From Paracidovorax wautersii (GTDB taxonomy: Bacteria > Pseudomonadota > Gammaproteobacteria > Burkholderiales > Burkholderiaceae_C): DNA of 64,000 nt. The notes below the pieces were generated by a model. The model made no database searches. It had not been told where the DNA came from and saw only the letters and a list, made by a program, of their open reading frames with translations. The stretch is from the NCBI RefSeq assembly GCF_031453675.1, contig NZ_JAVIZX010000001.1:4424001-4488000 (forward strand), in the 5' to 3' direction. Numbering within the stretch: the stretch's first letter is position 1; every line of letters begins with the position of its first letter. The translations under genes were made by a program, and so were the position numbers. Of this stretch, positions 1 to 64,000 are shown one piece after another.

Positions 1-1
1 G

Positions 2-637
2 GATGCGGCCCGTGCGCCTGCGCCCTCTGCGCAGGCCGCCGACGGCGCTGCCTGGCCCCTGGGTCGCGCCGTGGCGCAGATCCATGGCGTCTACATCCTG
101 GCCGAGAACGCCCAGGGCCTGATCGTGGTCGACATGCATGCCGCGCACGAACGCATCGTGTACGAGCGCCTGAAAGCCCAGGTAGACGACGGCGCCCGCA
201 TCGCCAGCCAGCCGCTGCTGATCCCCGCCACCTTCGCCGCCACCCCCGAAGAAGTGGCCACGGCGGAATCGCAGGCCGACACACTCGATCTGCTGGGCCT
301 GGAGATTTCACCCTTCTCGCCCAAGACGCTGGCCGTGCGCGCCGTGCCCACCACGCTGGCCCAGGGCAACCCGGTGGAGCTGGCGCGCAGCGTGCTGGCC
401 GAGCTGGCCGCGCACGACGCCAGCACCGTGGTGCAGCGCGCGCGCAATGAGATCCTGGGCACCATGGCCTGCCACGGCGCCGTGCGCGCCAACCGCAAGC
501 TCACGCTGGACGAGATGAACGCGCTGTTGCGGCAGATGGAAGTCACCGACCGCTCCGACCAGTGCAACCACGGCCGCCCCACCTGGCGCCAGCTCAGCAT
601 GAAGGAGCTGGACGCGCTGTTCCTGCGCGGACGCTGA
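2..637 (+). CDS. mutL: DNA mismatch repair protein MutL, C-terminal part (5' truncated by window edge)
   Basis: MutL couples mismatch recognition by MutS to strand incision. Only the last ~211 codons are present; the reading frame is already open at base 2, so the ATPase domain lies outside the window. Visible is the end of the Pro/Ala-rich linker followed by the C-terminal dimerisation domain. It carries the endonuclease-type metal motif as DMHAAHERIVYE (Met where many homologues have Gln), CHGAVRANRKL, and the terminal CNHGRPTW motif corresponding to C-P/S-H-G-R-P. These three motifs in this order make the assignment firm. The presence of the metal motif suggests a nicking-competent MutL, unlike the E. 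coli type; that functional point is inference. Confidence 0.95.
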   Translation, partial: DAARAPAPSAQAADGAAWPLGRAVAQIHGVYILAENAQGLIVVDMHAAHERIVYERLKAQVDDGARIASQPLLIPATFAATPEEVATAESQADTLDLLGLEISPFSPKTLAVRAVPTTLAQGNPVELARSVLAELAAHDASTVVQRARNEILGTMACHGAVRANRKLTLDEMNALLRQMEVTDRSDQCNHGRPTWRQLSMKELDALFLRGR

Positions 638-764
638 GGCCTACCAGCCTCCTTCGACGGCAGCCGTTGCTCGTGCCAGGATCTGTGCGATCACGGGAAA
701 CGTCTGCAGCGCCACCAGCACCAACGGTCCATGGTCTACAGCGGCGCCACCCGTCAGACGGCCG

Positions 765-893
765 CGGAGCAGGCCATCCCAGCAAACGCCGTGGAACCGG
801 CTTCGCCGGGCCACTGGCGTTGTCCCCCTTCCCGCCCCGCGCAGCGGGGCGAGAGAAGGGGGAAGGCGCGCAGCGCCTCAGGGGGAAGCTCCC
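765..893 (-). repeat. Repeat family 2, copy A (about 130 bp, abuts a 3' gene end)
   Basis: This stretch is clearly related base by base to 7299-7407. Shared blocks include GGAGCAGGCCA, CGGCTT/GGGCTT, CCCCCTTCCC, GAGAGAAGGGGGAAG and CTCAGGGGGA. It contains nested inverted repeats (CCCCGC/GCGGGG and GGCGCG/CGCC types). It ends only a few bases before the stop codon of the minus-strand Bug receptor at 897, so it would form the 3' untranslated region and possibly the terminator of that transcript. The remaining space after mutL (638-764) shows nothing recognisable. Confidence 0.7.
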
Positions 894-896
894 CAA

Positions 897-1919
897 TCAC
901 TCGCGCACCTTGGCGAACTGCGCCAGCTTCTCGTACTTCACCGTTTCCTCGCCGATGAAGCGCGCCAGGTCTTCACGGCCGGTGGCAGGCACCATGCCGG
1001 CGTCTTCCAGCTTCTTGCGCACGGCAGGGTCGCGCAGCGTGTCCTGCAGCGCGGCGGACAGGCGCTGCGCGATCTCGGGCGGCAGGCCGCGCGGCGCCAT
1101 CAGCGCGAACCAGCCCACCAGCTCATAGCCCTTGAGCTGAGGGTGCTCGGCCATGGCGGGCACCTGCGGCAACGCGGCGATGCGCTGCGCGCTGGTGGCG
1201 GCCAGCGGCACGATGCGCCCGCTCTGGATGAACGGGATGGCCGCCGTGGGCGACAGCACGGCCAGGTCGAGGCTGCCGCCCGCCAGGTCGCTGGTGAGCG
1301 GCGCCACGCCGCGGTAGGGAATGTGCGCCATGAACACGCCGGCGCGCTGCTTGAACAGCTCGCCCGCGAAGTGCAGCGTCGAGCCCACGCCCGAGCTGCC
1401 GTAGCTGTACTTGCCCGGGTTGCGGCGCGCCAGCTCGACGAACTCCGCCAGGTTCTTCACCCCCAGCCGGGGGCCGGCGGCCAGCACCAGCGGGCTGGTG
1501 GCCACCAGGCCGATGGGTGCGAAGTCCTTGCGCCCGTCGTACTTCTGCGCCGGGTTCACCAGCCGCGTGGCCACCAGCTCGTTGCTGGAGCCCACCAGCA
1601 GCGTGTAGCCGTCGGCCGGGGCCGTTGCCACGCGCTGCGCGGCGATCGCGCCGGCTGCGCCGCCCTGGTTGTCGACCACGACCACGCCCTTCATGCGCGC
1701 GGCCATGGCATCGCCCACCACGCGGCCGACCAGGTCCACCGAACCACCGGCCGGGTAACCGATGACGAACTTCACCGGCTTGGTGGGGTAGTCGGCCTGC
1801 GCGGCGGCCGGGCCGGCGGCGGCGGCCGCCAAGGTGAGGGCCAGCACCATCCCCAGGGTGTTGCGGCGGCGCAGGCGGGCGGTGGCGGAGCGGGCGAAGG
1901 CAGAGGTCATGGTGTGCAT
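897..1919 (-). CDS. Tripartite tricarboxylate transporter substrate-binding protein (Bug family)
   Basis: A 340-aa periplasmic solute receptor of the Bug/TctC family. It has an N-terminal basic segment, a hydrophobic Ala-rich signal peptide ending near AAAQA at about residue 41, then the family hallmark YPTKPVKFVIGYPAGGSVDLVGR, a ligand-pocket segment, and SNELVATRLVNP. Start choice is ATG 1919; an in-frame ATG at 1910 is an alternative. The gene begins 8 bases after the stop of the M20 amidohydrolase on the same strand, so the two are probably co-transcribed. The receptor may deliver the substrate or product of that hydrolase. No TctA/TctB membrane genes are nearby, as is common for the expanded Bug family in betaproteobacteria. 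The ligand cannot be read from sequence. Confidence 0.9.
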   Translation of the reverse strand: MHTMTSAFARSATARLRRRNTLGMVLALTLAAAAAGPAAAQADYPTKPVKFVIGYPAGGSVDLVGRVVGDAMAARMKGVVVVDNQGGAAGAIAAQRVATAPADGYTLLVGSSNELVATRLVNPAQKYDGRKDFAPIGLVATSPLVLAAGPRLGVKNLAEFVELARRNPGKYSYGSSGVGSTLHFAGELFKQRAGVFMAHIPYRGVAPLTSDLAGGSLDLAVLSPTAAIPFIQSGRIVPLAATSAQRIAALPQVPAMAEHPQLKGYELVGWFALMAPRGLPPEIAQRLSAALQDTLRDPAVRKKLEDAGMVPATGREDLARFIGEETVKYEKLAQFAKVRE

Positions 1920-1927
1920 GGGATGGG

Positions 1928-3133
1928 TCAGAGCGGTGCGGGGGACAGGAAGCGCTCGGCCAGCTTCACCCAGTAGGTGGCGGCCAGCGGCAGGATGCGG
2001 TCGTTGAAGTCGTAGCCCGGGTTGTGCACCATGCAGCCACCGGTGCCGTGCGTGTCGCCCACGCCGTTGCCCACGATGAGGTAGCTGCCGGGACAGGCCT
2101 CCAGCATGAAAGAGAAATCCTCGCTGCCGGTGAGCGGCTGGAGCCCGGGAATGACGCCCTCCTGGCCCAGCCAGTCCAGAGCCACCTGCCGCGCGAACGC
2201 CGTACTCGCCGGGTCGTTCACCAGCGCGGGGTAGCGCCAGCGGTATTCCACCTGCGCTTCGGCGCCCAGCGTGGCGGCCTGGGCCTTGGCCAGTTCGGTG
2301 ATGCGCTCGCGCAGCAGGGCGCGCACGTCGGGCCGGTAGGCGCGCACGGACAGGCGCAGCTCCACCGCATCGGGAATCACGTTGGGCGCATCGCCTGCAT
2401 GGATGGCGCCGACCGTCACCACCGCCATGTCGCGCGGGTCGACGTTGCGCGACACCACCGTCTGCAGGGCCAGGATGAGGTGCGCCGCGGCCACCACCGG
2501 GTCGGCAGACAGATGCGGCGCCGAGCCGTGGCCGCCCTTGCCGCGCACGGTGATGATCACCGTGTCCGACGACGCCATGAACGAGCCGGGCAGGAAGCCG
2601 AACTGCCCGGCGGGAAAACCCGGCATGTTGTGCAGCGCAAAGACCGCGTCGCAGGGAAAGCGCTCGAACAGGCCGTCCTCGACCATCTTGCGCCCCCCGC
2701 CCAGGCCTTCCTCGGCCGGCTGGAAGATCAGGTGCAGCGTGCCGTCGAAGGCCCGCGTCTGCGCCAGGTGCTGCGCCGCCGCCAGCAGGATGGCGGTGTG
2801 CCCGTCATGCCCGCAGGCGTGCATCTTGCCGGGTTGCCGGCTGGCGTAGGGCAGGCCGGTGGCCTCCTGGATGGGCAGGGCGTCCATGTCGGCGCGCAGG
2901 CCCAGCCGGCGCGGGCCCTGCCCCACGCGCAGCGTGCCGACCACCCCCGTGCCGCCCAGGCCCCGGTGCACCTCGTAGCCCCAGCCCTGCAGCCGTTCGG
3001 CCACCAGATCGCTGGTGGCGAACTCTTCGAAGGCCAGCTCGGGATGGGCATGGATCTGGTGGCGCAGGGCCACCATCTCGGCTTCCGTGGCCCGGATGCC
3101 GGGCAGGACGGGGTCGTGTCGGATGTCGCTCAT
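1928..3133 (-). CDS. M20 family amidohydrolase (hippurate hydrolase/aminoacylase type)
   Basis: A 401-aa zinc peptidase-like amidohydrolase that would cleave N-acyl amino acids or related amides. Visible motifs are [10 protein letters not shown] near the N-terminus, [13 protein letters not shown], the metal-binding [10 protein letters not shown] at about residue 105, [11 protein letters not shown] with the catalytic/metal Glu pair, the dimerisation-domain segment [18 protein letters not shown], and [10 protein letters not shown] near the C-terminus. All are in family order. I start at ATG 3133 (MSDIRHDP), because the upstream extension lacks family similarity and would enter the divergent promoter region. 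It forms a two-gene operon with the Bug receptor, with a LysR gene divergently placed upstream. The substrate is unknown. Confidence 0.92.
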
Positions 3134-3136
3134 GCC

Positions 3137-3151
3137 GTTCAGTCTAGGAAC
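3137..3151. promoter_or_regulatory. Candidate LysR-type operator between divergent genes
   Basis: The 15 bases GTTCAGTCTAGGAAC form a dyad, GTTC-N7-GAAC, that also satisfies the LysR-box pattern T-N11-A. It lies 3 bases upstream of the amidohydrolase start and in the intergenic region shared with the LysR gene at 3285. The position, nearly on the start codon, is closer than usual for an activation site, so it could be a repression site or a chance dyad. Confidence 0.35.
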
Positions 3152-3284
3152 GCCGTACCCGCCGCAGAAGACCACCGCCGCTTGCCCCGCCAAGCCCTAC
3201 CATGCGGCCTTCGCCGCCGCCTTCGGCATGAACCGTGCAACGCCCCCCGCGCCCATGACCACGCTCCCTACCGCCCCTGCGCAG

Positions 3285-4241
3285 ATGAAGCTTCACCAGA
3301 TCCGCTACCTGGTGGCGGTGGCGGGCTGCGGCAGCGTGCGGGCGGCGGCGCGCTCGCTGGGGGTGACGCAGGCCGCCGTCACGCAGGGCCTGCGGGAGCT
3401 GGAGAGCGCCCACCGCCTGCCGCTGTTCGAGCGGCAGAGCAGCGGCATGGTGCTGGCCCCGGCCGGCCGCGCGCTACTGCGCCACGCCCAGCTCATCACC
3501 GGCCAGATCGAACAGGCCGAGGCCGAAATGGCGCAGCTGCGCGGGTCGCAGACGGCGACGCGGCTGTCGGTGGCTGTCACGCCGTGGATCGCCCAGAGCC
3601 TGTTGCCCCACGTGCTGCAGTCGTTCCGGCACGAGCTGCCCGAGGTGCAGCTCGAACTGTTCGAAGGGCTGTCTGCCGTGGCGCACCCGCGCCTGCGGGA
3701 AGGCTCACTGGACCTGCTCATCGGCCGGGTGCCCTCCGACAGTACGCAGGGCGACCTGCATGCCACGCCGCTGTTCCGCTACGAGACGGCGGTGGTCACG
3801 CGCATCGGCCACCCTCTGGCGCAGGCGCGTTCGATGGCCGAGCTGATGGAGTGCGACTGGCTGATCAACTACGCGCCGCAGGAAGAGGCCGCCCTGCTGG
3901 AGCGGCTGTTCCTGCGGCATGGCCTGCCCGTGCCGGCCCGGCACATCCACCTGGTGCATTCGGCCTCGCTGCTGCTGCACCTGGTGGAGCACAGCGACAT
4001 GGTCTCGTTCTGCCCCTGGCCGCTGATCGAGACCGAAGGCCCGCACGGCCGGCTGGTGCCGCTGCGCCTGCGTGAGACCTTCGACCCGCACACCGTGGGC
4101 GTGGTGCAGCGGGGCCACGGCGCCCTGCCCTGGGCGGCGCAGCGCTTCGTGCACCACCTGCAGGCGCAGGTGCAGGCCTGCCGCCACACCAGCGATCCGC
4201 TGCTGCAGCGGGTCTTCCGCTCCATCGACGTGCTGGCGTAG
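3285..4241 (+). CDS. LysR family transcriptional regulator
   Basis: A 318-aa LysR regulator: residues 1-60 form the winged helix-turn-helix (MKLHQIRYLVAVAGCGSVRAA, then SLGVTQAAVTQGLRELE). It is followed by a linker helix and a periplasmic-binding-like effector domain from about residue 90 (RLSVAVTPWIAQSLLPHVL onward). I place the start at ATG 3285, where family similarity begins; in-frame ATGs at 3228 and 3255 would add 10-19 low-complexity residues. The gene is divergent from the amidohydrolase/Bug operon and is therefore its most likely regulator. The inducer is unknown. It converges with the glycerophosphodiesterase gene that ends at 4288. Confidence 0.92.
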   Translation: MKLHQIRYLVAVAGCGSVRAAARSLGVTQAAVTQGLRELESAHRLPLFERQSSGMVLAPAGRALLRHAQLITGQIEQAEAEMAQLRGSQTATRLSVAVTPWIAQSLLPHVLQSFRHELPEVQLELFEGLSAVAHPRLREGSLDLLIGRVPSDSTQGDLHATPLFRYETAVVTRIGHPLAQARSMAELMECDWLINYAPQEEAALLERLFLRHGLPVPARHIHLVHSASLLLHLVEHSDMVSFCPWPLIETEGPHGRLVPLRLRETFDPHTVGVVQRGHGALPWAAQRFVHHLQAQVQACRHTSDPLLQRVFRSIDVLA

Positions 4242-4287
4242 CGCGGAAGCGGCCGTGTGCCGCGGCACCGCCCGCGGCGCCTCCCGC

Positions 4288-5457
4288 TCAGTTGTCGCGC
4301 GCGGCCTTGGCCTGGTCGGGGAAGTCCGAGAACACGCCGTCCACGCCCAGGTCGTAGAAGCGCCTGTATTCCGCCCTGGGGTCGCCACGGAAGTCCGACG
4401 TGAGCCGCTTGGCCTCGCTGCGGAAGGTGTAGGGGTGCACGAACAGGCCGGCCCTGTGCGCGTCGGACACCACGGAGGTGGGGGACATCAGCACACGGTC
4501 GCGCTCGTCGATCAGGCCGTCGCCGTTCAGATCGTCCGGCTTGCCATCGTTGTTGGCGTCTACCTGCCGGGACGGAATCAGGTAGGGCTTCCACGGCCCC
4601 ACGCCATCGGCATAGGTCTTCACTTCCCGCAGGCCATCGGGCGTGAGCAGGCTGGCGAAGGTGCGCCGGTCGCCGGCCACGGCGAAGTCGTACGGCCGGT
4701 CGTAGGGCGCCGTCAGGTCGATGCTGCCGTCGGCCTTCACATCGTTGGCATCCACCAGCTGCACCAAGCGCAGCTGCGTCTTGGTGCGCAGGTACTTCAG
4801 GTTGGAGACCTCGAAGGACTGCACGATGGCCGGCGAGTTCTTGGCGGTGTAGCCGTATGCCGCCAGCGTGTCGAGCAGGCGGTCTTCCAGCCGCAGTCCG
4901 AGGTTCACGTGGTAGGTGGGATGCTTGGTCTCGATGTACACGCCCACGGTGCGGCCCGCACGCGCGCCCTCACTGCGGGCGAGGTCGATCACCTCGTTCA
5001 GCGTGGGGATCTGGAACCGCCCATTGAAGGACTGGTCACGGTCCGCCAGCGGCTGCACGGCGCGCAGGGTCTTGATCTCGGCCAGGGTGAAGTCGGAAGC
5101 GAACCAGCCTTCTTCCGCCACGCCATCGACCACCTTGGTGGTCTTGCGGCTGGCGAACTCGGGGCGCTGGGACACGTCGGTAGTGGTGGTGATGTTGGGC
5201 TCGTGGCGGGCGATCAGCACGCCGTCCCGGGTGGCCACCAGGTCGGGCTCGATGAAGTCGGCGCCCATCTCGATGGCACGGCGGTAGCCCTCCAGCGTGT
5301 GGTCCGGCAGGTAGCCGGCGGCACCGCGGTGCCCGATGACCAGCGGCTTGCTGCCGTCGAGCGTGGGGTAGCCGCCATCGTCATTGCCTCCGCAGGCCGC
5401 CAGCAGGCCCGCTGCCGTCAGGGCCATGGCGGCCGTCGTCGCACGGTTCATTCGCAT
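4288..5457 (-). CDS. Glycerophosphodiester phosphodiesterase, predicted lipoprotein
   Basis: A 389-aa GlpQ/UgpQ-type enzyme hydrolysing glycerophosphodiesters to glycerol-3-phosphate and an alcohol. The N-terminus is a lipoprotein signal with lipobox LLAAC at about residues 18-22, so it is probably membrane-anchored in the periplasm. Catalytic motifs are [39 protein letters not shown] and YIETKHP. At about residues 300-320 it carries two acidic EF-hand-like loops, [10 protein letters not shown] and [12 protein letters not shown], embedded in the barrel. ATG 5457 is chosen because GAGAGG lies about 8 bases upstream; a GTG at 5466 is the longer alternative. Confidence 0.9.
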
Positions 5458-5529
5458 CGTTGTCACCTCTCGCTATGGAACAAAACAGGTGCCGACTGTG
5501 CGACGGGCGCGTGACATCCACAAGTCACG

Positions 5530-5637
5530 AATGCACCAATGCAGCGCAACTAGAGGCACCAAAACAAGGCAATCCCTTGTCAAAACCGGGATTCGATCCT
5601 CCATTTGGTGCATTACGCCATACCGGTTCGACATAAT
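5530..5637 (+). promoter_or_regulatory. gdhA upstream region with GCACCAA half-sites and a possible -10
   Basis: A perfect 10-bp inverted repeat is present: AATGCACCAA at 5530-5539 and TTGGTGCATT at 5605-5614. A third GCACCAA lies at 5556-5562. The half-sites resemble those described for NtrC (TGCACC / GGTGCA), which would suit a nitrogen-assimilation gene, but the arms are too far apart for one NtrC dimer. A -10-like CATAAT is at 5632-5637. A smaller dyad AATCCC/GGGATT lies between the arms. Regulation by a nitrogen regulator is inference. Confidence 0.35.
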
Positions 5638-5686
5638 GATCACGCATCCGCCTTCTAGCCCTTTGCACTGAAAGCCCGCTTTCCTC

Positions 5687-7030
<1,344 letters not shown>

Positions 7031-7085
7031 GCCCAATCCGCTGCCAGCGCTTGAGTATCAAGCGCTGGCAGCTATGAAATTAGTA
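7031..7085 (-). repeat. Repeat family 1 copy: perfect 15-bp-stem palindrome behind gdhA
   Basis: Bases 7040-7054 and 7058-7072 are perfect reverse complements with a 3-base loop. Read on the minus strand it gives the family order: AT-rich lead-in, AGCTG, GCGCTT, short loop, AAGCGC, TGG. The strong stem directly behind gdhA could act as a 3' stabiliser or terminator, although the T-tract is weak (TATGAAATT). Confidence 0.8.
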
Positions 7086-7193
7086 CCCCAAGGCGGACGG
7101 GTGCGTGCTCGGTGATCGGGCGTCTGGCATGCGGCTCAGCCAGCCATCGGTTGCCTTCCCTGCTACCGCACCCGGGCAAGCGACACAGGCAAT

Positions 7194-7256
7194 CTCAAGC
7201 CCCATCGGCCTCCAGCGCTTATCTGGCGAGCACAACCAGCTATCAAATATGGAGCA
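7194..7256 (-). repeat. Repeat family 1 copy, diverged
   Basis: On the minus strand this reads TATTTGATAGCTGG, a diverged left arm, then AAGCGCTGGAGGCC. This matches the family layout although the left GCGCTT arm has decayed. It lies in the 380-base gap between gdhA and the LysE-type gene; the rest of that gap holds only repeat copies. Confidence 0.65.
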
Positions 7257-7298
7257 ATAGGCCACCGCCCAGCTGCCTCCCACCTCGAAAGGCCACGG

Positions 7299-7407
7299 AG
7301 CAGGCCACGCCAGTGCACCCGCGGAACGGGCTTTGCCCGGCCGCTGGGTGCGTCCCCCTTCCCGGCGCAGCCGAGAGAAGGGGGAAGCGGCGCAGCCGCT
7401 CAGGGGG
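7299..7407 (-). repeat. Repeat family 2, copy B
   Basis: Homologous to 765-893, with the same ordered blocks (GGAGCAGGCCA, GCGGAACGGGCTTTGCC, CCCCCTTCCC, GAGAGAAGGGGGAAG, CTCAGGGGGATG). As in copy A, the element ends within a few bases of the stop codon of a minus-strand gene, here the LysE-type exporter at 7411. The shared position relative to gene ends suggests a role as 3' UTR or terminator, or insertion preference. Confidence 0.7.
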
Positions 7408-7410
7408 ATG

Positions 7411-8058
7411 TCACCTATTCGCCGCCAACAGCAAGCCGCCCGCGCCCATGAAGAACCCGCCGGTGGCCTTGTTCAGGCGCACCACGCCCCGCTGCGTGCG
7501 GATGACGCGCCGGATCTGCCGGCCGCAGGTGGCGTACACGGCCGTGGAGACGAACTCGGCCAGCAGGTAGACGGACCCCAGCACCAGGAACTGCCGCGCC
7601 GCAGGCTGCGCCGGGTCGATGAACTGCGGAAAGACGGCCGCGAACAGGATGACGGCCTTGGGGTTGGTGATGCCGAGCAAAAACTCCTGCGCGACCAGGC
7701 TGCGCAGCCTGACGGGTTCGCGCGACGGCACGGGCTCGGCGCCTTCGATCAGTTCCAGCCCGCCGAACTCCCGGCTGCGCCAGGCGCGCCAGCCCAGCCA
7801 GAACAGGTAGGCCGCCCCGATCCACTTCACCGCGGTAAAGGCCGCCTCGGACGCCAGCAGCATGGCGCCCAGGCCCACGGCCGAGATCGTCAGGAAGATC
7901 GCGAACGCTGCCGCGCGGCCGACGGTGGCGAGCATGGCCGTCCCCACGCCGGCGCGTATGCCGTTGTTGAGGCCGCAGAAGTTGTTGGGGCCGGGCGTCA
8001 GCGCGATGGCGACGGCCACCGGGGCAAAGAGAAGGGCATCCACAGACACGCTCCACAC
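7411..8058 (-). CDS. LysE/RhtB family amino acid exporter
   Basis: A 215-aa inner-membrane efflux protein with about six hydrophobic segments. The N-terminal family signature is PVAVAIALTPGPNNFCGLNNGIRAG, which corresponds to the LysE/RhtB P-G-P-N motif, and a second hallmark is the loop LGITNPKAVILFAAVFPQFIDP. The length is typical (~205-215 aa). The start is GTG 8058; an in-frame GTG at 8043 (V6) is also possible. Substrate (basic amino acid, homoserine/threonine or cysteine type) cannot be told. It is transcribed alone, with a family 2 repeat at its 3' end. Confidence 0.9.
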   Translation of the reverse strand: MWSVSVDALLFAPVAVAIALTPGPNNFCGLNNGIRAGVGTAMLATVGRAAAFAIFLTISAVGLGAMLLASEAAFTAVKWIGAAYLFWLGWRAWRSREFGGLELIEGAEPVPSREPVRLRSLVAQEFLLGITNPKAVILFAAVFPQFIDPAQPAARQFLVLGSVYLLAEFVSTAVYATCGRQIRRVIRTQRGVVRLNKATGGFFMGAGGLLLAANR

Positions 8059-8285
8059 AGGAAAGCCAAGGGAGGGGCAGTGTAGAGCGTTTGCAGCGCG
8101 CTGTCCCTGCGTGCGCTCTGCCCGTCTGCGCTCTGCCCGCCTGCGCTCTGCCGCCGGCGCTGGGGGAAGCCGTCAGCCCTCTGGCGCCGTCCCCGCTACG
8201 ATGCGGGATCCCCGGCGCGGCCGTGCGCAGCTGCATGGCAGGCCCGGTGGCGTCCCCTCGCCTCCCCCTGAAAGGAAAGCCGTCC

Positions 8286-8525
8286 ATGCCATGCCCCTGG
8301 TGTTCCCGCGAGATCGGCTACCTGCAGATGGGGCGCGCGCACGCTCACTGTCCCTTCTGCGAACGCAAAGCGGCCTATGCCTTCCACCTGCGCAAGGTGC
8401 TGCCCGGCTGGGGCATCACGGCACTGGCGGCGTGGCTGCTGCCCGCCGCTGCCGCACCGGTCGTGCTGGGCGCCGGCTTTGCGCTGTCGCTGCACCGGGG
8501 CATGTATCTGAAGAAATCGTATTGA
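8286..8525 (+). CDS. Small zinc-ribbon membrane protein, hypothetical
   Basis: A 79-aa protein beginning MPCPWCSREIGYLQMG, followed by HCPFCERK. Thus two CxxC pairs (CPWC and CPFC) are spaced about 18 residues apart, as in a zinc ribbon. A single hydrophobic segment follows (about residues 40-68) and a short basic tail ends GMYLKKSY. ATG 8286 is chosen because AAGGA lies about 9 bases upstream and both zinc knuckles are retained; longer in-frame starts add only low-complexity Ala/Cys-rich sequence. I do not recognise a function. It is convergent with the ABC ATPase. Confidence 0.65.
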   Translation: MPCPWCSREIGYLQMGRAHAHCPFCERKAAYAFHLRKVLPGWGITALAAWLLPAAAAPVVLGAGFALSLHRGMYLKKSY

Positions 8526-8545
8526 CCGGCCATCCGGGCCGCCGC

Positions 8546-9193
8546 TCAATCGGGCAGCACCCAGATGTCGCGCCACGGCACGCCGGGCAGCGCCTCGTAA
8601 TGCGCCACCACGATGGCCCGTCCGCCGGCGTCCGCAGCCACCTTGCCGGCCTCTTCCGCCAGGGCGTGCTGCAGGTACTGGATGGACGGCTTGTCCAGGC
8701 CCGCCACCGGCTCGTCCAGCAGCGTGAGTGCCGCGCCGCTGGCCAGCCCGGCGGCCATCAGCACCTTGCGCTGGCTGCCGGTGGAGAGCTGGTACATGGG
8801 CTTGTGCACGTGGGCCTGCAGGCCGAAGCCGTCCACATGCCGCGCCAGCGCCTCGGCATTCCACCGCGGATGGCGCTCAGGGCCTTGCGCCAGCCAGTCG
8901 GCCGCCGTGATCTCGTCCAGCCCGGCGGCGCGCGGCTCCACCCAGTACACCTGTTCCCGGTACGCCCCGCCCTGCGTCTGCAGGGGCACGCCCCGCAGCA
9001 CCAGCGTGCCGGCCTGCGGCGGCAAGGCGCCGGCCAGCAGGCGTAGCGCCGTGGTCTTGCCGGCCCCGTCACCGCCCTGCAGCAGGCTCACGCCGGGCCG
9101 CACCTGCAGGCTCAAACCCTGCAGCAGCGGGCGCCCCGGATAGGCAAAACCCAGGTCCTGCACCTGCAGAACGGTCGCATCGTTTGGGCTCAA
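8546..9193 (-). CDS. ABC transporter ATP-binding protein (orphan, short)
   Basis: A 215-aa single ATPase domain: Walker A QGGDGAGKTTALRLL at about residue 40, Walker B LTLLDEPVAGLD at about 155-165, and an H-loop region IVVAHYEALPG. The signature motif is LSTGSQRKV rather than LSGGQ, resembling CcmA-like and other short exporter ATPases. No permease gene adjoins, so its partner is unknown. The start MSPNDATVLQVQDLGF at 9193 gives a normal N-terminal beta-strand. It is divergent from the conserved hypothetical gene at 9246. Confidence 0.85.
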   Translation of the reverse strand: MSPNDATVLQVQDLGFAYPGRPLLQGLSLQVRPGVSLLQGGDGAGKTTALRLLAGALPPQAGTLVLRGVPLQTQGGAYREQVYWVEPRAAGLDEITAADWLAQGPERHPRWNAEALARHVDGFGLQAHVHKPMYQLSTGSQRKVLMAAGLASGAALTLLDEPVAGLDKPSIQYLQHALAEEAGKVAADAGGRAIVVAHYEALPGVPWRDIWVLPD

Positions 9194-9245
9194 TCTGATC
9201 TCCCTTCATTGGATGGTCTGCAAGGCCTTGCCGGACAATCGCCGC

Positions 9246-9614
9246 ATGACCTTGCACTACCTGGAATTTGACTACAGCGAGGACGCCGAGGGCACGGGCA
9301 CCTGGGACGCCATCGCCAGCGTGGGCGATGCGCACCTGCCGGCCCTGCAGGCGGAGATCGTGTCCGTGCTGGCCTGGGCCGAGGCGGAGTTTCCCGCGCA
9401 GCGCGCGCCCATCGAAGACGGGGGCCGGTGGGACTACGACCTGCAGAGCGAGCCCGAACACGTGGCGCTGCAGTCCCTGCACTATGACGCGGCCACGCGC
9501 CAGCTCGTGCCGCCGATGGCATCCGCCGGCGGCGCGCGCCACACGCTGACCCTGTCGCTCAGCGGCGATGCGGCCTTCGGCGCCGCCTTCCGCAGCCGAT
9601 TCGACCTTTCCTAG
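9246..9614 (+). CDS. Conserved hypothetical protein
   Basis: A 122-aa soluble acidic protein, beginning MTLHYLEFDYSEDAEGTGTWDA. It shows an alternating strand/helix pattern, with a tryptophan-rich centre (SVLAWAEAEF, GGRWDYDL) and a C-terminal strand HTLTLSLSGDAAFG. No signal peptide or membrane segment is visible. Start ATG 9246 is preferred over an upstream in-frame ATG because the extension has no protein-like character. It ends 16 bases before the ABC exporter, so it is probably its operon partner. I do not recognise a function. Confidence 0.7.
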   Translation: MTLHYLEFDYSEDAEGTGTWDAIASVGDAHLPALQAEIVSVLAWAEAEFPAQRAPIEDGGRWDYDLQSEPEHVALQSLHYDAATRQLVPPMASAGGARHTLTLSLSGDAAFGAAFRSRFDLS

Positions 9615-9630
9615 CCCGCTCATTTCCGCC

Positions 9631-11433
9631 ATGGCCTCGCACACCACCAACCCTCCGGAGCCCGGCGCGCCCCGCTCCCTCACGGGCCTGCTGCCTTTCC
9701 TGCGGCCCTATGCCGGGCGCATCGCCATCGCGCTGGTCTTCCTGGTGCTGGCGGCGCTGGCCACGCTGGCGTTTCCGTGGGCGCTGCGCTCGCTGATCGA
9801 CGGCGGCCTGGCGGGCCCGGACAAGGCGGCTCAGGCGATGGCGCTGCGCGGGCACTTCGGCGTGCTGTTCGCCGTGGCCACGGCGCTGGGCATCTTCTCC
9901 GCCGCACGCTTCTACATGGTGAGCTGGCTGGGCGAGCGCGTGACGGCCGACCTGCGCAACGCGGTCTATGCGCACGTGCTGCAGCAGAGCCCGCAGTTCT
10001 TCGAGACCACGCAGACCGGCGAGGTGCTGTCGCGCCTGACGGTGGACACCACGCTGGTGCAGACCGTGGTGGGCTCGTCGCTGTCCATGGGCCTGCGCAA
10101 CGCCGTCATGGGCGTGGGCGCCCTCGCCATGCTGGTGTGGACCAACCCGTATGTGATGTCGGTGGTGCTGCTGGCGATCGTCGTCGTGGTGCTGCCGACG
10201 ATGTGGATCGGGCGGCGCGTGCGCAGGCTCTCGCGCGCCAGCCAGGACCGCGTGGCCGACTCCAGCGCCATCGCCGCCGAGGTGCTCAACGCCATCCCGG
10301 TGGTACAGAGCCACACGGCGGAGGCGCGCGAGGCCGCGCGCTTCGACACGGCCACCGAAAACGCCTTCCGCACCGCCGTGCGCCGCAGCGGCGCCCGCGC
10401 CGCGCTGGTGGCCTTCATCATCATCGCCAATGCCGCCCTGCTGCTGTGGGGCCTGTACCGCGGCACGCAGGCCGTCATCGCGGGCGACATGTCGGCCGGG
10501 CACCTGGGGCAAACAGTGCTGTACGTGATGTTCCTGGCCGGCGCCGTGGCGGTGCTGGGCGAGGTCTACGGCGACCTGCTGCGCGCCGCGGGCGCCACGG
10601 AGCGGCTGATGGAGCTGCTGGCCACGCGCTCGCCGGTGGCGTCTCCGGCCCGGCCGGTGCCCTGCCCGCCCGCGGACGAAGGCCTGGCCGTGGCGTTCGA
10701 GAACGTGCAGTTCGCCTATCCCTCGCGGCCCGGCACGCCTGCGCTGGCCGACTTCGACCTGCGGCTGCGTCCCGGCGAAACGGTGGCGCTGGTGGGCGCC
10801 AGCGGCGCGGGCAAGACCACCGTGTTCCAGCTGCTGCAGCGCTTCTACGATGTGGACGCCGGGCGCATCACACTGGGCGGGATCGACATTCGCTCGCTGG
10901 CGCTGCACGACCTGCGCGGCCGCATCGCCACCGTGCCGCAGGACGCGGTGATCTTCTCGGCCTCGGCGCTGGAGAACATCCGCTACGGCCGCCCCGGCGC
11001 CACCGATGCCGAGGTAATGGCCGCTGCCCGCAGCGCCTTCGCGCACGACTTCATCACCGCCCTACCCGAGGGCTACGCCACCTTCCTGGGCGAGCGCGGC
11101 GTGCGCCTGTCGGGCGGCCAGCGCCAGCGCATCGCCATTGCGCGTGCGTGGCTCAAGAACGCCCCCGTGCTGCTGCTGGACGAAGCGACGAGCGCGCTGG
11201 ACGCCGAAAGCGAACGGGTGGTGCAAGCCGCGCTGGACGCGGCGCTGCATGCCAACGCCGGCCGGCGCATCACGCTGGTGATCGCGCACCGCCTGGCCAC
11301 GGTGCAGGGCGCGAACCGCATCCTGGTACTGGAGCACGGCCGCATCGTCGAACAGGGGCGGCACGCCGAGCTGGTGCAGCGCGGTGGTGCCTACGCGCGG
11401 CTGGCGGCGCTGCAGTTCAGGGCGCAGGGCTGA
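9631..11433 (+). CDS. ABC exporter, fused transmembrane and ATPase domains (MsbA/MDR type)
   Basis: A 600-aa half-transporter: residues ~20-310 form a six-helix type 1 exporter membrane domain (FLRPYAGRIAIALVFLVLA at the start). Residues ~350-595 form the nucleotide-binding domain with Walker A VGASGAGKTTVFQLL, signature LSGGQRQRIAIARA, Walker B VLLLDEATSALDAES and H-loop VIAHRLATV. Such proteins work as homodimers moving lipids or hydrophobic compounds outward. I chose ATG 9631 because the longer alternative at 9568 would overlap the preceding gene. The substrate cannot be read. A GAACGC/GCGTTC hairpin lies at 11459-11475 downstream. Confidence 0.93.
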   Translation: MASHTTNPPEPGAPRSLTGLLPFLRPYAGRIAIALVFLVLAALATLAFPWALRSLIDGGLAGPDKAAQAMALRGHFGVLFAVATALGIFSAARFYMVSWLGERVTADLRNAVYAHVLQQSPQFFETTQTGEVLSRLTVDTTLVQTVVGSSLSMGLRNAVMGVGALAMLVWTNPYVMSVVLLAIVVVVLPTMWIGRRVRRLSRASQDRVADSSAIAAEVLNAIPVVQSHTAEAREAARFDTATENAFRTAVRRSGARAALVAFIIIANAALLLWGLYRGTQAVIAGDMSAGHLGQTVLYVMFLAGAVAVLGEVYGDLLRAAGATERLMELLATRSPVASPARPVPCPPADEGLAVAFENVQFAYPSRPGTPALADFDLRLRPGETVALVGASGAGKTTVFQLLQRFYDVDAGRITLGGIDIRSLALHDLRGRIATVPQDAVIFSASALENIRYGRPGATDAEVMAAARSAFAHDFITALPEGYATFLGERGVRLSGGQRQRIAIARAWLKNAPVLLLDEATSALDAESERVVQAALDAALHANAGRRITLVIAHRLATVQGANRILVLEHGRIVEQGRHAELVQRGGAYARLAALQFRAQG

Positions 11434-11458
11434 GCGGACGGCAGGCACGGGCGCTTCC

Positions 11459-11475
11459 GAACGCTGGAGGCGTTC
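11459..11475 (+). terminator. Hairpin behind the ABC exporter
   Basis: GAACGC (11459-11464), a 5-base loop and GCGTTC (11470-11475) form a perfect 6-bp stem 26 bases after the exporter stop. There is no T-tract, so it is a weak terminator candidate only. Confidence 0.3.
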
Positions 11476-11524
11476 AGCGTTGCACGCATGCCGCTACAGA
11501 GATAAGAGCAGCTTGCGCAAGACG

Positions 11525-11601
11525 CACGCGGCTTTCAAAGCCAAAACCTATCAGAATCCTTAACTGGCAAGCGCATTCAGCTCCTCTTTCAGGAGTGAAC
11601 A
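11525..11601 (-). repeat. Repeat family 1 copy, strongly diverged
   Basis: On the minus strand it reads AAGAGGAGCTGAATGCGCTTGCC followed by an unpaired right half and a TTTTGGCTTTGAAA tail. The left half and the T-rich tail match the family; the right stem arm is lost. It lies between the ABC exporter and the 3' end of the DUF1178 gene. The rest of 11476-11671 shows nothing else. Confidence 0.5.
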
Positions 11602-11671
11602 TCCGAAACTCCAACGACGCCCGCGCCCGCAGGGCCAGCCGTCGCCATGGGGTGCGCTGCGGCCGACGCGC

Positions 11672-12196
11672 CTACTGCAGCGTTTCCTTGGCCGATTCCG
11701 GCAGCAGCAAGGGCAGGACGGCCACGCCCTCTTCCAGCAGCTCGGCCGTCTCCTGCGGAGTGGCCTGGCCGCGGATAGCGCGCTCCTCCGATTCGCCGTA
11801 GTGGATGCGACGCGCTTCCTGCGCAAACCGCGAACCGACGTCTTCGGTGTGGGCGACGATGTGGCGCGCCAGTTGCAGCCAGGCGGCCTGCAACCGGGGA
11901 TCGGGCAGCGGGCCGGCGGGCACGACCGCCGAGCCCGGGTCCGATAGGGCGGCATGGGGCGCGGGATACGCAACGCCCTTTTCCGATCCGGAGGGAACGT
12001 CCGTTCCCGCGGCCCGGGCCGGAGCCTGAGCGCCGAAGTTCAACCGGGGCGCACTGAGCCCCTTGCGGATCTGGCTGGAGCCGCACAGGGGGCACTGCAC
12101 CAGGCCGCGGCCCAGTTGGCTCTGGAAGTCGTCCTCGGACCCGAACCATCCCTCGAAGGCATGGTCGTGCGCACAGAAGAGATCGAGGACTTTCAT
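11672..12196 (-). CDS. DUF1178 family protein
   Basis: A 174-aa protein with the DUF1178 pattern: MKVLDLFCAHDHAFEGWFGSEDDF at the N-terminus, then a CPLCGSSQIRKGLSAPRLNFG segment. The cysteine at residue 8 and the CPLC knuckle look like a zinc or metal site. The C-terminal half is helical and acidic (ETAELLEEGVAVLPLLLPE). Function is unknown for the family. It follows the complex I operon on the same strand about 80 bases after the DUF2818 gene, and may be read through from it. Confidence 0.88.
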   Translation of the reverse strand: MKVLDLFCAHDHAFEGWFGSEDDFQSQLGRGLVQCPLCGSSQIRKGLSAPRLNFGAQAPARAAGTDVPSGSEKGVAYPAPHAALSDPGSAVVPAGPLPDPRLQAAWLQLARHIVAHTEDVGSRFAQEARRIHYGESEERAIRGQATPQETAELLEEGVAVLPLLLPESAKETLQ

Positions 12197-12276
12197 GGAA
12201 CGTTGCGGGTCAGGCCGCGCAAGGTCTTGAAGGGGATGCAGCCGGGTTCCACCACCACCGAGGTGAACCGCTTCGA

Positions 12277-12585
12277 TCAGCCCTTGCGGCGCAGCAGATA
12301 GCGGTACACGAACCCCGGGAAGGCCAGAGTCACGAACAGGGTGCCGGTCACCGCGTAGAACTCCCAGCCCTGGGGCGCGATCTGCCCCGCGCGGCGCTCC
12401 AGCAGCAAGGCCAGCGCGCCGACCACGAAGTACAGCACCACCAGTTCCAGCAGCCGGCCAGGCAGCGGCTTGCGCTGGCTCGGGGCCTGCGGACCGACGG
12501 CGAACCAGCGCTGGTTGATGAACGGCAGATTGGCGGCCACCAGGGCGGCCACGATCACGAGCCAGATCGATGCGGTCTGCGACAT
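12277..12585 (-). CDS. DUF2818 family inner-membrane protein
   Basis: A 102-aa protein with three predicted membrane segments (about residues 5-22, 45-62 and 78-95) and a basic C-terminus YRYLLRRKG. The sequence ASIWLVIVAALVAANLPFINQRW is typical of the DUF2818 proteins found at the end of nuo operons in betaproteobacteria. It starts about 40 bases after nuoN on the same strand. That conserved position suggests an accessory or assembly role with complex I, which is inference. Confidence 0.85.
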   Translation of the reverse strand: MSQTASIWLVIVAALVAANLPFINQRWFAVGPQAPSQRKPLPGRLLELVVLYFVVGALALLLERRAGQIAPQGWEFYAVTGTLFVTLAFPGFVYRYLLRRKG

Positions 12586-12625
12586 GCGGATAGGGGCGCG
12601 GCAGCGTTGGGGTTGCGGCCTGCGG

Positions 12626-14119
12626 TCAGGTCGCCAGCGCGCGGACGATGGCCTCGGCGCACAGCGACATCAGCCCGCCGGGCACGATGCCCAGGATCAG
12701 CACCAGGGCGCCGTTCACCGTCAGCACCATGCGCACGTCCAGGGGCGCGGACACGCTGGTCGCCGTCAGCGGCGCGTCGAAGTACATCACCTTGACCACG
12801 CGCAGATAGTAGAAGGCGCCGATCAGCGACATGATCACGGCGAACACTGCCAGGGCGATGTACAGCCCCTGACCGGAAGCCACGAGCGCCTGCAGCACGG
12901 CCAGCTTGGCATAGAAGCCCACCAGCGGCGGAATGCCGGCCATGGAGAACAAGCACACGGCCATCACGCCGGCGTACAGCGGGCTGCGCTGGTTCAGGCC
13001 GGCCAAGTCGGAGATTTCTTCGCTCTCGAAGCCTTCGCGTGCCAGCAGCAGGATCACGCCGAACGAGGCCAGCGTGGTCAGCACGTAGGTCACCACGTAG
13101 AACATGGCGGAGCTGTAGGCGTTCTCGACGGCGTTGGCATCCACGTTGCCGTTGATCACGCCCGACAGCAAGCCCAGCAGCACGAAGCCCATCTGCGAGA
13201 TGGTCGAGTAGGCCAGCATGCGCTTGAGGTTGGTCTGCATGATGGCCGCGAGGTTGCCGACCAGCAGCGAGCCGATGGCCAGGACGGCGAGCATCTGCTG
13301 CCAGTCGATCGCCAGGGGCAGCAGGCCGTCCACCAGCAGGCGGATGGTCATGGCGAAGGCAGCCAGCTTGGGCGCGCCGCCGACGATCAGCGTGATGGCC
13401 GTGGGAGCGCCTTGGTAGACGTCGGGAATCCACATGTGGAAGGGCACGACACCCAGCTTGAAAGCGAGGCCGGCCACCACGAACACCAGGCCGAACACGA
13501 GCACCTGGTGGCGGATCTGGCCCGCGTTGATGGCCTTGAACACCTGGCCGATGTCGAGCGAGCCGGTGGCGCCGTAGAGCATCGACAGGCCGTACAGCAG
13601 GAAACCGCTGGCCATGGCGCCGAGCACGAAGTACTTCATGGCGGCTTCGGTGGCGGTGGCGTTGTCGCGCCGCAGGGCCACCAGGGCGTAGCTGGACAGC
13701 GTCAGCAGTTCCAGGCCCAGGTAGATGATCAGGAAGTTGTTGCCCGAGATCATGATGAACATGCCCAGGAGCGCAAACATCGACAGCGTGAAGAACTCGC
13801 CGCCGCGCAGCATGTCGCGGTCGCCCGCATACGGACGGCCGTAGACGAGCGTGACCATCATGGCGACCGTGGCGAAGCACTTGAGCCAGTTGCCCATGGC
13901 ATCGCTGACCACCATGTTGCCCCAGCCGTAGAACGTGCTGCCGCTGTTGGCGTACATCGCCTGCAACACGGCCACCACGGCCAGGGTGAGCATCGTCAGC
14001 ACATAGGTGCCGGTGCGTTGGGCGCTCTTGACGCCCAGGTCGACCAGGGCGATCACGCAGGCCATGACCAGGAGCACGATCTCAGGGTAGATCGCCAGCC
14101 AGCTGATGTTGTCAATCAT
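12626..14119 (-). CDS. nuoN: NADH-quinone oxidoreductase subunit N
   Basis: A 497-aa antiporter-like membrane subunit of complex I, with about 14 transmembrane helices. Family features include [31 protein letters not shown], with conserved Glu/Lys inside helices, and [20 protein letters not shown], the region holding a key lysine and the HMWIPD-type motif shared by NuoL/M/N. It is the last nuo gene, 24 bases after nuoM. It contributes one of the proton channels in the membrane arm. Confidence 0.97.
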
Positions 14120-14143
14120 CTCGTCTCTCTCAGTTCAGTCTGG

Positions 14144-15619
14144 TCATTGGAGCTTGGACACGGCCACGTGCTTGAGCAGCTCAGCCACCGACACGTCCAT
14201 CACATCGGTGAACGGACGGGGGTACAGGCCCATGTACAGCACGGCGATGGCCAGGATCGCCATGACCAGGAATTCACGGCTGCCGATGTCCGTCAGCTCC
14301 TTCACATGGTCGTTGGCAACGGGGCCCAGGTACACGCGCTTGTACATCCACAGCGTGTAGGCCGCGCCGAAGATCAGCGCCGTGGCAGCGGCCATGCCGA
14401 TCCAGAAGTTGGCCTGCACGGCACCCAGGATCACCATCCACTCGCCCACGAAACCAGCGGTGCCCGGCAGGCCGCAGTTGGCCATGGCGAACAGCAGCGC
14501 GAAGGCCGCGAACTTGGGCATGGTGTTGACCACGCCACCGTAGGCCGAAATCTCGCGGGAATGCACACGGTCGTACAGCACGCCGATGGACAGGAACATC
14601 GCGCCCGACACGAAGCCGTGGGCGATCATCTGCACCAGGCCGCCCGAGACGCCCAGGGGGTTGAAGATGAAGAAGCCCAGCGTCACGAAGCCCATGTGCG
14701 CCACCGACGAATACGCCACCAGCTTCTTCATGTCCTTCTGCACCATGGCGACCAGGCCCACGTAGATCACGGCGACCAGCGACAGCGCGATCATCAGCCA
14801 GGCCCACTCGCGGGCCGCATCGGGGGCGATGGGCATGGAGAAGCGCAGGAAGCCGTAGGCGCCCAGCTTCAGCATGATGGCTGCCAGCACGGCGGAACCG
14901 CCGGTCGGCGCTTCCACGTGCACGTCGGGCAGCCAGGTGTGCACCGGCCACATCGGCACCTTCACGGCGAAGGCCGCGAAGAAGGCGAAGAAGATCAGCG
15001 TCTGGGCCGTGCGCGACAGCGGGAGCTGGTGCCACGTGGCGATGTCGAAGCTGCCGCCCGACTGGTTGTACAGGTAGATGAAGGCGATCAGCGTGAGCAG
15101 CGAGCCCATCAGCGTGTACAGGAAGAACTTGAACGCCGCGTAGATCTTGTTGGGGCCGCCCCAGATGCCGATGATCAGGTACATCGGGATCAGCGTGGCC
15201 TCGAAGAACACGTAGAACAGCATGCCGTCCATGGCGGAGAACACGCCGATCATCAGGCCCGACAGGATCAGGAACGCGCCCATGTACTGGTTCACGCGCT
15301 CGGTGATCGACTCCCACGAAGCGATCACCACGATGACGGTGATGAAGGCCGTGAGCGGCACGAACCAGAACGAGATGCCGTCCACACCCAGGTGGTAGTG
15401 GACGTTGAAGCGCTCGATCCACAGCGCCTTCTCCACGAACTGCGCCGCCGCGGTCGTGTTGTCGAAACCGCCGTACAGCGGCAAGGTCACGGCGAGGCCG
15501 ATCAGGGCACCGACCAGTGCCAGCCAGCGCACCGTACGCGCCTGGTCGTCACGGCCGAATGCCAGCAGCAGGGCACCGAAAGCGATCGGCGTCCAGATGG
15601 CAAGACTCAACAAACCCAT
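14144..15619 (-). CDS. nuoM: NADH-quinone oxidoreductase subunit M
   Basis: A 491-aa antiporter-like subunit. Conserved features are WIERFNVHYHLGVDGISFWFVPLTAF near the N-terminus, YVFFEATLIPMYLIIGIWGG with the functionally important membrane Glu, VKVPMWPVHTWLPDVHVEAPTGGSA with the channel lysine, and MKKLVAYSSVAHMGFV. It lies between nuoL and nuoN with 16- and 24-base gaps and is one of three proton-pumping modules of the membrane arm. Confidence 0.97.
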   Translation of the reverse strand: MGLLSLAIWTPIAFGALLLAFGRDDQARTVRWLALVGALIGLAVTLPLYGGFDNTTAAAQFVEKALWIERFNVHYHLGVDGISFWFVPLTAFITVIVVIASWESITERVNQYMGAFLILSGLMIGVFSAMDGMLFYVFFEATLIPMYLIIGIWGGPNKIYAAFKFFLYTLMGSLLTLIAFIYLYNQSGGSFDIATWHQLPLSRTAQTLIFFAFFAAFAVKVPMWPVHTWLPDVHVEAPTGGSAVLAAIMLKLGAYGFLRFSMPIAPDAAREWAWLMIALSLVAVIYVGLVAMVQKDMKKLVAYSSVAHMGFVTLGFFIFNPLGVSGGLVQMIAHGFVSGAMFLSIGVLYDRVHSREISAYGGVVNTMPKFAAFALLFAMANCGLPGTAGFVGEWMVILGAVQANFWIGMAAATALIFGAAYTLWMYKRVYLGPVANDHVKELTDIGSREFLVMAILAIAVLYMGLYPRPFTDVMDVSVAELLKHVAVSKLQ

Positions 15620-15635
15620 TTTTCTTGTCCCTCTA

Positions 15636-17675
15636 CTACTTGTTGAGCCACACGAAGTACGTCATGAGCGCGAAGATGCCCAGGATCATGACCAGCGCGT
15701 AGTGGAAGATGTAGCCCGACTGGAACCAGCGCACCACGCCGGCGATGCGGCCGATGAGCTTCCAGGAGCCGTTCACCAGCAGACCGTCGATCACGGCCTG
15801 GTCGCCGCCCTTCCACAGGCCGGTGCCGAGGGCACGCGAGCCGCGGGCGAAGATGTTTTCGTACACCCAGTCCACGCCGTACTTGCCTTCCAGCGCCTGG
15901 TAGATGCCGACCTTCTGCATCGCCGCCTTGATGGCAGCGGGCACCTGGGGCATGACCATGTAGAACAGGTAGGACACCACCACGCCCGCCAGAGCCAGCC
16001 AGAACGGCGCAGCCGTGAACCCGTGCAGCGCCATCGGCACCCAGCCGTGGATCTTCTCGGCCAGCTCGGCCATGGCGCCGTGCTTGGCACCGTCCACGAA
16101 GATCACGCCCTTGAAGAAGTCGCCGAACAGCATGGGCATCAGCGCAATGGCGCCGATCACCACGGAGGGGATGGCCAGCAGCATCAGCGGGCCGGTCACG
16201 ACCAGCGGCGACTCGTGCGGCTTGGCATCGTGGCCATGGCCGTGGTGGTCATCGTGCCCATGGTGATCGTCGTGGTGCGCGTCCGGGTTCTGGTCGTAGC
16301 GTTCCTTGCCATGGAAGACGATGAAGTACAGGCGGAACGAATAGAACGCCGTGATGAACACGCCGGCCAGCACCGCGAAGTTTGCGAAGCCCGCGCCAGG
16401 CAGGTTGGTCGCATGCACCGCCTCGATGATGGCGTCCTTGGAATAGAAGCCCGAGAAGAACGGCGTGCCGATCAGCGCCAGGTTGCCCAGCAGGAAGGTG
16501 ATCCAGGTGATGGGCATGTACTTGCGCACGCCGCCCATCCAGCGGATGTCCTGGTTGTGATGCATGCCCATGATGACGGAACCGGCGCCGAGGAATAGCA
16601 GGGCCTTGAAGAAGGCGTGCGTCATCAGGTGGAACACGGCCACCGAGTAGGCGGATGCGCCCAGCGCCACGGTCATGTAGCCCAGCTGCGACAGCGTGGA
16701 ATACGCAATCACGCGCTTGATGTCGTTCTGGATGATGCCCAGCACGCCCATGAACAGCGCCGTGATGGAGCCGATGATCAGGATGAAGCTCAGCGCCGTG
16801 TCCGACAGCTCATAGAGCGGCGACATGCGCGAGACCATGAAGATGCCGGCCGTCACCATGGTGGCGGCGTGGATCAGCGCGGAGATGGGGGTCGGGCCTT
16901 CCATCGAATCCGGCAGCCAGGCGTGCAGCGGGAACTGGGCGGACTTGCCCATGGCACCGATGAACAGGCAGATGGCGGTCACGGTGACCAGCAGCCAGCC
17001 GGTACCCGGGAGCAGCGTGTTCTGGATCTCGGGCAGCTTGGCGAAGATCTCGCCGTAGTTCATCGTGCCGGTGTAGGCAGCGATCAGGCCAATGCCCAGG
17101 ATGAAGCCGAAGTCGCCCACGCGGTTGACCAGGAAAGCCTTCATGTTGGCGAAGATGGCCGACGGCTTGTTGTAGTAGAAGCCGATCAGCAGGTACGACA
17201 CCAGGCCCACGGCTTCCCAGCCGAAGAACAGCTGCAGCAGGTTGTTGCTCATCACGAGCATCAGCATGGAGAAGGTGAACAGCGAGATGTACGAGAAGAA
17301 ACGGTTGTAGCCGTCGTCTTCCTGCATGTAGCCGATGGTGTAGATGTGCACCATCAACGACACGAAGGTCACCACGCACATCATCATGGCCGTGATGCTA
17401 TCGATCAGGAAGCCGACTTCCATCTTCAGGCCGCCCACCACCATCCAGGTGTAGATGGATTGGTCGAAGCGTGCGCCGTCGAAGATGACACTGTGGAAGG
17501 TGTAGGCCGACAGCACGAAGGCGATCAGCACGCCCAGGATCGTCAGGGAGTGGCTGCCGCCACGGCCGATCTTGTTGCCACCGAACGCGGTGCCCCAGAT
17601 ACCCGCGAGCGCGGAGCCCACCAGCGGTGCCAGCGGCACCGCCAGGAGCATGGATGCAGAAAGGGTTTGACTCAT
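15636..17675 (-). CDS. nuoL: NADH-quinone oxidoreductase subunit L
   Basis: A 679-aa distal proton-pumping subunit. It shows FFGWEAVGLVSYLLIGFYYNKPSA, MGKSAQFPLHAWLPDSMEGPTPISALIHAATMVTAG and IKRVIAYSTLSQLGYM in family order, and a long C-terminal lateral-helix extension. Between membrane segments, at about residues 467-490, is a histidine-rich loop (DAHHDDHHGHDDHHGHGHD) with ten His within 25 residues. Such loops occur in related betaproteobacterial NuoL proteins and could bind metal, but no role is known to me. Confidence 0.97.
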   Translation of the reverse strand: MSQTLSASMLLAVPLAPLVGSALAGIWGTAFGGNKIGRGGSHSLTILGVLIAFVLSAYTFHSVIFDGARFDQSIYTWMVVGGLKMEVGFLIDSITAMMMCVVTFVSLMVHIYTIGYMQEDDGYNRFFSYISLFTFSMLMLVMSNNLLQLFFGWEAVGLVSYLLIGFYYNKPSAIFANMKAFLVNRVGDFGFILGIGLIAAYTGTMNYGEIFAKLPEIQNTLLPGTGWLLVTVTAICLFIGAMGKSAQFPLHAWLPDSMEGPTPISALIHAATMVTAGIFMVSRMSPLYELSDTALSFILIIGSITALFMGVLGIIQNDIKRVIAYSTLSQLGYMTVALGASAYSVAVFHLMTHAFFKALLFLGAGSVIMGMHHNQDIRWMGGVRKYMPITWITFLLGNLALIGTPFFSGFYSKDAIIEAVHATNLPGAGFANFAVLAGVFITAFYSFRLYFIVFHGKERYDQNPDAHHDDHHGHDDHHGHGHDAKPHESPLVVTGPLMLLAIPSVVIGAIALMPMLFGDFFKGVIFVDGAKHGAMAELAEKIHGWVPMALHGFTAAPFWLALAGVVVSYLFYMVMPQVPAAIKAAMQKVGIYQALEGKYGVDWVYENIFARGSRALGTGLWKGGDQAVIDGLLVNGSWKLIGRIAGVVRWFQSGYIFHYALVMILGIFALMTYFVWLNK

Positions 17676-17706
17676 TCTTGAGAACCTTGCTTGTGTCTGG
17701 CGACCA

Positions 17707-18015
17707 TCAACCCTTGAGGGTGTTGAGGTCTTCCGCGTTGATGCTGGACTTGTTGCGGAACAGCAGAACCAGGATGGCCAGCCCGATGGCGGATTCGGCC
17801 GCCGCCACGGTCAGGATGAAGAACACGAACACCTGCCCGTGCATGTCGCCCAGGTAGTGGGAGAACGCCACGAAGTTCATGTTCACGGCCAGCAGCATCA
17901 GCTCGATGGCCATGAGCAGGACGATGAGGTTCTTGCGGTTCAGGAAGATACCGATCACGGCCAGGGCGAACAGCATCGCGCCCAGCGAAAGATAGTGGCC
18001 CAGCGTCAGGGTCAT
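17707..18015 (-). CDS. nuoK: NADH-quinone oxidoreductase subunit K
   Basis: A 102-aa three-helix membrane subunit of complex I. Typical sequence is [40 protein letters not shown], with the two conserved membrane glutamates (in AIELML and [10 protein letters not shown]) that take part in the central proton relay. Its start overlaps the nuoJ stop by 4 bases (ATGA), which suggests translational coupling. Confidence 0.97.
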
Positions 18016-18680
18016 GGCTTCTTCTCCTCAACGGGGGCGGCAGGAGCCACCTCTTCGGCAGGCTTCTGCGTCACGGCAACCTTCACCATGGCGACACGGT
18101 CGCTGGCACGCACGCGGATCTGCTGGGACGGGTTGATGGCCTTGGAGTCCTTGCGCTGGCGCAGCGTCAGCGCGATGGCGGCGATCATGGCCACCAGCAG
18201 GATCACGGCAGCGATCTCCACGGGATACAGGTACTCGGTGTACAGCAGCACACCCAGCGCCTTGGTGTTGGAGTAAGGCACCACCTGGCCGGCAGCGTCC
18301 ACCATCGTGGCCACGGCCTTCGGTTCGTCCATGCCGCGGAAACCACCCATCAGCACCGCCGCCATTTCCAGGGCGATCAGCGCACCGATGAAGGCAGCCA
18401 GCGGGAAGTGCTTCCAGAACCCCCGCCGCACGGTGTCGATGTGGATGTCCAGCATCATCACCACGAAGAGGAACAGCACCATCACGGCCCCCAGGTACAC
18501 AAGCACCAGGGCGATGGCGAGAAATTCGGCCTTGAGAAGCAGCCAGATGGCCGCAGCTTGGGAGAAGGCGAGAATCAGATGCAGCACGGCATGCACGGGA
18601 TTGCGTGCCGTGATGACCCGGAAGGCTGCGTAGAGCAGCACAACCGAGAACAGATAGAAGAAACCGGTCTTGGCGTCCAT
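18012..18680 (-). CDS. nuoJ: NADH-quinone oxidoreductase subunit J
   Basis: A 222-aa membrane subunit with five helices, including the conserved [21 protein letters not shown] segment (the pi-bulge helix region). A C-terminal extension rich in Ala/Pro/Lys ([20 protein letters not shown]) lies after the last helix and is probably cytoplasmic and unstructured. It sits between nuoI and nuoK in the standard order. Confidence 0.97.
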
Positions 18681-18726
18681 GAATCGGGTCTTTGGTAAGG
18701 GTCAGGCGTGGGGCGGTACCGCTGCT

Positions 18727-19239
18727 TCAGCGGTACTTGGCGTCCGCGGCCTTCGCTGCGGCGATTTGGGGTTCGTACTGGTCACCGACCGCCAGGAGCA
18801 TGTCCTTGGTGAAGTACAGGTCACCGCGCTTCTCGCCGTGGTACTCGAAGATCTGCGTTTCGACGATGGAATCGACCGGGCAGCTTTCCTCGCAGAAGCC
18901 GCAGAAGATGCACTTGGTCAGATCGATGTCGTAGCGCGTGGTACGGCGCGATCCATCGGCACGCACGTCGGATTCGATGGTGATCGCCAGCGCCGGGCAC
19001 ACCGCCTCGCACAGTTTGCAGGCGATGCAGCGCTCCTCGCCGTTCTCATAGCGGCGCAGGGCATGCAGACCGCGGAAGCGCGGCGACAGCGGCGTCTTTT
19101 CTTCAGGGAACTGCACCGTCACCTTGCGGCGAAACGCGTAGCGCCCCGTCAGGGCCATGCCCTTGACCAGCTCCACCAGCATGAAGCTCTTGAAGAAATC
19201 CTTGACCGAAAAAGAAGATGCAGCAGCAACAGCAGCCAT
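18727..19239 (-). CDS. nuoI: NADH-quinone oxidoreductase subunit I
   Basis: A 170-aa peripheral ferredoxin-like subunit carrying two [4Fe-4S] clusters (N6a and N6b). Both ligand sets are intact: [16 protein letters not shown] at about residues 71-86 and [16 protein letters not shown] at about 110-125. It passes electrons from NuoG toward NuoB. The gap to nuoH is only 12 bases. Confidence 0.97.
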
Positions 19240-19251
19240 GGTTGTCCCCGC

Positions 19252-20328
19252 TTAATTCCAGATGTTCCAGGGCGAATGCAGCCAGGCGCCCACGATAAGC
19301 AGCCACACGAGCGTGACCGGAATGAAGATCTTCCAACCCAGGCGCATGATCTGGTCATAGCGGAAGCGCGGGAAGGTCGCGCGGATCCAGATGAACATGG
19401 ACACGACCACGAAGGTCTTGATGCCCAGCCAGATCCAGCCTGGGATGAAGCCCAGGAACTCGACCGGCGCCTGCCAGCCGCCCAGGAACATGATCACCGC
19501 CAGGATGGACACCAGCCACATGCTGGCGTACTCGGCCAGGAAGAAGACCGCGAAGCCCATGCCCGAGTACTCGACCATGTGGCCGGCCACGATTTCGGCT
19601 TCGCCTTCCACCACGTCGAACGGGTGGCGGTTGGTTTCCGCCACGCCCGAGATCAGGTAGACGATGAAGATGGGCAACAGCGGCAGCCAGTTCCACGACA
19701 GGAAGTTCAGGCCCATGGCCGCCATCGTGCCCTGCCCCTGGCTGGCCACGATCTCGGTCAGGTTCATGCTGCCGGACACCATGATGACAACCAGGAAGCA
19801 GAAGCCCATGGCGATTTCATAGCTCACCATCTGAGCGGACGCACGCAGCGCACCCAGGAAGGCGTACTTCGAGTTGGACGCCCAGCCGGCGATGATCACG
19901 CCGTACACCTCGATGGAGGTGATGGCCATGATCAGCAGCAGGCCGGCATTCACGTTGGCCAGCACGGTCTCGGGGCCGAAGGGAATCGCGACCCATGCGG
20001 CCAGCGCCGGCATGATCGCCATCAGCGGGCCGAGAACGAACAAGCCCTTGCTGGCGGCAGCCGGCTGGATGATTTCCTTGGTCAGCAGCTTCAGGCCGTC
20101 GGCCAGAGGCTGCAGCAGACCGAACGGGCCCACGCGGTTGGGGCCATGGCGCACTTGCATGAAGCCCAGCAGCTTGCGCTCCCACAGCGTGAGGTAGGCC
20201 ACGGCCCCCATCAGCGGCGCAACGATCGCGACGATCTTGATCAGGTTCCAGAGCACGGGCCAGACGGCACCCGTCCACCATGTCGCGGCGAACAGGTTGA
20301 GGCCGCCGTTGTACAGCGCGTCGATCAT
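19252..20328 (-). CDS. nuoH: NADH-quinone oxidoreductase subunit H
   Basis: A 358-aa membrane subunit at the junction of the two arms, forming part of the quinone-binding chamber. Conserved features are [40 protein letters not shown], the acidic loop [27 protein letters not shown], and the terminal R-x-P-R-x-R-Y-D-Q-x-M-R-L-x-W segment. Its start overlaps the nuoG stop by 4 bases (20325-20328). Confidence 0.97.
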
Positions 20329-22466
20329 GCGGCGACTCCTTCCGCAGCCGCCAGGCGGGCATCAGCGGTCAGCTGCAGCGAGGTCGCACGGCGCACCAGG
20401 CTGTCCAGTTGGTAAATACTGGCAACCACCGGGGCCGCCACGTTGCCGGAACCCTGCGTCACCGCGGCGTTCGTGGCGTTGCTCAGACGCTCGGCAGGGA
20501 TTTGCGCCACAGGGGCACCTGCCGCCGCGCCGGTAGCCTTGGCGAGCACGTCCTGCGAGCTCTCGAAATCCATGCCTTGCAGGCCCAGCAGATTGCCGAG
20601 CACGCGCAGCACCTTCCAGGCAGGACGGGCATCACCGAGAGGCTTGACCACGGCGTGGAAGCTCTGCACCCGGCCTTCGGCGTTGACGAAAGTGCCGGAG
20701 GTTTCCGAGAAGGGAGCGATGGGCAACAGCACGTCGCTGAAGGCCATGTTGGCCTTGAACGGGCTCAGCGTCACCACCATGTCCGCCTGCGACAGTGCCG
20801 CAGCGGCGCCTTCGCCGGCCGCAGAGTCGTACACGGGCTCGGTGTTGAGCAGCAGGGCCGCCTTCAGGCCGCCCGCCAGCATCTGGCCAGCATTCTGGCC
20901 GCCCTGCCGAGGCAAGGCACCCACGAACTGCGCGCCGACGGTGTTGGCCGCCTCGGTGAGATAGCCCACGCTGGCGCCGGTCTGCGCGCCGATCCACTGC
21001 GCCAGGGCCAGCAGGCTGGAGGCCTCGGCATGGTGCGCCGCGGCATTGCCCAGCACGATGGCCTTGCGCTCGCCGGCCAGCAGGCTGTCGGCCACGGCCC
21101 GGGCACTGTCACCCACCGTCGCCACATTCACGGGAGCCGTCACGCCACGGGCTGCGCCCACGGCCGCAGCCACCTCGGCCAGCGCGGCATTCCAGCCACC
21201 GGCCGGTGCCACGATGGACTGCGCCACCGGCATCGCCCAGTCGTACGACTGGGCGTTGATGGCATGCACCGCGCCGCCCTTGCGGGCCGCCTGGCGGATG
21301 CGCTGCGCGAACAGCGGATGGTCCTTGCGCAGATTGGAACCGACGACCAGCACCGACTGCAGCGCAGACAGCGAGGCAATGGAAGTGCCCAGCCAGCGCA
21401 CGCCATCGGCAGCGGCAAACTCGGCGTTGCGCAGGCGGTAGTCGATGTTGTCGCTGCCCAGACCGCGCACCAGGGCACCGGCCAGGAAGAGCTCTTCCAG
21501 CGTGCTGTGCGGGCTGACCAGCGCACCGATGGCGGCAGCGCCGTGCTCGCTCTTCACGCCCTGCAAGCCATTGGCCACATACTCTAGCGCGGTCTGCCAG
21601 TCCACTTCCTTCCACTCGCCGCCCTGCTTGAGCATGGGGCGCGTCAGGCGGTCCTGGCCGTTGAGCGCCTCATAGGAGAAGCGGTCACGGTCGGCGATCC
21701 AGCACTCGTTCACGTCTTCGTTCTCGAACGGAACGACGCGCATCACCTGGTGGTTCTTCACCTGGACGATGAGGTTGGCACCCGTCGAGTCGTGCGGGCT
21801 CACCGACTTGCGGCGCGACAGCTCCCACGTGCGGGCGCTGTAGCGGAATGGCTTGCTCGTGAGCGCGCCCACCGGGCAGATGTCGATCATGTTGCCCGAC
21901 AGCTCGGAATCGACCGTGTCGCCCACGACCGTGGTGATCTCCGAATGTTCGCCGCGGTGGATCATGCCCAGCTCCATGACGCCGGCCACTTCCTGACCAA
22001 AGCGCACGCAGCGGGTGCAATGGATGCAGCGGCTCATCTCTTCCATGGAGATCAGCGGACCCACGTCCTTGTGGAACACGACGCGCTTTTCTTCCTCATA
22101 ACGGGAAGAAGAGCCGCCGTAGCCCACGGCCAGGTCCTGCAGCTGGCATTCGCCGCCCTGGTCGCAGATGGGGCAATCCAGCGGGTGATTGATCAGCAGG
22201 AATTCCATGACCGACTGCTGGGCCTTGATGGCCTTGTCGCTCTTGGTGCGCACGATCATGCCTTGCGTCACGGGCGTGGCGCAGGCGGGCATGGGCTTGG
22301 GAGCTTTCTCCACGTCCACCAGGCACATGCGGCAGTTGGCGGCGATGGAAAGCTTCTTGTGATAGCAGAAATGGGGAATGTAGGTGCCGGCCTTCTCGGC
22401 TGCATGCATCACCATGCAGCCTTCAGCGACTTCTACCTTCTGCCCGTCCAGTTCGATTTCAACCAT
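20325..22466 (-). CDS. nuoG: NADH-quinone oxidoreductase subunit G
   Basis: A 713-aa iron-sulfur subunit. The N-terminal [2Fe-2S] domain has [29 protein letters not shown]. Next come the His-containing [4Fe-4S] site [18 protein letters not shown] and a second site with [16 protein letters not shown] and [12 protein letters not shown] molybdopterin-oxidoreductase-like domain follows from about residue 220. It is shorter at the C-terminus than the ~900-aa E. coli protein but of usual size for this group. It transfers electrons from NuoE/F toward NuoI. Confidence 0.96.
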
Positions 22467-22481
22467 ATGCGTCTCTCGCGA

Positions 22482-23837
22482 TCAGGCCGAGGCAGAAGCC
22501 TGAGGGGTCTTGTTCTGGATCAGCGCTTCGAACTCGGGGCGGAAGTGCTTGATCATGGCGCGCACCGGCATCGCCGCTGCGTCGCCCAGGGCGCAGATCG
22601 TGCGCCCCTGGATGTTGTCGGCCACCGAGTTCAGCAGGTCCAGGTCACCCTGGCGGCCTTCGCCGTGCTGAATGCGGTCGATCACCCGCCACATCCAGCC
22701 CGTACCTTCACGGCAAGGCGTGCATTGGCCGCAGGATTCGTGCGAGTAGAAGTACGACAGGCGCAGCAGGCTCTCGACCATGCTGCGGGAGTCATCCATC
22801 ACGATCACGGCACCAGAACCCAGCATGGAGCCGGCCTTGGCGATGGAGTCGTAGTCCATCGTGCATTCCATGATGATGGACGCTGGCAGCACCGGGGCAG
22901 ACGACCCGCCAGGGATCACGGCCTTGAGCTGGCGGCCCTTGCGCACGCCGCCGGCGAGCTCCAGCAGCTTGGCGAACGGTGTGCCCAGAGGCACTTCGTA
23001 GTTGCCGGGCTTTTCGACATCGCCGGAGACCGAGAAGATCTTGGTGCCGCCGTTGTTGGGTTTGCCACACTCCAGGTAGGCAGCACCGCCATTGCGGATG
23101 ATCCACGGCACGGCCGCGAAGGTCTCGGTGTTGTTGATCGTCGTGGGCTTGCCGTACAGGCCGAAGCTGGCCGGGAACGGCGGCTTGAAGCGCGGCTGGC
23201 CCTTCTTGCCTTCCAGCGATTCGAGCAGAGCCGTTTCTTCGCCGCAGATGTAGGCGCCGAAGCCGTGGGCCGCGTGCAGCTGGAAGCTGAAGCTGCTGCC
23301 CAGGATCTTGTCGCCCAGGTAGCCCGCAGCGCGTGCTTCTTCCAGCGCTTCTTCGAAGCGGTCGTAGGTCTGGAAGATTTCGCCGTGGATGTAGTTGTAG
23401 CCCACGGAGATGCCCATCGCGTAGGCCGCGATGATCATGCCTTCGATGACGATGTGCGGGTTGAACTGCAGGATGTCGCGGTCCTTGCAGGTACCCGGCT
23501 CGCCTTCGTCCGAGTTGCACACCAGGTATTTCTGACCCGGGAACGAGCGGGGCATGAAGCTCCACTTGAGGCCCGTGGGAAAACCTGCGCCGCCGCGGCC
23601 ACGCAGGCCGGATTCCTTGACCGTCGCGATGACCTGGTCCTGTGTCAGCGGTTCGCCGCCGTCAGTTCCCAGGATCTTGCGCAGCGCAGCGTAGCCGCCG
23701 CGCGCTTCGTAGTCCTTGATGCTCCAGTTCGTGCCGTCCAGGCCCGCATAGATCTGCGGGTTGATGTGCCGGTCATGGAAGCAGGTCTGGACGCCCGTGG
23801 CCTGGAACTGCGAGAGGATCTGTGCAGCGGTGGTCAT
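22482..23837 (-). CDS. nuoF: NADH-quinone oxidoreductase subunit F
   Basis: A 451-aa NADH-binding subunit with FMN and one [4Fe-4S] cluster. Motifs: [16 protein letters not shown] (NADH/FMN glycine-rich loop), [14 protein letters not shown] (FMN), and [15 protein letters not shown] (cluster ligands, about residue 350). Start ATG 23837 (MTTAAQIL) is chosen because it overlaps the nuoE stop by 4 bases; the open frame upstream of it has no family similarity. It is the electron entry point of complex I. Confidence 0.97.
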
Positions 23838-24325
23838 GCTTGCCCTTCCGCAGCCTTGAGGCCATCGACGAGCTGGTCGAGCTTGTCGTTGTCCATGAAG
23901 CTGCACATCGTGCGGTCGTTGACCAGCATGACCGGCGCGTCGGCGCAGGCGCCCAGGCATTCGCACTGCTGGAGCGTGAACAGGCCATCGGCCGTCGTTT
24001 CGCCCATGGCGATGCCGAGCTTCTTCTCCAGGTGGTGGAGCGCCTTCTGGCCGTCACGCAGCTGGCACGGCAGGTTGGTACAGACGTTGAGCTTGTACTT
24101 GCCTGTCGGACGCTGGTTGTACATGTTGTAGAACGTCGTGACTTCATGCACGGCGATCTGCGGCATGCCGAGGTACTCGGCGATCACATGCTCGCTCTCG
24201 GCGCTGACCCAACCCTGCTCCTGCTGCACGATGGACAGGCAGGCCATCACGGCAGATTGCTTCTGCTCGGGGGGGTACTTGGCCACTTCGCGCGCAAAGC
24301 GCGCCTTGGTCGCTTCGGTAATCAT
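23834..24325 (-). CDS. nuoE: NADH-quinone oxidoreductase subunit E
   Basis: A 163-aa thioredoxin-fold [2Fe-2S] subunit. Ligand cysteines are seen in CTNLPC (about residue 82) and CECLGAC (about 125), the classic C-x4-C plus C-x3-C arrangement. The conserved [21 protein letters not shown] stretch precedes them. Its start overlaps the nuoD stop by 4 bases. Confidence 0.97.
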
Positions 24326-25575
24326 CGGTCAATCTCTCCGAACACGATATCCATGGTGCCGATGATGGCCACGGCGTCGGCAATCATGTGCCCCCGGGCC
24401 ATCTCGTCGAGCGTCGCCAGGTGAGCGAATCCGGGCGCACGGATCTTCAGGCGGTACGGCTTGTTCGCGCCATCGCTCACCAGATAGATGCCGAACTCGC
24501 CCTTTGGATGCTCGACAGCCGCATAGGCCTCGCCCTCGGGCACACGGAAACCTTCCGTGAAGAGCTTGAAATGGTGGATCAGCTCTTCCATGTTGGACTT
24601 CATGGACTCGCGCGAAGGCGGGGCCACCTTGTGGTTGTCCGTGATCACCGGGCCGGGATTGGCGCGCAGCCAGTCCACGCACTGCTTGATGATGCGGTTG
24701 GACTCCCGCATTTCCTGCACGCGCACCAAATAACGGTCGTAGCAGTCGCCGGTCTTGCCCACGGGAATGTCGAAATCCACGCGGTCATAGGCATCGTAGG
24801 GCTGCTTCTTGCGCAGGTCCCAGGCGATGCCGGAACCACGGATCATGGGACCCGTCATGCCCAGGTTCAGCGCGCGTTCCGGCGTCACCACACCGATACC
24901 GACCGTGCGCTGCTTCCAGATGCGGTTGTCCGTGAGTAGCGTCTCGTATTCATCCACGCACTTGGGAAAGCGCTGCGTGAAATCGTCGATGAAGTCCAGC
25001 ATGGAACCGCTGCGGTTCTGGTTCAAGGCCTCGATGGCCTTGGCATTGCGGATCTTGTTGACCGTGTACTGCGGCATGCTGTCCGGCAGGTCGCGGTACA
25101 CCCCGCCCGGACGGAAGTACGCCGCGTGCATGCGCGCGCCGGAGACGGCTTCGTACATGTCGAACAGGTCTTCGCGTTCGCGGAACGTGTAGATCAGGAT
25201 GGTCGAGCTGCCGCAGTCGTTGCCGTGCGAGCCCAGCCACATCAGGTGGTTCAGCAGGCGTGTGATCTCGGAGAACATCACGCGGATGTACTGAGCCCGC
25301 AGCGGCACGTCGATGCCCAACAGCTTCTCGATGGCCAAGCAGTAGGCGTGCTCGTTGCACATCATCGAGACGTAGTCCAGACGGTCCATGTAGGGCAGCG
25401 ACTGGATGTAGGTCTTGTGCTCCGCGAGCTTTTCCGTCGCGCGATGCAACAGGCCGATATGCGGGTCGGCGCGTTGGACGACTTCGCCGTCCAGCTCAAG
25501 CACCAGACGCAACACGCCGTGTGCTGCAGGATGCTGGGGACCGAAGTTGAGGGAGTAGTTCTTGATTTCAGCCAT
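24322..25575 (-). CDS. nuoD: NADH-quinone oxidoreductase subunit D
   Basis: A 417-aa 49-kDa-type subunit that forms the quinone site with NuoB and NuoH. It shows [22 protein letters not shown] at the N-terminus, [39 protein letters not shown], and the C-terminal [25 protein letters not shown] and DIVFGEIDR end. It is a separate gene from nuoC, not a CD fusion as in E. coli. Confidence 0.97.
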
Positions 25576-25601
25576 GGTGGATCACTGGGCGCCGGAGCAC
25601 C

Positions 25602-26210
25602 TCAGTGCAGGCCTCCGTACTTGTCTTCGCGGATGATGCGCGGGGTCACCTCGCGCGGCTCGATGGTCACCGGCTCATAGATCACCCGGCGCTGCTCGGC
25701 GTCGTAGCGCATCTCGACATGACCCGACAGCGGGAAGTCCTTGCGGAAGGGGTGGCCGATGAAACCGTAGTCGGTCAGGATGCGTCGCAGATCGTTGTGG
25801 CCGTCGAACACGATGCCGAACAGGTCGAACGCTTCGCGCTCGTACCAGTTGGCGGAGTTCCACAGGTCGGAGACCGAAGCCACCACCGGAAGATCGTCGT
25901 CCGGACAGAAGACCTTGACGCGCACGCGCTGGTTCAGACTCACCGACAGCAGGTGGGAGACGACGGCATAGCGCGCGCCCTCCACCCCCACCTCGCCGTA
26001 GGACGAATAATCCACGCCGCACAGATCGACGAGTTGCTCGAACTGGCAGCCGGGCGCATCGCGCAGCGTGTGCATGGCGGAGAGATAGTCGGCGGCGGAC
26101 ACCACGACGGTCACTTCGTCCAGCGCCAGCGTGATCTGACGGACCTTGTCGCCGAGCGCGGCGGCAATCGCGTCCCGAAGGGCTTCGGGACGAATGGCAA
26201 TAGCAGTCAT
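25602..26210 (-). CDS. nuoC: NADH-quinone oxidoreductase subunit C
   Basis: A 202-aa 30-kDa-type peripheral subunit. Conserved regions are [70 protein letters not shown] and [16 protein letters not shown] at the end. Two adjacent ATGs (26213 and 26210) follow a GAGGGG ribosome site; the second gives better spacing (6 bases), so I use 26210. The start lies 10 bases after the nuoB stop. Confidence 0.96.
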
Positions 26211-26220
26211 CATCAACCCC

Positions 26221-26700
26221 TCAGACCCGAGCGATGGTATTGGTGCGGCGGATCTTCTGCTGCAGCTGGATGATGCCGTAGAGCAGTGCCTCGGCCGTGG
26301 GCGGACAGCCCGGGACATAGACATCGACCGGCACGATGCGGTCACAGCCGCGCACCACGGAATAGCTGTAGTGGTAGTAGCCGCCGCCGTTGGCGCACGA
26401 CCCCATGGACAGCACCCAGCGCGGTTCGGACATCTGGTCGTACACCTTGCGCAGGGCTGGCGCCATCTTGTTGCACAGCGTGCCGGCCACGATCATCAGA
26501 TCGGACTGACGGGGGCTGGCGCGGAACACTTCGGCGCCGAAGCGGCCGATGTCATAGCGCGCGGCAGCAGCGTGCATCATCTCGACGGCACAGCAAGCCA
26601 GGCCGAACGTCATGGGCCAGAGGGAGCCGGTCTTGGCCCAGTTCACCACCGCGTCGTAGCTGGTGGTGACGAAGCCTTCCTTCATCACGCCTTCAATCAT
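26221..26700 (-). CDS. nuoB: NADH-quinone oxidoreductase subunit B
   Basis: A 159-aa subunit carrying cluster N2, the last electron donor before quinone. All four ligand cysteines are present: the tandem pair in [20 protein letters not shown], then [22 protein letters not shown] and [16 protein letters not shown]. It lies between nuoA and nuoC on the minus strand and the length is typical. Confidence 0.97.
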
Positions 26701-26724
26701 CGTGTCATTCCTTTTTCTGGCCGA

Positions 26725-27084
26725 TCATTCCCAATCCAGCGCACCCTTTTTCCACTCGTAGGCAAAGCCCACGACCAGGATGGCGAGAAAGATCACGACG
26801 GCAACGAACCCCGCCAATCCCACCTCTTGCAGCGACACAGCCCAAGGGAAGAGGAAGGCGATTTCCAGATCGAAAAGAATGAAGAGGATGGCGACGAGGT
26901 AGTAGCGCACATCGAACTTCATGCGCGCATCTTCAAAGGCTTCGAAGCCACACTCGTAGGGAGAATTCTTGGCCGCATCCGGGCGGTTGGGACCGAGGAA
27001 ATAGCCCAGTGCCAGAGGAACGACGCCGACACCGATGCCGACCAAGATAAACAGAAGGACGGGGAGGTATTGATCGAGGTTCAT
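26725..27084 (-). CDS. nuoA: NADH-quinone oxidoreductase subunit A
   Basis: A 119-aa three-helix membrane subunit at the arm junction. Conserved features: [41 protein letters not shown], containing the quinone-chamber loop with its cysteine, and a C-terminal helix ending [14 protein letters not shown]. It is the first gene of the nuo operon, 75 bases downstream of tRNA-Leu; no clear separate promoter was identified. Confidence 0.97.
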
Positions 27085-27158
27085 CTGGAGGATGTGTCAC
27101 CGCTGAGACCACCCTCCGCATGCCCCGAACGGGACACGAGAGGGCAATCTTTTTATAT

Positions 27159-27243
27159 TGGTGCCGTCGGCGAGACTCGAACTCGCACAGCTTTCGCCAC
27201 TACCCCCTCAAGATAGCGTGTCTACCAATTTCACCACGACGGC
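27159..27243 (-). tRNA. tRNA-Leu (anticodon GAG)
   Basis: On the minus strand the 85 bases fold as a class II tRNA. The acceptor stem GCCGTCG pairs with CGACGGC, followed by discriminator A and an encoded CCA. The D-arm has GAAATTGGTAGACAC. The anticodon stem is CTATC/GGTAG with loop TTGAGGG, giving anticodon GAG. A short variable arm precedes the T-loop GTTCGAGTC. It lies between secG and nuoA on the same strand. Confidence 0.96.
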
Positions 27244-27303
27244 TGTTTTGTGCATCTGGATGGCATGAGGACCCGAAGGTTTTGGCTTTCCAGACAATCC
27301 GTG

Positions 27304-27333
27304 ATTCTACTCCGGAAATACCCCGAGGTCGAA
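27304..27333 (-). promoter_or_regulatory. Candidate tRNA-Leu promoter
   Basis: On the minus strand TTCGAC (27328-27333) and TAGAAT (27304-27309) are separated by 18 bases, about 60 bases upstream of the tRNA 5' end. The -10 is good and the -35 mediocre. It overlaps the proposed secG terminator. Confidence 0.35.
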
Positions 27334-27345
27334 GGCGCCGGGGTA
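27319..27345 (-). terminator. Candidate secG terminator
   Basis: TACCCCG (27319-27325) and CGGGGTA (27339-27345) form a 7-bp stem with a 13-base loop, 12 bases after the secG stop. On the minus strand it is followed by TTTCC, a short T-tract. Confidence 0.5.
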
Positions 27346-27357
27346 AATCGGATCAGT

Positions 27358-27753
27358 TTATTTGGTCGGGATTTGCGCGGCTCCAGAGGCCGGCTGCGCA
27401 GGTGCCGGAGGCACGGCCGACGAGACATCGGGGGCCGGCACGGAGGCTGCTGGAGCAGCGCCTGCAGGCACCGCAGCAGCCGGGCCTTCGAGCACGCTGC
27501 CGGTGCTGGCCGGGCGGACGTTGCCGAAGTAGGCCAAGGCCAGCGTCGCCACGAAGAACACCGCAGCCAGGACGGCCGTGGTGCGCGACAGGAAGTTGGC
27601 ACTGCCGCTGGCGCCGAACAGGCTGCCGGAACTGCCACTGCCGAAGGCGGCACCCATGTCCGCCCCCTTGCCATGCTGGATCAGGATCAGGCCGATCATG
27701 GCCAGGGCGGTCAGCATCTGCACTGCCAGAATCACGTTCACTACTGCGTTCAT
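27358..27753 (-). CDS. secG: Preprotein translocase subunit SecG
   Basis: A 131-aa inner-membrane component of the SecYEG channel. It has two transmembrane helices (residues ~3-22 and ~55-75) flanking the conserved loop ILIQHGKGADMGAAFGSGSSGSLFGASGSANFLSR, which is diagnostic. The C-terminal ~55 residues are an Ala/Pro-rich tail without motifs. Start ATG 27753 (MNAVVNVIL) matches the family N-terminus. It follows tpiA by about 40 bases on the same strand, the common secG context. Confidence 0.95.
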   Translation of the reverse strand: MNAVVNVILAVQMLTALAMIGLILIQHGKGADMGAAFGSGSSGSLFGASGSANFLSRTTAVLAAVFFVATLALAYFGNVRPASTGSVLEGPAAAVPAGAAPAASVPAPDVSSAVPPAPAQPASGAAQIPTK

Positions 27754-27794
27754 TCTCGAATCACTCCTGATGTAATTGCTTGCCTGCGGTCCGC

Positions 27795-28538
27795 TCAAGC
27801 GGCCGCAGCGATGATCTGTAGAAAGTCGGCGGCCTTCAGCGAAGCGCCTCCCACCAGGCCGCCGTCGATGTCCGGCTGGGCCAGCAGTTGCGCGGCATTG
27901 GCCGCATTCATGCTGCCGCCGTACAGCAGCGGAATCCGGTCGGCCTTCTCGCTGGCGGCAGCCAGCTGCGCACGCAGCACGGCATGGACCAGTTGGGCCT
28001 GCTCCGGCGTGGCAGTGCGGCCCGTGCCGATGGCCCAGACCGGCTCGTACGCCACCACGATTTCGCTGATGCAATGGCCGTTGAGGTGAATCACCGCCGC
28101 CAGCTGACGCTTGACCACGGTCTCGGTCTCCCCCGCCTCGCGCTCCGCCAGGGTCTCGCCCACGCACACGATGGGCGCGACACCCGCGGCCAGGGCGCGC
28201 TGCGCCTTGGCTGCGACGACGTCGTCGGTTTCGCCGTGGTACTGGCGCCGCTCGGAATGGCCGACCAGCGCGTAGCGCACCCCGAATTCGCGCAGCATCG
28301 TCGCCGACACCTCGCCGGTGAAGGCGCCCGATTCATGCTGCGACACGTCCTGCGCCGCCACGGCGATGGAGGTGCCCGCGGCCAGCGCCTGCACCTGTGC
28401 AAGATAGGGCGCCGGCACGGCCACGGCCACGTCGCACGCAGGCTGGCCCAGGCCATCACGCAGCGCCGTCAGCAAGGCCTCGTTGGCGGCCAGGCCGCCG
28501 TTCATCTTCCAATTGCCGGCAATGAGTTTCTTTTTCAT
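27795..28538 (-). CDS. tpiA: Triosephosphate isomerase
   Basis: A 247-aa TIM-barrel enzyme interconverting dihydroxyacetone phosphate and glyceraldehyde-3-phosphate. The catalytic residues are visible: Lys in AGNWKMN (about residue 11), His in [11 protein letters not shown] (about 95) and Glu in [12 protein letters not shown] (about 168). The phosphate-binding [11 protein letters not shown] and GLVGGASL segments follow. Its ATG overlaps the TGA of the quinone oxidoreductase gene (28535-28538), implying translational coupling. Confidence 0.97.
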
Positions 28539-29539
28539 GCTGTCCACGTCAAAACAATCTTGCCAATGTGCTGATTCGACTCCATGAGCGTATGCGCCTG
28601 GGCCGCCTCGGAAGCAGGAAAGGTGCTGTGGATAACCGGGCGCACCGCACCCGATGTCAGCAGCGGCCAGACCTGTTCGCGCAGCGCCTGCGCAATCGCG
28701 CCCTTGAAGGCCACGGGACGCGGCCGCAGGGTCGAGCCCGTGATCACCAGCCGGCGGCGCAGCACCAGGCCGGCGTTGAAGTCCGACTTCACGCCGCCCT
28801 GCACCGCAATGATCACCAGCCGGCCATCCTCGGCCAGGCATTCGACATCACGGGCCACATAGTCGCCCGCGACCATGTCGAGCACCACGTCCACCCCCCT
28901 GCGCTGCGTGATGCGCTGCACTTCGGCAACGAAATCCTGGGTCTTGTAGTTGATCGCATGGTGCGCGCCCAGCGCCAGGCAGGCGGCGCATTTGTCGTCG
29001 CTGCCCGCCGTGACGATCACCGTGGCGCCGCGTGCGCGTGCCAGCTGTATCGCCGTCACGCCGATGCCGCTGCTGCCGCCCTGCACCAGCAGGGTCTCTC
29101 CCGCCTGCAGGCGGCCGCGGTCGAAGACATTGCTCCAGACGGTGAAGAACGTCTCCGGCAGCGAAGCCGCTTCGACGTCGCTCAGTCCGGCAGGCACTGG
29201 AAGGCACTGCGCCACCGGTGCGACGCACCACTCGGCATAGCCGCCACCAGCCAGCAACGCGCAGACCCGGTCGCCCACGCGCAGGCCCGCCTGGGCCATG
29301 GCGTCGGCGTCACCGGATTCGATCACGCCAGAGACTTCTAGGCCGGGCAGGTCGGAAGCACCGGGCGGCGGAGCGTAATGCCCCTTGCGCTGCAGCACGT
29401 CAGGGCGGTTGATGCCACTGGCCGCGACACGGATCAGCAGCTCGCCCACGCCCGGCACGGGCACGGGCCGCTCGCCCAGCCGCAGACCTTCCGGAGGACC
29501 GAAGTCGGCGATTTCGACAGCACGCATGGTACGGTTCAT
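28535..29539 (-). CDS. NAD(P)H quinone oxidoreductase (zinc-independent MDR, PIG3-like)
   Basis: A 334-aa medium-chain dehydrogenase/reductase without the structural zinc cysteines. Features are [52 protein letters not shown] (Rossmann glycine motif at about residue 150), and [11 protein letters not shown]. It would reduce quinones using NAD(P)H. Start ATG 29539 is used; ATG 29527 ([10 protein letters not shown]) is equally plausible. It lies between pnp and tpiA, and the pnp terminator ends only about 20 bases before its start, so some read-through or a local promoter is needed. Confidence 0.9.
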
Positions 29540-29560
29540 GGCGATCAGCTTGAATACAAG

Positions 29561-29618
29561 CAAAAAAGGCTTCCAGCGCCCGCAGGGCAAGCGCCGGAAG
29601 CTCTCATTTCAATAGCAA
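29561..29618 (-). terminator. pnp terminator formed by a repeat family 1 copy
   Basis: Just after the pnp stop, GCTTCC-A-GCGC and GCGC-C-GGAAGC (29569-29579 / 29591-29601) form a 10-bp stem with one mismatch. On the minus strand it is followed by six Ts (29562-29567), a canonical intrinsic terminator. The sequence order (AT-rich lead, AGCT, GCGCTT, GCGC, TGGAAGCC, T-tract) matches the dispersed repeat family 1, so the repeat appears to serve as the terminator. Confidence 0.75.
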
Positions 29619-31907
29619 TCAGCCGTTGTTGCGGTTGTTGCCGTCGTTGTCGCCGTTGCGGGCGGCGCCCGCATCGACGCCAGCGGCCGCAGCCGGAGCC
29701 GCCTGCTCGTGGCGGCCACCGTCACGACGCTCGCCGCGATCACCACCACGGTCGCCACGGTCACCGCGATCGGAACGCTCGCTGCGCTCAGGACGGCCAC
29801 CGTATTCGCCGGCGGGGCGCTCGGTCAGGGCCTTCATGGACAGCTTGACGCGGCCCTTCTCGTCCGTCTCCAGCACCTTGACCTTGACGATCTGGCCTTC
29901 GGACAGGTAGTCGGTGACCTTCTCCACGCGCTCGTGGGCGATCTGGCTGATGTGCAGCAGGCCGTCCTTGCCGGGCAGCAGGTTGATCAGTGCGCCGAAG
30001 TCCAGGATCTTGACCACGGGGCCTTCGTAGATCTTGCCGATCTCGACTTCGGCCGTGATCTGCTCGATGCGCTGCTTCGCGACCTCGGCCTTCTCGGCAT
30101 CGGTCGCGGCGATGGTGATCGTGCCGTCTTCCTCGATGTTGATCTGGCAGCCGGTCTCTTCGGTCAGCGCACGGATCACGGCGCCGCCCTTGCCGATCAC
30201 GTCGCGGATCTTCTCGGGGTTGATCTTCATCGTGTACAGCTTGGGCGCGAAGCTGGACACCTCGGTCTTGGCTTCGCCCATGGCCTCCTGCATCTTGCCC
30301 AGGATGTGCATGCGCGCTTCCTTGGCCTGGGCCAGGGCGACCTGCATGATTTCCTTGGTGATGCCCTGGATCTTGATGTCCATCTGCAGGGCGGTGATGC
30401 CGTTGGTCGTGCCGGCCACCTTGAAGTCCATGTCGCCCAGGTGATCTTCGTCACCCAGGATGTCGGTCAGCACGGCGAAGCGGTTGTCTTCCTTGATCAG
30501 GCCCATGGCGATGCCGGCCACGTGGGCCTTCATCGGCACGCCGGCGTCCATCATCGACAGGCAGCCGCCGCAGACCGAAGCCATGGACGAAGAGCCGTTC
30601 GATTCGGTGATTTCCGACACCACGCGGATGGTGTAGGGGAATTCTTCCTTGGTCGGCAGCACGGCGACGAGCGCGCGCTTGGCCAGGCGGCCGTGGCCGA
30701 TCTCGCGGCGCTTGGTGGAGCCCATGCGACCCACTTCGCCGGTGGCGAAGGGAGGCATGTTGTAGTGGAACATGAAGCGGTCTTCGAACTCGCCGGCCAG
30801 CGCGTCGATGCGCTGCGCGTCGCGCTCGGTGCCCAGCGTGGAGACCACCAGGGCCTGCGTCTCGCCGCGCGTGAACAGGGCGGAGCCGTGCGTGCGGGGC
30901 AGCACGGAGTTGCGGATCTCGATGGGACGCACGGTGCGCGTGTCGCGGCCGTCGATGCGGGGCTCGCCGGCCAGGATCTGGCTGCGGACGATCTTGGATT
31001 CGATGGCGAACAGCAGGTCGCTCACCTTGCCGGCGTCGAAGGCTTCGCCGCTGGCCTTGAGGGCTTCCATCACGCTGGCGTTGGCTTCGCGCAGGGCCTG
31101 CGTGCGGGCTTGCTTGCTGCGGATCTGGTAGACGGCGCGCAGCTTGTCTTCAGCCAGGCCCTTGACCTTGGCGACGAAGGCTTCGTCTTCGGCGGGCGCT
31201 TGCCAGTCCCACACGGGCTTGCCGGCGTCGCGCACCAGTTCATGGATGGCGTTGATGGCGATGTTGGCCTGCTCGTGGCCGAACACCACGCCACCCAGCA
31301 TGATTTCTTCGCTGAGCTGCTGGGCTTCGGATTCGACCATCAGCACGGCGGCTTCGGTGCCGGCGACGACCAGGTCCATCTGCGAGTTCTTGCGGGCGGT
31401 CTGGCCGGGGTTCAGCACGTACTCGCCGTTGATGTAGCCCACGCGCGCAGCGCCAATGGGGCCGGCGAACGGGATACCGGAAATGGCCAGGGCAGCGCTC
31501 ACGCCGATCATGGCGGCGATGTCGGCATCGACTTCAGGGTTGAGCGACACGGTGTGGACCACCACGTGCACTTCGTTCAGGAAGCCTTCGGGAAACAGCG
31601 GGCGGATCGGACGGTCGATCAGGCGGCTGGTCAGCGTTTCGTGTTCGCTGGGCTTGGCTTCGCGCTTGAAGAAGCTGCCCGGGATCTTGCCGGCGGCATA
31701 GGTCTTCTCGATGTAGTCCACCGTCAGGGGGAAGAAGTCTTGGCCGGGCTTGGCCGACTTGGAGGCCGCCACGGTGGCAAGGATGACGGTGCCGTCGATC
31801 TCGACCAGCACGGCGCCGTTGGCCTGGCGGGCGATTTCGCCGGTTTCCATGACGACGGTCTTGTCGCCCCATTGGAAGGACTTCGTGACTTTGTTGAAGA
31901 TGGTCAT
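29619..31907 (-). CDS. pnp: Polyribonucleotide nucleotidyltransferase (PNPase)
   Basis: A 762-aa phosphorolytic 3'-5' exoribonuclease, core of the RNA degradosome. Two RNase PH domains are visible ([29 protein letters not shown] start; second from about residue 310 with [14 protein letters not shown] and SDGSSS-equivalent [14 protein letters not shown]). They are followed by a KH domain ([21 protein letters not shown], about 565) and an S1 domain ([33 protein letters not shown]). The last ~60 residues are an unusual Arg/Asp/Gly-rich then Asn-rich tail. Start ATG 31907 is preceded by AAGGAGT. It lies downstream of rpsO as in most proteobacteria. Confidence 0.97.
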
Positions 31908-31912
31908 GTTGA

Positions 31913-31972
31913 CTCCTTTTGCTTCGGTTTTAATAGCTGACTCCGCAGAACCAGCAAGGGCCGGAGGCAATT
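31913..31972 (+). repeat. Repeat family 1 copy, diverged, in the rpsO-pnp gap
   Basis: Reads GGTTTTAATAGCTG, a decayed middle, then GGGCCGGAGGC, matching the outer parts of family 1 but with both inner stem arms lost. It occupies the pnp 5' untranslated region. In other bacteria that region is the site of RNase III/PNPase autocontrol, so an effect there is conceivable but not shown. Confidence 0.5.
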
Positions 31973-32070
31973 CAGAACACGATGCCATTCCAGTGGACCT
32001 GGCGCCTCCCCGGTGGGGAACAGGGCCATTGGAATGACACAGCTTCGCTCTGCTTTTGCGACTCCGAAGT

Positions 32071-32106
32071 AAAAAACGCCTGAGCTAGCGTGCTAACCCA
32101 GGCGTT
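32071..32106 (-). terminator. rpsO intrinsic terminator
   Basis: AACGCCTG (32075-32082) pairs with CAGGCGTT (32099-32106); the loop contains a further GCTAGC/GCTAAC-like inner dyad. On the minus strand the stem is followed by TTTTTT. It lies 17 bases after the rpsO stop and before pnp. Confidence 0.85.
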
Positions 32107-32123
32107 TCGGCATGCGAATGCGC

Positions 32124-32390
32124 TTACTTGCGCAGACCCAGCTTGGCGATCAGCGCCGTGTAACGGTCAGCGTCCTTGGCCTTCAGGTAGTCCAGCAGCT
32201 TGCGGCGGCGGCTCACCATGCGCAGCAAGCCGCGGCGACCGTGGTGGTCCTTGGCGTGTTGCTTGAAGTGGGGGGTCAGCTCGTTGATACGGGCCGTCAG
32301 CAGGGCCACTTGGACTTCCGGGCTACCGGTGTCGTTGGCTGCACGGGCGTTGGCCTTGACGACTTCGGCCTTGACGGTGGATGCGATCAT
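32124..32390 (-). CDS. rpsO: 30S ribosomal protein S15
   Basis: An 88-aa primary 16S rRNA-binding protein of the small subunit platform. Diagnostic sequence: [51 protein letters not shown]. Start ATG 32390 ([11 protein letters not shown]) gives the standard family length. The rpsO-terminator-pnp arrangement matches the classical operon. Confidence 0.98.
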
Positions 32391-32516
32391 TTGGTTTTTC
32401 CTTTGAATGCAGGGCCGGCGGATGCCACACGTGCGTGCGGCGCAGCCCCTGGTTTTACTTGCGCTGGCGGCTGGAACGGCCACCGGCGTGCGTCTTGCAC
32501 CATGCAAAACCCCGCG

Positions 32517-32545
32517 ATTATAGCCCGAGCCAGTTTTTGAGCCGG
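32517..32545 (-). promoter_or_regulatory. Candidate rpsO promoter
   Basis: A perfect -10 hexamer TATAAT occurs on the minus strand at 32517-32522, 127 bases before the rpsO start and overlapping the stop region of the upstream aminotransferase. The matching -35 is poor (CGGCTC at 16 bases), so strength is uncertain. Confidence 0.45.
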
Positions 32546-33675
32546 TTCACTCCCAGCACCAGGCGCTGCGGATCCTGGGACGCGAAGCACCAGCGCAGCC
32601 AGCCCTGGGCCTCGTCGCCGAAGGCGTTGCCGGGGGCCAGCCCGAGGCCGGCCTCGGCCACCAGGCGCTTGGCGACTTCCAGCGAATCCCCCTGCCCCGC
32701 CAGGCGGAAGAAGGCGTACATGCCGCCCTTGGCGGACGAGACATCCACCCCGGGAAGCGCCTGCAGCAGCGTCACCAGGGTGTCGCGGCAGGCGCGCATG
32801 TGGGCGACGACGCGGGGCGTGATCTCGGCCTCGTGCTGCAGGGCCGCAATGCCGGCCCGCTGGGTGAACACGCTGACGCAGGAGGTATTGAACTCCACCA
32901 GTTTGCCCATGTGCGGCGTCATCGAGGGCGGCATCACCAGCCAGCCCAGGCGCCAGCCGGTCATGAGGAAGCTCTTGGAGAAGCTGTGCGCAACGACCAG
33001 GCGGTCCCCGGGCGCGGCGATATCGAGGAAGCTCGGGGCGCAGTCCCGCGGGGTGGGCTCGTAGTAGAGCCGCTCATAGACCTCATCAGCCAGGATCCAG
33101 GTGCCCGTGCGCCGGCAGTGGTCCAGGATGGCGCGCTGCTCGGCGGCCGACAGCGTCCAGCCGGTGGGGTTGTTGGGGGCGTTGACGACCAGCAGCCGGG
33201 TCGAGGGGCCGATGGCGGCCAGCAGTTCGTCCAGGTCCAGCGCCCAGGCGCCATCGGACTGGGGCCGCAGGGCCACGCAGCGCAGGTGCGCACCCATCAC
33301 CAGCGGCTGGGCCGTGAGGTTGGGCCAGACCGGGGTGACGGCCACGACCTCGTCGCCGGCGTCGATCAGCGCCTGCATGGCCAGCATGAGGGCGTTGACG
33401 CCGCCGGAGGTCACGGCCAGCCGGTCCACGCCCACGTCGCCGTGCAGGCGGCTCATATAGGCGCTGAGGTGCTCCCGCAGTTCGGACAGGCCTAGGTTGT
33501 GCGAATAAAAGGTCTCGCCGCGCTGCAGCGAAGCCGCGGCCGCCTCGCGGATGGCGGCGGGCGTGACCTCGTCGCTTTCGCCGAACCAGAACGGCAGCAC
33601 GTCGCTGCGCCCCATGCCGGCGTTGGCCACCTCGCGAATCTTGGACTCTTGCAGGGAAATCAGGGCATTGCGCAT
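32518..33675 (-). CDS. PLP-dependent aminotransferase, class I/II
   Basis: A 385-aa fold type I aminotransferase. Visible motifs: [24 protein letters not shown] at the N-terminus, the cofactor-pocket segment [11 protein letters not shown] (about residue 165), [12 protein letters not shown], the PLP lysine in [21 protein letters not shown] (Lys about residue 235), and a final substrate-binding Arg region WLRWCFAS. Amino-donor specificity is not readable; broad aspartate/aromatic or alanine types are possible. It is monocistronic, upstream of rpsO on the same strand. Confidence 0.92.
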
Positions 33676-33789
33676 GGAGCGTCACCAAAAGGGAGAGGAA
33701 ACACGGAACAAGCGGGGTCCGCCACCCGCGCGACTGGCGCTCGCGGATGCGGCCGCCTATAGTGGGCCGGCAAAAATGGAGGGCACATC

Positions 33790-34083
33790 ATGAACCATTC
33801 CCCAAGTCTGCGCCGCCTGCACTCCCGTCTGCCCGGTCTGGCGGCGCTGTGCGCCGCGCTGGCCTTCACGCTGGGGACGGCAGCCACGGCCCATGCAGCC
33901 GGCGGGCCATCTGCCACCACCGCGTCGCCGACCGCGGCGAAGAAGAAAACCAGCAAGGCGGTGCGGATCAAGAACAATCAGAACCACTCGGGCGAAACCA
34001 CCGCCGAGCGGGACCGCCGCCTGTACCGCGAATGCAAGGGGCTGCCCAACGCGGGTGCCTGCCGCGGCTACACGCAGCGGTAA
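33790..34083 (+). CDS. Small exported basic protein, hypothetical
   Basis: A 97-aa protein with a clear Sec signal peptide (basic start MNHSPSLRRLHSR, hydrophobic GLAALCAALAFTLG, cleavage near AHAAG at about residue 36). It is followed by a Ser/Thr/Ala linker, a lysine cluster AAKKKTSKAVRIK and a C-terminal section with two cysteines (YRECKGLPNAGACRGYTQR) that could form a disulfide. Probably periplasmic or secreted. I do not recognise the family. Confidence 0.7.
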   Translation: MNHSPSLRRLHSRLPGLAALCAALAFTLGTAATAHAAGGPSATTASPTAAKKKTSKAVRIKNNQNHSGETTAERDRRLYRECKGLPNAGACRGYTQR

Positions 34084-34101
34084 GCGGCGAGGGATCTGCC
34101 A

Positions 34102-34143
34102 CCGGGAGGGTGGCGCCCCGCGCACGGGTGTCGGCCCTCCCGG
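34102..34143. terminator. Bidirectional hairpin between convergent genes
   Basis: CCGGGAGGG (34102-34110) and CCCTCCCGG (34135-34143) are a perfect 9-bp inverted repeat between the exported protein gene and the convergent dehydrogenase pseudogene, which ends at 34147. No T-tract is present on either strand. Confidence 0.5.
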
Positions 34144-34146
34144 CGG

Positions 34147-35092
34147 TCAGGCCACCGGCGAGACGACCCCGCGGCCGCTGAAGTGGCCCTCGGCGTTGGC
34201 CATGAAGCGGTCGACGCTGGCCTGCACGGCCTCCGGCGACCAGCCGGCCACGTGCGGGGTGATGAGCAGGTTGTCCAGCCCGATCAGTTCCTGCGGCGCA
34301 GCCGGCTCGCTTTCGTACACGTCCAGCCCCGCGGCGGCGATGCGGTGCTCGGCCAGCGCTGCGGCCAGGGCCGCCGTGTCCACCACGCTGCCGCGGGCGA
34401 TGTTGACCAGGTAGCCCTGCGGGCCGAGCGCGTCGAGCACCTCGGCGTTGATGCGGTGGCGCGTGGCCGGCCCGCCGCGGCGTGGCGCAGACCAGCACGT
34501 CGCACCACGTGGCCAGCGCCTCCAGGCTGTCGAAATATTGGTGGTCCACGCCTTCGCGCGGATTGCGGTTGTGGTAGCCGATGGCCATGTCGAAGCCCGC
34601 CGCGCGGCGTGCGATCTTCTGGCCGATCGTCCCCAGGCCGAAGATGCCCAGCTTCTTGCCCGAGACATTGGGCGGCAGGCCGATGGCGTCGCGCCAGACG
34701 CCCTCGCGGCACAGGCGGTCCAGCGGGCGCAGGCCGCGCACGATGGCGATCAGCAGGCCGAAGGCGTGGTCGGCCACGCAGTCGTCGTTGGTGCCCGCGC
34801 CGTTGGCCACGACGATGCCGCGCGCGCGGGCGGCGTCCAGGGCGATGTTCTCGTAGCCGGCGCCCAGGGCGCAGACCAGTTCCAGCGCCGGCATCATGGC
34901 GATCTCCTGGGCCGTCAGCCCCGTGGAGCCGATGGTCAGCACCGCGCGGAAACGCTCGCCCTGGGTGGCGATGGCCGCCGTGCGTTCCGCCGCGGTGGAG
35001 GCATAGACCAGGTCATAAACGGCGGATATCTGCGCCTGGTGCAGAGGCGACACGCTGTGGAGGACGAGCAAGGGGATTTTGGGAGAGGTCAC
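34147..35092 (-). pseudogene. D-isomer-specific 2-hydroxyacid dehydrogenase, frameshifted
   Basis: The first ~200 codons (VTSPKIPLLVLHSVS through EALATWCDVLVCATP) encode a normal catalytic half plus the Rossmann start GKKLGIFGLGTIGQKIARR. The second half (GGPATRHRINAEVLDALG, NIARGSVVDTAAL, LDVYESEP, NLLITPHVAGW) is intact but in another frame. The switch is at about 34477-34479, where a GC-rich run has one base more than needed to read CATP-GGPATRH continuously. All catalytic residues (Arg in ARG, Glu, His in TPHVAGW) are otherwise kept, so the break is recent or a sequencing error. GTG 35092 is the likely start; a TTG further upstream falls inside a repeat. Confidence 0.82.
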
Positions 35093-35111
35093 GGCGGAGT
35101 TTCTTGAGTGC

Positions 35112-35162
35112 TTCAAAAGATATAGCTACCTGCGCTTATCCATCAAGCGCTGGAGGCCAAAA
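35112..35162 (+). repeat. Repeat family 1 copy, near consensus
   Basis: Reads AAAAGATATAGCTACCT, then GCGCTT (35132-35137), a 7-base loop, AAGCGC (35145-35150) and TGGAGGCCAAAAA. The stem is perfect. It is placed between the start of the dehydrogenase pseudogene and the divergent lipoprotein hydrolase gene, in the shared upstream region; the remainder (35163-35319) shows nothing recognisable. Confidence 0.85.
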
Positions 35163-35319
35163 ACGGCACCAAACGCAAAAGGGGACCGAGGCGGCTGCAC
35201 GGGCGCGGTGCGCACCCTGCATGGTAGCCAAGCACGGAACTTGCAGCGGCTTGCGCATCGGTAAATCCCCGGGGATCGCCGCAACGAACTTTTACGGTGC
35301 TGCAGAGTCTGTTCTTCCC

Positions 35320-36243
35320 ATGAAACGCTGGCCCCTCTTCGCCTCCCTCTCCCTCGCCATGGCGGTCACGGCGGGTTGCTCCACCCTTGATGCCAAGCAG
35401 CGGGAGTGGATTTTCCAGCCCAGCGACCGGGCCTGGGGCGGTGCGCAGATGACGGACGGCATGGAAGACGTCTGGATCGGTTTCGACTCGAACATCACCC
35501 ACAAGACCGAACAGTTGCACGGCCTGTGGATGCCTGCAGAGCGCGCCGACGCTCCCGTGCTGCTGTACCTGCACGGCGCGCGTTGGAATGTCAGCGGCTC
35601 GTCGCCGCGCATCCGGCGCATGCACGCCATGGGCTTTTCCGTGCTGGCGGTGGACTACCGCGGCTTCGGGCGCAGCAGCGCCGGCCTGCCCTCGGAGTCG
35701 ACCGCGCTGGAGGATGCACGCGCCGCCTGGGACTGGCTGGCCACCAAGGCGCCCGGGCGCGACCGTTACATCTTCGGCCACTCGCTCGGCGGCGCGATCG
35801 CCATCGACCTGGCCACGCAGGTGCAGGACGAGCGCGGCACCATTGTGGAAGGCACGTTCACCAACATCCCCGAAGTGGTGAGCACCTTCAAGTGGGGCTG
35901 GCTGCCCATCTCGGCGCTGATCACCCAGCGGTTCGAGTCCGCCCGCAAGGTGCGCGACATCGGCTCGCCGTTGCTCGTGGTCCACGGCAGCGAGGACCGG
36001 CTGATCCTGCCCGCTCTGGGCCGCAAGCTGTACGAGGCGGCGCAGGAGCCCAAGCGCTTCGTGATGGTGGAAGGCGGCACGCACCACAACACCAACGACC
36101 TGGGCCAGGCCCAGTACCGCGAGGCGCTGGCCGACCTGTTCGGCCTTCCGGACGGGACGGAAGCCGGCCGTGCGCCATCGCCCGCCCCGGTGGCCCGGCC
36201 CTCGTCGCGCGCCACGGCCGGCCCGGCGGGCAGCGCGGCCTAA
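35320..36243 (+). CDS. Alpha/beta hydrolase, predicted lipoprotein
   Basis: A 307-aa serine hydrolase. The N-terminus MKRWPLFASLSLAMAVTAGCSTLD is a lipoprotein signal (lipobox TAGC), so the enzyme is probably membrane-anchored. The fold shows the oxyanion region LLYLHGARWNVSGS, YRGFGRSS, the nucleophile elbow FGHSLGGAIA (Ser about residue 151), the acid in VVHGSEDRLILP and the catalytic His in EGGTHHNTN. It resembles BAAT/YfhR-like monoacyl hydrolases. The C-terminal ~25 residues are a low-complexity Pro/Ala/Ser tail. The substrate is unknown. Confidence 0.9.
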   Translation: MKRWPLFASLSLAMAVTAGCSTLDAKQREWIFQPSDRAWGGAQMTDGMEDVWIGFDSNITHKTEQLHGLWMPAERADAPVLLYLHGARWNVSGSSPRIRRMHAMGFSVLAVDYRGFGRSSAGLPSESTALEDARAAWDWLATKAPGRDRYIFGHSLGGAIAIDLATQVQDERGTIVEGTFTNIPEVVSTFKWGWLPISALITQRFESARKVRDIGSPLLVVHGSEDRLILPALGRKLYEAAQEPKRFVMVEGGTHHNTNDLGQAQYREALADLFGLPDGTEAGRAPSPAPVARPSSRATAGPAGSAA

Positions 36244-36296
36244 TAACGCGCTTACGATTGCCCAGGCCAGCGCACCGGCCCGGGACCCACTGCCCG

Positions 36297-36800
36297 TCAG
36301 CGCACGGCGCGAGGCGCAGCCGGGGCAGCCACGGCGTCCGAGCGATCCCGCGCGGCCAGGATGCCGGGCAGGTTCCCGCCGATCCAGTCCGCCAGCGCCT
36401 GCACGTGCCCGCTCACCTCGCGGCCCATCGGCGTGAGGCTGTATTCCACATGGGGCGGCACCACCGCGTAGGCCTTGCGGGCGACGAAACCGTCCCGCTC
36501 CAGGGTCTGCAGCGTCTGGGCCAGCATGCGCTCGCTCACCCCGCCCACCGTGCGGCGCAGTTCGCTGAAGCGCAGCGTGCGGTCATGCAGCGCCACCAGG
36601 ATCAGCACGCCCCAGCGGCTGGTGACGTGCTGCAGGATGTCGCGCGACGGGCAGTCCGGCGTCAGCATCTCCCCACGCCGCATCAGCTCGGCGATGGACG
36701 GCACCGGTGCGGCGGCGGGGGCATCCGCTGCCGTCGCAGCGGGCTCGGCCACCGGGTCGGCCACCGCATGGCTCAGGGCGTCCGAGGCGAAGGCATCCAT
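36297..36800 (-). CDS. HxlR family transcriptional regulator
   Basis: A 167-aa winged-helix regulator. The core (about residues 55-150) matches HxlR/QorR: CPSRDILQHVTSRWGVLILVALHDRTLRFSELRRTVGGVSERMLAQTLQTLERDGFV followed by the wing. The cysteine in CPSRD is the position used for redox or quinone sensing in several relatives. A ~50-residue Ala-rich N-terminal extension is unusual. Start ATG 36800 has AGGTAAGTGT upstream. It is divergent from the NmrA-like gene, the same arrangement as E. coli qorR-qorB, so it probably represses that gene and itself. Confidence 0.9.
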   Translation of the reverse strand: MDAFASDALSHAVADPVAEPAATAADAPAAAPVPSIAELMRRGEMLTPDCPSRDILQHVTSRWGVLILVALHDRTLRFSELRRTVGGVSERMLAQTLQTLERDGFVARKAYAVVPPHVEYSLTPMGREVSGHVQALADWIGGNLPGILAARDRSDAVAAPAAPRAVR

Positions 36801-36802
36801 AC

Positions 36803-36826
36803 ACTTACCTTTTTGTTGGTACTTAC
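36803..36826. promoter_or_regulatory. Candidate HxlR operator in the divergent intergenic region
   Basis: ACTTAC occurs at 36803-36808 and again at 36821-36826, 18 bases apart, within an AT-rich 87-base gap between the HxlR and NmrA-like genes. The spacing puts both copies on one face of the helix approximately two turns apart. Binding is inference. Confidence 0.4.
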
Positions 36827-36887
36827 GAAAAGTTTGCTCAGGCGGTATTGTGGCGCTTCTGTTCACCACCTGTCAGGACATCCGACC

Positions 36888-37760
36888 ATGATCGTCATCA
36901 CCGGCGCCTCCGGCCAACTGGGCCGCCTCGTCATCGCCTCCCTGCTCCGCCGCGGCGTGCCCGCTGCGGGCATCGTCGCCGCCGTACGCAACCCGGCCAA
37001 GGTCGCCGACCTGGCCACCCAGGGCATCGCCCTGCGCCAGGCCGACTACGCCGACCCCACCGGCTGGGACGCCGCGCTGCAAGGCGCACGCCAGGTGCTG
37101 CTGATCTCCAGCAGCGAAGTGGGCCAGCGCACCGCCCAGCACCGCACCGTGATCGAGGCTGCCCGCCGTTCGGGCGTGGACCTGATCGCCTACACCAGCG
37201 TGCTGCACGCCGACACCTCCCCCCTGGACCTGGCGCAAGAGCACCGCGAGACCGAGGCTCTGCTGAAAGATGCCGGCGTACCGCATGTGCTGCTGCGCAA
37301 CGGTTGGTACACCGAGAACTACCTGGGCAGCGTGGGCGCGGCGCTGCAACACGGCGCCCTGTTCGGCAGCGCGGGCGAGGGCCGCATCGCCTCCGCAGCG
37401 CGGGCCGACTACGCCGAAGCCGCCGCCGCCGTGCTCACCGCCAGCGGCCAAGCCGGGCGCGTATACGAGCTGGCGGGCGACACGGCCTACACGCTCGCCG
37501 AGCTGGCGGCGGAGATCGCCCGCGTGGCGGGCAAGCCCGTGCCCTACCGCGACCTGCCCCAGGCCGACTACGCCCAGGCGCTGCAAGGCGTCGGCCTGCC
37601 GCCGCCCTTCGCGGCCATCATCGCGCAGTCCGACGCGGCGGCCGCCGGCGGCGCGTTGTTCGACGGCAGCGGCCAGCTCGGCCGGCTGATCGGCCGCCCC
37701 ACCACGCCATGGCAGGCCCAGGTGGCCGAGGCCGTGCACGCTGCCTCAGCCGCGGCCTGA
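36888..37760 (+). CDS. NmrA/SDR-type NAD(P)H:quinone oxidoreductase (QorB-like)
   Basis: A 290-aa atypical short-chain dehydrogenase: N-terminal MIVITGASGQLGRLVIASLLRRG is the NADP-binding glycine motif, followed by AVRNPAKVADLATQGIALRQADYADPTGW and VLLISSSEVGQRTAQHRTVIEAA. The conserved LLRNGWYTENY is typical of YtfG/QorB. It probably reduces quinones with NADPH under redox stress. Divergent from the HxlR gene at 87 bases, mirroring qorB-qorR of E. coli. Start ATG 36888 begins exactly at the Rossmann strand. Confidence 0.9.
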   Translation: MIVITGASGQLGRLVIASLLRRGVPAAGIVAAVRNPAKVADLATQGIALRQADYADPTGWDAALQGARQVLLISSSEVGQRTAQHRTVIEAARRSGVDLIAYTSVLHADTSPLDLAQEHRETEALLKDAGVPHVLLRNGWYTENYLGSVGAALQHGALFGSAGEGRIASAARADYAEAAAAVLTASGQAGRVYELAGDTAYTLAELAAEIARVAGKPVPYRDLPQADYAQALQGVGLPPPFAAIIAQSDAAAAGGALFDGSGQLGRLIGRPTTPWQAQVAEAVHAASAAA

Positions 37761-37904
37761 GAACCAGCACGCCCTGCGCAGCGGGGCCCAGCGGCGGCCC
37801 GCGCCACCGGCAGACAGCGCCGGCCTGCGCGCCGCCACACGCAGAGCTGCCGCCGCCACCGCACGGCCCGCGCCGTCCCGCCGCGCTGGTACGCTCGGGG
37901 GGTC

Positions 37905-39146
37905 ATGTCTACCCCCTCCTCCCTGCCGGCGACCGGGCCCGTGGCGCCCGCCGTGGCCCCGGGGCTCGCGGTGGTCGTGCTGGCGCTGCTGCTCAGCATC
38001 CAGCCCGTCACCACCGATCTGTACCTGCCCGCGCTGCCGGCCCTCACTCTCGACCTGCAAGCCCCTGTGGCCTCGGCGCAGCTCACGCTGAGCGCGCTGC
38101 TGCTGGCCTTCGGCGGCTCGCAGCTGGTGTGGGGCCCGCTGTCGGACCGGTTCGGCCGCCGCCCGGTGCTGCTGGCCGGACTGGGCCTGTATGGGGCCGC
38201 ATCGGTCGGCAGCGCAGCGGCGCCCGGCATGGACGCGCTCATCCTGTGGCGCATTGCCCAGGGCGTGGCGATGGGCGCAGTGGTCATGGCGGCCCGCGCC
38301 ATCGTGCGCGACCTGTATGCGCCGCTGGCGGGCGCGCGGGCCATGTCGCGCGCGCTCACGGGGCTGGGGCTGATCGCCTGCCTGTGCGCACCGCTGGGCG
38401 GCGTGCTGACCGAATGGCTGGGCTGGCGCGCCGCCCTGTCGGCGCTGGCCGTGTACGGAGCTGGCACGCTGGCGCTGGTGGCCCTGCGGATGCCGGAGAC
38501 GCTGGCCCGACGCAACCCGCACGCCCTGCAGCCCGCCACGCTGTGGCGCACCTGGCGCACGGTGCTCGGGCACCCGACGTTCTGGGCCTTCTCGCTGCTG
38601 ACCACGGCGTCGTACGGCGGCCTGTTCACCTTCCTGGCGTCGTCGCCCTTCATCTTCATCGAGGTGCTGGGCACGTCGCGCACGCACTTCGGGCTGGCGC
38701 TGCTGTCCACCGCGTTCGCCTACCTGCTGGGCACGCTGCTGTGCCGGCGCCTGCTGGAGCGCCTGGGCCTGCGCCGCACGGTGGCGGCGGGCGCGGTGCT
38801 GTCGGCCACGGCCGGCGTGCTGCTGGCGGCGCTGGCCCTGGCCGGCTGGCGCAGCCCCTGGGCGCTGCTGCTGCCGTTCTACCTGTACATGCTGGGCCAC
38901 GGCGTGCACCAGCCCTGCGGGCAGACGGGCGCCGTGGGGCCCTTTCCGCAGGCCGCGGGTGTTGCCTCGGCCCTCAACGGGTTCATGATGATGCTGGTCG
39001 CCTTCGGCATCGGCCGCTGGTTGGGCTGGCGCCTGGACGGCAGCATCTGGCCGCTGGTGCAAGGCGTGGCGTTCTGGGCGCTGGCCCTGGCCACCATCGC
39101 CTGGATGCTGGTGCAACGATTTGGAGACCCCCGTGAGTCGCGCTGA
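37905..39146 (+). CDS. Bcr/CflA family multidrug efflux MFS transporter
   Basis: A 413-aa major facilitator with 12 predicted helices. Family signs are [19 protein letters not shown] in helix 1, [20 protein letters not shown] (loop 2-3 motif A), [24 protein letters not shown], and [25 protein letters not shown] (motif C region). It would export drugs in exchange for protons. Its last 14 bases overlap the start of miaA, so the two are likely co-transcribed by position rather than function. Confidence 0.93.
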
Positions 39147-40158
39147 TGTTTTCCCCCCGCTCTCGCTGCCGGCCTCGCCCGCCTACATCGCGCTGGCCGG
39201 GCCCACCGCGTCGGGCAAGACCGCCGGCGCGCTGGCGCTGGCCGACGCCCTGGCGCCGCACCTGCCGGTGGAGATCGTCAGCGTCGACTCCGCCCTGGTC
39301 TACCGCGGCATGGACATCGGCACCGCCAAGCCCACGCCCCATGAGCTGGCGCGGGTGCCGCACCACCTGATCGACATCCGCGACCCGCTGCAGGCGTACA
39401 GCGCGGCCGAGTTCGTGCAGGATGCCGAGCGCCTGATCGCCGACATCCGTGCCCGCGGCGCGCTGCCTCTGCTGGTGGGCGGCACCATGCTGTACTTCAA
39501 GGCGCTGTTCGATGGCATCGACGACATGCCCGCCGCCGACCCCGCCGTCCGCGCCCGGCTGGACGCGCAGGCCGCCGCCATCGGCTGGCCGGCCATGCAC
39601 GCCGAACTGGCCCGCGTGGACCCGGCCACCGCCGCCCGCCTGGCGCCCGGCGACAGCCAGCGCATCCAGCGCGCGCTGGAGGTGTGGCACGTATCCGGCC
39701 AGCCGCTGTCGAGTTTTCACACTACTAAAAATATAGCTGGCAGCGCTTACCCAGAAAGCGCCGGAGCCCTTTTTTCTTTGGAACCGACCGACCGGGCCTG
39801 GCTGCACGACCGCATCGCCCGCCGGTTCGACGCCATGCTGCAGGACGGCTTCCTGGACGAAGTGCGCCGCCTGCGCGCCCGCGGCGACCTGCACCTGGAC
39901 CTGCCCTCCATGCGCTGCGTGGGCTACCGGCAGGCGTGGGAAGCGCTGGACTTCGAGGCCGCCACCGGCTCCTTCCCGGCCCGGGACCTGCGCGAGCGCG
40001 GCATCGCCGCCACGCGCCAGCTGGCCAAACGCCAGATCACCTGGCTGCGCAGCATGCCCCAGCGCCAGGCCATCGCCTGCGATGCACCGGACGCCACCGC
40101 GCAGCTGGTGCGCGCCGTCACGCAGCGCCTGCGCGGCGATGCAGCGGAGGCGCCATGA
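39133..40158 (+). CDS. miaA: tRNA dimethylallyltransferase
   Basis: A 341-aa enzyme adding the dimethylallyl group to A37 of tRNAs reading UNN codons. Motifs: P-loop [51 protein letters not shown] and the C-terminal [14 protein letters not shown] and [14 protein letters not shown]. Start GTG 39133 has GGAG 6 bases upstream and overlaps the MFS gene. At residues ~197-215 the reading frame runs through a repeat family 1 copy (peptide [18 protein letters not shown]) between SGQPLSSFH and [14 protein letters not shown]. Total length is near normal, so the repeat has replaced or filled a variable loop. Confidence 0.95.
39721..39779 (+). repeat. Repeat family 1 copy inside miaA, in frame
   Basis: ACTAAAAATATAGCTGGCA, then GCGCTT (39743-39748), a 7-base loop, AAGCGC (39756-39761) and CGGAGCCCTTTTTTCTTTG: a complete, near-consensus copy, with local base composition unlike the flanking coding sequence. 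It is translated without interruption; the frame used reads the core as I-A-G-S-A. Confidence 0.88.
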
Positions 40159-40895
40159 CCGACGCCGCGCCCCACACGTCCGCGCCCGCCGCTGGCAACA
40201 GCGCCGGCAACAGCGCCGGCAACGATACCGACGACACTGTCCTGCAGGTGCAGGGCCTGACCAAGCGCTACGGCGACGCCACGCCCGTGTTCGCGCAGGT
40301 GGACCTGGCGGTGCGCCGTGGCGAGTTCGTCGCCATCGTCGGCGAGTCGGGCGTGGGCAAATCCACGCTGCTCAACTGCCTGGCCGGGCTGGACACCTGG
40401 AGCAGCGGCCGCGTGCTGCAGGGCGCCACGGACGTGGGCGCGCTCACGGACACCGAACGCGCGCTGTGGCGTCGCGCGCACGTGGGCTTCGTCTTCCAGG
40501 CCTTCCACGTGCTGCCGCACCTGGACGTGGCGCAGAACGTCGCCCTGCCGCTGATGCTGCTGGGCCGGAGCGAGCCCGAGCGCGTGGCCGGCATGCTGGA
40601 CGCCGTGGGCCTGCAAGGCCTGGGCGACCGGCTGCCCCAGCAGCTCAGCGGCGGCCAGCTGCAGCGCGTGGCCATCGCCCGCGCCCTGGTGCACCGCCCC
40701 GCCCTGCTGCTGGCCGACGAGCCCACCGGCAACCTCGACCCCGGCACCGCCGCCCGCGTGATGGATCTGCTTTTGGCGCAAACCCGCGAGCACGGCGCGG
40801 CGCTGATCCTGGTCACCCACTCGGACGCCGCCGCCGCGCGGGCCGACCGCGTGCTGCGCCTGCGCAGCGACGGCATCGCCGGCAGCGCAGCCTGA
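40155..40895 (+). CDS. ABC transporter ATP-binding protein (LolD/MacB type)
   Basis: A 246-aa ATPase of the type that pairs with FtsX-like permeases. Walker [17 protein letters not shown] (about residue 66), [22 protein letters not shown], signature [19 protein letters not shown], Walker [13 protein letters not shown] and H-loop [18 protein letters not shown]. The first ~25 residues include a small [11 protein letters not shown] repeat. Its ATG overlaps the miaA stop (ATGA). The probable partner is the FtsX-like permease at 43241, although three genes lie between; that pairing is inference. Confidence 0.92.
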
Positions 40896-41040
40896 TCGGA
40901 CCAGTTCCGCCGGGCCGGCAGCCCGGGTGACCGCCTCGGCCCACCGCCGCTGTGGAAGCGGCACCACAGCCGGATGATTTAGTGGCGCTATCGAGGGCGG
41001 CTTTTCTATACTGGATTCCCCACCGCCCACCGATCCGGCC

Positions 41041-42018
41041 ATGCCCACCAGCGCCCCCCAGGACTACAGCGACCTGCTGCTGCGCCTGTACGGGCTGTCC
41101 CACGAGCAGACGATCGAGGGCTTTCAGGACGATGCGCTGCGGCTGCTGCAGTCCATCGTGCCGTTCGATGCGTCCATGTGGGGCACGGCACGCACCTCGC
41201 CGGCAGGCATCGACGTCCACACGCTGCACCTGTTCCGGAAATCGCCAGACATGATGGCCGAGTACGAGGCCGTGAAGCACCAGGACTCTGCCGCGGCCAG
41301 CCTGATGAACCGCAAGCGCGGTACGGTGGCGGTCCACGGGCCGACATGGCACGGCCGGCGCGAAGAGCGGGACATCGGCCAGTTTCTGTCGCGGTGGAAG
41401 CAGAACAACAACATCCTCACGGCGGACAACGATGTGGAGCGCCGCTTCGTGCACTGGATCTCGCTCTTCCGCGCCGACCCCGACCAGCAATGCCAGCAGC
41501 ACGAACTGCAGCTGGTGCACCAGCTGGCGCCCCACCTCATGCAGGGCCTGGCCATCAACCGCCGCGTCCACCTGCAGCAGCGGCATCCCCAGAGCAGCGT
41601 GCCCTGCGGCACCGCCATCGCCGATCTGCGCGGCGTGATCTACCACGCCGATGCCGCCTTCCGCGAGATGCTGCGCACCGAATGGCCGGGCTGGAGCGGC
41701 CACACCCTGCCCGACCCCGCCCTCACGGACTTTCTGCAGGGCCAGGCACGCCATCTGGGCGGCACCGCGGTAATGAGCCACCATGCCGAGCACGGGCTGC
41801 TCTTCCTCAAGAGCCGTCGCCGCTGCCCGGCGGATGACCTCACGCCCAGCGAGTTCCGCGTGGCCCAGCTCACGGCCAAGGGCAACACGCACAAGCAGGT
41901 GGCGGCGCTGCTGCAGCGCTCGCCGGCCACGGTGCGCAACCAGCTGCAGTCGGCCTACGACAAGCTGGGCGTGGGCCACGTGGCGCAGCTGGTCGAGGCG
42001 CTGCGCGCGGCGGAGTAG
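41041..42018 (+). CDS. LuxR-type HTH transcriptional regulator
   Basis: A 325-aa protein. The C-terminal ~65 residues form a LuxR/FixJ helix-turn-helix: LTPSEFRVAQLTAKGNTHKQVAALLQRSPATVRNQLQSAYDKLGVGHVAQLVE. The N-terminal ~250 residues have no receiver (no phospho-Asp pattern) and look like a diverged sensory domain. It has FDASMWGTARTS and a middle segment with many Gln/His residues. A TATACT -10-like box lies at 41007-41012. It is convergent with map. Target and signal are unknown. Confidence 0.85.
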   Translation: MPTSAPQDYSDLLLRLYGLSHEQTIEGFQDDALRLLQSIVPFDASMWGTARTSPAGIDVHTLHLFRKSPDMMAEYEAVKHQDSAAASLMNRKRGTVAVHGPTWHGRREERDIGQFLSRWKQNNNILTADNDVERRFVHWISLFRADPDQQCQQHELQLVHQLAPHLMQGLAINRRVHLQQRHPQSSVPCGTAIADLRGVIYHADAAFREMLRTEWPGWSGHTLPDPALTDFLQGQARHLGGTAVMSHHAEHGLLFLKSRRRCPADDLTPSEFRVAQLTAKGNTHKQVAALLQRSPATVRNQLQSAYDKLGVGHVAQLVEALRAAE

Positions 42019-42071
42019 CCGCCTCCCCCGCCTGCGGCCCGGCACCGCGGCCACAGTGCGCAACCGGACAT

Positions 42072-42866
42072 TCAGGCGATGGCGGGGTAGTCTCCGCAGC
42101 CTTCCGGCCAGGGCGTCAGCACCTCGAAGCCCGTGGCCGTGACGGCCACCATGTGCTCCCACTGGGCGGACAGCGAACGGTCACGCGTCACCACCGTCCA
42201 GCCGTCGGCCAGTTCCTTCGTCTCGGCCTTGCCCGCGTTGATCATGGGCTCGATGGTGAAGACCATGCCCTCTTCCAGTCGCAGCCCGGTGCCGGGCCGG
42301 CCCCAGTGCAGCACCTGCGGATCGTCGTGGTAGATCTGGCCGATACCGTGGCCGCAGTATTCGCGCACCACGCTGAAACGCTCGCGGTGCGCCACGGTCT
42401 GGATGGCGTGGCCCACGTCGCCCAGCGTGGCGCCCGGCTTCACCGCGCGGATGCCGGCGCGCATGGCCTCGTAGGTGGTGCGCACCAGCCGGCGCGCCAG
42501 CGGGCCGGGCTCGCCCACGAAGTACATGCGGCTCGTGTCTCCGTACCAGCCGTCCTTGAGCACGGCCACGTCGATGTTGATGATGTCGCCGTTCTTCAGC
42601 ACCTCGTCCGGCCGGGGAATACCGTGGCAGACCACGTGGTTGACCGAGGTGCACAGCGTCTTGGTGTAGCCGCTGTAGCCCACGTTGGCGGCAATGGCGC
42701 CCTGCACCTGCACGATGTAGTCGTGGCAGAGCTGGTCGAGCCGCTCCGTGGTCACGCCCGGCTGCACGTGCGGCGCGATCATGCGCAGCACATCGGCCGC
42801 CAGGGCCCCCGCGGCGCGCGCCATGGCGATCTCGGCCGGCGTCTTGATGAGGTCGGGGCGGGCCAT
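42072..42866 (-). CDS. map: Methionine aminopeptidase, type I
   Basis: A 264-aa metalloenzyme that removes the initiator Met. Metal ligands are visible: the two Asp in NIDVAVLKDGWYGDTSRMYFVG, His in EYCGHGIGQIYHDDPQ, Glu in VFTIEPMINAG and Glu in SAQWEHMVAVT; the substrate-site His is in VNHVVCHGIPRPDE. The start overlaps the stop of the ParD-like gene by one base (TGATG), so translation is probably coupled. Another, genuinely housekeeping map may lie elsewhere in the genome; this cannot be told here. Confidence 0.96.
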   Translation of the reverse strand: MARPDLIKTPAEIAMARAAGALAADVLRMIAPHVQPGVTTERLDQLCHDYIVQVQGAIAANVGYSGYTKTLCTSVNHVVCHGIPRPDEVLKNGDIINIDVAVLKDGWYGDTSRMYFVGEPGPLARRLVRTTYEAMRAGIRAVKPGATLGDVGHAIQTVAHRERFSVVREYCGHGIGQIYHDDPQVLHWGRPGTGLRLEEGMVFTIEPMINAGKAETKELADGWTVVTRDRSLSAQWEHMVAVTATGFEVLTPWPEGCGDYPAIA

Positions 42867-43129
42867 CAGGCGGCCGCCTTGCGCGCGGCACGCACGGCTG
42901 GCGCCTGCGCCAGGCTGCGTTCACCGGCCGCCAGCACGCCCGCCACGCCGGCCTGCGCATCGCGCAGCAGCAGCTGGCAGATGTCCGCGTAGGCAAGCGT
43001 GGGGTACAGCTCGGACAGCATGCCGATGCGCATCCAGTGCTCGGCCTGGGCGTTGATAGAGCGGCTGAGCGCATCGCTGGCGGTGCGCAGGTTGTCGTGC
43101 ATGGTGTCGGAGATCTTGACGAGGCCCAT
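42866..43129 (-). CDS. ParD-like family protein (antitoxin-like)
   Basis: An 87-aa protein whose N-terminal MGLVKISDTMHDNLRTASDALSRSINAQAEHWMRIGMLSELYP is a ribbon-helix-helix type DNA-binding region, as in ParD-like antitoxins. The C-terminus is Ala/Arg rich. No ParE-type toxin accompanies it; instead it is translationally coupled to map. An AT-rich near-palindrome lies just upstream and is a natural autoregulatory site. ATG 43129 is preceded by AAAGGATTG. A role in controlling map expression is inference. Confidence 0.82.
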   Translation of the reverse strand: MGLVKISDTMHDNLRTASDALSRSINAQAEHWMRIGMLSELYPTLAYADICQLLLRDAQAGVAGVLAAGERSLAQAPAVRAARKAAA

Positions 43130-43146
43130 GGTCAATCCTTTGGATT

Positions 43147-43172
43147 TATACGATTCATATATGTTTCGTATA
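43147..43172. promoter_or_regulatory. 26-bp AT-rich near-palindrome, candidate ParD-like operator
   Basis: TATACGA (43147-43153) and TCGTATA (43166-43172) flank TT-CATATATG-TT; 22 of 26 positions are self-complementary. It stands out sharply from the GC-rich surroundings and lies 18-43 bases upstream of the ParD-like start, overlapping a plausible minus-strand promoter (TTGGGT ... TATGAA). Ribbon-helix-helix antitoxins commonly bind such sites; binding here is inference. Confidence 0.65.
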
Positions 43173-43240
43173 TTAACCCAACGGCGTTGTCCCTGTCCGG
43201 CACGGGCCGGCACTGTGGGCAGCGCCCGCACAATGGGCGC

Positions 43241-45862
43241 ATGCTCGCCTTGCTCCGCACCTTCTCCTGGCAGGAACTGCGCCACCATCCCTGGCGCAGC
43301 CTGGCCGCCGTCGTTGCCGTCACGCTCGGCGTGGCGCTGGGCTTTGCGGTGCACGTGATCAATGCCTCTGCGCTGGACGAGTTCTCGCAGGCGGTGCGCT
43401 CGGTCAACGGCCAACCCGATCTGGAACTGCGCGCCACACAGGGCGCGCTGCCCGAGTCGCTCTACGGCACGGTGGCCGCGCACCCGCAAGTCGCGCTCGC
43501 CAGCCCCTGGCTGGAGCTGACGGTGCAGGCGCGCGGGCCCGGCGGCGCCGCGGGTGCTCCGGTGGCCCTGCGCGTGGTGGGCGTGGATGCGCTGGTCGTG
43601 CCCGCCGTCGCCCCGGCCCTGATGCCCCGCCCCGCAGCCGATGCGCCGCGCCTGGCCATGCTGGCGCCGGCCACCGTCTTCCTCAATGCCGCCGCACAGC
43701 AGGCGCTGGGCCTGGCCGGCACAGACGCAGACACAGGCACGGACGGCGCCGCGCGATCGCTCACGCTGCAGGCCGGCCTGCAGACCCACACCGTGCAGGT
43801 CGCCGGCACCGTGGCCGCCGGTGGCGCGCCGCTTGCGGTGATGGACATCGGCGCCGCGCAAGACCTGTTCGCGCGCGGCGGCCAGCTCACCCGCATCGAC
43901 CTGCAATTGCGCCCCGGCGCGCAGCGGGCCGAGGTGGAGCGCAGCCTGCAGGCCCTGCCCGGCTGGCCGGCCGGGGTGGTCGTGGCCGAGCCGGGCGACG
44001 CTGCGCAGCGCGTCAGCAACCTCTCGCGCGCCTACCGCGTCAACCTCACCGTGCTGGCGCTGGTGGCGCTGTTCACGGGCGCGTTCCTCGTCTTCTCGGT
44101 GCTGGCGCTCAGCGTGGCGCAGCGCGCCCCACAGTTCGCGCTGCTGGCCGTGCTGGGCGCCACGCCGCGCCAGCGCCTGGGGCTGGTGCTGGCCGAATCC
44201 GCCGCACTGGGCCTGCTCGGCAGCCTGTGTGGACTGGCGCTGGGCACGGGCCTGGCCGCGCTGGCGCTGCAGGTGCTGGGCGGCGACCTGGGCGGCGGCT
44301 ACTTTGCCGGCGTGCAGCCCGCGCTGCAGTGGAGCCCCGTGGCCGCCGCCGTGTATGGCGCGCTGGGCGTGGCCGCCGCGCTGGTGGGCGGCTGGTGGCC
44401 CGCACGGCAGGCACAGCAGCTGCCGCCCGCGCAAACCCTCAAGGGCCTGGGCGCGCAGGACGGCCCAGCGCGCAGCGGGTGGGTGGGTCTGCTTTTGATA
44501 GCAGGCAGCGCTTTGCTGGCAAGCGCTCCACCCGTTTTTGGCATTCCTCTGGCCGCGTACGCCGCCGTGGGCCTGCTGCTGGTGGGCGGCATCGCCCTGC
44601 TGCCCTGGGCCGTGCAGGCGCTGCTGCACACCCTGCAGCCGCTGGTGCGCGGGCGCGTGCTGCCCCTGCTGGCGCTGGAGCGTGCGCGCCGCATGCGCGG
44701 CACCGCCGCCGTCGCGGTGGGCGGCGTAGTCGCGTCGCTCAGCCTCGCCGTCGCGCTCACGGTGATGGTGTCGAGCTTTCGCGGCTCGGTCATCGAATGG
44801 CTGGACGCCGTGCTGCCCGCGCCGCTGTACGTGCGCATGGCCGGCACCGGCGCGGCGGACGACGCGGCGGCCTTCCCGGGCGGCTTTGCCGAATCGGTGG
44901 CGCGCCTGCCCGGCGTGGACCGCGTGCAGCCCCTGCGCGTGAGCAGCCTGATGCTCGACCCCGGCCGCCCCGCCGTCGCCCTGCTGGCCCGGCCGCTGGG
45001 CGCAGACCCGGCCCAGGCATTGCCGCTGGTGGGCGCCGCCCTGCCCGTGCCCCCCGGCCGCGTGGGCGTGTACGTGAGCGAGGCCATCGTGCAGCTCTAC
45101 GGCGTGCAGCCCGGCGCCGACTGGCCCGCGCTTTCACATTCTTTTCGGCCGCTAGCCCAGGCAGATCAAGCGCAACCAGCTACATTCTTCATAGCAGGCG
45201 TGTGGCGCGACTATGTGCGCCAGTTCGGCGCCGTCGCCATGGACAGCACCGCCTTCGTGCGCCTGACGGGCGACGCGCGTACCAGCGACCTGGCGCTGTG
45301 GCCCACGCCCGGCGCCGACGAAGCCGCACTGCGCGATGCGGTCACGGCCCTGGCGCAAGCCACAGCGGGCGCGGCTGCCGCCACCAGCGCCGCGCCGCTG
45401 GAATTCACCTCCGCCGCCGGTATCCGCGAACGCTCGCTCGGCATCTTCGACCGCAGCTTCGCCGTCACCTACTGGCTGCAGGCCGTGGCCATCGGCATAG
45501 GTCTGTTCGGCATCGCCGCCAGCTTCAGCGCCCAGGTGCTGGCGCGCCGCAAGGAGTTCGGACTGCTCGCCCACCTGGGCCTCACCCAACGCCAGGTGCT
45601 GGCCGTGGTCGCCGGCGAAGGCGCCGCCTGGACCGCCATCGGCGCCGTGGCCGGCACCCTGCTGGGCCTGGCCGTTTCGGTGGTGCTGGTGCACGTGGTG
45701 AACCCGCAGAGCTTTCACTGGACGATGGAATTGCGGGTGCCGGGGGAGAGGTTGTTGGCGCTGGGGGTGGCGGTGGTGGCCGCGGGGACGGTCACTGCGT
45801 GGCTGGCGGGACGGGCGGCTGCAGGGAGGGATGCGGTGATGGCGGTGAAGGAGGATTGGTAG
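43241..45862 (+). CDS. FtsX-like ABC transporter permease (large, two-module)
   Basis: An 873-aa membrane protein with one N-terminal helix (about residues 20-40), a periplasmic domain, then helix groups at ~270-400, ~425-470 and ~750-865. The two FtsX modules are recognised by ALSVAQRAPQFALLAVLGATPRQRLGLVLAE and ASFSAQVLARRKEFGLLAHLGLTQRQVLAVVAGE. Permeases of this build act with a LolD/MacB-type ATPase on lipoproteins or envelope lipids. Two repeat family 1 copies lie in frame, at 44488-44541 and 45134-45195. A strong 7-bp hairpin directly follows the stop. Confidence 0.9.
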   Translation: MLALLRTFSWQELRHHPWRSLAAVVAVTLGVALGFAVHVINASALDEFSQAVRSVNGQPDLELRATQGALPESLYGTVAAHPQVALASPWLELTVQARGPGGAAGAPVALRVVGVDALVVPAVAPALMPRPAADAPRLAMLAPATVFLNAAAQQALGLAGTDADTGTDGAARSLTLQAGLQTHTVQVAGTVAAGGAPLAVMDIGAAQDLFARGGQLTRIDLQLRPGAQRAEVERSLQALPGWPAGVVVAEPGDAAQRVSNLSRAYRVNLTVLALVALFTGAFLVFSVLALSVAQRAPQFALLAVLGATPRQRLGLVLAESAALGLLGSLCGLALGTGLAALALQVLGGDLGGGYFAGVQPALQWSPVAAAVYGALGVAAALVGGWWPARQAQQLPPAQTLKGLGAQDGPARSGWVGLLLIAGSALLASAPPVFGIPLAAYAAVGLLLVGGIALLPWAVQALLHTLQPLVRGRVLPLLALERARRMRGTAAVAVGGVVASLSLAVALTVMVSSFRGSVIEWLDAVLPAPLYVRMAGTGAADDAAAFPGGFAESVARLPGVDRVQPLRVSSLMLDPGRPAVALLARPLGADPAQALPLVGAALPVPPGRVGVYVSEAIVQLYGVQPGADWPALSHSFRPLAQADQAQPATFFIAGVWRDYVRQFGAVAMDSTAFVRLTGDARTSDLALWPTPGADEAALRDAVTALAQATAGAAAATSAAPLEFTSAAGIRERSLGIFDRSFAVTYWLQAVAIGIGLFGIAASFSAQVLARRKEFGLLAHLGLTQRQVLAVVAGEGAAWTAIGAVAGTLLGLAVSVVLVHVVNPQSFHWTMELRVPGERLLALGVAVVAAGTVTAWLAGRAAAGRDAVMAVKEDW
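44488..44541 (+). repeat. Repeat family 1 copy inside the permease gene, in frame
   Basis: GCTTTTGATAGCAGGC, then AGCGCTT (44507-44513), 7-base loop, AAGCGCT (44521-44527) and CCACCCGTTTTTGGC. It is translated as LLIAGSALLASAPPVFG inside a hydrophobic segment, using the same reading frame (I-A-G-S-A) as the copy in miaA. Confidence 0.82.
45134..45195 (-). repeat. Repeat family 1 copy inside the permease gene, reverse orientation
   Basis: On the minus strand: GAAGAATGTAGCTGGTTGCGCTTGAT, diverged right arm, GGCTAGCGGCCGAAAAGAATG. The left half and T/A-rich tail match family 1. On the coding strand it gives HSFRPLAQADQAQPATFF, a soluble loop just before VWRDYVRQFG, without frame disruption. Confidence 0.65.
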
Positions 45863-45880
45863 AGGTTGTCGCCACAACCT
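45863..45880 (+). terminator. Hairpin directly after the permease stop
   Basis: AGGTTGT (45863-45869) and ACAACCT (45874-45880) form a perfect 7-bp stem with a 4-base loop. No T-tract follows. It marks the end of the high-GC permease gene and the start of the low-GC segment. Confidence 0.45.
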
Positions 45881-45972
45881 TCTGACCATTTCTTACCGAC
45901 ACTTCGAGCGCCCCGTAACAGCGGTACGCAAGACATTCTGAGCGCTAAACACGCCTGATATGGAGGGCTACA

Positions 45973-47301
45973 GTGAAAAAGCCGAGAGTGATACAAGAAG
46001 CAATCGATTGTCTTTTTTCCGAACTCCTGTCTCAGGAAAGGCTGCTATCGCTGGCCCTGGTCAATGCTGCTGAGCGGCAAAAAGTCCAACTCTCGGAATC
46101 CGAAGTCAAACACTTGACGGGCGCAATTCTTAATGCAAAAGGAGACGAACTCACTATCGACTTGGATCCTTCATGTGGGTTGGGTCAGACCACGAAAGAC
46201 GCGGAAGAGACGTTGCAAGCGATCATTGATGGACTCGCGGAAGCAATGGCAGATGTCTCAGACGAGGTAATCAAAACCGCTTCGGAAGCTATTCCTGATG
46301 CGTTAGCAGAAGTTGCCAAGCTTGTGGGCGATCACCTATCCAAACAAGCGTTTGAGCATGCACTCCAGCTGAGAGATTCGCATTCACGTCGTGCCGACGC
46401 AGTTCAATGCTTATGGGGTCCAGTGATTGATCAGTTGGACTTTATTAGACACATTGTGCTGGAGTGGAATTACTCAGCCGTGGACCTCCGCAAAGGGGCC
46501 TATAGCAACCGGCATATCTCATTCGCTTTGAACAGGCTTGTTGCAAGAGCATATGAAATCATCGGCGAAATCATTGCACTGACACGCGCTGGTTACGCAG
46601 ACGGCGCTCTAGCGAGGTGGCGATCACTTCACGAAGTCTGTGTCGTCGCAATATTCATCGCCAAACAATCCGACAGGTGCGCAGAGATGTATCTGGCGCA
46701 CCACTGCATTGAAGAACTCCGGCTTTTGAACGTAAACAAAACAAGCGGAACATCAAGCGTCGGGCACATTCATCGAGACCGTCATATACGTAATTTGCGC
46801 ATACACAAAGCCGCAATGATCAGCAGATTCGGAAGCGCCTTTGGCACCGACTACGGGTGGGCTTCCGTAGAGCTCGGCCGAAATAAAACAACATTCCGGG
46901 ATCTGGAGAACCACGTCGGACTTGAGACTTTGCGGCGAGGATATCAACAGGCAAATAGCATTGTCCATGGTGGTGCCCTCGCCACGCTCACACGGATTAG
47001 CCTCGGGGCCAATAAAGTCGGTGGCACTGCAGTACCTCCTGCGTATGGGTGCGAAGTCGCCATAAGTTACGCAACAGCATCTCTATCAATGATGATCGCC
47101 GAGTTGTGCGATGGAATAGAAAGTGCAGATTTGTTAACTATGAGCTTGGTCATTCACAACTCTGGACGCAAGCTTCGTGAAGAGATTAACCAATCGCAAA
47201 AGCAGATCACCGGCGATTCTCCACGAGCCCGGTTACTACTACGCAAAGCCATTCAGCGTGACTCTCGTACTAAAGCTAGGCCAGTCTTCCGAAAATCGTG
47301 A
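45973..47301 (+). CDS. Low-GC accessory gene, DUF5677-like hypothetical
   Basis: A 442-aa mostly helical protein with no signal peptide. The N-terminal ~140 residues look like a coiled, acidic helical region. The C-terminal part has ARAYEIIGEIIALTRAGYADGALARWRSLHEVCVVAIFIA, which resembles the W-R-x-L-H-E core of DUF5677 proteins, and a later QQANSIVHGG. Function is unknown. GTG 45973 has GGAGG 6 bases upstream. Codon use and base composition are much more AT-rich than all neighbours, with frequent AAA, GAA, TTG and ATA, so recent horizontal acquisition is likely. The family assignment is from memory of the pattern and is moderate. Confidence 0.7.
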   Translation: MKKPRVIQEAIDCLFSELLSQERLLSLALVNAAERQKVQLSESEVKHLTGAILNAKGDELTIDLDPSCGLGQTTKDAEETLQAIIDGLAEAMADVSDEVIKTASEAIPDALAEVAKLVGDHLSKQAFEHALQLRDSHSRRADAVQCLWGPVIDQLDFIRHIVLEWNYSAVDLRKGAYSNRHISFALNRLVARAYEIIGEIIALTRAGYADGALARWRSLHEVCVVAIFIAKQSDRCAEMYLAHHCIEELRLLNVNKTSGTSSVGHIHRDRHIRNLRIHKAAMISRFGSAFGTDYGWASVELGRNKTTFRDLENHVGLETLRRGYQQANSIVHGGALATLTRISLGANKVGGTAVPPAYGCEVAISYATASLSMMIAELCDGIESADLLTMSLVIHNSGRKLREEINQSQKQITGDSPRARLLLRKAIQRDSRTKARPVFRKS

Positions 47302-47350
47302 TTAATACAGCCCGCTTAGCCCCAGGTGTTTACATATCAGTAAATTTGAA

Positions 47351-47680
47351 ATGACCAGTTCCAGTAACTCTTGGCTCCCTAAACAATCGCCCGCCTCGAA
47401 GCCGACTAACACCGCAGCGCCGATACGCACTGGTACCCCTGCCCTTGCCGGGCTACGCGCCAGTCGGCATCGTCCTATGTCTGAAGGAGGAATCCACGCA
47501 CCCCACGGGCAGCCTCAAGCACCGGGCTAGCGCGGTCGCTGTTCCTCTTTGCGCTGTGCCGTGCTCGGCTGCTGAGGGCTCGACCATCGTGGAGTCGCCC
47601 CGCAGCTCCACGGCAATGAGCGAGGCCTACTTTGCAGGCTTGCTGGGCCTGCCCTTCGTGGCCGTGATGCCGCGCAGCAC
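47351..47680 (+). pseudogene. Decayed 5' fragment of a paralogue of the PLP enzyme at 49577
   Basis: From ATG 47351 to about 47680 the DNA follows the first ~330 bases of the gene at 49577. Matching stretches include TGGCTCC, ATCGCCC, TCGAAGC, CGCAGCGCCGA, LPGYAPVGI (for LPGYAAAGI), [20 protein letters not shown] and [17 protein letters not shown]. It contains several small indels and a stop (EAD followed by TAA), so the frame changes more than once. It ends abruptly at the 3' end of the MocR gene; the remaining two thirds of the enzyme are missing. It cannot be functional. Confidence 0.85.
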
Positions 47681-47682
47681 GC

Positions 47683-49074
47683 CTAATCCGCAACGCCACT
47701 GAACGGGTCCGGCCGCCGCGCCAGCAGATGGGACAGCCGCTGAAGGCCCGCTTGCAAACGTGTGCGGTCCTGGATGCTGCCCAAGGAGATGCGGATGGCG
47801 TTGACAGAGGCCCCGCCGGAGGCGAAGGCCTCGGCCGGCGTGACGGAGATGCCTTCGCGGGCGGCCGCGCTGGCAAGCTGCGAAGAGCTCCAATACCCCG
47901 GCAATTCCAGCCACACATGCAGCCCGTCCCCCGCGCCGCTGTACCGGCCCGCCAGAAGGTTCTGCGCCATGCGATGGCGCTCGCGCGCCTCGTTGCGCAC
48001 GCCCTCCATCAGGCCGTACGCCGAGCCGTCGAGGATCCACTGCGTGGCCAGGGCCGCCGTCAGTGGCGCGGCCATCAGTGCAAAGGACCGCAGCGCGGCC
48101 AGGAAGCGCTCCCGCTCCTGCGGGTCGCGCAGCAGCACGAAAGCGACACGCAGGCCGGGCGTCAGGCACTTCGACAGCGTCGAGATGTAGCAGACCTGCT
48201 CCGGGGCCAGCGCGGCGACGGGGGGCGGTGGCGCTTCGGCAAGCAGCCAGTAGGGGTCGTCCTCGACGATGCGTACGTGGCAGCGCTTCGCGATGCCTGC
48301 GAGTTCCTGCCGCCTGCGCTGCGGCATGGTGATGGCGGTCGGGTTCTGCAAGGTCGGGTTGAGGTAGAGCAGCCGGGGCTGGTGCAGGCGGCAGGCCTGC
48401 TCCAGCATCTCGGGCATCATCCCTTGCCCGTCAGCGCCCACCGCCACGACGCGCCGGCCGAACTGGGCCGCCACCGCGAGCAGGCCGGGATAGGTGGCAG
48501 GCTCGGCCAGGATCACATCGCCCGGCACCGTCAGGGCCAGGGTCAATGCGGCGATCGCCGCTTGCGCGCCCGGGCAGACGACCACCTGCGCCGGATCGAG
48601 AGCGCCGAACATCGGCTCCAGCCAGCGAGCGCCCGCCTGGCGGTCCGCATCGCTGCCCCCGCCAGACTGGTACGTCATCAGCAAGCCGGTATCCGCCGTC
48701 ATCAGCACCTGCGACATGCCCTGCTTCAACAGGTCGCCGAAGTCCACGCCCGCCGGGGGCGGCGGTGTGTTCATGCTCAGATCCAGGACAGCAGTCCATT
48801 CGACCTTCGGCGCCGCGACATACGTGCCGCGGGCGCCGCGCCCCTCCAGCAGGTGGCGGCGCTTGGCCTCTTCGTAGGCGCGCGTGACCGTCGTCAGGTC
48901 GACGCCCAACTGTGCGGCCAGCCGGCGCTGCGGCGGCAAGCGGTCGCCCGGCTTCAGCGAACCGCCGGCCACCGCCGCCTGCAGCGCATCCGCGATCTGC
49001 AGAAAGCGGGGTCCGCCCTGCGCGGCCCAGCGCGGCCACCAGATCGGCAAAGGGTCATCCTGCAGGGTTGCCAC
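47683..49074 (-). CDS. MocR/PdxR-type regulator (GntR HTH fused to aminotransferase-like domain)
   Basis: A 463-aa regulator. Residues ~20-85 form a GntR winged helix (FLQIADALQAAVAGGSLKPGDRLPPQRRLAAQLGVDLTTVTRAYEEAKRR). The rest is a fold type I aminotransferase-like domain with the PLP lysine in YISTLSKCLTPGLRVAFVL and LLYLNPTLQNPTAITM. MocR proteins sense PLP or amino compounds. I start at GTG 49074 (VATLQDDPLPIWW), as the frame upstream lacks similarity. It lies between the decayed and intact copies of a PLP enzyme gene, and divergent from the latter's cluster, so it may regulate that enzyme. Confidence 0.88.
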   Translation of the reverse strand: MATLQDDPLPIWWPRWAAQGGPRFLQIADALQAAVAGGSLKPGDRLPPQRRLAAQLGVDLTTVTRAYEEAKRRHLLEGRGARGTYVAAPKVEWTAVLDLSMNTPPPPAGVDFGDLLKQGMSQVLMTADTGLLMTYQSGGGSDADRQAGARWLEPMFGALDPAQVVVCPGAQAAIAALTLALTVPGDVILAEPATYPGLLAVAAQFGRRVVAVGADGQGMMPEMLEQACRLHQPRLLYLNPTLQNPTAITMPQRRRQELAGIAKRCHVRIVEDDPYWLLAEAPPPPVAALAPEQVCYISTLSKCLTPGLRVAFVLLRDPQERERFLAALRSFALMAAPLTAALATQWILDGSAYGLMEGVRNEARERHRMAQNLLAGRYSGAGDGLHVWLELPGYWSSSQLASAAAREGISVTPAEAFASGGASVNAIRISLGSIQDRTRLQAGLQRLSHLLARRPDPFSGVAD

Positions 49075-49225
49075 GGCGTCGTTGTCTCTCGGATGTATGG
49101 AAATTGTTTTTAAGTAGCATGCGCTGAAAGGCGGAACAGGGCCAGGCGGACGTGGGCCGTTGCCGACGTTCGCGCCCCTTCCCCGCGGGGCGGGCTCTGC
49201 CAAGTCATAGGCTGGAAACTCTCAA

Positions 49226-49462
49226 ATGATGATCGACTGGATCCCCGTAGTCTTCGTGACGTTCAAGGTTCTCATATTCGGCACCTGCATGTGCTTCGCC
49301 ATCAAGTGGCACTACGACCAGGGCAAGAAAGGCATGGACAGGCGCGCGCTGCTGCGCACGGGCGGCAAGGTGGCGGCCCTCTTCGTGCTGGTGCTCCTGG
49401 GTGTGCTGCTCTTCACCTTCGGCGTTGCCAGCAGGCTGGGCATGGACCTGCGGCTGCCTTGA
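49226..49462 (+). CDS. Small two-helix membrane protein, hypothetical
   Basis: A 78-aa protein with two hydrophobic segments (about residues 5-25 and 50-68) separated by a basic loop HYDQGKKGMDRRALLRTGGK. Start ATG 49226 is the first of two adjacent ATG codons. The gap to the next gene is 114 bases on the same strand. I do not recognise the family; the regular helix-loop-helix organisation and codon use support a real gene. Confidence 0.6.
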   Translation: MMIDWIPVVFVTFKVLIFGTCMCFAIKWHYDQGKKGMDRRALLRTGGKVAALFVLVLLGVLLFTFGVASRLGMDLRLP

Positions 49463-49576
49463 CGGCCGCCGCGCCAGCCGAGAGGGGCCGTGGGCAGGGG
49501 TGAATGCCCGCTGCCCATCGGGCTCTCTATCGCCCAGGGCCGACGCGCCACGGGGCCGCTGCGGGACAATCCGCCC

Positions 49577-50632
49577 ATGACGACTCCCTCCCCCTGGCTC
49601 CACGAAGCCATCGCCCACATCGAAGCTGATTACCAGCGCAGCGCCGACACCCACCTGATCCCGCTGCCCCTGCCGGGCTACGCCGCGGCCGGCATCGACC
49701 TGTACCTGAAGGACGAATCCACGCACCCCACCGGCAGCCTGAAGCACCGGCTGGCGCGGTCGCTGTTCCTCTATGCGCTGTGCAATGGCTGGGTGCACGA
49801 GGGCTCGACCATCGTGGAGTCGTCCAGCGGCTCGACGGCGGTGAGCGAGGCCTACTTTGCACGGCTGCTGGGCCTGCCCTTCGTGGCGGTGATGCCGCGC
49901 AGCACCTCGGCCGAGAAGATCGCGCTGATCGAGTTCTATGGCGGGCGCTGCCATTTCGTGGAGAGCGCGGGCGAGGTGTACGAGGCCGCACGGGCCGTGG
50001 CTGCGGAAACGCGGGGCCATTACATGGACCAGTTCACCTATGCCGAGCGCGCCACCGACTGGCGGGGCAACAACAACATTGCCGAGAGCATGTTCACGCA
50101 GATGGCGCGCGAGCGGCATGCGGTGCCGCGCTGGATCGTGGTGGGCGCAGGCACGGGCGGCACCAGCGCCACCATTGGCCGCTATGTGCGCTACCAGCGC
50201 CACGCCTCGCAGGTGTGCGTGGCCGACCCGGCAGGTTCGGTGTTCAGCGCATACCACCGCACGGGCGTGGCCACGCTGACGGCGCCGGGCTCGCGCATCG
50301 AAGGCATCGGCCGGCCGCGCGTGGAGCCGAGCTTCATCCGCACGCTGGTGGACCGCATGGAAGAAGTGGCGGACGACGATTCGATTGCCGCCATGCGCGC
50401 ACTGTCTACCCTGCTGGGCCGGCGCGTGGGCCCGTCCACGGGCACCAACTTCGTCGCCATGCTGCGGCTGGCGCACGAGATGCGCGAGGCCAATCAGCAG
50501 GGCTCCATCCTGTCGCTGCTGTGCGATTCGGGCGAGCGCTACCTGCCCACGTACTACGACGATGCCTGGGTGGAGACGCGCATGGGATCCTGCGCAGCCG
50601 CGCGCGAGCGTGTGGACGCATTGCTGGCCTGA
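49577..50632 (+). CDS. PLP-dependent cysteine synthase/desulfhydrase family enzyme
   Basis: A 351-aa fold type II PLP enzyme. The PLP lysine is in [16 protein letters not shown] (Lys about residue 55), with the substrate loop [20 protein letters not shown] and the phosphate-binding glycine loop [16 protein letters not shown]. The C-terminal [14 protein letters not shown] and [10 protein letters not shown] fit cysteine synthase-like proteins of the Cds1 type, which can act as L-cysteine desulfhydrases. Whether it makes or breaks cysteine cannot be decided. A truncated, decayed paralogue lies about 2 kb upstream, across the MocR gene. Confidence 0.85.
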
Positions 50633-50760
50633 GCGCCAGGGCACGCCGCTCCCCTTCTGCCATGGCGCACTCCCCCCACCCGACGTTCCTGGCTGTTAGC
50701 GGCGCTGCAACGAGTGCCCCGACAGCCGCGCCAACTACGCTGATCACGCAGGGCGATTCC

Positions 50761-51939
50761 ATGCCTCCTGGGCCCCGCATCCCCGGCCCGGGTGCCGCCA
50801 CGCGGCGGCGCTGGCTGCTGGCGCTGGCCGGGCTAGGCGGCGGCATGGCCGCCGGCAGCCTGTGGCCCGTCGGCGCGGCCTGGGCGCTGCCCGAGCGCAC
50901 GCTGGCCTTTCCGCGGGACCACGGCAGCCACGCCGACCTGCGCACCGAGTGGTGGTACATCACCGGCCAGGCCTGGGCGGGCGGGCGGCCTTGGGGCTTT
51001 CAAGTGACTTTCTTCCGCTCGCGCGTGGAGGCAGCGCAGCCGCTGCAGTCGGCATTTGCGGCCAAGCAGCTGATCTTCGGCCATGCCGCGCTGACCGACG
51101 TGCAGGGCAAGCGCCTGGTGCATGACCAGCGCATCGCACGCGCGGGCTTCGGCATCGCCGGCGCGGAGGAAGGCGACACCGGCGTGCGCCTGCGCGACTG
51201 GTCGCTCACCCGCACCGATGCCGCTGGCCCGGGCCGCAGCCGCTATGCCGCGCGGGTGCAGGGGAGCGCCTTTGCCCTGGAGCTGCAGTTCGACAGCACG
51301 CAGCCGGTGCTGCTGCAAGGGCGCGGCGGCCTGTCGCGCAAGGGGCCGGACGCGGCGCAGGCCAGCTACTACTACAGCCAGCCGCAGCTGGCCGTGTCGG
51401 GCCACATCATGCTGCAGGGCCAGCGCATGGCGGTGCAGGCGCCGCCGGCTTCTTCTGGCGGCGCCGACGCACTGCCCACCAACCGCGCATGGATGGACCA
51501 CGAGTGGAGCGAGGCGCTGATGCACCCCGAGGCCGTGGGCTGGGACTGGATCGGCATGAACCTGGCCGACGGCAGCGCGCTCACGGCCTTTCGCCTGCGC
51601 CGCGCGGATGGCAGCGCCCTGTGGGCCGGTGGATCGGTGCGCGGCGCGGGCGAGCAGACCGCCTCGGTGTTTGCGCATGACGCGGTGGTGTTCACGCCGC
51701 TGCGGCGCTGGCGCAGCGGCCATAGCGATGCGCACTACCCCGTGGAATGGCGCGTACAGACGCCTGCCGGCGACTTCACCGTGCATGCCCTCCTCGACGA
51801 CCAGGAGCTGGACAGCCAGGGATCGACCGGCGCGATCTACTGGGAAGGCCTGAGCGAGCTGCGCGACGCCGGGGGCCGTGCCGTGGGCCGGGGCTATCTG
51901 GAGATGACGGGCTATGCGAAGCGGCTGCAGTTGGGTTGA
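50761..51939 (+). CDS. Lipocalin-like carotenoid 1,2-hydratase/AttH family protein, exported
   Basis: A 392-aa protein of the CrtC/AttH group. The N-terminus has TRRRWLLALAGLGGGMAAGS, a twin-arginine-like signal, ending near AWA. The double-lipocalin fold shows family motifs LRTEWWYITGQAW, FQVTFFRSRVE, KQLIFGHAALTD, the second-domain RAWMDHEWSEAL, and GWDWIGMNLADGSALTAFRLR. In other genomes such proteins often accompany an ABC ATPase and FtsX-like permease, both of which exist here but at a distance. No carotenoid genes are present, so an envelope-lipid role is more likely than carotenoid synthesis. Start ATG 50761 retains the signal. Confidence 0.87.
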   Translation: MPPGPRIPGPGAATRRRWLLALAGLGGGMAAGSLWPVGAAWALPERTLAFPRDHGSHADLRTEWWYITGQAWAGGRPWGFQVTFFRSRVEAAQPLQSAFAAKQLIFGHAALTDVQGKRLVHDQRIARAGFGIAGAEEGDTGVRLRDWSLTRTDAAGPGRSRYAARVQGSAFALELQFDSTQPVLLQGRGGLSRKGPDAAQASYYYSQPQLAVSGHIMLQGQRMAVQAPPASSGGADALPTNRAWMDHEWSEALMHPEAVGWDWIGMNLADGSALTAFRLRRADGSALWAGGSVRGAGEQTASVFAHDAVVFTPLRRWRSGHSDAHYPVEWRVQTPAGDFTVHALLDDQELDSQGSTGAIYWEGLSELRDAGGRAVGRGYLEMTGYAKRLQLG

Positions 51940-51940
51940 G

Positions 51941-51959
51941 CTCAGCGGAACGCGCTGAG
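51941..51959 (+). terminator. Hairpin directly after the AttH-like gene
   Basis: CTCAGCG (51941-51947), a 5-base loop and CGCTGAG (51953-51959) form a perfect 7-bp stem one base after the stop codon. No T-tract follows. Confidence 0.4.
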
Positions 51960-52144
51960 GAATGCCGCTGACCCCCAGCCCGTTCAAAGGCGCTTTTCCA
52001 GCCGCCTGCACGGTACCCACGCCCTTCCCGCCAGGGGGCGCTTCATGGGCCCACGGACCGCGTGCGCCCACCGGCACATCGGTCCCCATGGCCGGTGCGG
52101 CCCGGAAGTCACCCCATGCCGGGACAGCCCCAGGCCGCAAAACA

Positions 52145-52160
52145 CTGTATGAGCAGACAG
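52145..52160 (+). promoter_or_regulatory. LexA-type SOS box
   Basis: CTGTATGAGCAGACAG matches CTGT-N8-ACAG exactly and the flanks (CA before, TA after) fit the extended E. coli consensus. It is immediately followed by a -10-like TAAAAT (52161-52166) and lies 40 bases upstream of the ATG at 52201, an ideal position for repression. The E. coli-type box is known to be used by betaproteobacterial LexA. Confidence 0.65.
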
Positions 52161-52200
52161 TAAAATACCGGGCTCGCCAGCTTCCAAAGATCGCCCAGAC

Positions 52201-52692
52201 ATGTCCGTAGAACCCGACCAAGCCGTTGCCTCCGTCTTCGAAGACCGTCTTTGGCACCACAACGGCTGGGAGGCCCGCGTCGTCAAGAACGAAGACGACG
52301 ATGGCTGGGCTGTGGCCATGACCCAGGATGGGCAGGCCGAACCCGCCCTGGTCGGCCCCTGGACCATGGGCCGCGACAAGAAGAACCCCAAGCCGCTGGA
52401 CATGGCAGCGTTCAACACCCTGGTGAAGACGGCCCACGAAGTCATTCGCCGGGCGGAGCAGCACCAGGCGGCGCTGTTGCACAAGGAGATCGAGATCGAC
52501 GTGCGCGGCTCGCGTGTGACCGTCGCTCTCGACATCGAACCCGACGAGGACAACCCCTCCGCCACGCTCACCGCCACGGCGGCAGACGGCAGCGAACTGG
52601 CGAAGGTGCGCGTCCGGCCGGACCACCGGCTGAACCGGGCCTCTGCGCAGCGCTGGGCAGAGGCAGGGTATCCGCGGCCCAGCGAGGACTGA
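52201..52692 (+). CDS. Conserved hypothetical protein, predicted SOS-regulated
   Basis: A 163-aa acidic soluble protein. The N-terminal half reads EDRLWHHNGWEARVVKNEDDDGWAVAMTQDG and PWTMGRDKKNPKPLDMAAFNTLVKTAHEVIRRAEQH (a long helix). The C-terminal half is beta-rich (LLHKEIEIDVRGSRVTVALDIEPDEDNPSATLTATAADG) and ends with a helix RASAQRWAEAGY. No catalytic motif is visible and I do not recognise a function. A perfect LexA-type box directly overlaps its promoter. It is monocistronic. Confidence 0.8.
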   Translation: MSVEPDQAVASVFEDRLWHHNGWEARVVKNEDDDGWAVAMTQDGQAEPALVGPWTMGRDKKNPKPLDMAAFNTLVKTAHEVIRRAEQHQAALLHKEIEIDVRGSRVTVALDIEPDEDNPSATLTATAADGSELAKVRVRPDHRLNRASAQRWAEAGYPRPSED

Positions 52693-52811
52693 GGCACGAA
52701 GGGTGCCGAGCACGGTGCCGGGCGGGGACGCCAAAGGGGCTGCGCCAGGCGCGGGTTGATGTCAGAACGCGTAACAGGTGTGGCGGACACCGCGGTGGGT
52801 GGGTCGCTTAG

Positions 52812-52876
52812 ATTGCTATTTATTCGATAGCTGACAGCGCAGGCCATTAAAGGGCCGGAGGCCGATTTTTCTTTGA
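52812..52876 (+). repeat. Repeat family 1 copy, intergenic
   Basis: Reads TATTTATTCGATAGCTGACAGCGC, AGGCCATTAAA, then GGGCCGGAGGCCGATTTTTCTTTGA: ends are near consensus, with the inner arm altered to GGCC pairs. It lies in the 400-base gap between the SOS-box gene and livM; the rest of that gap holds only the hairpin at 52997-53028. Confidence 0.75.
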
Positions 52877-52996
52877 TTGCTGCGACTGTGTTCTGCGCAG
52901 CAGCGGCACTCCGCGCTGAGCCGCCAAGCGCGGCACGCCCTTTTTCGGCCGGCACGACAGGCCAAGCGCTCCCTGCCGCTCAGCGCTCACAAAGCA

Positions 52997-53028
52997 AAGC
53001 CACGTAGAACATGCGTCCTGCGTGGCTT
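52997..53028 (-). terminator. Candidate terminator of the liv operon
   Basis: AAGCCACG (52997-53004) and CGTGGCTT (53021-53028) are a perfect 8-bp stem with a 16-base loop, about 65 bases after the livM stop. On the minus strand it is followed by TGCTTTG, a weak T-tract. Confidence 0.5.
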
Positions 53029-53093
53029 GGAAGGGTCTTGGATCGACAGCGCCTTCACCGCCCAGAGCGGGTGCGCGGAGCCCCGCGCGGCGG

Positions 53094-54086
53094 TCAGTGC
53101 CGGCCGCCCCGGCGGCGGTGCAGCCAGGCGATGATCTCGCCCATGATCCCGCGGCGGAAGGCCAGCACGCAGACCACGAAGATCAGGCCGGTGACGATGG
53201 TCACCGACTCGCCGAGCGTGCGGAACCATTCCACGCCCGACATAGAAGCGAGCAGGTTGCCGAACTCGCCGATCTTGTTCTCCAGCAAGACCACCACGGC
53301 CGAGCCGACCAGCGGGCCGCTGAGCGTGCCCAGGCCGCCCACCAGTGTCATCAGCACGACGTGGCCGGAGGCGCTCCAGTGCACGTCGGACAGCGTGGCG
53401 AAGCCCAGCACCAGCGTCTTGAGCGCACCGGCCAGCCCGGCGATGGCGGCCGAGAGCACGAAGGCCAGCAGCTTGAAGCGGTTGGTGTCGTAGCCCAGCG
53501 AGATGGCGCGCGGCTCGTTCTCCTTGATGCCCTTGAGCACCTGGCCGAACGGCGAGTGGATGGTGCGCACGATGACCAGGAAGGCCACCACCACCACGAC
53601 CAGCGCCACGTAGTACATGGTGGTGTCGTTGGCCAGGTCGATCACGCCGAAGAGCTTGCCGCGCGGAACGCCCTGCAGGCCGTCCTCGCCGCCCGTGAAC
53701 GGCGCCTGCAGGCAGGCGAAGAACAGCATCTGGGCCAGCGCCAGCGTGATCATGGTGGAGTAGATGCCCTGGCGGCGGATGGCGAAGAAGCCCATCACCA
53801 GGCCCAGCAGCGCGCCGGAGAGCAGGCCGGCCAGCAGGCCCAGTTCGGGCGTGGCGCCCCACACCTTCACCACATGCCCGGTCACATAGGCCGCCCCGCC
53901 CAGGAAGGCTGCATGGCCGAACGACAGGATGCCGGTGTAGCCCAGCAGCAGGTTGAAGGCCGACGCGAACAGGGCGAAGCACATGAGCTTCATCACGAAC
54001 AGGGGATACGCACCCAGGAGCGGCGCCACGACCAGCCCCGCGAGCAGCAGGCCGTAGCCGATGAAAGCAAGATTCTTGGATTTCAT
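53094..54086 (-). CDS. livM: Branched-chain amino acid ABC transporter permease LivM
   Basis: A 330-aa inner-membrane permease with about nine hydrophobic helices. Typical LivM features are LLLGYTGILSFGHAAFLGGAAY, RRQGIYSTMITLALAQMLFF, FGQVLKGIKENEPRAISLGYDTNRFKLLAFVLSAAIAGLAGAL (the EAA-type coupling loop) and VGGLGTLSGPLVGSAVVVLLE. ATG 54086 (MKSKNLAF) begins 11 bases after the livH stop. It is the last gene of the operon. Confidence 0.95.
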   Translation of the reverse strand: MKSKNLAFIGYGLLLAGLVVAPLLGAYPLFVMKLMCFALFASAFNLLLGYTGILSFGHAAFLGGAAYVTGHVVKVWGATPELGLLAGLLSGALLGLVMGFFAIRRQGIYSTMITLALAQMLFFACLQAPFTGGEDGLQGVPRGKLFGVIDLANDTTMYYVALVVVVVAFLVIVRTIHSPFGQVLKGIKENEPRAISLGYDTNRFKLLAFVLSAAIAGLAGALKTLVLGFATLSDVHWSASGHVVLMTLVGGLGTLSGPLVGSAVVVLLENKIGEFGNLLASMSGVEWFRTLGESVTIVTGLIFVVCVLAFRRGIMGEIIAWLHRRRGGRH

Positions 54087-54097
54087 GCTGTGGCCCC

Positions 54098-54982
54098 TTA
54101 TTTCTCTTTGCCGAAGAGGCCGGCGGGGCGGATGAGGAGAACGATGACCATGATGACGAACACCACGGTGGAAGAAGCCTCGGGGTAGAACACCTTGGTG
54201 AAGCCTTCGATGACGCCCAGGCCCAGCCCCGTGAGAATGGAGCCCATGATGGAGCCCATGCCGCCGATCACCACCACGGCGAACACCACGATGATGAGGT
54301 TCTGCCCCATGAGCGGCGTGACTTGGTAGACCGGCGCGGCCAGCACGCCCGCAAAGGCCGCCAGGGCGGCGCCGAAGGCGTAGGTGAGCGTGATCATCAC
54401 GGGGACGTTGACGCCAAAGGCCTCGACGAGGCGCGGGTTCTCGGTGCCGGCGCGCAGGTAGGCGCCCAGCTTGGTCTTCTCGATCACGTACCACGTGCCC
54501 AGGCACACCACGATGGAGGCCACCACCACCCAGGCGCGGTAGTTGGGCATGATCATGAAACCCAGGTTGGTGGCGCCTTCGAGCAGTTCAGGCGTGTCGT
54601 ACCCCAGGCCCGACACGCCGTAGATGGAGCGGAACACCCCCTCGATCAGCAGCGTGAGCCCCAGCGTGAGCAGCAGGCCGTAGAGGTGGTCGAGCTTGTA
54701 GATCCAGCGCAGCAGCAGGCGCTCGATGAGCACGCCGAGGATCCCCACCACCACCGGCGCCGCGATGAGCATCACCCAGTAGTTGACGCCCAGGTAGGTC
54801 ATGGCCATCCAGGTGAGCAGCGCCCCCAGCATGAACAACGCGCCGTGGGCGAAGTTGATCACGTTGAGCAGGCCGAAGATCACGGCCAGCCCCAGGCTGA
54901 GGATCGCGTAGAACGAGCCGTTGACCAGCCCCAGAAGGAGCTGGCTCAACAGGCCCGGCAGTGAAACACCAAAGATTTCCAT
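54098..54982 (-). CDS. livH: Branched-chain amino acid ABC transporter permease LivH
   Basis: A 294-aa permease with about eight helices. Diagnostic segments: LLLGLVNGSFYAILSLGLAVIFGLLNVINFAHGALFMLGA near the N-terminus and the coupling loop TKLGAYLRAGTENPRLVEAFGVNVPVMITLTYAFGAALAAFAGVLAAP, then VIGGMGSIMGSILTGLGLGVIEG. Located between the second substrate-binding protein and livM on the minus strand. Confidence 0.96.
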   Translation of the reverse strand: MEIFGVSLPGLLSQLLLGLVNGSFYAILSLGLAVIFGLLNVINFAHGALFMLGALLTWMAMTYLGVNYWVMLIAAPVVVGILGVLIERLLLRWIYKLDHLYGLLLTLGLTLLIEGVFRSIYGVSGLGYDTPELLEGATNLGFMIMPNYRAWVVVASIVVCLGTWYVIEKTKLGAYLRAGTENPRLVEAFGVNVPVMITLTYAFGAALAAFAGVLAAPVYQVTPLMGQNLIIVVFAVVVIGGMGSIMGSILTGLGLGVIEGFTKVFYPEASSTVVFVIMVIVLLIRPAGLFGKEK

Positions 54983-55026
54983 GGGTCAGCGAAGGTGGTG
55001 AGGGGGATCGGTTCGGCGTCAGGCCA

Positions 55027-56223
55027 TCATTTCCACAGGGCGCACTTGCTTTCGGCCTTGGTGGCGAAGACCTCTTCGCCCGGCAGCTTCTTGATGAGCT
55101 TGTAGTAGTCCCACGTGCCCTTGGATTCGGACGGCGCCTTCACCTGCATGAGGTACATGTCGTGCACGTAGCGGCCGTCGGCACGCAGGTAGCCCGAGCC
55201 GAAGAAGTCGTTCATCTTCATGCCGCGCCAGGCCTCCATGACCTTGTCGGCATCGACGGTCTTGGCAGCCTCGACGGCCTTGAGGTAGTTCATGGTGGCG
55301 GAGTAGTCGGCCGCCTGGATCTCGGTAGGGCGGCGCTTGGTCTTCTCCATGAACTTGTCGGCGAACTTGCGCGTCTCGTCGTTCAGGTCCCAGTACCAGC
55401 TGGTGGTGAACTGCAGGCCTTCGGTGTTGCGCAGGCCCAGGCTGTGGATGTCGCTGTAGAAGATCAGCAGGCCGGCGAGCTTCATGTTCTTGCCGATGCC
55501 GAACTCCTTGGCCGCCTTGATCGAGTTGATGGTGTCGCCACCGGCGTTGGCCAGGCCCAGCACCTGGGCCTTGGAGTTCTGCGCCTGCAGCAGGAAGGAC
55601 GAGAAGTCCGACGCATTGAGCGGATGGCGCACAGAGCCCACCACCGTGCCGCCCTTGGCCTTGATGACGGTAGAGGCATCGGCCTCCAGCGCGTGGCCGA
55701 AGGCGTAGTCCGCGGTCAGGAAGAACCAGCTCTTGCCGCCGCCGTCCACGATGGTGGCGCCCGTGCCCTTGGACAAGGCGACCGTGTCGTACGCGTAATG
55801 CACCGTATAGGGCGTGCACTGCTCGTTGGTCAGCGCCGACGAGGCCGCGCCGTTGTTGATCATCACGCGCTTCTTTTCCTGCGCCACCTTGGCCAGCGCC
55901 AGCGCCGTGCCGGAGTTGGTGCCGCTGAAGACCATGGTCAGGCCCTGCGTGTCGATCCACTCGCGTGCCTTGGACGCCGCGATGTCGGCCTTGTTCTGGT
56001 GGTCGGCCGTCAGCAGTTCGATGGGCAGGCCCAGCACCTTGCCGCCGAAGTCGTCGATGGCCATCTGGATGGCGACCGCGCCGTTCTTGCCTTCCACGTC
56101 CGCATACAGGCTGGACATGTCGGTGATGAAGCCGATCTTCACCTTGTCCTGTGCCTGCACAGCCGAGGCGGCCAGGCCCATGGCGCCCAGCACCATCGCC
56201 ATTTTCGTGAGCTTCGCTTTCAT
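55027..56223 (-). CDS. Branched-chain amino acid-type ABC substrate-binding protein, copy 2
   Basis: A 398-aa periplasmic receptor: signal peptide MKAKLTKMAMVLGAMGLAASAVQAQ, then VKIGFITDMSSLYADVEGKNGAVAIQMAIDDFGG and SGTNSGTALALAKVAQEKKRV, characteristic of the LivJ/peripla_BP_6 family. It is clearly a tandem paralogue of the protein encoded at 56344-57540 (same length, same start and end residues, most positions identical). Differences cluster in places likely to line the ligand pocket (for example INNGAASSAL versus VNGAGTSAL). Ligand unknown; the YAD-EGKNG pattern is typical of receptors for non-LIV substrates such as aromatic acids or amides. Confidence 0.93.
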   Translation of the reverse strand: MKAKLTKMAMVLGAMGLAASAVQAQDKVKIGFITDMSSLYADVEGKNGAVAIQMAIDDFGGKVLGLPIELLTADHQNKADIAASKAREWIDTQGLTMVFSGTNSGTALALAKVAQEKKRVMINNGAASSALTNEQCTPYTVHYAYDTVALSKGTGATIVDGGGKSWFFLTADYAFGHALEADASTVIKAKGGTVVGSVRHPLNASDFSSFLLQAQNSKAQVLGLANAGGDTINSIKAAKEFGIGKNMKLAGLLIFYSDIHSLGLRNTEGLQFTTSWYWDLNDETRKFADKFMEKTKRRPTEIQAADYSATMNYLKAVEAAKTVDADKVMEAWRGMKMNDFFGSGYLRADGRYVHDMYLMQVKAPSESKGTWDYYKLIKKLPGEEVFATKAESKCALWK

Positions 56224-56343
56224 GTCTTTGTCTCCTGGTTCTGTGTGTTTTCTTCTTCGGGTGTCAAAGCCGGCCTGCCTGGCGCCTGCGCGCCGGGCAG
56301 GCCACTCAACGCAGGTCAGGCACGGTGCGCGTCAGCGACAGCA

Positions 56344-57540
56344 TCACTTCCACAGCGTGCACTTGCTTTCGGCCTTGGTGGTCCACACCTGGTCGGCGGG
56401 CAGCTTGCTCACGACCTTGTAGTAGTCCCAGGGCTCCTTCGATTCGGACGGCGCCTTGACCTGCACCAAGTACATGTCGTGCGCGAAACGGCCATCGGGA
56501 CGGATGGTGCCCTTGGCGTAGAAGTCGTCGATGGGCGTGGACTTGAGCTTCTCCATCACCTTGTCGGCGTCGGTGCTCTTGGCGGCCTCCACGGCCTTCA
56601 GATAGTTCATGGTGGCCGAGTAGTCGGCGGCCTGGATGTCGGTGGGCATGCGCTTGGTCTTGGCGAAGAACTTGCGGCCGAACTCGCGCGTCTTGTCGTT
56701 CAGGTTCCAGTCCCAGCTGGTGGTGAGCAGCAGTCCCTCGGTGTTCTTCAGGCCCAGGCTGTGGATGTCGGTGATGAACACCAGCAGGCCGGCCATCTTC
56801 ATGCTTTTGTTGATGCCGAACTCGCGCGCGGCCTTGATGGCGTTGATGGTGTCGCCGCCCGCGTTGGCCAGGCCCAGGATCTGCGCCTTGGAGTTCTGCG
56901 CCTGCAGCAGGAAGGACGAGAAGTCGGAGGCATTCAGCGGGTGCTTGACGCTGCCCACCACCTTGCCGCCGGCTTCCTTGACCACCTTGGCGGTGTCGGC
57001 CTCCAGGGCCGCGCCGAAGGCGTAGTCGGCCGTGAGGAAGTACCAGTCCTTGCCGCCCTGCTTAACCACCGCGCTGCCGGTGCCCTTAGCCAGCGCCACG
57101 GTGTCGTACGCGTAGTGCACGGTGTAGGGGCTGCACTGCTCGTTGGTCAGGGCCGAGGTGCCGGCACCGTTGACGATGAACACGCGTTTCTTCTCCTGCG
57201 CCACCTTCGCCAGCGCCAGGCCGGTGCCGGAGTTGGTGCCGCCGAACAGCATGGTCAGCCCCTGCGTGTCGATCCACTCGCGCGCCTTGGACGCGGCGAT
57301 GTCCGCCTTGTTCTGGTGGTCCGCCGTGACGAGCTCGACCGGCTGGCCCAGCACCTTGCCGCCGAAGTCGTCGATGGCCATCTGGATGGCCACGGCGCCG
57401 TTCTTGCCTTCCACGTCGGCGTACAGGCTCGACATGTCGGTGATGAAACCGATCTTCACTTTCTCTTGCGCCTGTGCGGCGGAAGCGGCCAGGCCCAGGG
57501 CGCCGATGACCAGAGCCAGTTGCGTGAGTTTCGCTTTCAT
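56344..57540 (-). CDS. Branched-chain amino acid-type ABC substrate-binding protein, copy 1
   Basis: A 398-aa periplasmic receptor with signal peptide MKAKLTQLALVIGALGLAASAAQAQ, followed by the same family motifs as its neighbour (VKIGFITDMSSLYADVEGKNG, FGGTNSGTGLALAKVAQEKKRV, ATMNYLKAVEAAKSTDADKVME). It ends KAESKCTLWK. It lies between livF and its paralogue. Having two receptors before one permease pair suggests the transporter accepts two related ligands; inference. Confidence 0.93.
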   Translation of the reverse strand: MKAKLTQLALVIGALGLAASAAQAQEKVKIGFITDMSSLYADVEGKNGAVAIQMAIDDFGGKVLGQPVELVTADHQNKADIAASKAREWIDTQGLTMLFGGTNSGTGLALAKVAQEKKRVFIVNGAGTSALTNEQCSPYTVHYAYDTVALAKGTGSAVVKQGGKDWYFLTADYAFGAALEADTAKVVKEAGGKVVGSVKHPLNASDFSSFLLQAQNSKAQILGLANAGGDTINAIKAAREFGINKSMKMAGLLVFITDIHSLGLKNTEGLLLTTSWDWNLNDKTREFGRKFFAKTKRMPTDIQAADYSATMNYLKAVEAAKSTDADKVMEKLKSTPIDDFYAKGTIRPDGRFAHDMYLVQVKAPSESKEPWDYYKVVSKLPADQVWTTKAESKCTLWK

Positions 57541-57595
57541 GTCGTTGTCTCCTGTGGAATGGGTGGGATGCGAGGGGAAGGCAGCGCTGTGCCGG

Positions 57596-58306
57596 TCAGA
57601 CGCCGAGCAGTTCGTTCAGCACGGGCATGCGGGCCTCCAGCTCGGGGGCGCCGAACTGCAGGGCGATGCGGCCATGCTCCATGACGTAGAAGCGGTCGGC
57701 CAGCGGCGCGGCGAAGCGGAAGTTCTGCTCGACCATCACGACCGTGTAGCCCTTCTGGCGCAGCGTGGTGATCATGCGGGCCAGGGCCTGCACGATGACG
57801 GGGGCCAGACCTTCCGAGATTTCATCGAGCAGCAGCAGCTTGGCGCCCGTGCGCAGGATGCGCGCCACGGCCAGCATCTGCTGCTCGCCCCCCGACAGGC
57901 GCGTACCCTGGCTGTGGCGCCGCTCCGCCAGGTTGGGGAACATGGCATAGATCTCGTCCACCGACATGCCCTGCATGCCGGTCTTGAGCACCGGCGGCAG
58001 CAGCAGGTTCTCTTCGCACGACAGGCTGGAGAAGATGCCGCGCTCTTCGGGGCAGTAGCCCACGCCCAGATGGGCGATGCGGTGCGTCGGCATCTGGATG
58101 GTCTCGACGCCGTTGATCTTGACCGAGCCCTTGCGCGAGCCCGTCAGGCCCATCACCGCCCGCATGGTGGATGTGCGACCGGCGCCGTTGCGGCCCAGCA
58201 GCGTGACGACCTCGCCGGGCTGCACGACGATGTCCACGCCATGCAGCACGTGCGATTCGCCATACCAGGCTTCGAGGCCGCGGATTTCAAGTGCGGGAGC
58301 GGTCAT
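57596..58306 (-). CDS. livF: Branched-chain amino acid ABC transporter ATPase LivF, Walker A variant
   Basis: A 236-aa ATPase. It has GLEAWYGESHVLHGVDIVVQPGEVVTLLGRNGAGRTSTMRAVMG, VGYCPEERGIFSSLSCEENLLLPP, signature LSGGEQQMLAVARIL, Walker B KLLLLDEISEGLAP and H-region VVMVEQNFRFA. The invariant Walker A lysine is replaced by arginine (GRNGAGRT instead of G-x-x-G-x-G-K-T). All other ATPase motifs are intact. Its start overlaps the livG stop by one base (TGATG). Confidence 0.94.
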   Translation of the reverse strand: MTAPALEIRGLEAWYGESHVLHGVDIVVQPGEVVTLLGRNGAGRTSTMRAVMGLTGSRKGSVKINGVETIQMPTHRIAHLGVGYCPEERGIFSSLSCEENLLLPPVLKTGMQGMSVDEIYAMFPNLAERRHSQGTRLSGGEQQMLAVARILRTGAKLLLLDEISEGLAPVIVQALARMITTLRQKGYTVVMVEQNFRFAAPLADRFYVMEHGRIALQFGAPELEARMPVLNELLGV

Positions 58307-59076
58307 CAATGCGCTCCTTGCAGTTGGCCGTCGGTGGTACCCATATAGGCCTCCATGACCTGCGGATTGCGGGAGACCTCTTCGTACGGCCCCTCGGCCA
58401 GCACGGCGCCGCGCTGAAGCACGGTGATGCAATCGGCGATGGTGGCGATGACCTTCATGTTGTGTTCGACCATGAGGATGGTGCGGCCTGCCGACACCTT
58501 CTTGATGAGCTGGGTGACGCGGTCCACGTCTTCATGGCCCATGCCCTGCGTAGGTTCGTCCAGCAGCATCAGCTCGGGCTCCATCGCCAGCGTGGTGGCG
58601 ATCTCCAGCGCGCGCTTGCGGCCGTAGGGCAGGTTCACGGTGACTTCGTCGGCCAGGTCTTCCAGCCCCACTTCGGTCAGCAGCTGCATGGCGCGGTCGT
58701 CGAGCTGGTGCAGCGTCTTTTCGCTGCGCCAGAAATGGAAGGAGGTGCCGAGCTTGCGCTGCAGGCCCAGGCGCACGTTCTCCAGCAGCGTGAGATGCGG
58801 GAACACCGCGGAGATCTGGAACGAGCGGATCACGCCGCGCCGGGCGATCTGCGCGGGGTGCTCCCGCGTGATGTCTTCGCCGTTGAATCGGATCTCGCCG
58901 GACGTGGGTTCCAGGAACTTGGTCAGCAGATTGAAGCAGGTGGTCTTGCCCGCGCCGTTCGGCCCGATCAATGCGTGGATGGAGCCGCGGCGCACCGACA
59001 GATTGACGTCGCTGACCGCAGTGAAACCCTTGAACACCTTGGTCAGGCTGTGGGTTTGGAGAATGACATCGCTCAT
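58306..59076 (-). CDS. livG: Branched-chain amino acid ABC transporter ATPase LivG
   Basis: A 256-aa ATPase and first gene of the operon. Walker A ALIGPNGAGKTTCFNLLTKFLEP is normal, followed by RRGVIRSFQISAVFPHLTLLENVRLGLQ. The signature is NLPYGRKRALEIATTLAMEP (LivG-type, without a canonical LSGGQ) and Walker B ELMLLDEPTQGM, with H-loop TILMVEHNMKV. ATG 59076 (MSDVILQTHS) is chosen because family similarity begins there. Partner of LivF in one heterodimeric ATPase. Confidence 0.95.
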   Translation of the reverse strand: MSDVILQTHSLTKVFKGFTAVSDVNLSVRRGSIHALIGPNGAGKTTCFNLLTKFLEPTSGEIRFNGEDITREHPAQIARRGVIRSFQISAVFPHLTLLENVRLGLQRKLGTSFHFWRSEKTLHQLDDRAMQLLTEVGLEDLADEVTVNLPYGRKRALEIATTLAMEPELMLLDEPTQGMGHEDVDRVTQLIKKVSAGRTILMVEHNMKVIATIADCITVLQRGAVLAEGPYEEVSRNPQVMEAYMGTTDGQLQGAH

Positions 59077-59342
59077 TGCGCCTTGGCCGCTCCGTGGTGG
59101 GGCAGGTGAAAGCGATGTGTGGATCAAAGCCTCATGCCTGCGTTATGTTGCAGCGCATCGTATGTCGCTGCCACGCCTGCGAGGAACTGGGACAAATGCC
59201 TATGTATAAATGCCTATGCTCCGCAACCCTGTGCATCCATGCACACCGCGCGTGCATCCTTGCGTGAGAGCGCAGCACCTGCAGCGCTGCAGTTGCGCGT
59301 GGGACTGCGTAGAGCCGCGCACGTATCGGCGCGGCGCACCGC

Positions 59343-60143
59343 TCAATCGATGGCCGCCAGCACCACGGCGGACTCATCCACCGACAGCAGCACACGGCCG
59401 CGGACACGCAACGCCTGCGCGGCCCGCGCGAAGCCGACGATCTGCACGCCGGCATCCAATTGCGCCGACACCTCATGCTCCAGCGGCCCCCGCGCCACGC
59501 GCGTGATTGCGCCGCTCCATTGGTTGGGCAGGGACGGCGCAGCCACGGCGGAAGCGGCCGGCAGGACCGCGGCACGCACCGCAGTGGCCTTGCACAGCGC
59601 CAGCACCGGCACACCGCGGCGCAGCGCCAGCAGCTCGGCACTCTCGCGGGTGATGCGCGCGCACACGGCCAGCCCCGTCCCGGCGCCCTGCTGCAGAGCG
59701 CCGCGCAGATGCACACGCACGAGGGGGCCCAGGCGCTCCAGTGACTCGACCACGCACGGCCACTGGTTGCGCATGCTGGTGCGCACGGTCAGGCGCGCCG
59801 CCGCGGCGCCCGGTCCACCGGTGGCTTCAAGGCCGTCGAACACGGAGCGGCGTGCCTGCGCCATCGCATCGGCCGCATCCAGCAGCTGACGCCCTGCCGC
59901 GGTGAGCTGCGTACCACCGCCGCCCACGCCCCCCACGGCCCGTTCCACCAGGGGCACGCCCGCCAGATTGGTCAGTGTGTCCAGCGCCTGCCACGCCGCC
60001 TTGTAGCTGACGCCCACCGCCCGCGCAGCCTGGGAGATGGAACCGTCCACGCCGATGCGGCGCAGGATGTCGATGCGCCGATCGGCCTGCCCATGGCTCA
60101 AGGCATCTGAAAAGGAAACACGCTGCTGCATGGGCGCCATCAT
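59343..60143 (-). CDS. modE: ModE family molybdate-responsive regulator
   Basis: A 266-aa protein: an N-terminal LysR-like winged helix (DILRRIGVDGSISQAARAVGVSYKAAWQALDTLTNLAGVPLVERAVGGVGGGGTQLTAAGRQLL), as in ModE. It is followed by two TOBE/molbindin repeats (about residues 130-195 and 200-266: TSMRNQWPCVVESL..., NQWSGAITRVARGPLEHEVSAQL). The repeated NQW segments mark the two halves. It would bind molybdate and repress molybdate uptake genes, none of which is in the window. Starts at 60143, 60140 and 60131 are all possible. Confidence 0.85.
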   Translation of the reverse strand: MMAPMQQRVSFSDALSHGQADRRIDILRRIGVDGSISQAARAVGVSYKAAWQALDTLTNLAGVPLVERAVGGVGGGGTQLTAAGRQLLDAADAMAQARRSVFDGLEATGGPGAAAARLTVRTSMRNQWPCVVESLERLGPLVRVHLRGALQQGAGTGLAVCARITRESAELLALRRGVPVLALCKATAVRAAVLPAASAVAAPSLPNQWSGAITRVARGPLEHEVSAQLDAGVQIVGFARAAQALRVRGRVLLSVDESAVVLAAID

Positions 60144-60406
60144 GCCGCGTCTTCGGGCGTGACCGCCCCCCCGCGCGACGCAGACACCCATGGCTCGCAT
60201 CGGCAGGCTCTCGCTACCCATGCAAGGAATAGTGATGCCTACCGCCGATCTCACTGCGAGACGTTCGACGCGCCGCTCAGGAATATCGCCGCGCTGGGGT
60301 GATCCGCAGCGACCGCTGCCGTACCGGTTCCTCCTCAATCACGCGCAGCGGATTCCCAGTGAACCGGCGCGCCGTCGCACCGCCGTGGTGCATGTCGCCC
60401 AGGCGT

Positions 60407-60512
60407 CATGGAAAACCCCAGCCATGCGCGTCAGCCTTTTTTCAGCAGGTCGGCCGTACGATGCGCTTTAATCGCCCGACCCCCCTGCTGGCCCGTTTCG
60501 ATGGGCCTTTTT
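60407..60512 (+). promoter_or_regulatory. dctQM leader with stem-loop followed by an intrinsic terminator (possible attenuator)
   Basis: CAGCAGG (60443-60449) can pair with CCTGCTG (60484-60490), extended by TCGG/CCGA. Immediately after it, GGCCC (60490-60494), an 8-base loop, GGGCC (60503-60507) and TTTTT (60508-60512) form a textbook terminator ending 27 bases before the dctQ start. The two structures share base 60490, so they may compete. A weaker dyad CATGG/CCATG lies at 60407-60425. No gene that needs terminating lies upstream on this strand, so attenuation or a small RNA is likely. The rest of the ~396-base gap after modE shows nothing clear. Confidence 0.5.
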
Positions 60513-60539
60513 CGTACTCGAACACAACGGAGACAAACC

Positions 60540-61079
60540 GTGTCAGGACTCCTCAAACTGGCGATGGGCGTGGACTGGCTGTCCACCCAGCTCAGCAAGC
60601 TGGCCGCCTGGGCCGTGCTGGCCGCCGCGGTCATATCGGCGGGCAACGCGTTCATCCGCTACGGCCTCGACATCAGCTCCAACGCCTGGCTCGAGATCCA
60701 GTGGTACCTCTTCGGCACGACGGTGATGCTGGGTGCGCCGCTGGTGCTCAAGCTCAACGAGCACGTGCGCGTGGACATCATCTACGGCAAGCTGCGCGGC
60801 AAGGGGCCGGTGCTGGTCGACCTGTTCGGCCTGCTGTTCTTCCTGCTGCCGGTGATGGGCCTTCTTACCTGGCTCACCGCGCCGTTCTTCTGGAACATGT
60901 TCGTCACCAAGGAAATGTCCGGGAACATCGGCGGCCTGATCCGCTGGCCTGCCGGCCTGCTGCTGCCCGTGGGTTTCGGCGCCATGTTCCTGCAGGGACT
61001 GGCGGAGGTGGTCAAGCGCGTCGCCGTGCTCACCGGCCACCTGAACATGACCACGCACTACGAGAAGCCGGTGCAGTAA
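60540..61079 (+). CDS. dctQ: TRAP transporter small permease DctQ
   Basis: A 179-aa membrane protein with four helices and the DctQ pattern: NAFIRYGLDISSNAWLEIQWYLFGTTVMLGAPLVLKLNEHVRVDIIYGKL. The conserved E-I-Q-W and H-V-R-V-D segments are diagnostic. GTG 60540 has GGAG 7 bases upstream and is the best start; the longer frame extends back through the terminator. It is followed by dctM after 42 bases. No DctP receptor gene is adjacent, which is unusual. Confidence 0.92.
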   Translation: MSGLLKLAMGVDWLSTQLSKLAAWAVLAAAVISAGNAFIRYGLDISSNAWLEIQWYLFGTTVMLGAPLVLKLNEHVRVDIIYGKLRGKGPVLVDLFGLLFFLLPVMGLLTWLTAPFFWNMFVTKEMSGNIGGLIRWPAGLLLPVGFGAMFLQGLAEVVKRVAVLTGHLNMTTHYEKPVQ

Positions 61080-61121
61080 GCACGGACCGCCCCCTTCGAT
61101 TCCTTTCAGGACGAGACAAGA

Positions 61122-62635
<1,514 letters not shown>

Positions 62636-62639
<4 letters not shown>

Positions 62640-63112
62640 CCGAGCAGCCCGCGCAGTCCTCCGCGCTGGCGCTGGAAAGCGCCGCCTATCCGCCGCTGGT
62701 GCGCCAGCTGGCGGTCGGCATCGTCGCAGCGCTGGCCGCGTTTGCCGCCTGGTCCGTACCGGCGCTGCAGGAGGCGCAGTGGAACTTCACCAGCCTGTCC
62801 ACCTTTGCGCTGGCCGCCGTGCTGATCGCCTGGGTGGGCTGGTGGATGGTCTTCAGCCGCACGCGCCTGGACGGCGGGGAGATCATCCAGACCTGGCTGT
62901 GGGACAAGCAGGTGAAGGCGAGCGAGGTCGCCACCTTCAAGATCGTGCACTGGCCCTGGCTGGCCTTCATCGTCTCGCCGCGCATGCTGGTGCGCCGCCG
63001 CAACGGCAGCATCACCTGGATCCATTCCGCCGACCCGGCCCTGCTGGTGGCCTTCGGCCATGCGGTGGTGCAGCAGGGCGCTGCGCAAGCGCCGGTCGCT
63101 GCAGGCACTTAA
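62636..63112 (+). CDS. Small membrane protein, hypothetical, coupled to dctM
   Basis: A 158-aa protein with two hydrophobic segments (about residues 24-45 and 56-74). They are followed by a soluble part, RLDGGEIIQTWLWDKQVKASEVATFKIVHWPWLAFIVSPRMLVRRRNGSITWIHSADPALLVAFG, that looks like a small PH-like beta domain. Its ATG overlaps the dctM stop by 4 bases, so it is translationally coupled and may be an accessory part of the TRAP transporter. I do not recognise a named family. Confidence 0.75.
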
Positions 63113-63310
63113 GCACCTGTTCTAAGCCACCCGCTGCGCGCCCCTTGGCGCGTGCGCATCACGCGCTGCTTTCCTACACGCAGCAGCTTCCATCGCTGTC
63201 CTGCAGAGCGACCTTCGCATGGCGTAATGCCCACGCACCCGCCGGGCCCGGCCACCACGCTTGATGCGTTGGCCCGACCGCGCATGCGCTCCGCTCTCGA
63301 AGGACCCACC

Positions 63311-64000
63311 ATGACCGCACCCGCACCGCCCTCCGGCACATCCTCCTCGGCCGAAGCGCCGCGCCGCCGGATGCAGATCAACCCGCCCGTGTTCTACCTG
63401 TCGGCCGCCCTCGTGCTGGCCTTCGCGGTGTACGGCGCCGTCTTCACCGACCAGGCCGGCCGCGTGTTCAATGCGATACAGGCCCGCATCGTCGAGGACT
63501 TCAGCTGGCTCTACGTCGCCAGCACGGCGGGATTCCTGTTCTTCGTGCTGTTCCTGATGGCCAGCCGCTACGGCGACATCAAGCTGGGGCCCGACGATTC
63601 CGAGCCCGAGTACAGCTACCCCTCGTGGTTCGCCATGTTGTTCAGCGCGGGCATGGGAATCGGCATCATCTTCTTCGGCGTGGCCGAGCCGATACAGCAC
63701 TATGTTTCGCCGCCCACCGGCGAAGGCGGCACGCTGGCCGCGGCGCGGCGGGCCATGACCCTCACCTTCTTCCACTGGGGGCTGCACGCGTGGGCGATCT
63801 ATATCGTGGTGGGGCTGGCGCTGGCTTACTTCTCCTTCCGGCGGGGGCTGCCGCTCACCATCCGCTCAGCCTTGTACCCGCTCATCGGCCGGCGCATCCA
63901 CGGCCCGATCGGCCACGCGGTGGACATCTTCGCGGTGCTCGGCACCATGTTCGGTATCGCCACCTCGCTCGGTCTCGGCGTGCTGCAGGTCAACGCCGGC
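63311..64000 (+). CDS. BCCT family transporter (betaine/choline/carnitine type), 3' truncated by window edge
   Basis: Exactly 230 codons are open from ATG 63311 to the window end; AAGGA lies about 8 bases upstream of the start. BCCT hallmarks are PPVFYLSAALVLAFAVYGAVF (helix 1), the glycine stretch FSAGMGIGIIFFGVAEPIQHY, and FFHWGLHAWAIYIVVGLALAYFSFRRG. The end reads FGIATSLGLGVLQVNAG. The G-M-G-I-G segment fits Na+- or H+-coupled betaine/choline carriers. Osmoprotectant uptake is the likely role. The substrate-binding tryptophan box is beyond the window. Confidence 0.95.
   Translation, partial: MTAPAPPSGTSSSAEAPRRRMQINPPVFYLSAALVLAFAVYGAVFTDQAGRVFNAIQARIVEDFSWLYVASTAGFLFFVLFLMASRYGDIKLGPDDSEPEYSYPSWFAMLFSAGMGIGIIFFGVAEPIQHYVSPPTGEGGTLAAARRAMTLTFFHWGLHAWAIYIVVGLALAYFSFRRGLPLTIRSALYPLIGRRIHGPIGHAVDIFAVLGTMFGIATSLGLGVLQVNAG

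Follow-up and report, generated by a model that had tools for sequence, protein, structure and literature searches.

A REP-like dispersed palindromic repeat with a symmetric 124-bp form in Paracidovorax wautersii and related bacteria

Relation to described repeat systems

The repeat family analysed here resembles several described systems, although each of them presents distinctive features. Known REPs are more alike than the 56% identity between copies found here, and Rickettsia palindromic elements have in-frame copies within genes. GTAG-type REPs (REP/SMAG; PMC3733652, PMC2817692) are present in many copies, carry a hairpin with a tetranucleotide head, lie mainly downstream of genes with some copies within genes, and have RAYT genes nearby, which are stated to be flanked by two inverted copies (PMC2817692). 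In PMC8266576, TnpA-REP of E. coli is described as cutting at CT, with GTAG as the proposed guide. REPINs are inverted REP pairs. Their persistence over long times is described in PMC8049555. BRE are short Betaproteobacteria repeats of about 90 bp and 69% mean GC, often in tandem, with up to 29 copies per genome, intergenic and sometimes within genes (PMC3110155).

The present repeat shows the high copy number, extragenic position, placement at gene 3' ends and GC-rich palindrome of the GTAG REP superfamily, together with copies within genes and RAYT genes nearby, but the unpaired terminal GTAG is absent. Instead, it has an ATAG head, an A/T-rich lead with a CT, mostly single copies that are only 56% alike, and a length-locked symmetric form of 124 bp. 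As in REPINs, which it also resembles in long persistence, this form has two halves in inverted orientation, heads outward, separated by a spacer, but each half is an arm of one long hairpin rather than a full hairpin, and it represents a minority of the copies, most of which are single. BRE differ in length, GC content, tandem arrangement and copy number; the present repeat is AT-richer than its own genome. The Rickettsia palindromic elements (named in PMC3733652) are similar in their in-frame gene copies, but the two genes studied here are longer by only a few or about ten residues rather than by the full repeat. The likeness to REP/RAYT systems suggested in a preliminary description of this locus thus holds for anatomy and placement, and does not extend to the GTAG head or to paired copies flanking the RAYT gene. 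Six Comamonadaceae genus names are absent from PMC3733652, Variovorax is named once in PMC2817692, in an unrelated context, and no description of the repeat in Comamonadaceae was found in the open-licence literature searched. The repeat adds a large, apparently undescribed REP-like family with a symmetric form of near-fixed length.

Copies, anatomy and the two forms

The window, that is, the whole 64,000-nt stretch of DNA analysed, holds ten reported copies, all of them real and, as had been claimed, in both orientations (five per strand). Nine are strong, and the one at 11525 is half of the longer symmetric form. Model R1 was built from the nine and recovers them by construction; model R2 was built from 70 copies, these nine among them. 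The features are as follows:

7021..7097, minus strand: 67-bp-form repeat (R2 58.0 bits, training member), convergent intergenic, 3' end of a glutamate-dehydrogenase-type gene (PF00208; own gene finder)
7189..7265, minus strand: 67-bp-form repeat (R2 61.3 bits, training member), in the same convergent gap
11483..11606, no strand: 124-bp symmetric form (R3 94.8 bits, R3 training member), downstream of an ABC transporter gene; its right half, 11530-11606, minus strand (R2 26.2 bits), is the copy reported at 11525
29550..29626, minus strand: 67-bp-form repeat (R2 57.7 bits, training member), overlapping the end of the polynucleotide phosphorylase gene and extending beyond it
31911..31987, plus strand: degenerate 67-bp-form repeat (R2 41.8 bits, training member), directly 5' of the start called for the polynucleotide phosphorylase gene
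35100..35176, plus strand: 67-bp-form repeat (R2 54.2 bits, training member), intergenic (own gene finder)
39711..39787, plus strand: 67-bp-form repeat (R2 57.0 bits, training member), in frame within a gene that we take to be miaA
44476..44552, plus strand: 67-bp-form-like sequence (R2 40.3 bits, training member), in frame within an FtsX-type permease gene
45129..45205, minus strand: 67-bp-form repeat (R2 46.7 bits, training member), antisense in the same FtsX-type gene
52805..52881, plus strand: 67-bp-form repeat (R2 62.4 bits, training member), intergenic (own gene finder)

A scan of the window with a consensus of 30 specified letters gives 8 loci scoring at least 22, with the ninth copy, at 45147, scoring 21, and no consensus score above 21 occurs in ten simulated windows (order-1 Markov). 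R2 also recovers the tenth copy (E 5.5e-7), which is absent from the R1 and R2 training sets. Over the whole genome, R1 finds at least 150 loci, all 150 scored candidates (of 2587) matching at E 3.3e-4 or better, and the pattern ATAGCTN4GCGCTTN7AAGCGC with at most one mismatch occurs 118 and 120 times on the two strands, while the reversed pattern does not occur. An even sample of 20 stretches of 20 kb gave 49 classified elements, in addition to the 10 in the window; at least two further elements at stretch ends (L041:19809 and L044:19911) were left out because they had no called gene on one side. Extrapolated from these 400 kb, the 4.57-Mb genome holds about 560-580 copies, which bears out the proposal of a dispersed palindromic family with hundreds of members. 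Among the curated RNA models of Rfam, none matches a repeat in the window, where only a tRNA reaches the cut-off.

The 67-bp form starts with GCT and 9 nt of A/T-rich sequence, followed by ATAGCTG, the hairpin stem (GCGCTT, a 7-nt loop and AAGCGCT, with unpaired positions near the foot), a T/A-rich stretch and a weakly kept CTTGAAA-like tail. Conservation covers 67 columns, not the 55-65 bp first proposed. The alignment comprises 70 copies, 49 sampled and 21 from the best model hits, and therefore favours good copies; they align without gaps at a mean identity of only 56%. The AG of the head is invariant (70/70), and the head consensus is ATAG, not GTAG, with G at the first place in 7 of 70 copies. 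Helix 2, the GC-rich palindrome beside the head, has 75.7% of its cells paired over the 70 copies, and covariation among the paralogous copies is weak. The CT found 9 nt ahead of ATAG was not part of the search pattern: in G230, whose 96 raw matches were reduced to 73 by removing double hits, C is present in 68/73 and T in 69/73, and in G000 the figures are 35/49 and 41/49. Full-length elements have 39-61% GC, compared with 67% for the window. Apparent hairpin inversion in G230 was rejected, because the 'flipped' copies turned out to be palindromic elements for which the wrong strand had been matched.

In the 124-bp form, a CT-ATAG-GCGCTT half stands at both ends in inverted orientation, on either side of a fixed 48-bp centre, which contains an inverted repeat of its own. 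It was found at no fewer than 81 loci, a lower bound, as 150 of 1358 candidates were scored; 72 of these loci lie outside the nine training copies, and the match is exactly 124 bp long at 80 of the 81. The same length is found in G347, G423, G230 and G116, and mean identity is 52% (23 copies read). This length-locked form is what is new about the family with respect to the open literature searched.

Such constancy at low identity, in the ungapped 67-bp alignment as in the 124-bp loci, is what would be seen if selection kept the repeats as host-functional sites, at which a putative host factor binds or transcripts end, any mobility being irrelevant or a thing of the past. We regard this as possible, if well short of probable. 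Since scans and models that allow no gaps preferentially recover copies without gaps, the length constancy is partly ascertained.

Placement, distribution and age

According to gene calls by our own simple codon-usage finder, 48 of 59 elements are intergenic (sample plus window), although intergenic DNA makes up 17.6% of the sequence. Copies favour the 3' ends of genes: 14 elements were counted in 43 convergent gaps, 31 in 241 tandem gaps and 3 in 41 divergent gaps, the poorest class. Replication-strand bias was not clear in 150 positions, and the GC skew of the sample was too weak to place origin or terminus.

This preference for 3' ends, together with the copy behind the polynucleotide phosphorylase gene, where the hairpin is followed by TTTTTT on the gene strand, recalls ordinary intrinsic terminators. 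At that site (29552), three relatives (G001, G004 and G014) have changes in both arms of the stem that compensate each other and preserve the pairing, which also suits host-functional sites; of the twelve relatives compared at the two polynucleotide phosphorylase sites, three had both flanks in the DNA examined. Ordinary terminators that merely resemble one another are nonetheless very unlikely: primary sequence is shared beyond the stem, some copies lie in frame within genes, and the T-runs of the tail show no significant link with the direction of incoming transcription (p 0.26 and 0.44). Moreover, positions 1-20000 of the window hold 9 terminator-like sites compared with 8.5 in shuffles, hence no excess, and of the three copies in that region only 7189-7265 is partly touched by one. 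The stems of intergenic copies are no better than those in genes, a point against host-functional sites and also against the ancient REP-class origin considered below.

Of 250 genomes in its family, presumably the Comamonadaceae, 55 carry the repeat, which hardly occurs elsewhere, so that the association first made with this family stands; its number differs widely among related genomes, from none to more than 500. Copies are mutually diverged, with mean identities of 52-57%; among the 70 of this genome, the closest pair is 82% identical. In the richest genome (G230, 535 pattern matches), one pair among 73 copies reaches 85% identity, and it represents a local duplication, because its flank is 98% identical. 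Many sites are old: G020, which belongs to another genus, has a copy at the miaA site and at each of the two FtsX sites; the miaA site also scores in G018 and G019, likewise of other genera, and the site at 45129..45205 scores in other genera. Of 72 elements near the RAYT gene, 50 belong to position clusters common to at least three genera (null mean 19, maximum 39), as defined by single linkage at 130 bp, the cluster at the RAYT gene mixing 5' and 3' copies.

Active or recent spreading of the REP/RAYT type, as the preliminary description proposed, is very unlikely in view of this divergence and of the many sites shared between genera. It could draw on the hundreds of copies, on the open reading frame of a RAYT-like gene, on matches in three plasmid records (Diaphorobacter, Comamonas and Acidovorax) and on the gap around 11483, which in three congeners, among the few relatives compared, lacks 78, 179 and 177 bp and shows no arm, but phage records gave no match, viral contigs gave none to the strict pattern, and near-identical copies are absent from the samples read, local duplication aside. 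Nor was a clean insertion found, orthologues of MiaA and of the first FtsX site without the repeat being nearly equal in length. The length difference at 11483 is not a clean one. Occupancy of orthologous sites, put forward as a refuting test, speaks partly against mobility through the filled miaA and FtsX sites and the clusters around the RAYT gene.

Sites common to several genera would also be expected of host-functional sites, whose loss in lineages without the host factor would account for eight congeners with no copy at threshold in 20 kb (one weak R2 hit). Against this reading, in-gene copies have decayed in many congeners.

The three copies within reading frames (39719, 44484 and 45131) raise the further idea of a motif akin to DNA-uptake signals, accumulating in place. 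In-gene copies hardly alter gene length, if at all, and have decayed in some lineages, and the first FtsX copy (44484), which has the lowest R2 and weight-matrix scores of the nine, seems to near the consensus codon by codon; relatives without it have homologous codons of equal length, and this copy may have formed in place. As a general explanation, however, the idea was rejected and has next to no likelihood: short cores are mostly confined to the elements (16/22 for GATAGCTG and 11/12 for TTTGATAGC), with no core in excess beyond them.

The RAYT-like gene and the origin of the family

We give roughly even credence to an ancient REP-class palindromic family of Comamonadaceae, now inherited vertically and kept or decaying by lineage. 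Copies would once have arisen from hairpins of single-stranded DNA, cut at CT with the ATAG head as guide, probably by a RAYT-type (TnpA-REP) HUH transposase. Such copying would account for the CT and AG letters and for the inverted form, as well as for copies lying near the ends of genes and for the one at the 3' end of the RAYT gene. Anatomy, numbers, distribution, age, both forms and the near-fixed length are observed here; the transposase, the cutting and the reason why copies are retained are inferred. By now copying is probably rare or finished, because the copies have diverged far from one another and several genera hold old sites in common; some intergenic copies may be retained as hairpins, perhaps transcript ends, while others decay.

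The RAYT-like gene matches NF047646 (81.7 bits, cut-off 80), and a gene of this kind is found in 232 of 250 genomes, including all 34 with at least five pattern matches. As it is equally common without repeats, its presence alone is uninformative. Pfam Y1_Tnp at E 0.001 has no match in G308 and G406, despite their 57 and 79 pattern matches. In 20 repeat-bearing genomes of our choice (13 genera), a repeat copy lies within 130 bp of the gene in 11, at its 3' end with the head outward in nine of these; two inverted copies flank it in one of the 20 (G423). The gene has its own terminal repeat, GGGGTCAGATTCCAATTA, on the 3' side at 25/30 and on the 5' side at 13/30 loci (up to 4 mismatches), which does not resemble the palindromic repeat. 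The search for a RAYT-like transposase with matching ends, proposed at the outset, thus yielded the gene and frequent 3' copies, but with unrelated termini.

The same gene may be involved differently. In a genome-wide system of two site forms (67 bp and dyad-symmetric 124 bp), both length-locked and served by one dedicated protein, selection would have kept the sites while genera diverged, with little or no copying, and lineages dropping the system would lose all sites. A plausible candidate for the protein is the RAYT-like HUH protein, present in single copy across the family, which the host would have co-opted. We consider this system unlikely. Because repeat number varies so widely while the gene stays, the family offers a natural test of RAYT persistence, and of what sustains repeat populations, too.

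No more than a lead comes from the RAYT 3' flank, which may resemble the A/T-rich lead of the repeat, with shuffle p values from 0 to 0.845 per locus: the best-scoring stretch stops 0-3 nt before TGTCCC at 21 of 30 loci, the figure for genomes without pattern matches being 7 of 13.

Number and anatomy of the copies

All ten copies named in the preliminary description are present in the window. A consensus scan of the window yields eight loci that score at least 22 of 30 letters, and none of ten simulated windows scores above 21 in the same scan. The sequence models built from nine window copies (R1) and from 70 copies (R2) recover their training copies, and R2 also matches the tenth copy (11530-11606, E 5.5e-7), which lies outside its training; the Rfam cut-off is reached in the window by a tRNA only. 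Across the genome, the strict head-and-hairpin pattern, with at most one mismatch, occurs 238 times and its reversed control 0 times. An even 400-kb sample holds 49 classified elements (at least two more, at stretch ends, fell out of the classification) and the window holds 10, from which about 560-580 elements per genome are estimated, in keeping with the hundreds anticipated earlier.

In copies picked by the core pattern alone, columns 8-74 are conserved. These include a CT at columns 12-13, beyond the search pattern, of which C and T are kept in 35 and 41 of 49 copies in the window's own genome and in 68 and 69 of 73 copies in G230, the genome richest in repeats. AGC at columns 25-27 is invariant (70/70 copies), unpaired positions lie near the stem foot, and the tail is weaker, with C in 25/49, T in 30/49 and A in 34/49 copies at columns 67, 68 and 72, respectively. 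This overall anatomy is similar to that of REP repeats, in which, according to PMC8266576, CT is the cutting site of TnpA-REP and the GTAG head may be a guide, although the head reads ATAG in the present repeat. Of the 70 aligned copies, 10 have a 7-nt hairpin loop at most one letter from ATCCATC, and 7 come as close to the reverse complement of that sequence, GATGGAT; none of the stems scored as flipped, as if only the loop had been inverted.

Regarding the hairpin itself, the stem behind pnp (polynucleotide phosphorylase gene) differs among four genomes (G000, the window's own, G001, G004 and G014) and folds in all four, with changes falling on both sides of pairs. Counting against a general claim of selection, the copies show weak covariation (cells with both sides altered, 35 vs 20.7 in shuffles, but pairs altered in this way, 7 vs 6.3), the stems of in-gene copies are no worse than others, and T-runs do not track the direction of transcription.

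The 124-bp symmetric form

Overlapping matches on opposite strands revealed a second form, which is symmetric, 124 bp long, and carries the CT-ATAG-GCGCTT half at each end, in inverted orientation to one another, with arms 48 bp apart and an inner inverted repeat, CAAGG-TTCA/TGAA-CCTTG. The copy placed at 11525 in the preliminary description is real but not a whole element, being half of such a form. R3, a model trained on nine 124-bp copies, all of them intergenic, gives at least 146 matches at 81 or more loci of the genome, a count that covers 150 of 1358 candidates. The match is exactly 124 bp long at 80 of the 81 loci. Of all 81, 72 lie outside the training set, and the same exact length is found in G347, G423, G230 and G116; the 23 copies read share a mean identity of 52% (maximum 64.5%).

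Placement, distribution and age

Elements are intergenic in 48 of 59 cases, while intergenic DNA makes up 17.6% of the sequence; convergent gaps hold 14 elements in 43, tandem gaps 31 in 241 and divergent gaps 3 in 41. Among the 11 in-gene elements, two lie in a gene for an FtsX-type permease (PF02687), and one window copy lies in a gene that we take to be miaA. The in-frame permease copy at 44476-44552, present also in another genus (G020), aligns to same-length codons of relatives without the repeat, as if its sequence had formed in place.

Matches occur in 55 of 250 genomes of the taxonomic family (39/141 genera), with 1 to 535 each, and at the order level in 8 of 200 genomes, the five outside the family carrying 1 to 4. 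Records with exact matches are named Acidovorax (12/15 loci), Giesbergeria, Extensimonas and a Burkholderiaceae bin; these names, together with plasmid matches, suggest that the family is Comamonadaceae, in which no description of the repeat was found in the open papers that were searched. Eight congeners of the window's species hold no element at the weight-matrix threshold in the same 20-kb region, and R2 adds one weak match among the eight.

The active or recent spreading proposed earlier is not supported, as copies are diverged and sites are common to genera. The closest pair among 70 copies is 82% identical (mean 56%); among 73 copies of G230 there is one identical pair, whose 98% identical left flank indicates a local duplication, and the next pair is at 82%. 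Three in-gene sites are occupied in G020. In many congeners the repeat at these sites has gone or decayed, and the length there has altered little or not at all. The surroundings of the RAYT-like (TnpA-REP type transposase) gene were compared across 20 genomes from 13 genera: of the 72 elements there, 50 belong to clusters common to at least three genera (mean 19, at most 39, in 2000 shifts). One such cluster falls within the coding sequence for the tail of a conserved protein, so part of this sharing may come from protein constraint.

No clean empty site was found on comparing the 11483, MiaA and FtsX sites. At 11483 the 124-bp form is absent in three congeners, with gaps shorter by 78, 179 and 177 bp; MiaA orthologues differ between families by a few residues across the repeat stretch; and at the second FtsX site other families are about 10 residues shorter than the window's genus and its near relatives. 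A simple insertion of 67 bp would not account for these differences. Our verdict is that the family is old, REP-class and not actively spreading, with an unusual length-locked symmetric form.

The RAYT-like gene

A RAYT-like gene, which the preliminary description had suggested looking for, does exist, as a single copy in the window's own genome, but its terminal repeats are its own and not those of the family. Relatives occur in 232 of 250 family genomes (E 1e-30 or better), with or without repeats. In 11 of 20 repeat-bearing genomes the gene has a copy no more than 130 bp away; in nine, that copy is at the 3' end, with the head always outward (9/9), and only G423 among the 20 has inverted copies on both sides. 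Over 30 loci (L134-L163) the gene carries its own terminal inverted repeat, GGGGTCAGATTCCAATTA, found 3' in 25 and 5' in 13; it is not dispersed (0 in 464 kb of own-genome sample, at 3 mismatches). A terminal inverted repeat likewise bounds the 'TIRYT' genes described in PMC3733652. The family is thus REP-like in anatomy, and its membership in a RAYT-REP pair is putative.

About 6.5 kb 3' of the gene, G000 and G116 hold the 124-bp form at the same intergenic position, where other genomes hold the short form in either orientation. About 4.88 kb 3', 13 of 20 genomes have repeat-like DNA (about 70 bp off in G230), which is a reading-frame end, antisense, in the three genomes translated. In G230, Y1_Tnp matches number 20, many of them fragments and some full-length. 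Within the window, 55025-55533 and 56342-56850 are neighbouring paralogous stretches (identity 80-83%), and 47430-47680 and 49655-49905 are duplicated (84-91%).
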